Source of the DNA: Siphonodentalium dalli
Lineage: Eukaryota; Mollusca; Scaphopoda; Gadilida; Siphonodentaliidae
Direction: 5' to 3'
DNA length: 64,000 bases
Assembly (NCBI GenBank): GCA_032622095.1
Contig: CP136062.1
Coordinates: 158,528,875 to 158,592,874, forward strand
Of this stretch, positions 1 to 64,000 are shown piece by piece (position 1 is the stretch's first letter; every line of letters begins with the position of its first letter). The translations under genes were made by a program, and so were the position numbers. Under the pieces are notes generated by a model. The model was not told the origin of the DNA. It saw nothing but the letters and a program-made list of their open reading frames with translations, and did no database searches.

Positions 1-132
1 ATTGTACAAACCACAAGCTATACAATTATATATCAAGTGCACCCGTTTAAGCATCACCAAGTTGCTTTCCATTACAAGACAATACTATTGTTGAATTCAC
101 AGTTTAATAAGAAACAATGCATTCCATTTCAG

Positions 133-186
133 TAATTGAACCATCACCACTGCCACCCACAGTGCGACCAACAACACCAGCGCCAG
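133..186 (+). CDS. Pro/Thr-rich linker exon, copy A1
   Basis: This is a 54-nt exon between a good acceptor (CCATTTCAG, ending at 132) and a good donor (GTATGT, starting at 187). Completed by a G from the previous exon it reads VIEPSPLPPTVRPTTPAPG, with 7 Pro and 3 Thr in 18 residues. It is phase 1-1, exactly like the TSP1 exons around it, so it can be gained or lost without shifting the frame. Such Pro/Thr stretches usually act as extended, possibly O-glycosylated spacers between extracellular domains. An in-frame ATG upstream gives a longer open frame, but the splice signals and the phase match favour an internal exon. Confidence 0.72.
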
Positions 187-2012
187 GTATGTTCAATAAA
201 ATTACTGCTAAAATACGGATTGCTGACCAGTTTCTGACAAGTGAGTCTGTGCACCATTACTTAGCAACGCAGTACAATATACATCAATTGTTAACTCGGC
301 AGTTGTCAGGTCACGGTGTTTAATCGCCCCACCCAAATATTGGTCAAAATGTTCAATAGTTAGAAAAGTGCCTCACACAACATTTGGTGGAAGTTTTACA
401 CAAGATATAGGTTGAAATTGTTCTCATTGTTTGATTTTCAGTGATTTGTGGGGAATTTGTTAAATTTATACCGACAGCAGTATGTTTTCCGACTTTTGTT
501 AAAAGACTGAAATGGCCACCAGTTGGAAATTTCCAACTTTCTTTAGGGGGAATATTTACGTGGCAACCGTTGGAAATATCCAATAGTTCGAAAGTTTGAG
601 GTACCAGCTGGAAACTCCAACCAACGGGGTAGGTTGCAAGAGCAACAGTGTGAACCTAGTAGTTTGGTTTGGTCAGGATCAATGGTGCAGTATACATTCC
701 AAGGTAGACACCCCAACGTGTACTTTCTAGCCACTTCCATGGTATTGTTTTAATTCAATTAAATTAGTTAACATTCTTATCAACATATATTTGTTCGACA
801 ATATTGGAATCAGTGGCATGTAAATGCAAATATTAATTGCAGTGGCTACAGGCAAACATTTAATATGTATGTATAATATTTGCATATAGAAATGGCATAA
901 TCATATGTATATCATCATATTTATCTCATATATCGGATTATTGTATTTTTTTCCAATTTTCCAATGTTTTTTCAATAATATCTACTAGATTAGATTATGC
1001 TGTATGGAACTGGTTCAGAATGGTGACTTCATTGTGTATTGCTCATGTTAACTTACCAATGGAGCTATGGAATATGCCACTCATGTGTTCCCAAAAATAG
1101 ATTTTACAAAATGTGGTATAAAAGTCACCATGTGGTGTTCTGGTCATATTTCAACAATCAATGCGCAGAACTGTGTATCTCTTTATCTCAAAGTGGTAGC
1201 CAAACTTGCTGCCAAAATATGGAAAATGGTAAATATTGCCCCAGCAGGCCATGTATTCGATTACAATCTGTGCTCGATGAATAAAAATGGTTATTCTGTC
1301 TTATTGACATTGAATACCAACATTTCTGATACACTTTGGTTAACTGTTCCTATTGTAGCCATTGATATTGCCAGAATTATTGGAATTTTCTCTCACAATC
1401 TTGCTATAAAAATAGGCAAAAAATCACTTTTAAGGTTTCGACCATTTATTCAAGTAAACTTAAACTGTCTTTGGTATCAAATGTGTTTATTGTTTTGACA
1501 AGACTTGAATGCATTACACTGAGGTGTTTTCAGACCAAATAATCAAGATGGCTTGAAAAATAGCAACCACATTTGGTAAAAACATTTGATTATTGCACAT
1601 ATATCTCAAAATGGTAGCAAATTGTGACTCACTTAGTTATTAAATATTTTAATTAATCAACTGACAACTGTATTCTATTCTGGTTGTCCCAGTGTCTTAT
1701 GGGCCGTGACAAACTGAATTTAAAGGATTCAGTATGTAACTTTGCCGAAAACATCTTTTGGGATGCTGGCCATTTTTTAACAGAAATGGACAGAACAATG
1801 AAATTGATCTGAAAGGGGCCATATTGTAAGGCTACTCTGCCCCAATAACATAAAAACTCTGGACCATTGGCAACCAAATTGATTGACTAATGTCAGGAAA
1901 ACAGTTTCATCCGTTTCGCATATAGCATGCCAGCAAGATGTAGAACTCTCTGACAGTACCTCTCCGTCAATTAACATATCCTTGAGTTATTGTGGAGAGC
2001 GAAAGCCACCCA

Positions 2013-2650
2013 GTGGTACACATGTACAATCCACATAGGGCCATAGTGTTACTCTATATATATACATACATAACACATAAATGACCATGTAACCACTCGC
2101 TTTATATACATACACCTCACCCATGACCATACACCCACACTTGGGTATACTCGTACACCTCACAATTGACAATACAGCCACGAGTTACCATGCATGTACA
2201 CCATGTATACTCCTACTCTTCACTCATGCCACATATAGTCACCACATGTATATATATTCACCACATTCGTGATCATAGTGTCACCTCTTGTATAATATTC
2301 GCCTCAACATTGGCCATACAATCTCTCCATCTATATCAATTTGCCACACCATGGCGATATAGCCACTCAAGATATACATATACACTACAACCATAGCAGT
2401 AGCATCACTTATACACATCACCAAATGTAAAACATCCCTTCCATATCTACAAATACCCACAAACATGGCCATGCATACACTTCAGACTTGCATATACACC
2501 TAACTCGTGACAATTCAGCCACTCTATATATACCAAATTCGTGGTCATACAGCTACTCTTTGTTCAACTATCGACATTAGCCACTTAATATATACATGCA
2601 CTGTGTGTAATGATGTACACCTCGCCCATCCCATATAATCACCACAGGTA
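2013..2650. repeat. Degenerate 35-40-bp minisatellite-like tract, A1
   Basis: The tract repeats loosely around the theme TATACACCTCA...TGACCATACAGCCACTC. Examples are the ACACCTCACCCATGACCATA, ACACCTCACAATTGACAATA and CACCTAACTCGTGACAATTC stretches. The period drifts, so this looks like an old decayed array. Open frames here on both strands are low-complexity and not credible genes. Confidence 0.6.
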
Positions 2651-2988
2651 CAAACCGACACCTCGCGATTGGTCCCATGGCTTTGGTCGATCCATTAATT
2701 TTAGTTTTTCCAAGGTAACCCTGTACGTCGTTGCCACCGATGTTGCCCGAAATATCGCCCAAGGTCATTTTCGGGTACTCGTGTTAAGGTCATGTTGGGT
2801 GGACAAAATAACCCAACATATTTCCCGTCCCGAGTTGACCATACATAACAAATTTCCCATCGATGTCACCGCTGACTACCGAGATATCGCCCAATGTCAT
2901 ATGTGGGTATCCGTTTCAAGGTCAAGGTCACCTCGGGCGGACAAACTGACCCGACGAAAATCTCCCGCGTCCCTTGGAAAGTACGAAA

Positions 2989-3490
2989 TTTCGTCTCGAT
3001 ATCCCCAGTTTTGACCTGCCGTATATTTTCACTAAAGTAGATAAAAGCTCTTTAATAGCGACGCCTCATATACAAACGCTCATTAATTATCATGCGATTA
3101 ACCCATCAATCCACATTACGGTGGCAGTTGAAGGGTGAAGGAGTGGTCGCACGGGCTCGCAAATGGTCCGAGTGCATTGCCTGTTGTTTTTGCCCTTACA
3201 CAGCTAGTTTGGGTTCAATCGGCCCAGCCGTTTTCGTCTCGATATCCCCAGTTTCCGAGACGGTCAAATGCCGTATATTTTCACTAAAGTAAATAAACGC
3301 CCTTTAATAGCCACGCGTCATATACAAACGCTCATTAATTATCACGCGATTAACCCATCAATCCCCATGGCGGTGGTAGTTGAAGGGTGAATGTGTGGTC
3401 GCACGGGCTCGCGAATGGTCCGTTGACACTTTCCGTGACTTTTTACCCTTAGATAGGAAATTTGGGATCAATCGGTCGAGCCGTTTTCGA
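2989..3490. repeat. 252-bp tandem pair (dispersed element), A1
   Basis: GTATATTTTCACTAAAGTA recurs at 3021 and 3273, followed in both monomers by matching blocks (AACGCTCATTAATTATCA, GATTAACCCATCAATCC, GTTGAAGGGTGAA, GTCGCACGGGCTCGC, CAATCGG...GCCGTTTTCG). A third, partial end (TTTCGTCTCGATATCCCCAG) precedes the first monomer. The pair lies directly upstream of the half TSP1 exon and probably belongs to the insertion that separated it from its 5' half. Confidence 0.75.
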
Positions 3491-3586
3491 GTCTATAAAG
3501 GACACAAATATATACGGAAGTCTCAAACAATATAGTAGATTTATTATTCACGAGCAGTCAGCGTTCAGTGATTGTGACAAATAACG

Positions 3587-3725
3587 TGTACAAAGAAATG
3601 TGGTGATGGACTAGAATACTATAAGGGAACTTGTACTAATCCTGCCCCGACAAATGGTGGTAAACAATATCATGGTATCAGCATGAAGAGTGCAACGTGT
3701 AATACACAATCTTGTATTGTTCCAG
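3587..3725 (+). pseudogene. 5'-truncated TSP1 pseudoexon, copy A1
   Basis: The frame starting TGT ACA AAG AAA TGT GGT reads as the second half of a TSP1 domain: C-T-K-K-C-G-D-G, then a Y-Y-K-G-T-C strand, N-P-A-P-T-N-G-G and C-N-T-Q-S-C. It has four lesions. The Trp-containing first half is missing. An in-frame TGA lies 12 nt before the first Cys. The fourth Cys is Tyr (G-G-K-Q-Y). The expected donor after CCAG is TTGTGT rather than GT. The upstream sequence is repeat-derived. It is best read as an exon broken by a repeat insertion before the A units were amplified, since all six copies share the lesions. Confidence 0.7.
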
Positions 3726-4155
3726 TTGTGTACAAAATGTAACAGCACCACACATGCATCACCATTTGGAAGTATAAGAAAGCCATCATTTTCATTAACT
3801 ATCAACCAGCATGTTGTTACGAAGTTAAAGTCTGAGACTGAATCATTGTTTATAATGCACTTCAACTCGGGTTATTTACAAATATAGCCCATAGCATATA
3901 TAACATTCATATTATGCATGTCACACTTGGATTAGTAAGTGGAGGTTATAAGTTTAAAGGTGGTACCATGTTTGGAATATGTAGCACTTTATCATAAAGC
4001 AACTTAACTGGCAACTGAGTTGAGACAGTGATGAAACTTTGTTATTAGGTCTGAATTACAAGTGTAGATTATATAGTTATATGCAGAAACCCTATAACAA
4101 TACTGAAAGACTGTTCTTCCCTTATAAATATTTGAATGTGTTTTCTCTCGTGCAG

Positions 4156-4371
4156 TTAAAGGAAATTGGGGTGCGTGGTCACCAGTCGAGCCAGAAGGAC
4201 CAGGTTACCCTACAGACGGTAATAACGATGGACCTAAATGTAGTGCTAAATGTGGAGGTGGAGTGCAGAAATGGACCCGATCTTGTAACAAGCCAGCACC
4301 ATTGAATGGCGGTGCAAATTGTGTAGGAAATACAATGAAATCGAAATCATGCAACACTAAGCTATGTCCAG
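4156..4371 (+). CDS. TSP1 domain exon, type A, copy A1
   Basis: This is a 216-nt exon after a strong polypyrimidine acceptor (TTTTCTCTCGTGCAG) and before donor GTTAGT; phase 1-1. It encodes one TSP1 domain of 72 residues: W5 and W8 form WxxW (a C-mannosylation motif); Cys at 29, 33, 44, 56, 66 and 71; CGGG at 33-36; a Lys-Trp-Thr-Arg strand at 39-42; N-K-P-A-P-L-N-G-G at 45-53; C-N-T-K-L-C at the end. The six cysteines fit the usual three disulfides. Twenty residues separate W8 from C29, against about three in a canonical TSP1 domain, so there is an extra loop rich in Pro, Gly and Asp. The O-fucose site CxxS/TC is absent (C-S-A-K-C). Longer open frames overlapping it in other phases are shadows. 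Confidence 0.93.
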
Positions 4372-5628
4372 GTTAGTTCACCCAGTTACCACATATTAAA
4401 CTTTTATGTTTTACTAACAACGATATTGTTCTGTACATTAGTTTTTCCCAGATAAGATTAAGAGAAGTTTTTAAAAGGGTGAATGGATATTTGGAGTGGT
4501 TGTATTAAAACACTGACATATAACTCACCTTATATACACAGGTACTTCAATTATTTTAATCTCCATATATTTCTAAGAACAATTTCGATGATGTAATCTT
4601 TCTCCAATGTTTACCTGTTTTACTGGACTTTGATTGATAATGTAACAGAACTGTCCCAATGTTGACATAACTCTCGTTTTGACACACGGAATCTGGTCGT
4701 TGGAGTGTTATTTTTAATAGAAATAATAACATTTCTGATCTATGTGTGGCATAATGAGCAGTTCTGTGAAGACACGAGTACCTTAAATTGTTCATGTTAA
4801 TTATATCAAAGCAAAATATTCATTGTTTGTTATTTTTTAATGATAATTTGTGATGTTAATAGTTAACAAAATCAAATGACCTCACCCTGCTCTTTCATAT
4901 TATGTTTACTTATGGTCATATTAAGGGATATGTTTTCTTAACATTACAGTATCCCACACACATTTCATAGATGTTTGAAAAGGGGGGATATTTGAAGTGG
5001 CTGTATTAAAACTCATAGTAACACAGGAGAGACTATTTTGTGAATAAGGTTATTAATACTGTGTGGGGATCAATAACAAAGGGGTGTGTAGCCTATATTT
5101 GTAGGCTGATGAACTGATAGATATCAACGTAGTAGAACAAGATAGTTTATGTTGTTTGAGGCTCAATAACCAGTGAGTGGTGGTATATGTGGTTGTTGCT
5201 CAGCTCACGAGATTCGCAATTCAAGCATTCAAAATATAGTAATAATTTTATTGAAATGTCTCGTCTCATAAATTTTTAGACAAATTAATCTCTGCTTGGC
5301 CAATTGCTGAATTTGGTCGTCGAATAAGTGTGTTCATATGCCATGTCCTCAATGATGATACCTTCTTTACAGACGTTCATGCGCATTACTATTCGTGTTA
5401 TATCAATGTTGCCAACACATGCGTCCCTTAAATATTTCATGTTAATAGATTATTGCACAATATTCATATATATCTTTATTTCCTCCATCTAGGAGAGTAT
5501 GATTTACAAAATTATAACATAGTAATATAGAAAGGAAAATAGATAATTATTCCCGCCACTATGAGGCACAAGCACTCATCCAATCAACCTAGCACGGGCA
5601 CACAATCTCATCAGCATGCATCCTAATC

Positions 5629-5745
5629 CATGTATACACATATACATACAAAAGTATATACATACATACACACGCACACCCTCCCTCACACATAAACACC
5701 CTTACATACACACATGTATACATACGTCCATACAACACAAATATA
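5629..5745. repeat. CA/TA-rich simple tract, in all A and B units
   Basis: This is an alternating TACATACA/CACACA low-complexity stretch. The same tract recurs at about 13074, 20519, 27966, 35439, 42890, 46854 and 50819. It and the following His/Thr-coding-looking sequence produce open frames of 64-128 codons rich in His and Thr, which are compositional artefacts. Directly downstream (5774-5824) is a short tRNA-like stretch, described under findings. Confidence 0.7.
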
Positions 5746-6603
5746 AACCTTATTTACACTGGTGCACAATCATGTTGTGGGGTTAAGGAGACGATCACTC
5801 GATCTTTTCGACAATCCCGGGCGCTTTGCGCCCACCCACTCTCTCATGCACAATCATACTTATGCACACACAGGCGCGCACACAAGCGTCCACTTACACG
5901 CGCACACATATATATACTCAACTACAAAAACAACGAACAAAATATACCTGGATTGATGCCCAGTATTTTTGTATAAGAAAATGCCTATAAGGTACCGTCC
6001 CTTAGTTGATTACTACCACACATGCAGGCAAACATTCACAAGAGATATGCAGGACATGCCGAAACACGGAATTCACGGGGAACTGAATGAAAGATAATCG
6101 ACTTGAGTTAGTCAGTTTATAGTAAACGTGGTCAAATGTTCACCAGTAATTTAAGTAAACTCACACTTTTCTCAATATAACTCATAACAATTTAGACACG
6201 GAATGGGCAGGAGCCGGGACCAAAGAATCATTTTGCACCAATACCACTTAATCAACTCGAACGGCGGCGGTGGATATTCTAGTTAAGAACATGCGTGTAT
6301 CAGTATCTACAGATCTACTGTGTGTGACCCACATTATGTGAGTAGAGGAGGGATGCCCTATAGCAGAAGAGTCCACAATTAGAGGTACCATGTCTTACCT
6401 ACCGGAAGCTGACATAAGCTAATGATAGGTAGAGCACTCTGCTGTATAGGCAGTTTCTGATATAGTCATAAAGAGTAGGAAAATAAAAGATAGCAGAAAC
6501 CCAGAGAACACATAAAAATTTCGTGTTATGATTTATATTTCATAATAATATTTAATTTAATCATTGTATGATAACGTTATGTGAAAAAGAAATAATCAAA
6601 AAA

Positions 6604-6851
6604 GCGAGGCCATATGTCGCCTCGCATATATAAGAGAATGCATTGGCCTAAAAAAATCATTTTTTACACTTTTTACCATTTTTTCTTACATTCTTTAACA
6701 ATTTTATAATTTTTTCTCACATTTTTTAACAATTTTTATAATATATTTCTACATTCTTTGACATATTTTTAATATGTGTTAAGCCAATGCATTCTCTTAT
6801 ATATGCGAGGCGACCTATGGTCGACTCGCATATATACGAGAATGCATTGGC
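6604..6851. mobile_element. Foldback/MITE-like element, A1
   Basis: A 31-bp arm at 6617-6647 (TCGCCTCGCATATATAAGAG...) is perfectly inverted at 6783-6813, around an A/T-rich centre of T-runs and ACATTTT motifs. A third arm in direct orientation with two mismatches ends at 6851. Outer mini-hairpins (GCGAGGC...GCCTCGC) flank the arms. No coding capacity. This fits a non-autonomous inverted-repeat transposon with a nested or duplicated end. No clear target-site duplication was found. Confidence 0.65.
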
Positions 6852-7577
6852 ACAGGGCCGTTATGTTGGGTAAAGGGTTAAACCCTTCTACTCGTTGAAC
6901 TCCTGTATAGGTATCTAGTGCAAAAGGCAACAAAGGCAAAGTATTATATTAGATTCTCCTAATTATGCAATTATAGATATATGACATGTATCTCAAGTTT
7001 CGAAACTAAACACTATGCTATTATTTTATTTGAACTTGAAGTTGAATTTGAGCAATGTATTATATATTTTCATTGTATACCTGTCCACAGCACCGCTTGC
7101 GCAATGTCAGTAATTGCGGTGTCCCTGTTTTTATGACGGTGTGACAGAGGCAGACACATTACATAAGCATTCCTTTTCCTGTCACAACTCAATCAATACT
7201 CCCTCCTTTGAATAAGTCCAATGAGCAGTTGTTGGCTCATTTTGCCAAGGACACGACACAACTTTGCTGTTAAAAATTAAACATTGCTTGATCGCTACAA
7301 AATATGGCTGCAGGGTTGTCTTCAGCATGAGCAGTGGGTCATTCACCTGTGATTTTCCCTCAACTTTGATCAAAATCGAAGCGTCTGCGGTCGCACTTAA
7401 TGTGACTATATAGTTTTTGAGTCTCGTCGGCAACACCTCTTGACCATTGTACAAACCACAAGCTATACAATTATATATCAAGTGCACCCGTTTAAGCATC
7501 ACCAAGTTGCTTTCCATTACAAGACAATACTATTGTTGAATTCACAGTTTAATAAGAAACAATGCATTCCATTTCAG

Positions 7578-7631
7578 TAATTGAACCATCACCACTGCCA
7601 CCCACAGTGCGACCAACAACACCAGCGCCAG
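7578..7631 (+). CDS. Pro/Thr-rich linker exon, copy A2
   Basis: Identical to the A1 linker exon, with the same acceptor and GTATGT donor, phase 1-1, 18 codons. It would follow the A1 TSP1 exon in the spliced transcript. Confidence 0.7.
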
Positions 7632-9457
7632 GTATGTTCAATAAAATTACTGCTAAAATACGGATTGCTGACCAGTTTCTGACAAGTGAGTCTGTGCACC
7701 ATTACTTAGCAACGCAGTACAATATACATCAATTGTTAACTCGGCAGTTGTCAGGTCACGGTGTTTAATCGCCCCACCCAAATATTGGTCAAAATGTTCA
7801 ATAGTTAGAAAAGTGCCTCACACAACATTTGGTGGAAGTTTTACACAAGATATAGGTTGAAATTGTTCTCATTGTTTGATTTTCAGTGATTTGTGGGGAA
7901 TTTGTTAAATTTATACCGACAGCAGTATGTTTTCCGACTTTTGTTAAAAGACTGAAATGGCCACCAGTTGGAAATTTCCAACTTTCTTTAGGGGGAATAT
8001 TTACGTGGCAACCGTTGGAAATATCCAATAGTTCGAAAGTTTGAGGTACCAGCTGGAAACTCCAACCAACGGGGTAGGTTGCAAGAGCAACAGTGTGAAC
8101 CTAGTAGTTTGGTTTGGTCAGGATCAATGGTGCAGTATACATTCCAAGGTAGACACCCCAACGTGTACTTTCTAGCCACTTCCATGGTATTGTTTTAATT
8201 CAATTAAATTAGTTAACATTCTTATCAACATATATTTGTTCGACAATATTGGAATCAGTGGCATGTAAATGCAAATATTAATTGCAGTGGCTACAGGCAA
8301 ACATTTAATATGTATGTATAATATTTGCATATAGAAATGGCATAATCATATGTATATCATCATATTTATCTCATATATCGGATTATTGTATTTTTTTCCA
8401 ATTTTCCAATGTTTTTTCAATAATATCTACTAGATTAGATTATGCTGTATGGAACTGGTTCAGAATGGTGACTTCATTGTGTATTGCTCATGTTAACTTA
8501 CCAATGGAGCTATGGAATATGCCACTCATGTGTTCCCAAAAATAGATTTTACAAAATGTGGTATAAAAGTCACCATGTGGTGTTCTGGTCATATTTCAAC
8601 AATCAATGCGCAGAACTGTGTATCTCTTTATCTCAAAGTGGTAGCCAAACTTGCTGCCAAAATATGGAAAATGGTAAATATTGCCCCAGCAGGCCATGTA
8701 TTCGATTACAATCTGTGCTCGATGAATAAAAATGGTTATTCTGTCTTATTGACATTGAATACCAACATTTCTGATACACTTTGGTTAACTGTTCCTATTG
8801 TAGCCATTGATATTGCCAGAATTATTGGAATTTTCTCTCACAATCTTGCTATAAAAATAGGCAAAAAATCACTTTTAAGGTTTCGACCATTTATTCAAGT
8901 AAACTTAAACTGTCTTTGGTATCAAATGTGTTTATTGTTTTGACAAGACTTGAATGCATTACACTGAGGTGTTTTCAGACCAAATAATCAAGATGGCTTG
9001 AAAAATAGCAACCACATTTGGTAAAAACATTTGATTATTGCACATATATCTCAAAATGGTAGCAAATTGTGACTCACTTAGTTATTAAATATTTTAATTA
9101 ATCAACTGACAACTGTATTCTATTCTGGTTGTCCCAGTGTCTTATGGGCCGTGACAAACTGAATTTAAAGGATTCAGTATGTAACTTTGCCGAAAACATC
9201 TTTTGGGATGCTGGCCATTTTTTAACAGAAATGGACAGAACAATGAAATTGATCTGAAAGGGGCCATATTGTAAGGCTACTCTGCCCCAATAACATAAAA
9301 ACTCTGGACCATTGGCAACCAAATTGATTGACTAATGTCAGGAAAACAGTTTCATCCGTTTCGCATATAGCATGCCAGCAAGATGTAGAACTCTCTGACA
9401 GTACCTCTCCGTCAATTAACATATCCTTGAGTTATTGTGGAGAGCGAAAGCCACCCA

Positions 9458-10095
9458 GTGGTACACATGTACAATCCACATAGGGCCATAGTGTTACTCT
9501 ATATATATACATACATAACACATAAATGACCATGTAACCACTCGCTTTATATACATACACCTCACCCATGACCATACACCCACACTTGGGTATACTCGTA
9601 CACCTCACAATTGACAATACAGCCACGAGTTACCATGCATGTACACCATGTATACTCCTACTCTTCACTCATGCCACATATAGTCACCACATGTATATAT
9701 ATTCACCACATTCGTGATCATAGTGTCACCTCTTGTATAATATTCGCCTCAACATTGGCCATACAATCTCTCCATCTATATCAATTTGCCACACCATGGC
9801 GATATAGCCACTCAAGATATACATATACACTACAACCATAGCAGTAGCATCACTTATACACATCACCAAATGTAAAACATCCCTTCCATATCTACAAATA
9901 CCCACAAACATGGCCATGCATACACTTCAGACTTGCATATACACCTAACTCGTGACAATTCAGCCACTCTATATATACCAAATTCGTGGTCATACAGCTA
10001 CTCTTTGTTCAACTATCGACATTAGCCACTTAATATATACATGCACTGTGTGTAATGATGTACACCTCGCCCATCCCATATAATCACCACAGGTA
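9458..10095. repeat. Degenerate minisatellite-like tract, A2
   Basis: Copy of the decayed 35-40-bp array at 2013-2650, with no difference noticed. Confidence 0.6.
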
Positions 10096-10433
10096 CAAAC
10101 CGACACCTCGCGATTGGTCCCATGGCTTTGGTCGATCCATTAATTTTAGTTTTTCCAAGGTAACCCTGTACGTCGTTGCCACCGATGTTGCCCGAAATAT
10201 CGCCCAAGGTCATTTTCGGGTACTCGTGTTAAGGTCATGTTGGGTGGACAAAATAACCCAACATATTTCCCGTCCCGAGTTGACCATACATAACAAATTT
10301 CCCATCGATGTCACCGCTGACTACCGAGATATCGCCCAATGTCATATGTGGGTATCCGTTTCAAGGTCAAGGTCACCTCGGGCGGACAAACTGACCCGAC
10401 GAAAATCTCCCGCGTCCCTTGGAAAGTACGAAA

Positions 10434-10935
10434 TTTCGTCTCGATATCCCCAGTTTTGACCTGCCGTATATTTTCACTAAAGTAGATAAAAGCTCTTTAA
10501 TAGCGACGCCTCATATACAAACGCTCATTAATTATCATGCGATTAACCCATCAATCCACATTACGGTGGCAGTTGAAGGGTGAAGGAGTGGTCGCACGGG
10601 CTCGCAAATGGTCCGAGTGCATTGCCTGTTGTTTTTGCCCTTACACAGCTAGTTTGGGTTCAATCGGCCCAGCCGTTTTCGTCTCGATATCCCCAGTTTC
10701 CGAGACGGTCAAATGCCGTATATTTTCACTAAAGTAAATAAACGCCCTTTAATAGCCACGCGTCATATACAAACGCTCATTAATTATCACGCGATTAACC
10801 CATCAATCCCCATGGCGGTGGTAGTTGAAGGGTGAATGTGTGGTCGCACGGGCTCGCGAATGGTCCGTTGACACTTTCCGTGACTTTTTACCCTTAGATA
10901 GGAAATTTGGGATCAATCGGTCGAGCCGTTTTCGA
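10434..10935. repeat. 252-bp tandem pair, A2
   Basis: Same two-monomer structure as in A1, directly upstream of the half TSP1 exon. Confidence 0.75.
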
Positions 10936-11031
10936 GTCTATAAAGGACACAAATATATACGGAAGTCTCAAACAATATAGTAGATTTATTATTCACGAGC
11001 AGTCAGCGTTCAGTGATTGTGACAAATAACG

Positions 11032-11170
11032 TGTACAAAGAAATGTGGTGATGGACTAGAATACTATAAGGGAACTTGTACTAATCCTGCCCCGACAAAT
11101 GGTGGTAAACAATATCATGGTATCAGCATGAAGAGTGCAACGTGTAATACACAATCTTGTATTGTTCCAG
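11032..11170 (+). pseudogene. 5'-truncated TSP1 pseudoexon, copy A2
   Basis: Carries the same lesions as the A1 copy: no Trp half, upstream in-frame TGA, fourth Cys replaced by Tyr, no donor. Confidence 0.7.
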
Positions 11171-11600
11171 TTGTGTACAAAATGTAACAGCACCACACAT
11201 GCATCACCATTTGGAAGTATAAGAAAGCCATCATTTTCATTAACTATCAACCAGCATGTTGTTACGAAGTTAAAGTCTGAGACTGAATCATTGTTTATAA
11301 TGCACTTCAACTCGGGTTATTTACAAATATAGCCCATAGCATATATAACATTCATATTATGCATGTCACACTTGGATTAGTAAGTGGAGGTTATAAGTTT
11401 AAAGGTGGTACCATGTTAGGAATATGTAGCACTTTATCATAAAGCAACTTAACTGGCAACTGAGTTGAGACAGTGATGAAACTTTGTTATTAGGTCTGAA
11501 TTACAAGTGTAGATTATATAGTTATATGCAGAAACCCTATAACAATACTGAAAGACTGTTCTTCCCTTATAAATATTTGAATGTGTTTTCTCTCGTGCAG

Positions 11601-11816
11601 TTAAAGGAAATTGGGGTGCGTGGTCACCAGTCGAGCCAGAAGGACCAGGTTACCCTACAGACGGTAATAACGATGGACCTAAATGTAGTGCTAAATGTGG
11701 AGGTGGAGTGCAGAAATGGACCCGATCTTGTAACAAGCCAGCACCATTGAATGGCGGTGCAAATTGTGTAGGAAATACAATGAAATCGAAATCATGCAAC
11801 ACTAAGCTATGTCCAG
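11601..11816 (+). CDS. TSP1 domain exon, type A, copy A2
   Basis: Same sequence as the A1 TSP1 exon, acceptor and donor included; 216 nt, phase 1-1. Joins in frame to the A2 linker upstream and the A3 linker downstream. Confidence 0.93.
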
Positions 11817-14048
11817 GTTAGTTCACCCAGTTACCACATATTAAACTTTTATGTTTTACTAACAACGATATTGTTCTGTACATTAGTTTTTCCCAGATAA
11901 GATTAAGAGAAGTTTTTAAAAGGGTGAATGGATATTTGGAGTGGTTGTATTAAAACACTGACATATAACTCACCTTATATACACAGGTACTTCAATTATT
12001 TTAATCTCCATATATTTCTAAGAACAATTTCGATGATGTAATCTTTCTCCAATGTTTACCTGTTTTACTGGACTTTGATTGATAATGTAACAGAACTGTC
12101 CCAATGTTGACATAACTCTCGTTTTGACACACGGAATCTGGTCGTTGGAGTGTTATTTTTAATAGAAATAATAACATTTCTGATCTATGTGTGGCATAAT
12201 GAGCAGTTCTGTGAAGACACGAGTACCTTAAATTGTTCATGTTAATTATATCAAAGCAAAATATTCATTGTTTGTTATTTTTTAATGATAATTTGTGATG
12301 TTAATAGTTAACAAAATCAAATGACCTCACCCTGCTCTTTCATATTATGTTTACTTATGGTCATATTAAGGGATATGTTTTCTTAACATTACAGTATCCC
12401 ACACACATTTCATAGATGTTTGAAAAGGGGGGATATTTGAAGTGGCTGTATTAAAACTCATAGTAACACAGGAGAGACTATTTTGTGAATAAGGTTATTA
12501 ATACTGTGTGGGGATCAATAACAAAGGGGTGTGTAGCCTATATTTGTAGGCTGATGAACTGATAGATATCAACGTAGTAGAACAAGATAGTTTATGTTGT
12601 TTGAGGCTCAATAACCAGTGAGTGGTGGTATATGTGGTTGTTGCTCAGCTCACGAGATTCGCAATTCAAGCATTCAAAATATAGTAATAATTTTATTGAA
12701 ATGTCTCGTCTCATAAATTTTTAGACAAATTAATCTCTGCTTGGCCAATTGCTGAATTTGGTCGTCGAATAAGTGTGTTCATATGCCATGTCCTCAATGA
12801 TGATACCTTCTTTACAGACGTTCATGCGCATTACTATTCGTGTTATATCAATGTTGCCAACACATGCGTCCCTTAAATATTTCATGTTAATAGATTATTG
12901 CACAATATTCATATATATCTTTATTTCCTCCATCTAGGAGAGTATGATTTACAAAATTATAACATAGTAATATAGAAAGGAAAATAGATAATTATTCCCG
13001 CCACTATGAGGCACAAGCACTCATCCAATCAACCTAGCACGGGCACACAATCTCATCAGCATGCATCCTAATCCATGTATACACATATACATACAAAAGT
13101 ATATACATACATACACACGCACACCCTCCCTCACACATAAACACCCTTACATACACACATGTATACATACGTCCATACAACACAAATATAAACCTTATTT
13201 ACACTGGTGCACAATCATGTTGTGGGGTTAAGGAGACGATCACTCGATCTTTTCGACAATCCCGGGCGCTTTGCGCCCACCCACTCTCTCATGCACAATC
13301 ATACTTATGCACACACAGGCGCGCACACAAGCGTCCACTTACACGCGCACACATATATATACTCAACTACAAAAACAACGAACAAAATATACCTGGATTG
13401 ATGCCCAGTATTTTTGTATAAGAAAATGCCTATAAGGTACCGTCCCTTAGTTGATTACTACCACACATGCAGGCAAACATTCACAAGAGATATGCAGGAC
13501 ATGCCGAAACACGGAATTCACGGGGAACTGAATGAAAGATAATCGACTTGAGTTAGTCAGTTTATAGTAAACGTGGTCAAATGTTCACCAGTAATTTAAG
13601 TAAACTCACACTTTTCTCAATATAACTCATAACAATTTAGACACGGAATGGGCAGGAGCCGGGACCAAAGAATCATTTTGCACCAATACCACTTAATCAA
13701 CTCGAACGGCGGCGGTGGATATTCTAGTTAAGAACATGCGTGTATCAGTATCTACAGATCTACTGTGTGTGACCCACATTATGTGAGTAGAGGAGGGATG
13801 CCCTATAGCAGAAGAGTCCACAATTAGAGGTACCATGTCTTACCTACCGGAAGCTGACATAAGCTAATGATAGGTAGAGCACTCTGCTGTATAGGCAGTT
13901 TCTGATATAGTCATAAAGAGTAGGAAAATAAAAGATAGCAGAAACCCAGAGAACACATTAAAATTTCGTGTTATGATTTATATTTCATAATAATATTTAA
14001 TTTAATCATTGTATGATAACGTTATGTGAAAAAGAAATAATCAAAAAA

Positions 14049-14296
14049 GCGAGGCCATATGTCGCCTCGCATATATAAGAGAATGCATTGGCCTAAAAAA
14101 ATCATTTTTTACACTTTTTACCATTTTTTCTTACATTCTTTAACAATTTTATAATTTTTTCTCACATTTTTTAACAATTTTTATAATATATTTCTACATT
14201 CTTTGACATATTTTTAATATGTGTTAAGCCAATGCATTCTCTTATATATGCGAGGCGACCTATGGTCGACTCGCATATATACGAGAATGCATTGGC
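14049..14296. mobile_element. Foldback/MITE-like element, A2
   Basis: Same position and arm structure as the A1 element, so it was carried by the segmental duplication and not independently inserted. Confidence 0.65.
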
Positions 14297-15022
14297 ACAG
14301 GGCCGTTATGTTGGGTAAAGGGTTAAACCCTTCTACTCGTTGAACTCCTGTATAGGTATCTAGTGCAAAAGGCAACAAAGGCAAAGTATTATATTAGATT
14401 CTCCTAATTATGCAATTATAGATATATGACATGTATCTCAAGTTTCGAAACTAAACACTATGCTATTATTTTATTTGAACTTGAAGTTGAATTTGAGCAA
14501 TGTATTATATATTTTCATTGTATACCTGTCCACAGCACCGCTTGCGCAATGTCAGTAATTGCGGTGTCCCTGTTTTTATGACGGTGTGACAGAGGCAGAC
14601 ACATTACATAAGCATTCCTTTTCCTGTCACAACTCAATCAATACTCCCTCCTTTGAATAAGTCCAATGAGCAGTTGTTGGCTCATTTTGCCAAGGACACG
14701 ACACAACTTTGCTGTTAAAAATTAAACATTGCTTGATCGCTACAAAATATGGCTGCAGGGTTGTCTTCAGCATGAGCAGTGGGTCATTCACCTGTGATTT
14801 TCCCTCAACTTTGATCAAAATCGAAGCGTCTGCGGTCGCACTTAATGTGACTATATAGTTTTTGAGTCTCGTCGGCAACACCTCTTGACCATTGTACAAA
14901 CCACAAGCTATACAATTATATATCAAGTGCACCCGTTTAAGCATCACCAAGTTGCTTTCCATTACAAGACAATACTATTGTTGAATTCACAGTTTAATAA
15001 GAAACAATGCATTCCATTTCAG

Positions 15023-15076
15023 TAATTGAACCATCACCACTGCCACCCACAGTGCGACCAACAACACCAGCGCCAG
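15023..15076 (+). CDS. Pro/Thr-rich linker exon, copy A3
   Basis: Exon bases match A1. A T to A marker lies downstream in the intron and does not touch the donor. Confidence 0.7.
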
Positions 15077-16902
15077 GTATGTTCAATAAAATTACTGCTA
15101 AAATACGGATTGCTGACCAGTTTCTGACAAGTGAGACTGTGCACCATTACTTAGCAACGCAGTACAATATACATCAATTGTTAACTCGGCAGTTGTCAGG
15201 TCACGGTGTTTAATCGCCCCACCCAAATATTGGTCAAAATGTTCAATAGTTAGAAAAGTGCCTCACACAACATTTGGTGGAACTTTTACACAAGATATAG
15301 GTTGAAATTGTTCTCATTGTTTGATTTTCAGTGATTTGTGGGGAATTTGTTAAATTTATACCGACAGCAGTATGTTTTCCGACTTTTGTTAAAAGACTGA
15401 AATGGCCACCAGTTGGAAATTTCCAACTTTCTTTAGGGGGAATATTTACGTGGCAACCGTTGGAAATATCCAATAGTTCGAAAGTTTGAGGTACCAGCTG
15501 GAAACTCCAACCAACGGGGTAGGTTGCAAGAGCAACAGTGTGAACCTAGTAGTTTGGTTTGGTCAGGATCAATGGTGCAGTATACATTCCAAGGTAGACA
15601 CCCCAACGTGTACTTTCTAGCCACTTCCATGGTATTGTTTTAATTCAATTAAATTAGTTAACATTCTTATCAACATATATTTGTTCGACAATATTGGAAT
15701 CAGTGGCATGTAAATGCAAATATTAATTGCAGTGGCTACAGGCAAACATTTAATATGTATGTATAATATTTGCATATAGAAATGGCATAATCATATGTAT
15801 ATCATCATATTTATCTCATATATCGGATTATTGTATTTTTTTCCAATTTTCCAATGTTTTTTCAATAATATCTACTAGATTAGATTATGCTGTATGGAAC
15901 TGGTTCAGAATGGTGACTTCATTGTGTATTGCTCATGTTAACTTACCAATGGAGCTATGGAATATGCCACTCATGTGTTCCCAAAAATAGATTTTACAAA
16001 ATGTGGTATAAAAGTCACCATGTGGTGTTCTGGTCATATTTCAACAATCAATGCGCAGAACTGTGTATCTCTTTATCTCAAAGTGGTAGCCAAACTTGCT
16101 GCCAAAATATGGAAAATGGTAAATATTGCCCCAGCAGGCCATGTATTCGATTACAATCTGTGCTCGATGAATAAAAATGGTTATTCTGTCTTATTGACAT
16201 TGAATACCAACATTTCTGATACACTTTGGTTAACTGTTCCTATTGTAGCCATTGATATTGCCAGAATTATTGGAATTTTCTCTCACAATCTTGGTATAAA
16301 AATAGGCAAAAAATCACTTTTAAGGTTTCGACCATTTATTCAAGTAAACTTAAACTGTCTTTGGTATCAAATGTGTTTATTGTTTTGACAAGACTTGAAT
16401 GCATTACACTGAGGTGTTTTCAGACCAAATAATCAAGATGGCTTGAAAAATAGCAACCACATTTGGTAAAAACATTTGATTATTGCACATATATCTCAAA
16501 ATGGTAGCAAATTGTGACTCACTTAGTTATTAAATATTTTAATTAATCAACTGACAACTGTATTCTATTCTGGTTGTCCCAGTGTCTTATGGGCCGTGAC
16601 AAACTGAATTTAAAGGATTCAGTATGTAACTTTGCCGAAAACATCTTTTGGGATGCTGGCCATTTTTTAACAGAAATGGACAGAACAATGAAATTGATCT
16701 GAAAGGGGCCATATTGTAAGGCTACTCTGCCCCAATAACATAAAAACTCTGGACCATTGGCAACCAAATTGATTGACTAATGTCAGGAAAACAGTTTCAT
16801 CCGTTTCGCATATAGCATGCCAGCAAGATGTAGAACTCTCTGACAGTACCTCTCCGTCAATTAACATATCCTTGAGTTATTGTGGAGAGCGAAAGCCACC
16901 CA

Positions 16903-17540
16903 GTGGTACACATGTACAATCCACATAGGGCCATAGTGTTACTCTATATATATACATACATAACACATAAATGACCATGTAACCACTCGCTTTATATACA
17001 TACACCTCACCCATGACCATACACCCACACTTGGGTATACTCGTACACCTCACAATTGACAATACAGCCACGAGTTACCATGCATGTACACCATGTATAC
17101 TCCTACTCTTCACTCATGCCACATATAGTCACCACATGTATATATATTCACCACATTCGTGATCATAGTGTCACCTCTTGTATAATATTCGCCTCAACAT
17201 TGGCCATACAATCTCTCCATCTATATCAATTTGCCACACCATGGCGATATAGCCACTCAAGATATACATATACACTACAACCATAGCAGTAGCATCACTT
17301 ATACACATCACCAAATGTAAAACATCCCTTCCATATCTACAAATACCCACAAACATGGCCATGCATACACTTCAGACTTGCATATACACCTAACTCGTGA
17401 CAATTCAGCCACTCTATATATACCAAATTCGTGGTCATACAGCTACTCTTTGTTCAACTATCGACATTAGCCACTTAATATATACATGCACTGTGTGTAA
17501 TGATGTACACCTCGCCCATCCCATATAATCACCACAGGTA
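16903..17540. repeat. Degenerate minisatellite-like tract, A3
   Basis: Copy of the decayed array described at 2013-2650. Confidence 0.6.
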
Positions 17541-17878
17541 CAAACCGACACCTCGCGATTGGTCCCATGGCTTTGGTCGATCCATTAATTTTAGTTTTTC
17601 CAAGGTAACCCTGTACGTCGTTGCCACCGATGTTGCCCGAAATATCGCCCAAGGTCATTTTCGGGTACTCGTGTTAAGGTCATGTTGGGTGGACAAAATA
17701 ACCCGACATATTTCCCGTCCCGAGTTGACCATACATAACAAATTTCCCATCGATGTCACCGCTGACTACCGAGATATCGCCCAATGTCATATGTGGGTAT
17801 CCGTTTCAAGGTCAAGGTCACCTCGGGCGGACAAACTGACCCGACGAAAATCTCCCGCGTCCCTTGGAAAGTACGAAA

Positions 17879-18380
17879 TTTCGTCTCGATATCCCCAGTT
17901 TTGACCTGCCGTATATTTTCACTAAAGTAGATAAAAGCTCTTTAATAGCGACGCCTCATATACAAACGCTCATTAATTATCATGCGATTAACCCATCAAT
18001 CCACATTACGGTGGCAGTTGAAGGGTGAAGGAGTGGTCGCACGGGCTCGCAAATGGTCCGAGTGCATTGCCTGTTGTTTTTGCCCTTACACAGCTAGTTT
18101 GGGTTCAATCGGCCCAGCCGTTTTCGTCTCGATATCCCCAGTTTCCGAGACGGTCAAATGCCGTATATTTTCACTAAAGTAAATAAACGCTCTTTAATAG
18201 CCACGCGTCATATACAAACGCTCATTAATTATCACGCGATTAACCCATCAATCCCCATGGCGGTGGTAGTTGAAGGGTGAATGTGTGGTCGCACGGGCTC
18301 GCGAATGGTCCGTTGACACTTTCCGTGACTTTTTACCCTTAGATAGGAAATTTGGGATCAATCGGTCGAGCCGTTTTCGA
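17879..18380. repeat. 252-bp tandem pair, A3
   Basis: Two monomers as in A1. The second monomer starts AAACGCTCTTT where A1 has AAACGCCCTTT. Confidence 0.75.
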
Positions 18381-18476
18381 GTCTATAAAGGACACAAATA
18401 TATACGGAAGTCTCAAACAATATAGTAGATTTATTATTCACGAGCAGTCAGCGTTCAGTGATTGTGACAAATAACG

Positions 18477-18615
18477 TGTACAAAGAAATGTGGTGATGGA
18501 CTAGAATACTATAAGGGAACTTGTACTAATCCTGCCCCGACAAATGGTGGTAAACAATATCATGGTATCAGCATGAAGAGTGCAACGTGTAATACACAAT
18601 CTTGTATTGTTCCAG
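18477..18615 (+). pseudogene. 5'-truncated TSP1 pseudoexon, copy A3
   Basis: Same broken half domain as in A1, with no additional change noticed. Confidence 0.7.
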
Positions 18616-19045
18616 TTGTGTACAAAATGTAACAGCACCACACATGCATCACCATTTGGAAGTATAAGAAAGCCATCATTTTCATTAACTATCAACCCGC
18701 ATGTTGTTACGAAGTTAAAGTCTGAGACTGAATCATTGTTTATAATGCACTTCAACTCGGGTTATTTACAAATATAGCCCATAGCATATATAACATTCAT
18801 ATTATGCATGTCACACTTGGATTAGTAAGTGGAGGTTATAAGTTTAAAGGTGGTACCATGTTTGGAATATGTAGCACTTTATCATAAAGCAACTTAACTG
18901 GCAACTGAGTTGAGACAGTGATGAAACTTTGTTATTAGGTCTGAATTACAAGTGTAGATTATATAGTTATATGCAGAAACCCTATAACAATACTGAAAGA
19001 CTGTTCTTCCCTTATAAATATTTGAATGTGTTTTCTCTCGTGCAG

Positions 19046-19261
19046 TTAAAGGAAATTGGGGTGCGTGGTCACCAGTCGAGCCAGAAGGACCAGGTTACCC
19101 TACAGACGGTAATAACGATGGACCTAAATGTAGTGCTAAATGTGGAGGTGGAGTGCAGAAATGGACCCGATCTTGTAACAAGCCAGCACCATTGAATGGC
19201 GGTGCAAATTGTGTAGGAAATACAATGAAATCGAAATCATGCAACACTAAGCTATGTCCAG
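19046..19261 (+). CDS. TSP1 domain exon, type A, copy A3
   Basis: Identical in sequence to the A1 and A2 TSP1 exons although the flanking introns carry several differences; 216 nt, phase 1-1. Confidence 0.93.
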
Positions 19262-21493
19262 GTTAGTTCACCCAGTTACCACATATTAAACTTTTATGTT
19301 TTACTAACAACGATATTGTTCTGTACATTAGTTTTTCCCAGATAAGATTAAGAGAAGTTTTTAAAAGGGTGAATGGATATTTGGAGTGGTTGTATTAAAA
19401 CACTGACATATAACTCACCTTATATACACAGGTACTTCAATTATTTTAATCTCCATATATTTCTAAGAACAATTTCGATGATGTAATCTTTCTCCAATGT
19501 TTACCTGTTTTACTGGACTTTGATTGATAATGTAACAGAACTGTCCCAATGTTGACATAACTCTCGTTTTGACACACGGAATCTGGTCGTTGGAGTGTTA
19601 TTTTTAATAGAAATAATAACATTTCTGATCTATGTGTGGCATAATGAGCAGTTCTGTGAAGACACGAGTACCTTAAATTGTTCATGTTAATTATATCAAA
19701 GCAAAATATTCATTGTTTGTTATTTTTTAATGATAATTTGTGATGTTAATAGTTAACAAAATCAAATGACCTCACCCTGCTCTTTCATATTATGTTTACT
19801 TATGGTCATATTAAGGGATATGTTTTCTTAACATTACAGTATCCCACACACATTTCATAGATGTTTGAAAAGGGGGGATATTTGAAGTGGCTGTATTAAA
19901 ACTCATAGTAACACAGGAGAGACTATTTTGTGAATAAGGTTATTAATACTGTGTGGGGATCAATAACAAAGGGGTGTGTAGCCTATATTTGTAGGCTGAT
20001 GAACTGATAGATATCAACGTAGTAGAACAAGATAGTTTATGTTGTTTGAGGCTCAATAACCAGTGAGTGGTGGTATATGTGGTTGTTGCTCAGCTCACGA
20101 GATTCGCAATTCAAGAATTCAAAATATAGTAATAATTTTATTGAAATGTCTCGTCTCATAAATTTTTAGACAAATTAATCTCTGCTTGGCCAATTGCTGA
20201 ATTTGGTCGTCGAATAAGTGTGTTCATATGCCATGTCCTCAATGATGATACCTTCTTTACAGACGTTCATGCGCATTACTATTCGTGTTATATCAATGTT
20301 GCCAACACATGCGTCCCTTAAATATTTCATGTTAATAGATTATTGCACAATATTCATATATATCTTTATTTCCTCCATCTAGGAGAGTATGGTTTACAAA
20401 ATTATAACATAGTAATATAGAAAGGAAAATAGATAATTATTCCCGCCACTATGAGGCACAAGCACTCATCCAATCAACCTTGCACGGGCACACAATCTCA
20501 TCAGCATGCATCCTAATCCATGTATACACATATACATACAAAAGTATATACATACATACACACGCACACCCTCCCTCACACATAAACACCCTTACATATA
20601 CACATGTATACATACGTCCATACAACACAAATATAAACCTTATTTACACTGGTGCACAATCATGTTGTGGGGTTAAGGAGACGATCACTCGATCTTTTCG
20701 ACAATCCCGGGCGCTTTGCGCCCACCCACTCTCTCATGCACAATCATACTTATGCACACACAGGCGCGCACACAAGCGTCCACTTACACGCGCACACATA
20801 TATATACTCAACTACAAAAACAACGAACAAAATATACCTGGATTGATGCCCAGTATTTTTGTATAAGAAAATGCCTATAAGGTACCGTCCCTTAGTTGAT
20901 TACTACCACACATGCAGGCAAACATTCACAAGAGATATGCAGGACATGCCGAAACACGGAATTCACGGGGAACTGAATGAAAGATAATCGACTTGAGTTA
21001 GTCAGTTTATAGTAAACGTGGTCAAATGTTCACCAGTAATTTAAGTAAACTCACACTTTTCTCAATATAACTCATAACAATTTAGACACGGAATGGGCAG
21101 GAGCCGGTACCAAAGAATCATTTTGCACCAATACCACTTAATCAACTCGAACGGCGGCGGTGGATATTCTAGTTAAGAACATGCGTGTATCAGTATCTAC
21201 AGATCTACTGTGTGTGACCCACATTATGTGAGTAGAGGAGGGATGCCCTATAGCAGAAGAGTCCACAATTAGAGGTACCATGTCTTACCTACCGGAAGCT
21301 GACATAAGCTAATGATAGGTAGAGCACTCTGCTGTATAGGCAGTTTCTGATATAGTCATAAAGAGTAGGAAAATAAAAGATAGCAGAAACCCAGAGAACA
21401 CATAAAAATTTCGTGTTATGATTTATATTTCATAATAATATTTAATTTAATCATTGTATGATAACGTTATGTGAAAAAGAAATAATCAAAAAA

Positions 21494-21741
21494 GCGAGGC
21501 CATATGTCGCCTCGCATATATAAGAGAATGCATTGGCCTAAAAAAATCATTTTTTACACTTTTTACCATTTTTTCTTACATTCTTTAACAATTTTATAAT
21601 TTTTTCTCACATTTTTTAACAATTTTTATAATATATTTCTACATTCTTTGACATATTTTTAATATGTGTTAAGCCAATGCATTCTCTTATATATGCGAGG
21701 CGACCTATGGTCGACTCGCATATATACGAGAATGCATTGGC
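21494..21741. mobile_element. Foldback/MITE-like element, A3
   Basis: Duplicated copy of the A1 foldback element with the perfect 31-bp inverted arms kept. Confidence 0.65.
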
Positions 21742-22467
21742 ACAGGGCCGTTATGTTGGGTAAAGGGTTAAACCCTTCTACTCGTTGAACTCCTGTATAG
21801 GTATCTAGTGCAAAAGGCAACAAAGGCAAAGTATTATATTAGATTCTCCTAATTATGCAATTATAGATATATGACATGTATCTCAAGTTTCGAAACTAAA
21901 CACTATGCTATTATTTTATTTGAACTTGAAGTTGAATTTGAGCAATGTATTATATATTTTCATTGTATACCTGTCCACAGCACCGCTTGCGCAATGTCAG
22001 TAATTGCGGTGTCCCTGTTTTTATGACGGTGTGACAGAGGCAGACACATTACATAAGCATTCCTTTTCCTGTCACAACTCAATCAATACTCCCTCCTTTG
22101 AATAAGTCCAATGAGCAGTTGTTGGCTCATTTTGCCAAGGACACGACACAACTTTGCTGTTAAAAATTAAACATTGCTTGATCGCTACAAAATATGGCTG
22201 CAGGGTTGTCTTCAGCATGAGCAGTGGGTCATTCACCTGTGATTTTCCCTCAACTTTGATCAAAATCGAAGCGTCTGCGGTCGCACTTAATGTGACTATA
22301 TAGTTTTTGAGTCTCGTCGGCAACACCTCTTGACCATTGTACAAACCACAAGCTATACAATTATATATCAAGTGCACCCGTTTAAGCATCACCAAGTTGC
22401 TTTCCATTACAAGACAATACTATTGTTGAATTCACAGTTTAATAAGAAACAATGCATTCCATTTCAG

Positions 22468-22521
22468 TAATTGAACCATCACCACTGCCACCCACAGTGC
22501 GACCAACAACACCAGCGCCAG
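22468..22521 (+). CDS. Pro/Thr-rich linker exon, copy A4
   Basis: Identical exon and splice sites to A1, phase 1-1, 18 codons. Confidence 0.7.
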
Positions 22522-24347
22522 GTATGTTCAATAAAATTACTGCTAAAATACGGATTGCTGACCAGTTTCTGACAAGTGAGTCTGTGCACCATTACTTAGC
22601 AACGCAGTACAATATACATCAATTGTTAACTCGGCAGTTGTCAGGTCACGGTGTTTAATCGCCCCACCCAAATATTGGTCAAAATGTTCAATAGTTAGAA
22701 AAGTGCCTCACACAACATTTGGTGGAAGTTTTACACAAGATATAGGTTGAAATTGTTCTCATTGTTTGATTTTCAGTGATTTGTGGGGAATTTGTTAAAT
22801 TTATACCGACAGCAGTATGTTTTCCGACTTTTGTTAAAAGACTGAAATGGCCACCAGTTGGAAATTTCCAACTTTCTTTAGGGGGAATATTTACGTGGCA
22901 ACCGTTGGAAATATCCAATAGTTCGAAAGTTTGAGGTACCAGCTGGAAACTCCAACCAACGGGGTAGGTTGCAAGAGCAACAGTGTGAACCTAGTAGTTT
23001 GGTTTGGTCAGGATCAATGGTGCAGTATACATTCCAAGGTAGACACCCCAACGTGTACTTTCTATCCACTTCCATGTGTATTGTTTTAATTCAATTAAAT
23101 TAGTTAACATTCTTATCAACATATATTTGTTCGACAATATTGGAATCAGTGGCATGTAAATGCAAATATTAATTGCAGTGGCTACAGGCAAACATTTAAT
23201 ATGTATGTATAATATTTGCATATAGAAATGGCATAATCATATGTATATCATCATATTTATCTCATATATCGGATTATTGTATTTTTTTCCAATTTTTCAA
23301 TGTTTTTTCAATAATATCTACTAGATTAGATTATGCTGTATGGAACTGGTTCAGAATGGTGACTTCATTGTGTATTGCTCATGTTAACTTACCAATGGAG
23401 CTATGGAATATGCCACTCATGTGTTCCCAAAAATAGATTTTACAAAATGTGGTATAAAAGTCACCATGTGGTGTTCTGGTCATATTTCAACAATCAATGC
23501 GCAGAACTGTGTATCTCTTTATCTCAAAGTGGTAGCCAAACTTGCTGCCAAAATATGGAAAATGGTAAATATTGCCCCAGCAGGCCATGTATTCGATTAC
23601 AATCTGTGCTCGATGAATAAAAATGGTTATTCTGTCTTATTGACATTGAATACCAACATTTCTGATACACTTTGGTTAACTGTTCCTATTGTAGCCATTG
23701 ATATTGCCAGAATTATTGGAATTTTCTCTCACAATCTTGGTATAAAAATAGGCAAAAAATCAATTTTAAGGTTTCGACCATTTATTCAAGTAAACTTAAA
23801 CTGTCTTTGGTATCAAATGTGTTTATTGTTTTGACAAGACTTGAATGCATTACACTGAGGTGTTTTCAGACCAAATAATCAAGATGGCTTGAAAAATAGC
23901 AACCACATTTGGTAAAAACATTTGATTATTGCACATATATCTCAAAATGGTAGCAAATTGTGACTCACTTAGTTATTAAATATTTTAATTAATCAACTGA
24001 CAACTGTATTCTATTCTGGTTGTCCCAGTGTCTTATGGGCCGTGACAAACTGAATTTAAAGGATTCAGTATGCAACTTTGCCGAAAACATCTTTTGGGAT
24101 GCTGGCCATTTTTTAACAGATATGGACAGAACAATGAAATTGATCTGAAGGGGCCATATTGTAAGGCTACTCTGCCCCAATAACATAAAAACTCTGGACC
24201 ATTGGCAACCAAATTGATTGACTAATGTCAGGAAAACAGTTTCATCCGTTTCGCATATAGCATGCCAGCAAGATGTAGAACTCTCTGACAGTACCTCTCC
24301 GTCGATTAACATATCCTTGAGTTATTGTGGAGAGCGAAAGCCACCCA

Positions 24348-24987
24348 GTGGTACACATGTACAATCCACATAGGGCCATAGTGTTACTCTATATATATAT
24401 ACATACATAACACATAAATGACCATGTAACCACTCGCTTTATATACATACACCTCACCCATGACCATACACCCACACTTGGGTATACTCGTACACCTCAC
24501 AATTGACAATACAGCCACGAGTTACCATGCATGTACACCATGTATACTCCTACTCTTCACTCATGCCACATATAGTCACCACATGTATATATATTCACCA
24601 CATTCGTGATCATAGTGTCACCTCTTGTATAATATTCGCCTCAACATTGGCCATACAATCTCTCCATCTATATCAATTTGCCACACCATGGCGATATAGC
24701 CACTCAAGATATACATATACACTACAACCATAGCAGTAGCATCACTTATACACATCACCAAATGTAAAACATCCCTTCCATATCTACAAATACCCACAAA
24801 CATGGCCATGCATACACTTCAGACTTGCATATACACCTAACTCGTGACAATTCAGCCACTCTATATATACCAAATTCGTGGTCATACAGCTACTCTTTGT
24901 TCAACAATCGACATTAGCCACTTAATATATACATGCACTGTGTGTAATGATGTACACCTCGCCCATCCCATATAATCACCACAGGTA
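24348..24987. repeat. Degenerate minisatellite-like tract, A4
   Basis: Copy of the array described at 2013-2650, lengthened by a TA step near its left end. Confidence 0.6.
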
Positions 24988-25325
24988 CAAACCGACACCT
25001 CGCGATTGGTCCCATGGCTTTGGTCGATCCATTAATTTTAGTTTTTCCAAGGTAACCCTGTACGTCGTTGCCACCGATGTTGCCCGAAATATCGCCCAAG
25101 GTCATTTTCGGGTACTCGTGTCAAGGTCATGTTGGGTGGACAAAATAACCCGACATATTTCCCGTCCCGAGTTGACCATACATAACAAATTTCCCATCGA
25201 TGTCACCGCTGACTACCGAGATATCGCCCAAGGTCATATGTGGGTATCCGTTTCAAGGTCAAGGTCACCTCGGGCGGACAAACTGACCCGACGAAAATCT
25301 CCCGCGTCCCTTGGAAAGTACGAAA

Positions 25326-25827
25326 TTTCGTCTCGATATCCCCAGTTTTGACCTGCCGTATATTTTCACTAAAGTAGATAAAAGCTCTTTAATAGCGACG
25401 CCTCATATACAAACGCTCATTAATTATCATGCGATTAACCCATCAATCCACATTACGGTGGCAGTTGAAGGGTGAAGGAGTGGTCGCACGGGCTCGCAAA
25501 TGGTCCGAGTGCATTGCCTGTTGTTTTTGCCCTTACACAGCTAGTTTGGGTTCAATCGGCCCAGCCGTTTTCGTCTCAATATCCCCAGTTTCCGAGACGG
25601 TCAAATGCCGTATATTTTCACTAAAGTAAATAAACGCTCTTTAATAGCCACGCGTCATATACAAACGCTCATTAATTATCACGCGATTAACCCATCAATC
25701 CCCATGGCGGTGGTAGTTGAAGGGTGAATGTGTGGTCGCACGGTCTCGCGAATGGTCCGTTGACACTTTCCGTGACTTTTTACCCTTAGATAGGAAGTTT
25801 GGGATCAATCGGTCGAGCCGTTTTCGA
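25326..25827. repeat. 252-bp tandem pair, A4
   Basis: Two monomers as in A1, with a few substitutions (for example CACGGTCTCGCG for CACGGGCTCGCG). Confidence 0.75.
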
Positions 25828-25924
25828 GTCTATAAAAGGACACAAATATATACGGAAGTCTCAAACAATATAGTAGATTTATTATTCACGAGCAGTCAGC
25901 GTTCAGTGATTGTGACAAATAACG

Positions 25925-26063
25925 TGTACAAAGAAATGTGGTGATGGACTAGAATACTATAAGGGAACTTTTACTAATCCTGCCCCGACAAATGGTGGTA
26001 AACAATATCATGGTATCAGCATGAAGAGTGCAACGTGTAATACACAATCTTGTATTGTTCCAG
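25925..26063 (+). pseudogene. 5'-truncated TSP1 pseudoexon, copy A4, extra Cys loss
   Basis: Same broken half domain as in A1, plus a private change: the third conserved Cys codon TGT in GGAACTTGTACT has become TTT (Phe). Loss of a further disulfide cysteine in one copy while the intact exon stays unchanged fits absence of selection. Confidence 0.75.
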
Positions 26064-26493
26064 TTGTGTACAAAATGTAACAGCACCACACATGCATCAC
26101 CATTTGGAATTATAAGAAAGCCATCATTTTCATTAACTATCAACCCGCATGTTGTTACGAAGTTAAAGTCTGAGACTGAATCATTGTTTATAATGCACTT
26201 CAACTCGGGTTATTTACAAATATAGCCCATAGCATATATAACATTCATATTATGCATGTCACACTTGGATTAGTAAGTGGAGGTTATAAGTTTAAAGGTG
26301 GTACCATGTTTGGAATATGTAGCACTTTATCATAAAGCAACTTAACTGGCAACTGAGTTGAGACAGTGATGAAACTTTGTTATTAGGTCTGAATTACAAG
26401 TGTAGATTATATAGTTATATGCAGAAACCCTATAACAATACTGAAAGACTGTTCTTCCCTTATAAATATTTGAATGTGTTTTCTCTCGTGCAG

Positions 26494-26709
26494 TTAAAGG
26501 AAATTGGGGTGCGTGGTCACCAGTCGAGCCAGAAGGACCAGGTTACCCTACAGACGGTAATAACGATGGACCTAAATGTAGTGCTAAATGTGGAGGTGGA
26601 GTGCAGAAATGGACCCGATCTTGTAACAAGCCAGCACCATTGAATGGCGGTGCAAATTGTGTAGGAAATACAATGAAATCGAAATCATGCAACACTAAGC
26701 TATGTCCAG
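26494..26709 (+). CDS. TSP1 domain exon, type A, copy A4
   Basis: Identical to the A1-A3 exons; 216 nt, phase 1-1, strong pyrimidine-rich acceptor and GTTAGT donor. Confidence 0.93.
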
Positions 26710-28940
26710 GTTAGTTCACCCAGTTACCACATATTAAACTTTTATGTTTTACTAACAACGATATTGTTCTGTACATTAGTTTTTCCCAGATAAGATTAAG
26801 AGAAGTTTTTAAAAGGGTGAATGGATATTTGGAGTGGTTGTATTAAAACACTGACATATAACTCACCTTATATACACAGGTACTTCAATTATTTTAATCT
26901 CCATATATTTCTAAGAACAATTTCGATGATGTAATCTTTCTCCAATGTTTACCTGTTTTACTGGACTTTGATTGATAATGTAACAGAACTGTCCCAATGT
27001 TGACATAACTCTCGTTTTGACACACGGAATCTGGTCGTTGGAGTGTTATTTTTAATAGAAATAATAACATTTCTGATCTATGTGTGGCATAATGAGCAGT
27101 TCTGTGAAGACACGAGTACCTTAAATTGTTCATGTTAATTATATCAAAGCAAAATATTCATTGTTTGTTATTTTTTAATGATAATTTGTGATGTTAATAG
27201 TTAACAAAATCAAATGACCTCACCCTGCTCTTTCATATTATGTTTACTTATGGTCATATTAAGGGATATGTTTTCTTAACATTACAGTATCCCACACACA
27301 TTTCATAGATGTTTGAAAAGGGGGATATTTGAAGTGGCTGTATTAAAACTCATAGTAACACAGGAGAGACTATTTTGTGAATAAGGTTATTAATACTGTG
27401 TGGGGATCAATAACAAAGGGGTGTGTAGCCTATATTTGTAGGCTGATGAACTGATAGATATCAATGTAGTAGAACAAGATAGTTTATGTTGTTTGAGGCT
27501 CAATAACCAGTGAGTGGTGGTATATGTGGTTGTTGCTCAGCTCACGAGATTCGCAATTCAAGCATTCAAAATATAGTAATAATTTTATTGAAATGTCTCG
27601 TCTCATAAATTTTTAGACAAATTAATCTCTGCTTGGCCAATTGCTGAATTTGGTCGTCGAATAAGTGTGTTCATATGCCATGTCCTCAATGATGATACCT
27701 TCTTTACAGACGTTCATGCGCATTACTATTCGTGTTATATCAATGTTGCCAACACATGCGTCCCTTAAATATTTCATGTTAATAGATTATTGCACAATAT
27801 TCATATATATCTTTATTTCCTCCATCTAGGAGAGTATGGTTTACAAAATTATAACATAGTAATATAGAAAGGAAAATAGATAATTATTCCCGCCACTATG
27901 AGGCACAAGCACTCATCCAATCAACCTTGCACGGGCACACAATCTCATCAGCATGCATCCTAATCCATGTATACACATATACATACAAAAGTATATACAT
28001 ACATACACACGCACACCCTCCCTCACACATAAACACCCTTACATACACACATGTATACATACGTCCATACAACACAAATATAAACCTTATTTACACTGGT
28101 GCACAATCATGTTGTGGGGTTAAGGAGACGATCACTCGATCTTTTCGACAATCCCGGGCGCTTGGCGCCCACCCACTCTCTCATGCACAATCATACTTAT
28201 GCACACACAGGCGCGCACACAAGCGTCCACTTACACGCGCACACATATATATACTCAACTACAAAAACAACGAACAAAATATACCTGGATTGATGCCCAG
28301 TATTTTTGTATAAGAAAACGCCTATAAGGTACCGTCCCTTAGTTGATTACTACCACACATGCAGGCAAACATTCACAAGAGATATGCAGGACATTCCGAA
28401 ACACGGAATTCACGGGGAACTGAATGAAAGATAATCGACTTGAGTTAGTCAGTTTATAGTAAACGTGGTCAAATGTTCACCAGTAATTTAAGTAAACTCA
28501 CACTTTTCTCAATATAACTCATAACAATTTAGACACGGAATGGGCAGGAGCCGGGACCAAAGAATCATTTTGCACCAATACCACTTAATCAACTCGAACG
28601 GCGGCGGTGGATATTCTAGTTAAGAACATGCGTGTATCAGTATCTACAGATCTACTGTGTGTGACCCACATTATGTGAGTAGAGGAGGGATGCCCTATAG
28701 CAGAAGAGTCCACAATTAGAGGTACCATGTCTTACCTACCGGAAGCTGACATAAGCTAATGATAGGTAGAGCACTCTGCTGTATAGGCAGTTTCTGATAT
28801 AGTCATAAAGAGTAGGAAAATAAAAGATAGCAGAAACCCAGAGAACACATACAAATTTCGTGTTATGATTTATATTTCATAATAATATTTAATTTAATCA
28901 TTGTATGATAACGTTATGTGAAAAAGAAATAATCAAAAAA

Positions 28941-29189
28941 GCGAGGCCATATGTCGCCTCGCATATATAAGAGAATGCATTGGCCTAAAAAAAATCATTT
29001 TTTACACTTTTTACCATTTTTTCTTACATTCTTTAACAATTTTATAATTTTTTCTCACATTTTTTAACAATTTTTATAATATATTTCTACATTCTTTGAC
29101 ATATTTTTAATATGTGTTAAGCCAATGCATTCTCTTATATATGCGAGGCGACCTATGGTCGACTCGCATATATACGAGAATGCATTGGC
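28941..29189. mobile_element. Foldback/MITE-like element, A4
   Basis: Same element with one extra A in the A-run after the left arm; the arms remain perfect inverted copies. Confidence 0.65.
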
Positions 29190-29915
29190 ACAGGGCCGTT
29201 ATGTTGGGTAAAGGGTTAAACCCTTCTACTCGTTGAACTCCTGTATAGGTATCTAGTGCAAAAGGCAACAAAGGCAAAGTATTATATTAGATTCTCCTAA
29301 TTATGCAATTATAGATATATGACATGTATCTCAAGTTTCGAAACTAAACACTATGCTATTATTTTATTTGAACTTGAAGTTGAATTTGAGCAATGTATTA
29401 TATATTTTCATTGTATACCTGTCCACAGCACCGCTTGCGCAATGTCAGTAATTGCGGTGTCCCTGTTTTTATGACGGTGTGACAGAGGCAGACACATTAC
29501 ATAAGCATTCCTTTTCCTGTCACAACTCAATCAATACTCCCTCCTTTGAATAAGTCCAATGAGCAGTTGTTGGCTCATTTTGCCAAGGACACGACACAAC
29601 TTTGCTGTTAAAAATTAAACATTGCTTGATCGCTACAAAATATGGCTGCAGGGTTGTCTTCAGCATGAGCAGTGGGTCATTCACCTGTGATTTTCCCTCA
29701 ACTTTGATCAAAATCGAAGCGTCTGCGGTCGCACTTAATGTGACTATATAGTTTTTGAGTCTCGTCGGCAACACCTCTTGACCATTGTACAAACCACAAG
29801 CTATACAATTATATATCAAGTGCACCCGTTTAAGCATCACCAAGTTGCTTTCCATTACAAGACAATACTATTGTTGAATTCACAGTTTAATAAGAAACAA
29901 TGCATTCCATTTCAG

Positions 29916-29969
29916 TAATTGAACCATCACCACTGCCACCCACAGTGCGACCAACAACACCAGCGCCAG
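29916..29969 (+). CDS. Pro/Thr-rich linker exon, copy A5
   Basis: Lies in the A3-like part of the mosaic unit; exon sequence and splice sites are unchanged. Confidence 0.7.
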
Positions 29970-31819
29970 GTATGTTCAATAAAATTACTGCTAAAATACG
30001 GATTGCTGACCAGTTTCTGACAAGTGAGACTGTGCACCATTACTTAGCAACGCAGTACAATATACATCAATTGTTAACTCGGCAGTTGTCAGGTCACGGT
30101 GTTTAATCGCCCCACCCAAATATTGGTCAAAATGTTCAATAGTTAGAAAAGTGCCTCACACAACATTTGGTGGAACTTTTACACAAGATATAGGTTGAAA
30201 TTGTTCTCATTGTTTGATTTTCAGTGATTTGTGGGGAATTTGTTAAATTTATACCGACAGCAGTATGTTTTCCGACTTTTGTTAAAAGACTGAAATGGCC
30301 ACCAGTTGGAAATTTCCAACTTTCTTTAGGGGGAATATTTACGTGGCAACCGTTGGAAATATCCAATAGTTCGAAAGTTTGAGGTACCAGCTGGAAACTC
30401 CAACCAACGGGGTAGGTTGCAAGAGCAACTGTGTAAACCTAGTAGTTTGGTTTGGTCAGGATCAATGGTGCAGTATACATTCCAAGGTAGACACCCCAAC
30501 GTGTACTTTCTAGCCACTTCCATGTGTATTGTTTTAATTCCATTAAATTAGTTAACATTCTTATCAACATATATTTGTTCGACAATATTGGAATCAATGG
30601 CATTTAAATGCAAATATTAATTGCAGTGGCTACAGGCAAACATTTAATATGTATGTATAATATGTGCATATAGAAATGGCATAATCATATATATATCATC
30701 ATATTTATCTCATATATCGGATTATTGTATTTTTTTTCCAATTTTCCAATGTTTTTTCAATAATATCTTCTAGATTAGATTATGCTGTATGGAACTGGTT
30801 CAGAATGGTGACTTCATTGTGTATTGCTCATGTTAACTTGCCAATGGAGCTATGGAATATGCCATTCATGTGTTCCCAAAAATAGATTTTACAAAATGTG
30901 GTATAAAAGTCACCATGTGGTGTTCTGGTCATATTTCAACAATCAATGCGCAGAACTGTGTATCTCTTTTTCTCAAAATGGTAGCCAAACTTGCTGCCAA
31001 AATATGGAAAATGGTAAATATTGCCCCAGCAGGCCATGTATTCGATTACAATCTGTGCTCGATGAATAAAAATGGTTATTCTGTCTTATTCACATTGAAT
31101 ACTAACATTTCTGATACACTTTGGTTAACTGTTCCTATTGTAGCCATTGATATTGCCAGAATTATTGGAATTTTCTCTCACAATCTTGGTACCAAAATAG
31201 GCAAAAAATCACTTTTAAGGTTTCGACCATTTATTCAAGTAAACTTAAACTGTCTTTGGTATCAAATGTGTTTATTGTTTTGACAAGACTTGAATGCATT
31301 ACACTGAGGTGTTTTCAGACAAATAATCAAGATGGCTTGGAAAATAGCAACCACATTTGGTAAAAACATTTGATTATTGCACATATATCTCAAAACATTG
31401 ATCACTCCTGTTCTGAAAATGGTAGAAAATTGTGACTCACTTAGTTATTAAATATCTTAATTAATCAATTGACAACTGTATTCTATTCTGGTTGTCCCAG
31501 TGTATTATGGGCCGTGACAAACTGAATTTAAAGGATTCAGTATGTAACTTTGCCAAAAACATCTTTTGGGATGCTGGCCATTTTTTAACAGAATGGACAG
31601 AATAATGAAATTGATCTGAAAGGGGCCATATTGTAAGGCTACTCTGCCCCAATAACATAAAAACTCTGGACCATTGGCAACCAAATTGATTGACTAATGT
31701 CAGGAAAACAGTTTCCTCCGTTTCGCATATAGCATGCCAGCAAGATGTAGAACTCTCTGACAGTACCTCTCCGTCGATTAACATATCCTTGAGTTATTGT
31801 GGAAAGCGAAAGCCACCCA

Positions 31820-32462
31820 GTGGTACACATGTACAATCCACATAGGGCCATAGTGTTACTCTATATATATATACATACATAACACATAAATGACCATGTA
31901 GCCACTCGTTTTATATACATACACCTCACCCATGACCATACGTCCACACTTTGGTATACTCGTACACCTCACAATTGACTATACAGCCACGAGTTACCAT
32001 GCATGTACACCATGTATACTCCTACTCTTCACTCATGCCACATATAGTCACCACATGTATATATATTCACCACATTCGTGATCATAGTGTCACCTCTTGT
32101 ATAATATTCGCCTCAACATTGGCAATACAATCTCTCCATCTATATCAATTTGCCACACCATGGCGATATAGCCACTCAAGATATACATATACACTACAAC
32201 CATAGCAGTAGCATCACTTCATATACACATCACCAAATGTAAAACATCCCTTCCATATCTACAAATACCCACAAACATGGCCATGCATACACTTCAGACT
32301 TGCATATACACCTAACTCGTGACAATTCAGCCACTCCATATATACCAAATTCGTGGTCATACAGCTACTCTTTGTTCAACTATCGACATTAGCCACTTAA
32401 TTTATACATGCACTGTGTGTAATGATGTACACCTCGCCCATCCCATATAATCACCACAGGTA
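31820..32462. repeat. Degenerate minisatellite-like tract, A5
   Basis: The most diverged copy of this tract in the window, with substitutions such as CATACGTCCAC for CATACACCCAC and an extra AT near 32220. Confidence 0.6.
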
Positions 32463-32800
32463 CAAACCGACACCTCGCGATTGGTCCCATGGCTTTGGTC
32501 GATCCATTAATTTTAGTTTTTCCAAGGTAACCATGTACGTCGTTGCCACCGCTGTTGCCCGAAATATCGCCCAAGGTCATTTTCGGGTACTCGTCTCAAG
32601 GTCATGTTGGGTGGACAAAATAACCCGACATATTTCCCGTCCCGAGTTGACCATACATAACAAATTTCACATCGATGTCACCGCTGACTACCGAGATATC
32701 GCCCAAGGTCATATGTGGGTATCCGTTTCAAGGTCAAGGTCACCTCGGGCGGACAAACTGACCCGACGAAAATCTCCCGCGTCCCTTGGAAAGTACGAAA

Positions 32801-33301
32801 TTTCGTCTCGATATCCCCAGTTTTGACCTGCCGTATATTTTCACTAAAGTAGATAAACGCTCTTTAATAGCGACGCCTCATAAACAAACGCTCATTAATT
32901 ATCACGCGATTAACCCATCAATCCACATTACGGTGGCAGTTGAAGGGTGAAGGAGTGGTCGCACGGGCTCGCGAATGGTCCGAGTGCATTGTCTGTTGCT
33001 TTTGCATTTACACAGCTAGTTTGGTTTCAATCGGCCCAGCCGTTTTCGTCTCGATATCCCCAGTTTCCGAGACGGTCAAATGCCGTATATTTTCACTAAA
33101 GTAAATAAACGCTCTTTATTGGCCACGCGTCATATACAAACGCTCATTAATTATCACGCGATTAACCCATCAATCCCCATGGCGGTGGCAGTTGAAGGGT
33201 GAATGGTGGTCGCACGGGCTCGCGAATGGTCCGTTGACACTTTCCGTGACTTTTTACCCTTAGATAGGAAGTTTGGGATCAATCGGTCGAGCCGTTTTCG
33301 A
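32801..33301. repeat. 252-bp tandem pair, A5
   Basis: Two monomers with private differences in the first (GTCTGTTGCTTTTGCATTTA for the usual GCCTGTTG...CCCTTA stretch), marking the right part of the diverged block in this unit. Confidence 0.75.
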
Positions 33302-33397
33302 GTCTATAAAGGACACAAATATATACGGAAGTCTCAAACAATATAGTAGATTTATTATTCACGAGCAGTCAGCGTTCAGTGATTGTGACAAATAACG

Positions 33398-33536
33398 TGT
33401 ACAAAGAAATGTGGTGATGGACTAGAATACTATAAGGGAACTTGTACTAATCCTGCCCCGACAAATGGTGGTAAACAATATCATGGTATCAGCATGAAGA
33501 GTGCAACGTGTAATACACAATCTTGTATTGTTCCAG
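33398..33536 (+). pseudogene. 5'-truncated TSP1 pseudoexon, copy A5
   Basis: Same lesions as in A1. This part of A5 is outside the diverged block. Confidence 0.7.
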
Positions 33537-33966
33537 TTGTGTACAAAATGTAACAGCACCACACATGCATCACCATTTGGAAGTATAAGAAAGCCATCAT
33601 TTTCATTAACTATCAACCCGCATGTTGTTACGAAGTTAAAGTCTGAGACTGAATCATTGTTTATAATGCACTTCAACTCGGGTTATTTACAAATATAGCC
33701 CATAGCATATATAACATTCATATTATGCATGTCACACTTGGATTAGTAAGTGGAGGTTATAAGTTTAAAGGTGGTACCATGTTTGGAATATGTAGCACTT
33801 TATCATAAAGCAACTTAACTGGCAACTGAGTTGAGACAGTGATGAAACTTTGTTATTAGGTCTGAATTACAAGTGTAGATTATATAGTTATATGCAGAAA
33901 CCCTATAACAATACTGAAAGACTGTTCTTCCCTTATAAATATTTGAATGTGTTTTCTCTCGTGCAG

Positions 33967-34182
33967 TTAAAGGAAATTGGGGTGCGTGGTCACCAGTCGA
34001 GCCAGAAGGACCAGGTTACCCTACAGACGGTAATAACGATGGACCTAAATGTAGTGCTAAATGTGGAGGTGGAGTGCAGAAATGGACCCGATCTTGTAAC
34101 AAGCCAGCACCATTGAATGGCGGTGCAAATTGTGTAGGAAATACAATGAAATCGAAATCATGCAACACTAAGCTATGTCCAG
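33967..34182 (+). CDS. TSP1 domain exon, type A, copy A5
   Basis: Identical to the A1-A4 exons, 216 nt, phase 1-1. It lies in the conserved right part of the mosaic unit, so its identity says little about selection by itself. Confidence 0.93.
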
Positions 34183-36413
34183 GTTAGTTCACCCAGTTAC
34201 CACATATTAAACTTTTATGTTTTACTAACAACGATATTGTTCTGTACATTAGTTTTTCCCAGATAAGATTAAGAGAAGTTTTTAAAAGGGTGAATGGATA
34301 TTTGGAGTGGTTGTATTAAAACACTGACATATAACTCACCTTATATACACAGGTACTTCAATTATTTTAATCTCCATATATTTCTAAGAACAATTTCGAT
34401 GATGTAATCTTTCTCCAATGTTTACCTGTTTTACTGGACTTTGATTGATAATGTAACAGAACTGTCCAATGTTGACATAACTCTCGTTTTGACACACGGA
34501 ATCTGGTCGTTGGAGTGTTATTTTTAATAGAAATAATAACATTTCTGATCTATGTGTGGCATAATGAGCAGTTCTGTGAAGACACGAGTACCTTAAATTG
34601 TTCATGTTAATTATATCAAAGCAAAATATTCATTGTTTGTTATTTTTTAATGATAATTTGTGATGTTAATAGTTAACAAAATCAAATGACCTCACCCTGC
34701 TCTTTCATATTATGTTTACTTATGGTCATATTAAGGGATATGTTTTCTTAACATTACAGTATCCCACACACATTTCATAGATGTTTGAAAAGGGGGGATA
34801 TTTGAAGTGGCTGTATTAAAACTCATAGTAACACAGGAGAGACTATTTTGTGAATAAGGTTATTAATACTGTGTGGGGATCAATAACAAAGGGGTGTGTA
34901 ACCTATATTTGTCGGCTGATGAACTGATAGATATCAACGTAGTAAAACAAGATAGTTTATGTTGTTTGAGGCTCAATAACCAGTGAGTGGTGGTATATGT
35001 GGTTGTTGCTCAGCTCACGAGATTCGCAATTCAAGCATTCAAAATATAGTAATAATTTTATTGAAATGTCTCGTCTCATAAATTTTTAGACAAATTAATC
35101 TCTGCTTGGCCAATTGCTGAATTTGGTCGTCGAATAAGTGTGCTCATATGCCATGTCCTCAATGATGATACCTTCTTTACAGACGTTCATGCGCATTACT
35201 ATTCGTGTTATATCAATGTTGCCAACACATGCGTCCCTTAAATATTTCATGTTAATAGATTATTGCACAATATTCATATATATCTTTATTTCCTCCATCT
35301 AGGAGAGTATGGTTTACAAAATTATAACATAGTAATATAGAAAGGAAAATAGATAATTATTCCCGCCACTATGAGGCACAAGCACTCATCCAATCAACCT
35401 TGCACGGGCACACAATCTCATCAGCATGCATCCTAATCCATGTATACACATATACATACAAAAGTATATACATACATACACACGCACACCCTCCCTCACA
35501 CATGAACACCCTTACATACACACATGTATACATACGTCCATACAACACAAATATAAACCTTATTTACACTGGTGCACAATCATGTTGTGGGGTTAAGGAG
35601 ACGATCACTCGATCTTTTCGACAATCCCGGGCGCTTTGCGCCCACCCACTCTCTCATGCACAATCATACTTATGCACACACAGGCGCGCACACAAGCGTC
35701 CACTTACACGCGCACACATATATATACTCAACTACAAAAACAACGAACAAAATATACCTGGATTGATGCCCAGTATTTTTGTATAAGAAAATGCCTATAA
35801 GGTACCGTCCCTTAGTTGATTACTACCACACATGCAGGCAAACATTCACAAGAGATATGCAGGACATGCCGAAACACGGAATTCACGGGGAACTGAATGA
35901 AAGATAATCGACTTGAGTTAGTCAGTTTATAGTAAACGTGGTCAAATGTTCACCAGTAATTTAAGTAAACTCACACTTTTCTCAATATAACTCATAACAA
36001 TTTAGACACGGAATGGGCAGGAGCCGGGACCAAAGAATCATTTTGCACCAATACCACTTAATCAACTCGAACGGCGGCGGTGGATATTCTAGTTAAGAAC
36101 ATGCGTGTATCAGTATCTACAGATCTACTGTGTGTGACCCACATTATGTGAGTAGAGGAGGGATGCCCTATAGCAGAAGAGTCCACAATTAGAGGTACCA
36201 TGTCTTACCTACCGGAAGCTGACATAAGCTAATGATAGGTAGAGCACTCTGCTGTATAGGCAGTTTCTGATATAGTCATAAAGAGTAGGAAAATAAAATA
36301 TAGCAGAAACCCAGAGAACACATAAAAATTTCGTGTTATGATTTATATTTCATAATAATATTTAATTTAATCATTGTATGATAACGTTATGTGAAAAAGA
36401 AATAATCAAAAAA

Positions 36414-36661
36414 GCGAGGCCATATGTCGCCTCGCATATATAAGAGAATGCATTGGCCTAAAAAAATCATTTTTTACACTTTTTACCATTTTTTCTTACA
36501 TTCTTTAACAATTTTATAATTTTTTCTCACATTTTTTAACAATTTTTATAATATATTTCTACATTCTTTGACATATTTTTAATATGTGTTAAGCCAATGC
36601 ATTCTCTTATATATGCGAGGCGACCTATGGTCGACTCGCATATATACGAGAATGCATTGGC
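36414..36661. mobile_element. Foldback/MITE-like element, A5
   Basis: Last copy of this element. It is absent from A6 and the B units, which lack the A-specific tail. Confidence 0.65.
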
Positions 36662-37387
36662 ACAGGGCCGTTATGTTGGGTAAAGGGTTAAACCCTTCTA
36701 CTCGTTGAACTCCTGTATAGGTATCTAGTGCAAAAGGCAACAAAGGCAAAGTATTATATTAGATTCTCCTAATTATGCAATTATAGATATATGACATGTA
36801 TCTCAAGTTTCGAAACTAAACACTATGCTATTATTTTATTTGAACTTGAAGTTGAATTTGAGCAATGTATTATATATTTTCATTGTATACCTGTCCACAG
36901 CACCGCTTGCGCAATGTCAGTAATTGCGGTGTCCCTGTTTTTATGACGGTGTGACAGAGGCAGACACATTACATAAGCATTCCTTTTCCTGTCACAACTC
37001 AATCAATACTCCCTCCTTTGAATAAGTCCAATGAGCAGTTGTTGGCTCATTTTGCCAAGGACACGACACAACTTTGCTGTTAAAAATTAAACATTGCTTG
37101 ATCGCTACAAAATATGGCTGCAGGGTTGTCTTCAGCATGAGCAGTGGGTCATTCACCTGTGATTTTCCCTCAACTTTGATCAAAATCGAAGCGTCTGCGG
37201 TCGCACTTAATGTGACTATATAGTTTTTGAGTCTCGTCGGCAACACCTCTTGACCATTGTACAAACCACAAGCTATACAATTATATATCAAGTGCACCCG
37301 TTTAAGCATCACCAAGTTGCTTTCCATTACAAGACAATACTATTGTTGAATTCACAGTTTAATAAGAAACAATGCATTCCATTTCAG

Positions 37388-37441
37388 TAATTGAACCATC
37401 ACCACTGCCACCCACAGTGCGACCAACAACACCAGCGCCAG
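37388..37441 (+). CDS. Pro/Thr-rich linker exon, copy A6
   Basis: Same exon and splice sites as in A1. This is the last linker exon; none is found among the B-type TSP1 exons. Confidence 0.7.
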
Positions 37442-39268
37442 GTATGTTCAATAAAATTACTGCTAAAATACGGATTGCTGACCAGTTTCTGACAAGTGAG
37501 TCTGTGCACCATTACTTAGCAACGCAGTACAATATACATCAATTGTTAACTCGGCAGTTGTCAGGTCACGGTGTTTAATCGCCCCACCCAAATATTGGTC
37601 AAAATGTTCAATAGTTAGAAAAGTGCCTCACACAACATTTGGTGGAAGTTTTACACAAGATATAGGTTGAAATTGTTCTCATTGTTTGATTTTCAGTGAT
37701 TTGTGGGGAATTTGTTAAATTTATACCGACAGCAGTATGTTTTCCGACTTTTGTTAAAAGACTGAAATGGCCACCAGTTGGAAATTTCCAACTTTCTTTA
37801 GGGGGAATATTTACGTGGCAACCGTTGGAAATATCCAATAGTTCGAAAGTTTGAGGTACCAGCTGGAAACTCCAACCAACGGGGTAGGTTGCAAGAGCAA
37901 CAGTGTGAACCTAGTAGTTTGGTTTGGTCAGGATCAATGGTGCAGTATACATTCCAAGATAGACACCACAACGTGTACTTTCTAGCCACTTCCATGTGTA
38001 TTGTTTTAATTCAATTAAATTAGTTAACATTCTTATCAACATATATTTGTTCGACAATATTGGAATCAGTGGCATGTAAATGCAAATATTAATTGCAGTG
38101 GCTACAGGCAAACATTTAATATGTATGTATAATATTTGCATATAGAAATGGCATAATCATATGTATATCATCATATTTATCTCATATATCGGATTATTGT
38201 ATTTTTTTCCAATTTTCCAATGTTTTTTCAATAATATCTACTAGATTAGATTATGCTGTATGGAACTGGATCAGAATGGTGACTTCATTGTGTATTGCTC
38301 ATGTTAACTTACCAATGGAGCTATGGAATATGCCACTCATGTGTTCCCAAAAATAGATTTTACAAAATGTGGTATAAAAGTCACCATGTGGTGTTCTGGT
38401 CATATTTCAACAATCAATGCGCAGAACTGCGTATCTCTTTATCTCAAAGTGGTAGCCAAACTTGCTGCCAAAATATGGAAAATGGTAAATATTGCCCCAG
38501 CAGGCCATGTATTCGATTACAATCTGTGCTCGATGAATAAAAATGGTTATTCTGTCTTATTGACATTGAATACCAACATTTCTGATACACTTTGGTTAAC
38601 TGTTCCTATTGTAGCCATTGATATTGCCAGAATTATTGGAATTTTCTCTCACAATCTTGGTATAAAAATAGGCAAAAAATCACTTTTAAGGTTTCGACCA
38701 TTTATTCAAGTAAACTTAAACTGTCTTTGGTATCAAATGTGTTTATTGTTTTGACAAGACTTGAATGCATTACACTGAGGTGTTTTCAGACCAAATAATC
38801 AAGATGGCTTGAAAAATAGCAACCACATTTGGTAAAAACATTTGATTATTGCACATATATCTCAAAATGGTAGCAAATTGTGACTCACTTAGTTATTAAA
38901 TATTTTAATTAATCAACTGACAACTGTATTCTATTCTGGTTGTCCCAGTGTCTTATGGGCCGTGACAAACTGAATTTAAAGGATTCAGTATGTAACTTTG
39001 CCGAAAACATCTTTTGGGATGCTGGCCATTTTTTAACAGAAATGGACAGAACAATGAAATTGATCTGAAAGGGGCCATATTGTAAGGCTACTCTGCCCCA
39101 ATAACATAAAAACTCTGGACCATTGGCAACCAAATTGATTGACTAATGTCAGGAAAACAGTTTCATCCGTTTCGCATATAGCATGCCAGCAAGATGTAGA
39201 ACTCTCTGACAGTACCTCTCCGTCGATTAACATATCCTTGAGTTATTGTGGAGAGCGAAAGCCACCCA

Positions 39269-39906
39269 GTGGTACACATGTACAATCCACATAGGGCCAT
39301 AGTGTTACTCTATATATATACATACATAACACATAAATGACCATGTAACCACTCGCTTTATATACATACACCTCACCCATGACCATACACCCACACTTGG
39401 GTATACTCGTACACCTCACAATTGACAATACAGCCACGAGTTACCATGCATGTACACCATGTATACTCCTACTCTTCACTCATGCCACATATAGTCACCA
39501 CATGTATATATATTCACCACATTCGTGATCATAGTGTCACCTCTTGTATAATATTCGCCTCAACATTGGCCATACAATCTCTCCATCTATATCAATTTGC
39601 CACACCATGGCGATATAGCCACTCAAGATATACATATACACTACAACCATAGCAGTAGCATCACTTATACACATCACCAAATGTAAAACATCCCTTCCAT
39701 ATCTACAAATACCCACAAACATGGCCATGCATACACTTCAGACTTGCATATACACCTAACTCGTGACAATTCAGCCACTCTATATATACCAAATTCGTGG
39801 TCATACAGCTACTCTTTGTTCAACTATCGACATTAGCCACTTAATATATACATGCACTGTGTTTAATGATGTTCACCTCGCCCATCCCATATAATCACCA
39901 CAGGTA
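39269..39906. repeat. Degenerate minisatellite-like tract, A6
   Basis: Copy of the array described at 2013-2650, with a few substitutions at its right end (GTTTAATGATGTTCACC). Confidence 0.6.
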
Positions 39907-40234
39907 CAAACCGACACCTCGCGATTGGTCCCATGGCTTTGGTCGATCCATTAATTTTAGTTTTTCCAAGGTAACCCTGTACGTCGTTGCCACCGATGTT
40001 GCCCAAAATATCGCCCAAGGTCATTTTCTGGTACTCGTGTCAAGGTCATGTTGGGTGGACAAAATAACCCGACATATTTCCCGTCCGAGTTGACCATACA
40101 TAACATCGATGTCACCGCTGACTACCGAGATATCGCCCAAGGTCATATGTGGGTATCCGTTTCAAGGTCAAGGTCACCTCGGGCGGACAAACTGACCCGA
40201 CGAAAATCTCCCGCGTCCCTTGGAAAGTACGAAA

Positions 40235-40735
40235 TTTCGTCTCGATATCCCCAGTTTTGACCTGCCGTATATTTTCACTAAAGTAGATAAAAGCTCTTTA
40301 ATAGCGACGCCTCATATACAAACGCTCATTAATTATCATGCGATTAACCCATCAATCCACATTACGGTGGCAGTTGAAGGGTGAAGGAGTGGTCGCACGG
40401 GCTCGCAAATGGTCCGAGTGCATTGCCTGTTGTTTTTGCCCTTACACAGCTAGTTTGGGTTCAATCGGCCCAGCCGTTTTCGTCTCGATATCCCCAGTTT
40501 CCGAGACGGTCAAATGCCGTATATTTTCACTAAAGTAAATAAACGCTCTTTAATAGCCACGCGTCATATACAAACGCTCATTAATTATCACGCGATTAAC
40601 CCATCAATCCCCATGGCGGTGGTAGTTGAAGGGTGAATGTGTGGTCGCACGGGCTCGCGAATGGTCCGTTGACACTTTCCGTGACTTTTTACCCTTAGAT
40701 AGGAAGTTTGGGATCAATCGGTCGAGCCGTTTCGA
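40235..40735. repeat. 252-bp tandem pair, A6
   Basis: Two monomers as in A1, with one T missing from the terminal GCCGTTTCGAG. Confidence 0.75.
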
Positions 40736-40831
40736 GTCTATAAAGGACACAAATATATACGGAAGTCTCAAACAATATAGTAGATTTATTATTCACGAGC
40801 AGTCAGCGTTCAGTGATTGTGACAAATAACG

Positions 40832-40970
40832 TGTACACAGAAATGTGGTGATGGACTAGAATACTATAAGGGAACTTGTACTAATCCTGCTCCGACAAAT
40901 GGTGGTAAACAATATCATGGTATCAGCATGAAGAGTGCAACGTGTAATACACAATCTTGTATTGTTCCAG
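40832..40970 (+). pseudogene. 5'-truncated TSP1 pseudoexon, copy A6
   Basis: Same broken half domain with private changes: AAG to CAG (Lys to Gln) between the first two cysteines, a silent change in GCT CCG, and CTGTGT after CCAG. The shared lesions remain. Confidence 0.7.
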
Positions 40971-41400
40971 CTGTGTACAAAATGTAACAGCACCACACAT
41001 GCATCACCATTTGGAAGTATAAGAAAGCCATCATTTTCATTAACTATCAACCCGCATGTTGTTACGAAGTTAACGTCTGAGACTGAATCATTGTTTATAA
41101 TGCACTTCAACTCGGGTTATTTACAAATATAGCCCATAGCATATATAACATTCATATTATGCATGTCACACTTGGATTAGTAAGTGGAGTTTATAAGTTT
41201 TAAGGTGGTACCATGTTTGGAATATGTAGCACTTTATCATAAAGCAACTTAACTGGCAACTGAATTGAGACAGTGATGAAACTTTGTTATTAGGTCTGAA
41301 TTACAAGTGTAGATTATATAGTTATATGCAGAAACCCTATAACAATACTGAAAGACTGTTCTTCCCTTATAAATATTTGAATGTGTTCTCTCTCGTGCAG

Positions 41401-41616
41401 TTAAAGGTAATTGGGGTGCGTGGTCACCAGTCGAGCCAGAAGGACCAGGTTACCCTACAGACGGTAATAACGATGGACCTAAATGTAGTGCTAAATGTGG
41501 AGGTGGATTGCAGAAATGGACCCGATCTTGTAACAAGCCAGCACCATTGAATGGCGGTGCAAATTGTGTAGGAAATACAATGAAATCGAAATCATGCAAC
41601 ACTAAGCTATGTTCAG
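41401..41616 (+). CDS. TSP1 domain exon, type A, copy A6 (variant)
   Basis: The only A-type exon that differs from the rest: GGA to GGT at Gly3 (silent), GTG to TTG at residue 37 (Val to Leu after CGGG) and CCA to TCA at residue 72 (Pro to Ser). All six Cys, WxxW and the splice sites are kept. Splicing to the first B-type exon (44080) is in frame. The differences match the older standing of this unit seen in its introns. Confidence 0.93.
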
Positions 41617-44079
41617 GTTAGTTCACCCAGTTACCACATATTAAACTTTTATGTTTTACTAACAACGATATTGTTCTGTACATTAGTTTTTCCCAGATAG
41701 GATTAAGAGAAGTTTTTAAAAGGGTGAATGGATATTTGGAGTGGTTGTATTAAAACACTGACATATAACTCACCTTATATACACAGGTACTTCAATTATT
41801 TTAATCTCCATATATTTCTAAGAACAATTTCGATGATGTTATCTTTCTCCAATGTTTACCTGTTTTACTGGACTTTGATTGATAATGTAACAGAACTGTC
41901 CCAATGTTGACATAACTCTCGTTTTGACACACGGAATCTGGTCGTTGGAGTGTTATTTTTAATAGAAATAATAACATTTCTGATCTATGTGTGGCATAAT
42001 GAGCAGTTCTGTGAAGACACGAGTACCTTAAATTGTTCATGTTAATTATATCAAAGCAAAATATTCATTGTTTGTTATTTTTTAATGATAATTTGTGATG
42101 TTAATAGTTAAGAGTATGATTATGTAACAAAATCAAATGACCTCACCCTGCTCTTTCATATTATGTTTACTTACGGTCATATTAAGGGATATGTTTTCTT
42201 AACATTACAGTATCCCACACACATTTCATAGATGTTTGAAAAGGGGGGATATTTGAAGTGGCTGTATTAAAACTCATAGTAACACAGGAGAGACTATTTT
42301 GTGAATAAGGTTATTAATACTGTGTGGGGATCAATAACAAAGGGGTGTGTAGCCTATATATGTAGGCTGATGAACTGATAGACATCAACGTAGTAGAACA
42401 AGATAGTCCATGTTGTTTGAGGCTCAATAACCAGTGAGTGGTGGTATATGTGGTTGTTGCTCAGCTCACGAGATTCGCAATTCAAGCATTCAAAATATAG
42501 TAATAATTTTATTGAAATGTCTCGTCTCATAAATTTTTAGACAAATTAATCTCTGCTTGGCCAATTGCTAAATTTGGTCGTCGAATAAGTGTGTTCATAT
42601 GCCATGTCCTCAATGATGATACTTTATTTACAGACGTTCATGCGCATTACTATTCGTGTTATATCAATGTTGCCAACACATGCGTCCCTTAAATATTTCA
42701 TGTTAATAGATTATTGAAAACTATTCATATATATCTTTATTTCCTCCATCTAGGAGAGTATGGTTTACAAAATTATAACATAGTAATATAGAAAGGAAAA
42801 TAGATAATTATTCCCGCCACTATGAGGCACAAGCCCTCACCCAAACAACCTTGCACGGGCACACAATCTCATCAGCATGCATCCTAATCCATGTATACAC
42901 ATATACATACAAAAGTATATACATACATACACACGCACACCCTCTCTCACACATAAACACCCTTACATACACACATGTATACATACGTCCGTACAACATA
43001 AATATAAACCTTATTTACACTGGTGCACAATCATGTTGTGGGGTTAAGGAGACGATCACTCGATCTTTTCGACAATCCCGGGTGCTTTGCGCCCACCCAC
43101 TCTCTCATGCACAATCATACTTATGCACACACAGGCGCGCACACAAGCGTCCACTTACACGCGCACACATATATATACTCAACTACAAAAACAACGAACA
43201 AAATGTACCTGGATTGATGCCCAGTATTTTTGTATAAGAAAATGCCTATAAGGTACCGTCCCTTAGTTGATTACTACCACACATGCAGGCAAACATTCAC
43301 AAGAGATATGCAGGACATGCCGAAACACGGAATTCACGGGGAACTGAATGAAAGATAATCGACTTGAGTTAGTCAGTTTATAGTAAAAGTGGTCAAATGT
43401 TCACCAGTAATTTAAGTAAACTCACACTTTTCTCAATATAACTCATAACAATTAGACACGGAATGGGCATGAGCCGGGACCAGAGAATCAACTCGATCGG
43501 CGGCGGGTGGATATTCTAGTTAAGAACGTGCGTGTATCAGTATCTACAGATCTACAGTTCTGATTAAGATATATGTGTGTCTGATTGACGTCAAAATATT
43601 CATAGTTTATTTGTTAATTTAAATGGTTAAGAGCATGATTGCAATTACAAAAATATCAAATGGCCACACTTCTCAACCATGTGCATGGAATCTATGTGGG
43701 CTTTATTGTCTTTATATGTGGTCATAATAGAGATATGTTTTCTGTATATTATCCCACACATTATCCCACACATTAACCCACACATTTTACTCTTTTTTAA
43801 TTAGTTGTCGAACGAGCATTGTCATTTTTTTGTTGATTTTAGTGCCACTTTCATGTAAACTTAGTTTCTCCATCGTCATATGGTTAAGTTGACTAGTAGT
43901 TGGAAGTTTTTCTCTTTCTCGTATATGTTAGTATCAGCTTACAACCATAAACTGTTTCTATTATCATGTATGTTTTTTTAAACTGTTAACATTCACATGC
44001 GGATGGTTTTACATGTTATGTATGTATTTTACTATTGCAATATTATGGTACCTTGTCTAATGTCGAGTTTGTACTGTAG

Positions 44080-44295
44080 TTAATGGCAACTGGGGTGAAT
44101 GGAAACCCGTCCAACCAAAAGGAGCGGGATATGACACGGAAGATCCAAGCGACAAACACATGTGTAGTGCTAAATGTGGAGGTGGAGTTAAGAAATGGGT
44201 CCGAACTTGTAACAAACCAGCACCATCGAATGGTGGGACAGCTTGTGAGGGAAGGACGAAGAAATTAAGACCATGCAATACTAAGCCTTGTCAAG
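44080..44295 (+). CDS. TSP1 domain exon, type B1, first copy
   Basis: 216-nt exon after GTACTGTAG and before GTTTGT, phase 1-1. It encodes 72 residues with W5-G-E-W8, Cys at 29, 33, 44, 56, 66 and 71, CGGG at 33-36, Lys-Trp-Val-Arg at 39-42, N-K-P-A-P-S-N-G-G at 45-53 and C-N-T-K-P-C at the end. The inserted loop between W8 and C29 is acidic (Y-D-T-E-D-P-S-D-K-H). It is clearly paralogous to the A-type exon, sharing C-S-A-K-C-G-G-G-V and the C-terminal half. Both splice sites are weaker than those of type A (few pyrimidines, GTTTGT donor), so inclusion could be less efficient; that is inference. Confidence 0.92.
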
Positions 44296-44769
44296 GTTTG
44301 TTTACTACAATCCGTTATGGTCCATCAAGTTTTGTAAAGGTTGCAAAATTAATGCTTGGAGTGGCTGTGTGGGCAGCTACCGACGATAAATACCCGAACA
44401 GACAAATAGGATTAACTGTAAACAATATTATTTATCATTAGTGAGGGACGAAAAGTGTTATAAATAATTATTTTTACCAATGCAAATTTTAAAGTACATT
44501 GCTTTTTCTGACTGTCGTTTTTAACCAGTCGATTAACTATCGAAGGGCATTTTCAGATCTGTTCTGTCCATTGGGTAATTTGTTAGCTACTTTTGAAAGC
44601 GTTTACAAAATATTATAAACCCACTTGCCAAACATGTTGGCAAATGATTTCTTTTACCAAATGTAATTACGTTTTGTTATTGACAAGTTTGTTTTTGTCA
44701 TTTTGCAATTTTGGTAATTGCCAGTACAACCCTTTGGAATAAGCTAAATGGTTACCAACCTAATTTCAG

Positions 44770-44818
44770 CCAATGGTCGCTGGACTGTCTGACTACGATA
44801 CATTATTGCGGCTTATAG
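44770..44818 (+). pseudogene. Relic of terminal-type TSP1 exon, B1
   Basis: After an intact acceptor (CCTAATTTCAG) the sequence reads A-N-G-R-W-T-V then TGA. It matches the start of the intact exon at 54000 (CTGATGGTCGCTGGACTGCC...TTATTGCGGCTTAGAG) with an internal deletion of about 8-9 bp. Similarity stops at CTTA(G)AG, where sequence of the next TSP1 intron begins. It is a dead 5' fragment joined to the following duplication. Confidence 0.7.
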
Positions 44819-44892
44819 GTTTTTCATGTTATGTATGTATTTTACCATTGCAATATTCTGGTACCTTGTCTAATGTCCATTTTGTACTGTAG

Positions 44893-45047
44893 TTAATGGC
44901 AACTGGGGTGAATGGAAACCCGTCCAGCCAAAATGAGCGGGATATGACACGGAAGATCCAAGCTACGAACACATGTGTAGTGCTAAATGTGGAGGTGGGG
45001 TTAAGAAATGGGTCCGAACTTGTAACAAACCAGCACAATCGAATGGT
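44893..45047 (+). pseudogene. TSP1 exon with TGA and lost 3' end, B1
   Basis: The acceptor GTACTGTAG is intact and the first 14 codons match type B1. Codon 15 is then TGA (44934-44936) where the intact exons have GGA, a single G to T change. The rest of the domain stays recognisable up to N-K-P-A-Q-S-N-G, where the sequence jumps to CGCTTAGAGGTTTTTCATG of the next repeat. The fourth to sixth Cys and the donor are lost. If the acceptor were used, the transcript would terminate at once. Confidence 0.85.
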
Positions 45048-45129
45048 CGCTTAGAGGTTTTTCATGTTATGTATGTATTTTACTATTGCAATATTATGGT
45101 ACCGTGCTAATGTCAATTTTGTACTGTAG

Positions 45130-45348
45130 CTGACGGCAATTGGGGTGAATGGAAACCCGTCCAGCCGAAAGGAGTGGGGTACGACGACACTGAGGATCCT
45201 GACGACGAACACATGTGTAGTGCTAAATGTGGAGGTGGGATTAAGAAATGGGTCCGAACTTGCAACAAACCAGCGCTATCGAACGGTGGGGCCGCTTGTA
45301 AAGGAAGGTCGAAGAAATTAAGACCATGCAACACTAAGCCTTGTCAAG
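45130..45348 (+). CDS. TSP1 domain exon, type B2, first copy
   Basis: 219-nt exon (73 codons), acceptor GTACTGTAG, donor GTTTGT, phase 1-1. Starts A-D-G-N-W-G-E-W. The inserted loop is one residue longer than in B1 and more acidic (Y-D-D-T-E-D-P-D-D-E-H). Cys at 30, 34, 45, 57, 67 and 72; CGGGI turn; N-K-P-A-L-S-N-G-G; ends C-N-T-K-P-C-Q. All six disulfide cysteines are present and the O-fucose Ser/Thr is again Lys. Confidence 0.92.
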
Positions 45349-48044
45349 GTTTGTTTACCGCAATTAGTTATGGTCCATCAATTTTGTAAAGGTGGCAAAA
45401 TTATTGCTTATTATTATATCACTGTGTGATATAGCCTTGGAGGTCTGTGCAGACAGCTACCAACGATAGTTTCCGGAACAGACAAAGATAATTAACTGAA
45501 AAAAATACTGTTGTCATTAGTGAGAGACGAACGGTATGTTATAAACAATTACTTTTACCAATGCAAATTATACAGAGCATTGCTTTTTGTGACTCGTATT
45601 TAACCACATTCAATTAACTATCAATGGATCTTTGCAGATTTGTTTTATCCACCGAATAATTTGTTAGCGACTGTTGACGGCGTTTAAACAAATTTATAAA
45701 AACATTTTACCAAATGTAATTATGTTTTGCCATCGACAAGTTTGTTTTTTGCCACTGGCAATTTTGGTAATTGCCAGCGCAACCTTGTATAATAAGCTAA
45801 AGTTATCTTTCTCCAATGTTTACCTGTTTTACTGGACTTTGATTGATAATGTAACAGAACTGTCCCAATGTTGACATAACTCTCGTTTTGACACACGGAA
45901 TCTGGTCGTTGGAGTGTTATTTTTAATAGAAATAATAACATTTCTGATCTATGTGTGGCATAATGAGCAGTTCTGTGAAGACACGAGTACCTTAAATTGT
46001 TCATGTTAATTATATCAAAGCAAAATATTCATTGTTTGTTATTTTTTAATGATAATTTGTGATGTTAATAGTTAAGAGTATGATTATGTAACAAAATCAA
46101 ATGACCTCACCCTGCTCTTTCATATTATGTTTACTTATGGTCATATTAAGGGATATGTTTTCTTAACATTACAGTATCCCACACACATTTCATAGATGTT
46201 TGAAAAGGGGGGATATTTGAAGTGGCTGTATTAAAACTCATAGTAACACAGGAGAGACTATTTTGTGAATAAGGTTATTCATACTGTGTGGGGATCAATA
46301 ACAAAGGGGTGTGTAGCCTATATTTGAAGGCTGATGAACTGATAGACATCAACGTAGTAGAACAAGATAGTTCATGTTGTTTGAGGCTCAATAACCAGTG
46401 AGTGGTGGTATATGTGGTTGTTGCTCAGCTCACGAGATTCGCAATTCAAGCATTCAAAATATAGTAATAATTTTATTGAAATGTCTCGTCTCATAAATTT
46501 TTAGACAAATTAATCTTTGCTTGGCCAATTGCTGAATTTGGTCGTCGAATAAGTGTGTTCATATGCCATGTCCTCAATGATGATACTTTCTTTACAGACG
46601 TTCATGCGCATTAGTATTCGTGTTATATCAATGTTGCCAACACATGCGTCCCTTAAATATTTCATGTTAATAGATTATTGCAAAATATTCATATATATCT
46701 TTATTTCCTCCATCTAGAAGAGTATGGTTTACAAAATTATAACATAGTAATATAGAAAGGAAAATAGATAATTATTCCCGCCACTATGAGGCACAAGCAC
46801 TCATCCAAACAACCTTGCACGGGCACACAATCTCATCAGCATGCATCCTAATCCATGTATACACATATACATACAAAAGTATATACACACATACACACGC
46901 ACACCCTCCCTCGCACATAAACACCCTTACATACACACATGTATTCATACGTCCGTACAACACAAATATAAACCTTATTTACACTGGTGCACAATCATAT
47001 TGTGGGGTTAAGGAGACGATCACTCGATCTTTTCGACCATCCCGGGCGCTTTGCGCCCACCCACTCTCTCATGCACAATCATACTTATGCACACACAGGC
47101 GCGCACACAAGCGTCCACTTACACGCGTGCACATATATATACTCAACTACAAAAACAACGAACAAAATGTACCTGGATTGATGCCCAGTATTTTTGTATA
47201 AGAAAATGCCTATAAGGTACCGTCCCTTAGTTGATTACTACCACACATGCAGGCAAACATTCACAAGAGATATGCAGGACATGCCGAAACACGGAATTCA
47301 CGGGGAACTGAATGAAAGAGAATCGACTTGAGTTAGTCAGTTTATAGTAAAAGTGGTCAAATGTTCACCAGTAATTTAAGTAAACTCACACTTTTCTCAA
47401 TATAACTCATAACAATTTAGACACGGAATGGGCAGGAGCCGGGACCAGAGAATCAACTCGAACGGCGGCGGGTGGATATTCTAGTTAAGAACGTGCGTGT
47501 ATCAGTATCTACAGATCTACAGTTCTGATTAAGATATATGTGTGTCTGATTGACGTCAAAATATTCATAGTTTATTTGTTAATTTAAATGGTTAAGAGCA
47601 TGATTGCAATTACAAAAATATCAAATGGCCACACTTCTCAACCATGTGCATGGAATCTATGTGGGCTTTATTGTGTTTATATGTGGTCATAATAGAGATA
47701 TGTTTTCTGTATATTATCCCACACATTATCCCACACATTAACCCACACATTTTATTCTTTTTTAATTAGTTGTCGAACGAGCATTGTCATTTTTTTGTTG
47801 ATTTTAGTGCCACTTTCATGTAAACTTAGTTTCTCCATCGTCATATGGTTAAGTTGACTAGTAGTTGGAAGTTTTTCTCTTTCTCGTATATGTTAGTATC
47901 AGCTTACGACCATAAACTGTTTCTATTATCATGTATGTTTTTTTAAACTGTTAACATTCACATGCGGATGGTTTTACATGGTATGTATGTATTTTACTAT
48001 TGCAATATTATGGTACCTTGTCTAATGTCGAGTTTATACTGTAG

Positions 48045-48260
48045 TTAATGGCAACTGGGGTGAATGGAAACCCGTCCAACCAAAAGGAGCGGGATATGAC
48101 ACGGAAGATCCAAGCGACAAACACATGTGTAGTGCTAAATGTGGAGGTGGAGTTAAGAAATGGGTCCGAACTTGTAACAAACCAGCACCATCGAATGGTG
48201 GGACAGCTTGTGAGGGAAGGACGAAGAAATTAAGACCATGCAATACTAAGCCTTGTCAAG
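48045..48260 (+). CDS. TSP1 domain exon, type B1, second copy
   Basis: No difference noticed from the exon at 44080; 216 nt, phase 1-1, same GTTTGT donor. Confidence 0.92.
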
Positions 48261-48734
48261 GTTTGTTTACTACAATCCGTTATGGTCCATCAAGTTTTGT
48301 AAAGGTTGCAAAATTAATGCTTGGAGTGGCTGTGTGGGCAGCTACCGACGATAAATACCCGAACAGACAAATAGGATTAACTGTAAACAATATTATTTAT
48401 CATTAGTGAGGGACGAAAAGTGTTATAAATAATTATTTTTACCAATGCAAATTTTAAAGTACATAGCTTTTTCTGACTGTCGTTTTTAACCAGTCGATTA
48501 ACTATCGAAGGGCATTTTCAGATCTGTTCTGTCCATTGGGTAATTTGTTAGATACTTTTGAAAGCGTTTAAAAAATATTATAAACCCACTTGCCAAACAT
48601 GTTGGCAAATGATTTCTTTTACCAAATGTAATTACGTTTTGTTATTGACAAGTTTGTTTTTGTCATTTTGCAATTTTGGTAATTGCCAGTACAACCCTTT
48701 GGAATAAGCTAAATGGTTACCAACCTAATTTCAG

Positions 48735-48783
48735 CCAATGGTCGCTGGACTGTCTGACTACGATACATTATTGCGGCTTAGAG
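48735..48783 (+). pseudogene. Relic of terminal-type TSP1 exon, B2
   Basis: Same fragment as at 44770, with acceptor, seven codons and then TGA. Confidence 0.7.
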
Positions 48784-48857
48784 GTTTTTCATGTTATGTA
48801 TGTATTTTACCATTGCAATATTCTGGTACCTTGTCTAATGTCCATTTTGTACTGTAG

Positions 48858-49012
48858 TTAATGGCAACTGGGGTGAATGGAAACCCGTCCAGCCAAAATG
48901 AGCGGGATATAACACGGAAGATCCAAGCTACGAACACATGTGTAGTGCTAAATGTGGAGGTGGGGTTAAGAAATGGGTCCGAACTTGTAACAAACCAGCA
49001 CAATCGAATGGT
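48858..49012 (+). pseudogene. TSP1 exon with TGA and lost 3' end, B2
   Basis: Same TGA (48899-48901) and same 3' truncation as in B1. One further private change is GATATAACACG for GATATGACACG, which alters Asp to Asn after the stop. Confidence 0.85.
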
Positions 49013-49094
49013 CGCTTAGAGGTTTTTCATGTTATGTATGTATTTTACTATTGCAATATTATGGTACCGTGCTAATGTCAATTTTGTACTGTAG

Positions 49095-49313
49095 CTGACG
49101 GCAATTGGGGTGAATGGAAACCCGTCCAGCCGAAAGGAGTGGGGTACGACGACACTGAGGATCCTGACGACGAACACATGTGTAGTGCTAAATGTGGAGG
49201 TGGGATTAAGAAATGGGTCCGAACTTGCAACAAACCAGCGCTATCGAACGGTGGGGCCGCTTGTAAAGGAAGGTCGAAGAAATTAAGACCATGCAACACT
49301 AAGCCTTGTCAAG
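49095..49313 (+). CDS. TSP1 domain exon, type B2, second copy
   Basis: No difference noticed from the exon at 45130; 219 nt, phase 1-1. Confidence 0.92.
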
Positions 49314-52134
49314 GTTTGTTTACCGCAATTAGTTATGGTCCATCAATTTTGTAAAGGTGGCAAAATTATTGCTTATTATTATATCACTGTGTGATATAGC
49401 CTTGGAGGTCTGTGCAGACAGCTACCAACGATAGTTTCCGGAACAGACAAAGATAATTAACTGAAAAAAATACTGTTGTCATTAGTGAGAGACGAACGGT
49501 ATGTTATAAACAATTACTTTTACCAATGCAAATTATACAGAGCATTGCTTTTTGTGACTCGTATTTAACCACATTCAATTAACTATCAATGGATCTTTGC
49601 AGATTTGTTTTATCCACCGAATAATTTGTTAGCGACTGTTGAAGGCGTTTAAACAAATTTATAAAAACATTTTACCAAATGTAATTATGTTTTGCCATCG
49701 ACAAGTTTGTTTTTTGCCACTGGCAATTTTGGTAATTGCCACCGCAACCTTGTATAATAAGCTAAAGTTATCTTTCTCCAATGTTTACCTGTTTTACTGG
49801 ACTTTGATTGATAATGTAACAGAACTGTCCCAATGTTGACATAACTCTCGTTTTGACACACGGAATCTGGTCGTTGGAGTGTTATTTTTAATAGAAATAA
49901 TAACATTTCTGATCTATGTGTGGCATAATGAGCAGTTCTGTGAAGACACGAGTACCTTAAATTGTTCATGTTAATTATATCAAAGCAAAATATTCATTGT
50001 TTGTTATTTTTTAATGATAATTTGTGATGTTAATAGTTAAGACTATGATTATGTAACAAAATCAAATGACCTCACCCTGCTCTTTCATATTATGTTTACT
50101 TATGGTCATATTAAGGGATATGTTTTCTTAACATTACAGTATCCCACACACATTTCATAGATGTTTGAAAAGGGGGGATATTTGAAGTGGCTGTATTAAA
50201 ACTCATAGTAACACAGGAGAGACTATTTTGTGAATAAGGTTATTCATACTGTGTGGGGATCAATAACAAAGGGGTGTGTAGCCTATATTTGTAGGCTGAT
50301 GAACTGATAGACATCAACGTAGTAGAACAAGATAGTTCATGTTGTTTGAGGCTCAATAACCAGTGAGTGGTGGTATATGTGGTTGTTGCTCAGCTCACGA
50401 GATTCGCAATTCAAGCATTCAAAATATAGTAATAATTTTATTGAAATGTCTCGTCTCATAAATTTTTAGACAAATTAATCTGTGCTTGGCCAATTGCTGA
50501 ATTTGGTCGTCGAATAAGTGTGTTCATATGCCATGTCCTCAATGATGATACTTTCTTTACAGACGTTCATGCGCATTAGTATTCGTGTTATATCAATGTT
50601 GCCAACACATGCGTCCCTTAAATATTTCATGTTAATAGATTATTGCAAAATATTCATATATATCTTTATTTCCTCCATCTAGAAGAGTATGGTTTACAAA
50701 ATTATAACATAGTAATATAGAAAGGAAAATAGATAATTATTCCCGCCACTATGAGGCACAAGCACTCATCCAAACAACCTTGCACGGGCACACAATCTCA
50801 TCAGCATGCATCCTAATCCATGTATACACATATACATACAAAAGTATATACACACATACACACGCACACCCTCCCTCACACATTAACACCCTTACATACA
50901 CACATGTATTCATACGTCCGTACAACACAAATATAAATCTTATTTACACTGGTGCACAATCATATTGTGGGGTTAAGGAGACGATCACTCGATCTTTTCG
51001 ACCATCCCGGGCGCTTTGCGCCCACCCACTCTCTCATGCACAATCATACTTATGCACACACAGGCGCGCACACAAGCGTCCACTTACACGCGCACACATA
51101 TATATGCTCAACTACAAAAACAACGAACAAAATATACCTGGATTGATGCCCAGTATTTTTGTATAAGAAAATGCCTATAAGGTACCGTCCCTTAGTTGAT
51201 TACTACCACACAAGCAGGCAAACATTCACAAGAGATATGCAGGACATGCCGAAACACGGAATTCACGGGGAACTGAATGAAAGAGAATCGACTTGAGTTA
51301 GTCAGTTTATAGTAAAAGTGGTCAAATGTTTACCAGTAATTTAAGTAAACTCACACTTTTCTCAATATAACTCATAACAATTTAGACACGGAATGGGCAG
51401 GAGCCGGGACCAGAGAATCATTTTGCACCAATACCACTTAATCAACTCGAACGGCGGCGGGTGGATATTCTAGTTACGAACGTGCGTGTATCAGTATCTA
51501 CAGATCTACAGTTCTGATTAAGATATATGTGTGTCTGATTGACGTCAAAATATTCATAGTTTATTTGTTAATTTAAATGGTTAAGAGCATGATTGCAATT
51601 ACAAAAATATCAAATGGCCACACTTCTCAACCATGTGCATGGAATCTATGTGGGCTTTATTGTGTTTATATATGGTCATAATAGAGATATGTTTTCTGTA
51701 TATTATCCCACACATTATCCCACACATTACCCACACATTTTACTCGTTTTTAATTAGTTGTCGAACGAGCATTGTCATTTTTTTGTTGATTTTAGTGCCA
51801 CTTTCATGTAAACTTAGTTTTCTCCATCGTCATATGGTTAAGTTGACTAGTAGTTGGAAGTTTTTCTCTTTCTCGTATATGATAGTATCAGCTTACAACC
51901 ATAAACTGTTTCTATTATCATGTATGTTTTTTTAAACTGTTAACATTCACATGCGGATGGTTTTACATGTTATGTATGTATAAACCCACTTGCCAAACAT
52001 GTTGGCAAATGATTTCTTTTACCAAATGTAATTACGTTTTGTTATTGACAAGTTTGTTTTTGTCATTTTGCAATTTTGGTAATTGCCAGTACAACCCTTT
52101 GGAATAAGCTAAATGGTTACCAACCTAATTTCAG

Positions 52135-52183
52135 CCAATGGTCGCTGGACTGTCTGACTACGATACATTATTGCGGCTTAGAG
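52135..52183 (+). pseudogene. Relic of terminal-type TSP1 exon, B3 first
   Basis: Same acceptor, seven codons and TGA as the other relics. Here it lies upstream of an intact TSP1 exon, not the TGA-bearing one. Confidence 0.7.
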
Positions 52184-52257
52184 GTTTTTCATGTTATGTG
52201 TGTATTTTACCATTGCAATATTCTGGTACCTTGTCTAATGTCCATTTTGTACTGTAG

Positions 52258-52473
52258 TTAATGGCCACTGGGGTGAATGGAAACCCGTCCAGCCAAAAGG
52301 AGTGGGATATGACACGGAAGATCCAAACGACAAACACATGTGTAGTGCTAAATGTGGAGGTGGAGTTAAGAAATGGGTCCGAACTTGTAACAAACCAGCA
52401 CCATCGAATGGTGGAACAGCTTGTGAGGGAAGGTCGAAGAAATTAAGACCATGCAATACTAAGCCTTGTCAAG
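52258..52473 (+). CDS. TSP1 domain exon, B1-type recombinant, B3
   Basis: 216-nt exon, phase 1-1, all six Cys and WxxW intact. It differs from the other B1 exons by Asn4 to His, Ala16 to Val, Ser24 to Asn and Thr60 to Ser. Its upstream flank (relic exon, then TGTCCATTTTGTACTGTAG) is that of the TGA pseudoexon, while its downstream flank is that of the intact B1 exon. At codon 15 it has GGA, not TGA. It therefore looks like the product of unequal exchange between the two exon types, or the parent of the TGA exon before the mutation. Confidence 0.92.
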
Positions 52474-52946
52474 GTTTGTTTACTACAATCCGTTATGGTC
52501 CATCAAGTTTTGTAAAGGTTGCCAAATTAATGCTTGGAGTGGCTGTGTGGGCAGCTACCGACGATAAATACCCGAACAGACAAATAGGATTAACTGTAAA
52601 CAATATTGTTATCATTAGTGAGGGACGAAAAGTGTTATAAATAATTATTTTTACCAATGCAAATTTTAAAGAACATTGCTTTTTCTGACTGTCGTTTTTA
52701 ACAAGTCGACTAACTATCGAAGGGCATTTTCAGATCTGTTCTGTACATTGGGTAATTTGTTAGCTACTTTTGAAAGCGTTTAAAAACAATTATAAACCCA
52801 CTTGCCAAACATGTTGGCAAATGATTTCTTTTACCAAATGTAATTACGTTTTGTTATTGACAAGTTTGTTTTTGTCATTTTGCAATTTTGGTAATTGCCA
52901 GTACAACCCTTTGGAATAAGCTAAATGGTTACCAACCTAATTTCAG

Positions 52947-52995
52947 CCAATGGTCGCTGGACTGTCTGACTACGATACATTATTGCGGCTTAGAG
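52947..52995 (+). pseudogene. Relic of terminal-type TSP1 exon, B3 second
   Basis: Fourth copy of the relic, in its usual place before the TGA exon. Confidence 0.7.
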
Positions 52996-53069
52996 GTTTT
53001 TCATGTTATGTATGTATTTTACCATTGCAATATTCTGGTACCTTGTCTAATGTCCATTTTGTACTGTAG

Positions 53070-53224
53070 TTAATGGCAACTGGGGTGAATGGAAACCCGT
53101 CCAGCCAAAATGAGCGGGATATGACACGGAAGATCCAAGCTACGAACACATGTGTAGTGCTAAATGTGGAGGTGGGGTTAAGAAATGGGTCCGAACTTGT
53201 AACAAACCAGCACAATCGAATGGT
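53070..53224 (+). pseudogene. TSP1 exon with TGA and lost 3' end, B3
   Basis: TGA at 53111-53113 and the same 3' truncation as in B1 and B2. Confidence 0.85.
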
Positions 53225-53306
53225 CGCTTAGAGGTTTTTCATGTTATGTATGTATTTTACTATTGCAATATTATGGTACCGTGCTAATGTCAATTTTGTA
53301 CTGTAG

Positions 53307-53525
53307 CTGACGGCAATTGGGGTGAATGGAAACCCGTCCAGCCGAAAGGAGTGGGGTACGACGACACTGAGGATCCTGACGACGAACACATGTGTAGTGC
53401 TAAATGTGGAGGTGGGATTAAGAAATGGGTCCGAACTTGCAACAAACCAGCGCTATCGAACGGTGGGGCCGCTTGTAAAGGAAGGTCGAAGAAATTAAGA
53501 CCATGCAACACTAAGCCTTGTCAAG
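53307..53525 (+). CDS. TSP1 domain exon, type B2, third copy
   Basis: No difference noticed from the exons at 45130 and 49095; 219 nt, phase 1-1. It splices in frame to the terminal-type exon at 54000. Confidence 0.92.
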
Positions 53526-53999
53526 GTTTGTTTACCGCAATTAGTTATGGTCCATCAATTTTGTAAAGGTGGCAAAATTATTGCTTATTATTATATCACT
53601 GTGTGATATAGCATTGGAGGTCTGTGCAGACAGCTACCAACGATAGTTTCCGGAACAGACAAAGATAATTAACTGAAAAAAATACTGTTGTCATTAGTGA
53701 GAGACGAACGGTATGTTATAAACAATTACTTTCACCAATGCAAATTATACAGAGCATTGCTTTTTGTGACTCGTATTTAACCACATTCAATTAACTATCA
53801 ATGGATCTTTGCAGATTTGTTTTATCCACCGAATAATTTGTTAGCGACTGTTGAAGGCGTTTAAACAAATTTATAAAAACATTTTACCAAATGTAATTAT
53901 GTTTTGCCATCGACAAGTTTGTTTTTTGCCACTGGCAATTTTGGTAATTGCCAGCGCAACCTTGTATAATAAGCTAAATGGTTACCAACCTAATTTCAG

Positions 54000-54197
54000 C
54001 TGATGGTCGCTGGACTGCCTGGAAAATTGACTACAGAAAATTATTGCGGCTTAGAGATGGATTCGGAAGTGGCGGATGTACAGCTATATGTGGCGGTGGA
54101 CTGAGATACTATAAGAGAACATGTACTGGTGGTGCAAAATGTAATGGAAAGAGCGAAATGATGAGATATTGTAACATGCACTCTTGCAAAGACACAG
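54000..54197 (+). CDS. TSP1 domain exon, single-copy terminal type
   Basis: 198-nt exon after CCTAATTTCAG and before GTAGGT, phase 1-1, 66 codons. Starts A-D-G-R-W5-T-A-W8. The inserted loop is basic and hydrophobic (Y-R-K-L-L-R-L-R-D), unlike the acidic B loops. Cys at 27, 31, 42, 48, 58 and 63; CGGGL; Arg-Tyr-Tyr-Lys-Arg-Thr-Cys strand. The stretch between the third and fourth Cys is short (T-G-G-A-K) and lacks the N-K-P-A-P-x-N-G-G signature. Ends C-N-M-H-S-C-K-D-T. It resembles the broken half exon of the A units in the Tyr-Tyr-Lys strand. It is the source of the relic fragments in the B units. Confidence 0.92.
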
Positions 54198-54351
54198 GTA
54201 GGTATGGCATAGCATAGGTGAACAAATATCATGAAATCAGCAGTTTCATTAACATTTCTGGTCAGTTCCAAACTGTCTGACCCAAGAGTCACATACTCTT
54301 AAAGACTATCCTTACACTAATGTTTGTGAATCAACATGAATAAAATTGACA

Positions 54352-56154
54352 AGTGAGTATCCATATACTATGATTACTGGACGAGTTAGTAGCCAGCCAC
54401 TATGATTACTGGAGAGTGAGTAGCCAGACACTATTATTACTGGACGAGTGAGTAGCCAGACACTATGATTACTGGACGAGTGAGTATCCAGACACTATGA
54501 TTACTGGACGAGTGAGTATCCATATAAAATGATTACTGGACGAGTGAGTAGCCAGATACTATGATTACTGGACGAGTGAGTAGCCATATACTATTATTAC
54601 TGGACGAGTGAGCAGCCAGATACTATGATTACTGGACGAGTGAGTAGCCAGACACTATGATTACTGGACGAGTGAGTATCCAGACACTATGATTACTGGA
54701 TGAGTGAGTATCCAGACACTATGATTACTGGACGAGTGAGTAGCCAGATACTATGATTACTGGACGATTGAGTAGCCAGACACTATGGTTACTGGACGAG
54801 TGAGTAGCCAGACATTATGATTACTGGACGAGTGAGTAGCCATATACTATTATTACTGGACGAGTGAGTAGCCAGACACTATTATTACTGGACGAGTGAG
54901 TAGCCAGCCACTATGATTACTGGACGAGTGAGTAGTCAGCCACTATGATTACTGGACGAGTGAGTAGCCAGACACTATGATTACTGGACGAGTGAGTATC
55001 CAGACACTATGATTACTGGACGAGTAAGTAGCCAGCCACTATGATTACTGGACGAGTGAGTAGCCAGATACTATGATTACTGGACGAGTGAGCAGCCAGA
55101 CACTATGATTACTGGACGAGTGAGTATCCAGACACTATGATTACTGGACGAGTAAGTAGCCAGCCACTATGATTACTGGACGAGTGAGTAGCCAGATACT
55201 ATGATTACTGGACGATTGAATAGCAGACACTATTATTACTGGACGAGTGAGTAGCCAGACATTATGATTACTGGACGAGTGAGTAGCCAGACACTATGAT
55301 TACTGGACGAGTGAGTATCCAGACACTATGATTACTGGACGGCTGAGTATCCAGACACTATGATTACTGGACGAGTGAGTATCCAGACACTATGATTACT
55401 GGACGAGTGAGTATCCAGATACTATGATTACTGGACGAGTGAGTATCCAGACACTATGATTACTGGACGAGTGAGTAGCCAGATACTATGATTACTGGAC
55501 GACTGAGTATTCAGACACTATGATTACTGGACGAGTGAGTAGCCAGATACTATGCTTACTGGACGATTGAGTAGCCAGACACTATGGTTACTGGACGAGT
55601 GAGTAGCCAGACATTATGATTACTGGACGAGTGAGTAGCCAGCCACTATGATTACTGGACGAGTGAGTAGCCAGACACTATTATTACTGGACGAGTGAGT
55701 ATCCAGACACTATGATTACTGGACGAGTGAGTAGCCAGACATTATGATTACTGGACGAGTGAGTAGCCAGACACTATGATTACTGGAGGAGTGAGTATCC
55801 AGACACTATTATTACTGGACGAGTGAGTAGCCAGATACTATGATTACTGGACGAGTGAGTAGCCATACACTATGATTATTGGACGAGTGAGTATCCAGAC
55901 ACTATGATTAATGGACGAGTGAGTAGCCAGACACTATGATTACTGGACGAGTGAGTAGCCAGACACTATTATTACTGGACGAGTGAGTAGCCATACACTA
56001 TGATTACTGGACGAGTGAGTATCCAGACACTATGATTACTGGACGAGTGAGTAGCCAGACACTATTATTACTGGACGAGTGAGTATCCAGACACTATGAT
56101 TACTGGACGAGTAAGTATCCAGATACTATGATTACTGGACGAGTGTGGCACTCA
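54352..56154. repeat. 32-bp minisatellite, about 56 copies
   Basis: The monomer is GTGAGTAGCCAGACACTATG followed by ATTACTGGACGA. Two main variants alternate irregularly: GTAGCCAG and GTATCCAG. Further variants are CAGATACT, CAGCCACT and TATTATTACT. The register is very regular, with few indels. The array lies in the intron directly after the exon at 54000. The period is not a multiple of three and the frames are not open for long, so it is not coding. Confidence 0.97.
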
Positions 56155-57741
56155 TCTATTATTGCTGAAAATTTCAACCACATAAATGACCACTGGGAAA
56201 ATAGTGAATTTACAGATATGGCGATATCATGTATCAAATATACGTTATATTTAATTCACATTTATTTTAAAATATAGCAAAATCCTTAAAGTTGATGTTT
56301 GATTCCAATTAAATGTCATGTAAACATCTACATCTGGTATCCTGATATCAGTTATCAGCACTCGACTGCACTTAGATTAATTGAATAGAGGTTACAATCA
56401 ACTAAATATTTCCCATAGACGACAGTGTTAGGGTTAAGCCATCCCCACGATTCATTGCCCTACTGAGCCAAACTTTAAATACTTTTGCGTGTAGAACTCC
56501 ATGTCGGACATAAGATGTCAAAAAAGAAATGGTGCTTCACCATACTTATTCCTGGAAGTAAATTGGCATTTCCACAACTACCCCCCTTTTGTGCACAATA
56601 TTTTAATATTAAAAATACCCCACCCCCTACCAAATTTGACGACCAATGTAGCCGCTTGACGAACAATCCCACACAAATATCCTCGCCTAATATTGATCTC
56701 ACTTCGCCTCATATGACACCATATCCGACCAATAAGCGTCCCGTAACTTATATTATATGGACCTAAACGCGGTTTTTAAAACAGTCAATATGAAACTATT
56801 TCCATACGAAATAAGCCCATATTGGCTTCTTTAACCTACCGTTTTCGTCGACACAACTTACCAGATACACGCTCTTTATCAATGTGTTTTAAATGCTGGC
56901 GCGCGCCATTCAACGAAATAACAGGTATGTTCTTATTTCACAATCAAATAAGTTCAATATGAACCTCTGTGAACATTTAGGTCCAATATGAACCTATTTG
57001 CACGACGATATATTACCCCTTGTAGTCGCTGGTGGATAATACTCGATTTTTCTGCCATCCTCACATAATAAACAGTGATGTGGCGAGAGGGTCTCCGTTG
57101 GGTTCCCCCCCCCTGGAATTCCAAACCTGCACCCCTGAACCAGCAATATGTAAAAGTCCGAAGAATTCCATTTACATTCACCCGCCTTGAGTTCAAGCCT
57201 GAAGTTAGTGGCGTAGTGTATCTGACATTAACTTTTGCAGATTGCAGGTCCCCAGAGGGTGAATTCAGTGATTCTACACAGCACATCACAAAATTCACCC
57301 TCTGGACCTGATTCTGCATAGGCCTCATATTCTGGAAAGTATCTACAGTCTCAAATTAACATTGTTTTAGTTACTGTTCCATTCTGTTCAATTCTCTATA
57401 TCCACCAATCTGCAGACGATAAAATGCATAAACGAGGTGACTAATTTGGGTGAACATTACCAACTTCAACTGGGGAACTTCAATCTTATCCTATGTCTCC
57501 CTTAGCAGCTGAGGCTTAGACAGAATGAGTTTCAAGCGGGGTGAATTTGGTCATGCTACCACACCTATGCGCGATAGTATCACTAAATTAAACCTCTGGG
57601 ACCTCATTCTGCAAATGTCAGACACACTAAATCCAGACTTGCTCGAATTGTGAGTTGAGACGACACCACCCATTGTCGACAATGCGAAGATCATATGCCT
57701 GTCGTGTTTTAAATTTTAAATTCGAAATTATTTTTTCCCAG
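56155..57741. other. Intronic stretch with dispersed-repeat remnants
   Basis: No supported exon. The part around 56480-56770 (poly-C/T runs, CCACCCCCTACCAAATTTGA) looks like a dispersed element. The part at 57217-57632 contains a foldback structure, listed separately. Open frames of 75-124 codons on both strands overlap each other and show no recognisable domain. Confidence 0.5.
57217..57632. repeat. Foldback repeat around CCAGAGGGTGAATT
   Basis: CCAGAGGGTGAATT (57252-57265) is perfectly inverted at 57292-57305, with 26 bp between. A longer, imperfect inverted match pairs the left arm (TGTATCTGACATTAACTTTTGCAG..GCAGGTCCCCAGAGG) with 57583-57632 (AACCTCTGGGACCTCATTCTGCAAATGTCAGACACA). This suggests three related copies of one short element in alternating orientation. 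Confidence 0.55.
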
Positions 57742-57872
57742 AACATGGAGGCATGTTTTCATGGGATGACGGCGACGATGACACCGATTGGAAGGTAAAG
57801 GTCAGACTGGCGGTATGGAGTATGGTGAATGGCGTAAACACCATAGATACGGATTCAGCAAGTTCATACAAG
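57742..57872 (+). CDS. Possible downstream exon, frame uncertain
   Basis: A strong acceptor (TTTTTTCCCAG) is followed by a frame that continues phase 1 from the exon at 54000: E-H-G-G-M-F-S-W-D-D-G-D-D-D-T-D-W. The first good phase-compatible donor, CAAG|GTAAAT, is 131 nt downstream, one nt short of a phase 1-1 exon. The second half looks more protein-like in another frame (M-E-Y-G-E-W-R-K-H-H-R-Y-G-F-S-K-F). One missing base (mutation or sequence error) would unite the two halves. Alternatives are a phase 1-0 exon read straight through, or an earlier donor at 57795 (GTAAAG). No domain is recognised; acidic start, basic end. Confidence 0.35.
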
Positions 57873-58557
57873 GTAAATTCTTGCAGGGGTTTGTCATTAA
57901 GGGTGGGAGGACCTCACTTGACTTGACCATAACCACATGTGTACCATGATAATAAGCACTTGAAATATTGTTTGCTGCAAATTATGTATTTTTTTTTAGT
58001 TCTAAGCAAAAATGTTTGTTTTGTTGGATTCACTTACCCCATCACTATTATTTGTTGAATGGGTAATTATTTTAGTGGAAGATAGAAAATTTGATTATTG
58101 TTTTTGAAAACTTAGTCCGAGCACATGTTTACAGTGAATCAGGAAACAAGACATTTTGCAGTCAAATTTTCAAGGTAGATTTCTTATTTTGTTATACATT
58201 TGTCATCTACAATGTTTTTCTGCATCATTTACAGATGTGGCAACTTGTGTGCAATCTATAAATTTTAGATGGACAAAACACATTTTCAGTTTGATACTAG
58301 TTGAGATCTCCAGAACATTAAGAAAATAAAACATGAGCCCAAAAATAAAGAAAACTAACGAGCATGTCACTTTAGTTCACACGTGTTTTATGTAATACTA
58401 CACAAGGTTGATATCAGATTCATATTATGTTCTCACTTCTAAACGACCAAAATTCACGAGCGCCAAATATCATCCTAAACTGTCAATGGTAACTGCTCAC
58501 TTGCAAGCTATATAAAACCTCAAGATACGTAAGATATCCTAACTTGTTACATACACT
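57873..58557. other. AT-rich intron, nothing recognised
   Basis: T-rich non-repetitive sequence between the possible exon and the satellite. I see no exon, RNA gene or structured repeat in it. Confidence 0.5.
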
Positions 58558-61500
58558 GGATTGTCCCGGACATTTTACATGTATAATCAGTATCATATGA
58601 CTGATGAAGTGGCGGATTGTCCGGACATTTTACATGTATAATCAGTATAATATGACTGATGAAGGGGGATTGTCCGGACATTTTACATACTATACTCAGT
58701 ATCATATGAACTGATGAAGGCGGATTGTCCGGACATTTTACATATATAATCAGTATCATATGACTGATGAAGTGGCGGATTGTCCGGACATTTTACATGT
58801 ACTGATCAGTATCATATGACTGATGAAGTGGCGGATTGTCCGGACCATTTTACATGTATAATCAGTATCATATGACTGATGAATGCGGATTGTCCCGACA
58901 TTTTACATATATAATCAGTATCATATGACTAATGAAGGCGGATTGTCCGGACATTTTACATATATAATCAGTATCATATGACTGATGAAGTGGCGGGTTG
59001 TCGGACATTTTACATGTATAATCAGTATAATGATGACTGATGAAGTGGCGGATTGTCCGGACATTTTACACGTATAATCAGTATAATATGACTGATGAAG
59101 TGGCGGATTGTCCGGACATTTTACATGTATGATCAGTATCATATGACTGATGAAGTGGCGGATTGTCCGGACACTTTACATGTATAATCAGTATTATATG
59201 ACTGATGAATGCGGATTGTCCCGACATTTTACATATATAATCAGTATCATATGACTAATGAAGGCGGATTGTCCGGACATTTTACATATATAATCAGTAT
59301 CATATGACTGATGAAGTGGCGGGTTGTCCGGACATTTTACATGTATAATCAGTATAATATGACTGATGAAGTGGCGGATTGTCCGGACATTTTACACGTA
59401 TAATCAGTATAATATGACTGATGAAGTGGCGGATTGTCCGGACATTTCACATATATAATCAGTATCATATGACTGATGAAGGCGGATTGTCCGGACATTT
59501 TACATGTATAATCAGTATAATATGACTGATGAAGTGGCGGATTGTCCGGACATTTTACATATATAATCAGTATCATATGACTGATGAAGTGGCGGATTGT
59601 CCGGACATTTTTACATGTATGATCAGTATCATATGGACTGATGAAGTGGCGGATTGTCCGGACATTTTACATGTATAATCAGTATAATATGACTGATGAA
59701 GGCGGATTGTCGGACAATTTACATGTATAAATCAGTATAATATGACTCATGAAGTGGCGGATTGTCCGGACATTTTACATGTATAATCAGTATCATATGG
59801 ACTGATGAAGTGGCGGGTTGTCCGGACATTTTACATGTATAATCAGTATAATATGACTGATGAAGTGGCGGATTGTCCGGACATTTTTACATATATAAAT
59901 CAGTATCATATGACTGATGAAGTGGCGGATTGTCCGAGACATTTTACATGTATAGATCAGTATCATATGACTGATGAAGTGGCGGATTGTCCGGACATTT
60001 TACATGTATAATCAGTATATATGACTCATGAAGTGGCGGATTGTCCGGACATTTTACATGTATAATCAGTATCATATGACTGATGAAGTGGCGGATTGTC
60101 CCGGACATTTTACATGTATGATCAGTATCATATGACTGATGAAGTGGCGGATTGTCCGGACATTTTACATGTATAATCAGTATAATATGACTGATGAAGT
60201 GGCGGATTGTCCGGACATTTTACATGTATGATCAGTATCATATGACTGATGAAGTGCGGATTGTCCGGACATTTTACATGTATAATCAGTATTAATATGA
60301 CTGATGAAAGTGGCGGATTGTCCGGACATTTACATGTATACATCAGTATCATATGACTGATGAAGTGGCGGATTGTCCGGACATTTGTACATGTATAATC
60401 AGTATAATATGACTCATGAAGTGGCGGATTGTCCGGACATTTTACATGTATGATCAGTATCATATGACTGATGAAGTGGCGGATTGTCCGGACATTTTAC
60501 ATGTATAATCAGTATAATATGACTGATGAAGTGGCGGATTGTCCGGACATTTTACATGTATAATCAGTATCATATGACTGATGAAGTGGCGGATTGTCCG
60601 GACATTTTACATGTATGATCAGTATCATATGACTGATGAAGTGGCGGATTGTCCGACATTTTACATGTATAATCAGTATCATATGACTGATGAATGCGGA
60701 TTGTCCCGACATTTTACATATATAATCAGTATCATATGACTAATGAAGGCGGATTGTCGCGACATTTTACATATATAATTCAGTATCATATGACTGATGA
60801 AGTGGCGGGTTTGTCCGGACATTTTACATGTATAATCAGTATAATATGATTGATGAAGGGCGATTGTCCGGACATTTTACATATATAATCAGTACTCATA
60901 TGACTGATGAAGGCGGATTGTCCGGACATTTTACATGTATATATCAGTATAATATGACTGATGAAGTGGCGGATTGTCCGGACATTTTACATATATAATC
61001 AGTATAATATGACTGATGAAGGCGGATTGTCCGGACATTTTACATGTATAATCAAGTATCATATGACTGATGAAGGCGGATTGTCCGACATTTTACATGT
61101 ATAATCAGTATAATATGACTCATGAAGTGGCGGGTTGTCCGGACATTTTACATGTATAATCAGTATAATATGACTCATGAAGTGGCGGGTTGTCCGGACA
61201 TTTTACATGTATAATCAGTATCATATGACTCATGAAGTGGCGGATTGTCGGACACATTTTACATGTATAATCAGTATAATATGACTGATGAAGGCGGATT
61301 GTCCGGACATTTTACATGTATAATCAGTATCATATGACTCATGAAGTGGCGGGTTGTCCGGACATTTTACATGTATATATCAGTATCATGTGACTGATGA
61401 AGGCGGATTGTCCGGACATTTTACATGTATAATCAGTATAATATGACTCATGAAGGCGGATTGTCCGGACATGTTACATGTATAATCAGTATCATGTGAC

Positions 61501-64000
61501 TGATGAAGGCGGATTGTCCGGACATTTTACATGTAATAATCAGTATAATATGACTCATGAAGTGGCGGATTGTCCGGACATTTTACATGTATAATCAGTA
61601 TAATATGACTCATGAAGTGGCGGATTGTCCGGACATGTTACATGTATAATCAGTATCATGTGACTGATGAAGGCGGATTGTCCGGACATTTTACATGTAT
61701 AATCAGTATAATATGACTGATGAAGTGGCGGATTGTCGGACATTTTACATGTATAATCAGTATCATATGACTGATGAAGTGGCGGATTGTCCGGACATTT
61801 TACATGTATAATCAGTATCATATGGACTGATGAAGTGGCGGATTGTCCGGACATTTTACATGTATAATCAGTATCATATGACTGATGAAGGCGGATTGTC
61901 CGGACATTTTACATATATAATCAGTATAATATGAACTGATGAAGGCGGATTGTCCGGACAATTTTACATGTATAAATCAGTATCATATGTCTGATGAAGT
62001 GGCGGATTGGCCGGACATTTTACATGTATAATCAAGTTATAATATGACTGATGAAGGCGGATTGTCCGGACATTTTACATGTATATATCAGTATAATATG
62101 ACTCATGAAGTGGCGGATTGTCCGGACATTTTACATGTATCATCAGTATCATATGACTGATGAAGTGGCGGATTGGCCGGACATTTTACATGTATAATCA
62201 GTATCATATGACTGATGAAGTGTGCGGATTGTCCGGACATTTTACATGTATAATCAGTATAATATGACTCATGAAGTGGCGGATTGTCCCGGACATTTTA
62301 CATATATAATCAGTATCATATGACTGATGAAGTGGCGGGTTGGCCGGACATTTTACATATATAATCAGTATAATATGACTCATGAAGTGGCGGATTGTCC
62401 GGACATTTTTATATATTTAATCAGTATCATATGACTGCATGAAGTGGCGGATTGGTCCGGACATTTTACATGTATATCAATCAGTATAATAAGACTGATG
62501 AAGTGGCGGATTGTCCGGACATTTACATGTATAATCAGTATCATAATGAACTGATGAAGTGGCGGGTTGTCCGGACATTTTACATGTATAATTCAGTATC
62601 ATATGACTGATGAAGTGGCGGATTGTCCGGACATTTTACATGTATAATCAGTATAATATGACTGATGAAGTGGCGGGTTGTCCGGACATTTTACATGTAT
62701 AATCAGTATCATATGACTGATGAAGTGGCGGATTGTCCGGACATTTTACATGTATAATCAGTATAATATGACTGACGAAGTGGCGGGTTGTCCGGACATT
62801 TTTACATGTATAATCAGTATCATATGACTGATGAAGTGGCGGATTGTCCGGACATTTTACATATATAATCAGTATCATATGACTGATGAAGTGGCGATTG
62901 TCCGGACATTTTTACATGTATAATCAGTATAATATGACTCATGAAGTGGCGGATTGGCCGGACATTTTACATGTATATTCAGTATCATTGTGACTGATGA
63001 AGGCGGATTGTCCGGACATTTTACATGTATAATCAGTATAATATGACTGATGAAGTGGCGGGATTGTCCCGGAACATTTTACATGTATGATCATTTTACA
63101 TGTATGAATCATATATGACTGATGAAGTGGCGGATTGTCCGGACATTTTACATGTATAATCAGTATAATATGACTGATGAAGTGGCGGATTGTCCGGACA
63201 TTTTACATGTATGATCAGTATCATATGACTGATGAAGGCGGATTGTCCGGACATTTTACATGTATAATCAGTATAATATGACTGATGAAGTGGCGGATTG
63301 TCCGGACATTTTACACGTATAATCAGTATCATATGAATGATGAAGTGGCGGATTGTCCGGACATTTTACAGGAATAATCAGTATAATATGACTGATGAAG
63401 TGGCGGATTGTCGCGACATTTACATGTATAATCAGTATCATATGACTGATGAAGTGGCGGATTGTCCGGACATTTTACATGTATAATCAGTATAATATGA
63501 CTCATGAAGTGGCGGATTGTCCGGACATTTTACTATGTATGATCAGTATCATATGACTGATGAGTGGCGGATTGTCCGGACATTTTTACATGTATAATCA
63601 GTATAATATGACTGATGAAGTGGCGGATTGTCCGGACATCTTTTACATGTATAATCAGTATCATATGACTGATGAAGTGCGGATTGTCCGGACATTTTAC
63701 ATGTATGATCAGTATCATATGACTGATGAAGTGGCGGATTGTCCGGACATTTTACATGTATAATCAGTATCATATGACTGATGAATGCGGATTGTCCCCG
63801 ACATTTTACATATATAATCAGTATCATATGACTAATGAAGGCGGATTGTCCGGACATTTTACATATATAATCAGTATCATATGACTGATGAAGTGGCGGG
63901 TTGTCCGGACATTTTACATGTATAATCAGTATATGATGATTGATGAAGGCGGATTGTCCGGAACATTTTACATATATAATCCAGTATCATATGACTGATG
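58558..64000. repeat. Satellite of 53-55-bp monomers, about 100 copies, runs off window
   Basis: The monomer is GGATTGTCCGGACATTTTAC, then ATGTATAATCAGTATAATAT, then GACTGATGAAGTGGC (55 bp); shorter forms have GATGAAGGC or GATGAATGC (53 bp). Each monomer chains three palindromes: TGTCCGGACA, TACATGTA, and ATCAG...TCATATGA...CTGAT. Variants TATAATATG and TATCATATG tend to alternate. Single-base indels are frequent. Open frames on both strands (repeating C-P-D-N-P-P-L-H-Q-S on the minus strand) are by-products of the repeat. Confidence 0.97.

Follow-up and report, generated by a model that had tools for sequence, protein, structure and literature searches.

The 64,000-nucleotide window analyzed here contains a tandem array of exons. 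We consider it reasonably likely that they belong to a large animal gene encoding an extracellular protein of TSP1 repeats, and that recurrent unequal exchange has amplified its phase 1-1 exons, introns included, into tandem arrays. Symmetric exons duplicated together with their introns would add whole modules in frame. The array in the window is part of version 1 of the locus; version 2, which was read in part, lies 309–327 kb downstream on the same scaffold and in the same orientation. If the exons are spliced together, the two versions would encode proteins of different length.

Organization of the array

Between positions 133 and 54197 the modules follow one another in frame as (linker–TSP1)x6, (TSP1–TSP1)x3 and a final TSP1 (Table 1). 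All exons are phase 1-1, with linkers of 54 nt, TSP1 exons of 216–219 nt and a last exon of 198 nt, lengths that preserve the reading frame. Self-comparison and exon coordinates agree exactly with the preliminary description of six 7.4-kb (A) units followed by three 4-kb (B) units, and its calculation that each duplication adds 90 or 145 residues through phase 1-1 exons is consistent with all boundaries that were checked. The self-alignments of the units are far above chance: window positions 1–36131 align with 7446–43558 at 99.05% identity, and 41838–47992 with 45802–51981 at 98.6%.

Table 1. Coordinates of array features in the window
Feature	Position	Strand	Remarks
Linker exon (VIEPSPLPPTVRPTTPAP)	133..186	+	phase 1-1
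Further linker exons, starts	7578, 15023, 22468, 29916, 37388	+	54 nt
First 7.4-kb A unit of the window	133..7577	+	linker, TSP1 remnant, TSP1 A
TSP1 remnant of A unit	3578..3739	+	lacks WxxW and, by eye, a donor
Other A-unit TSP1 remnants, starts	11023, 18468, 25916, 33389, 40823	+	
TSP1 exon A	4156..4371	+	216 nt, phase 1-1
TSP1 exon A	11601..11816	+	
TSP1 exon A	19046..19261	+	
TSP1 exon A	26494..26709	+	
TSP1 exon A	33967..34182	+	
TSP1 exon A	41401..41616	+	right-edge copy
Intron segment common to A and B units	4593..6321	+	self-comparison
Left homology edge of 7.4-kb unit (6610)	6604..6651	+	within dispersed palindromic repeat
TSP1 exon Ba, B unit 1	44080..44295	+	216 nt
Dead TSP1 copy, B unit 1	44892..45053	+	in-frame TGA, truncated, acceptor kept
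TSP1 exon Bb, B unit 1	45130..45348	+	219 nt
TSP1 exon Ba, B unit 2	48045..48260	+	216 nt
Dead TSP1 copy, B unit 2	48857..49018	+	
TSP1 exon Bb, B unit 2	49095..49313	+	219 nt
TSP1 exon Ba, B unit 3	52258..52473	+	216 nt
Dead TSP1 copy, B unit 3	53069..53230	+	
TSP1 exon Bb, B unit 3	53307..53525	+	219 nt
Last TSP1-like exon	54000..54197	+	198 nt, phase 1-1; bounds read by eye

The intron segment reported to be shared by both unit types is indeed present in the B units, at 45802–47523 (96.1% identity) and 49767–51512 (97.4%). A 601-base part of it has at least 25 full-length matches in the genome, every one within version 1 or version 2 (40 of 187 candidates scored). We considered that the segment might be a dispersed transposon and dropped this idea; among the matches listed, none outside the two versions is longer than 81 bases.

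The three layers of amplification originally proposed exist, but the nesting goes deeper, and four 37-kb units lie upstream. One more 7.4-kb A unit is located at –7314, and the A array as a whole, whose upstream continuation lies outside the sequence that the earlier account covered, extends to about –26.4 kb, giving version 1 a total of 12 A exons and eight linkers. Frame and splice sites are intact in all A (12/12), B (6/6) and linker (8/8) exons of version 1, the upstream part included, and in 6/6 exons tested in version 2. The last TSP1-like exon has one match per version of the locus. No TSP1 match occurs 3' of the array within 130 kb downstream, and a search for the 5' end of the gene and for an exon beyond 54197 found neither. 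Two open reading frames downstream of the array in the window have no Pfam match.

The earlier account also missed that every unit carries a dead TSP1 copy. All 12 A units of version 1 contain a TSP1 remnant, and a copy with an in-frame TGA is found in three of three B units in both versions. The acceptor retained in the dead B copy could allow mis-splicing into the transcript.

Divergence between units and the second version

The seven long units differ pairwise by 0.03–1.66%. Among the 12 A copies, those at the edges (A1 and A12) differ by 1.3–1.8% from all others, and A6–A11 are 0.0–0.4% apart; the inner copies are thus more alike than the edges. The copies also show a two-unit block pattern (A2/A4, 0.0%; A3/A5, 0.3%). 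An exception to the simple edge pattern is unit L6, which differs by 0.85–0.97% from its neighbors over its full length. Version 2 lacks a two-unit block of exactly 5,289 bp (2,630 + 2,659), a block-wise loss that, with the near-identity of the units, fits unequal exchange. Misaligned pairing of chromosomes, with an offset of one or two units, would change the unit number in this way.

The close similarity of some units, with L2 and L3 only 0.03% different, could instead mean that the assembly misstates part of the array length, through repetition or loss of units or a haplotype switch within the array. Gaps of 100 N occur at 69359 and 155692 in window coordinates, another one immediately precedes version 2, and haplotypic duplication seems common in the assembly. 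We regard this account as distinctly unlikely, since units have differences (up to 1.66%) and spacings (7434–7473 bp in version 1) of their own, the span from –80000 to 69358, which contains the whole version 1 array, is free of N, and the unit types occur in the same order in both versions.

Version 2 differs from version 1 by 0.14% (43 substitutions in 30,688 compared bases). Counts taken from this one assembly, with gaps near by, give 12 A exons in version 1 and nine in version 2 (by exon and by intron segment), eight and seven linkers (via a 401-base stretch around the linker exon), and three B units in each. In addition to the two-unit block, the versions differ by about one 7.4-kb unit and, upstream, by about one 5.4-kb unit. 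If spliced as predicted, the array would encode about 1509 residues in version 1 and 1275 in version 2, 234 fewer. The suggestion that copy number may differ between individuals is partly supported, by two versions within one assembly that are probably alleles.

Version 2 probably represents the second allele of the animal sequenced, placed in tandem, because it starts at the base directly after a 100-N gap, with 100% identity over 1,214 bases there, and because close-scoring exon pairs, judged by scores rather than by letters, occur at 4 of 11 chaperonin loci. These chaperonin genes are as a rule single-copy in animals, and the pairs suggest uncollapsed haplotypes. Version 2 may also stem, though this is less probable, from a genuine tandem segmental duplication of very recent date, after which the unit numbers of the two genes diverged. 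The shared scaffold and orientation are as expected for such a duplication, as are the abundance of nested duplications at the locus, the four 37-kb units among them, and about 16.2 kb of sequence in version 2 that is absent from version 1 and has a gap-free left junction. A duplication does not readily account for a start that coincides exactly with a contig gap within homologous sequence, nor for the chaperonin pairs.

TSP1 modules and weak evidence of selection on the exons

The A, Ba and Bb exons score 26.3, 27.7 and 29.3 bits against Pfam TSP_1 (PF00090), all above the curated cut-off of 21.6. The last exon scores 17.4 bits, below the cut-off, and its C6 relative scores 26.5 bits; we therefore call it TSP1-like. 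The best PDB sequence match, and thus the closest solved structure by sequence, is thrombospondin-1 (PDB 7yyk, 1lsl; E 1.3e-16), whose type 1 repeats share with the array module six cysteines and a W-x-x-W motif. Unlike those repeats, the array module has ~18 additional residues that separate the tryptophans from the first cysteine. Because this insert exceeds the spacing that their pattern allows, regular-expression scans for TSP1 motifs gave no match. The module also differs in its CSAKCG sequence, where Lys occupies a position at which the O-fucose motif calls for Ser or Thr. An AlphaFold model of Bb places strands at residues 3–5, 9–11, 37–46 and 62–69, but the model is weak (mean pLDDT 61.4, pTM 0.48), with the insert (residues 14–29) below pLDDT 50.

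Evidence for selection on the exons is weak. Within the array, variable sites are as frequent in the TSP1 exon (8/217) as in introns (67/1785). Relative to their C6 relatives, dN/dS is 0.24–0.32 for the B exons and 0.47 for A; for the dead B copy it is 0.20 with the same C6 exon as reference and 0.14 with Bb. Since these values resemble those of intact exons, dN/dS cannot separate living from dead exons, and we dropped it as proof of function. Such observations, together with the dead TSP1 copy in every unit, are what one would expect of an untranscribed relic in decay, with neutral multiplication of its tandem units and with frames that are still open only because its copies are young. We nevertheless consider a relic unlikely, given that all 26 of the A, B and linker exons in version 1 have retained frame and splice sites and that the B exons are 86–88% identical in DNA to their C6 relatives, in alignments of 265–268 bases around the 216–219-nt exon. 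The A-type C6 relative has lost its last cysteine.

Relation to known coding repeats

By analogy of architecture, we class the array as a further candidate for the coding VNTRs typified by KIV-2 of human apolipoprotein(a) (LPA). In both, intragenic tandem units of kilobase size contain whole exons and introns, keep the reading frame, and each add an extracellular disulfide module. LPA KIV-2 is described as having 5.6 kb per unit, two short exons and 1 to about 40 units per allele (PMC11462820). The array differs in that its module is TSP1 instead of a kringle, number differences involve more than one nested type of unit, a dead exon is present in each unit, and it is known here from the sequence of one assembly. 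Complement receptor 1, which has size variants, resembles the array in its long homologous repeats, in which sets of extracellular modules recur as large blocks; it differs in having SCR modules and few large blocks, with no kilobase VNTR. Its blocks are described as four LHRs of seven SCRs each (PMC10605242).

The product of a gene with exons multiplied by unequal exchange would be an extended protein of adhesive or matrix-like type, and a higher unit number may increase its reach or avidity. In a more elaborate version, which we find quite improbable, the locus would be a coding VNTR with multiple alleles, whose nested unit types (5.4-kb, 2.66-kb pairs and 7.4-kb) vary in number independently. 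The two proteins of a diploid would then differ by 234 residues over the array and by more upstream, and their length would itself be selected, for example in adhesion or recognition between individuals.

Kilobase-unit coding VNTRs have been described chiefly in a small number of human genes. The array is an invertebrate candidate that uses another module, combines several types of nested unit and occurs in two versions of unequal number within a single assembly. It also carries a warning that tandem haplotigs can conceal such alleles in assemblies, and offers a ready test of protein-length change by unequal exchange. If the array is length polymorphic and expressed, it would tie structural variation directly to how far an extracellular protein reaches or how avidly it binds.

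Organization of the array and its modules

The array includes two kinds of unit: an A unit, which contains a 54-nt linker exon (VIEPSPLPPTVRPTTPAP, with borders tttcag and gtatgt) and a 216-nt TSP1 exon, and a B unit, which contains the TSP1 exons Ba and Bb of 216 and 219 nt. Self-comparison of the DNA confirms that the window holds six 7.4-kb units followed by three of ~4 kb, as the preliminary description had it, and exon lengths and borders bear out its claims that linker, A and B exons are phase 1-1 throughout and that each unit adds 90 (A) or 145 (B) residues. Sequence read on both sides of the window (80 kb before it, 120 kb after it) places the onset upstream, at a diverged linker followed by five A units spaced 2.66 kb apart without linkers between them, and then by a further linker and a seventh long unit. 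This first version of the locus totals 12 A exons, 8 linkers and 6 B exons, all with an open frame and AG/GT borders.

The A, Ba and Bb exons score above the Pfam TSP_1 cut-off of 21.6 bits; the last exon falls below it (17.4 bits), and its relative on contig C6 lies above it (26.5 bits). Thrombospondin-1 is the top match among 25 PDB sequences. In these modules an insert of ~18 residues separates the tryptophans from the first cysteine. Confidence is low in the AlphaFold model of a single domain (mean pLDDT 61.4, with the insert below 50).

Dead TSP1 copies, absent from the preliminary description, accompany the intact exons. All 12 A units contain a TSP1 remnant without WxxW, and every B unit contains a truncated copy that keeps a good acceptor and carries an in-frame TGA (6 of 6 in the two versions together). 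A correct transcript would have to leave these exons out.

Related TSP1 sequence is found elsewhere in the assembly (2,226,750,531 bases, 9 contigs), whose size and TSP1 arrays point to an animal. Four 37-kb units with more TSP1 arrays lie just upstream, and one stretch that contains a single type of TSP1 exon has at least 40 matches, all those listed falling within C2:158.017-158.778 Mb. On another chromosome, C6, the A, B and last exons have relatives in smaller numbers; the A-type relative ends in KQYPG and has lost the last cysteine. The far larger cluster on C3 accounts for many top-scoring matches among the best 150 of 1812 TSP_1 candidates. Open frames in stretches cut from the assembly (L019:3936-4988 and L018:8-487) bear a resemblance, judged by eye, to flavin monooxygenase and to a transposase of hAT type.

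Coordinates of features (window numbering, negative values upstream of the window start; C1-C8, contigs; the window is C2:158528875-158592874, forward strand)
Feature	Position	Remark
First linker exon	-25393 to -25340	array onset
Linker of seventh long unit	-7314	
7.4-kb unit, left homology edge	6610	-26369 in first copy
TSP1 remnant in A unit	3578-3739	example
252-bp repeat	32829-33300	1.9 copies; reported by Tandem Repeats Finder for just one of the 7.4-kb units
Dead B copies	44892-45053, 48857-49018, 53069-53230	
Last TSP1-like exon	54000-54197	after the B units
Satellite, 32-bp unit	54348-56145	56 copies, downstream of last exon
Satellite, 55-bp unit	58558-64000, on to ~69352	stops at 100-N gap
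37-kb units	C2:158339606, 158377165, 158414305, 158451474	
Gap before second version	C2:158768687-158768786	100 N
Relatives of A, B and last exons	C6:43.274-43.288 Mb	L030, L031
TSP1 exon cluster	C3:161.60-161.82 Mb	
Chaperonin pairs	C7:133.43/133.49, C8:26.61/26.65, C1:54.10/54.27, C1:68.37/68.54 Mb	paired by closeness of score

Divergence and duplication of the units

Pairwise differences are 0.03-1.66% among the seven long units and 0.03-0.17% among the first four. Of the 12 A copies (A1-A12, 2.6 kb each), those at the edges, A1 and A12, differ from all others by 1.3-1.8%, and A6-A11 from one another by 0.0-0.4%; unit L6, across its full length, is an exception (0.85-0.97%). These divergences match the pattern that unequal exchange would leave. 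A2 is identical to A4 and A3 is near A5, indicating that short units were duplicated pairwise. The intron segment common to A and B units has 25 full-length matches among the best 40 of 187 candidates, all in this locus. On its left side, the 7.4-kb unit has its homology edge within a palindromic repeat with many nearby relatives, a possible origin point.

Between the first linker exon and the other linkers, 7 of 54 sites differ, compared with 22/989 and 40/2971 in its flanks (uncorrected binomial P 1.8e-4); it may be a diversifying linker or contain a converted patch.

A second version of the locus

A protein search turns up further A and B exons, forming a second set that lies 309-327 kb downstream. 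It shares the three B units and last exon with version 1 and has 9 A exons rather than 12, in agreement with the intron-segment count, and 7 linkers rather than 8 (linker letters read in one of the 7). The offset between versions falls from 327,345 to 321,899 (one 5.4-kb unit upstream), then to 316,610 (5,289 bp = 2,630 + 2,659, one short-unit pair) and to 309,108 (roughly one 7.4-kb unit). The predicted arrays span 1509 and 1275 residues. Four aligned stretches contain 43 substitutions in 30,688 bases (0.14%); L034, which is not homologous, and L035-L036, which are satellite, do not enter this count. Some 16.2 kb of version 2, beginning at L033:9478-10000 and L034, is absent from version 1 (offsets 311,103 and 327,344).

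Version 2 begins directly after a 100-N gap, at 100% identity to version 1, and the version 1 sequence to the left of that point is not found beside version 2 among the matches listed. Chaperonin genes (PF00118) are single-copy in animals and served as a control; pairs of close-scoring exons within one contig occur at 4 of 11 loci, two of which show this for only a single exon or a portion of the gene, so that some haplotypes probably stand in tandem in the assembly. Because of the onset at a gap, the left flank unmatched in those listings and the chaperonin pairs, we regard version 2 as probably the other allele; a real recent duplication is the distinctly less probable reading. Another rival takes the array as partly artefactual, and two further 100-N gaps lie between the versions. 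Whether version 2 is an allele or a duplicate, the number of units has changed very recently.

Selection and interpretation

Compared with the C6 relative, dN/dS comes to 0.24 (Ba), 0.32 (Bb), 0.47 (A) and 0.52 (last exon). The Ba-Bb comparison yields 0.14 and the A-Ba comparison 0.37. Values for the dead B copy are as low as those of intact exons (0.20 against C6, 0.14 against Bb), so dN/dS fails to separate living from dead. Comparisons with its nearest B exons (0.38 and 1.6) and between two intact Ba exons (0.55) are based on 5 to 7 changes each. Variable sites within the array are alike in exons (8/217) and introns (67/1785), which counts in favour of a rival, less probable reading of the array as a neutral relic. 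Since dN/dS is uninformative and exons and introns vary alike, the case for a predicted function is one of intact frames and splice sites rather than of a selection test.

No such TSP1 array is described in the literature searched; most subscription journals lay outside that search, which is hence no proof of absence. The preliminary description had proposed a length-polymorphic extracellular protein, an interpretation that is partly supported and is strengthened by a second version with another unit number. In the best reading, the locus would encode an in-frame array of extracellular modules whose unit number is still changing, and would work like the coding VNTR LPA KIV-2 (PMC11462820).
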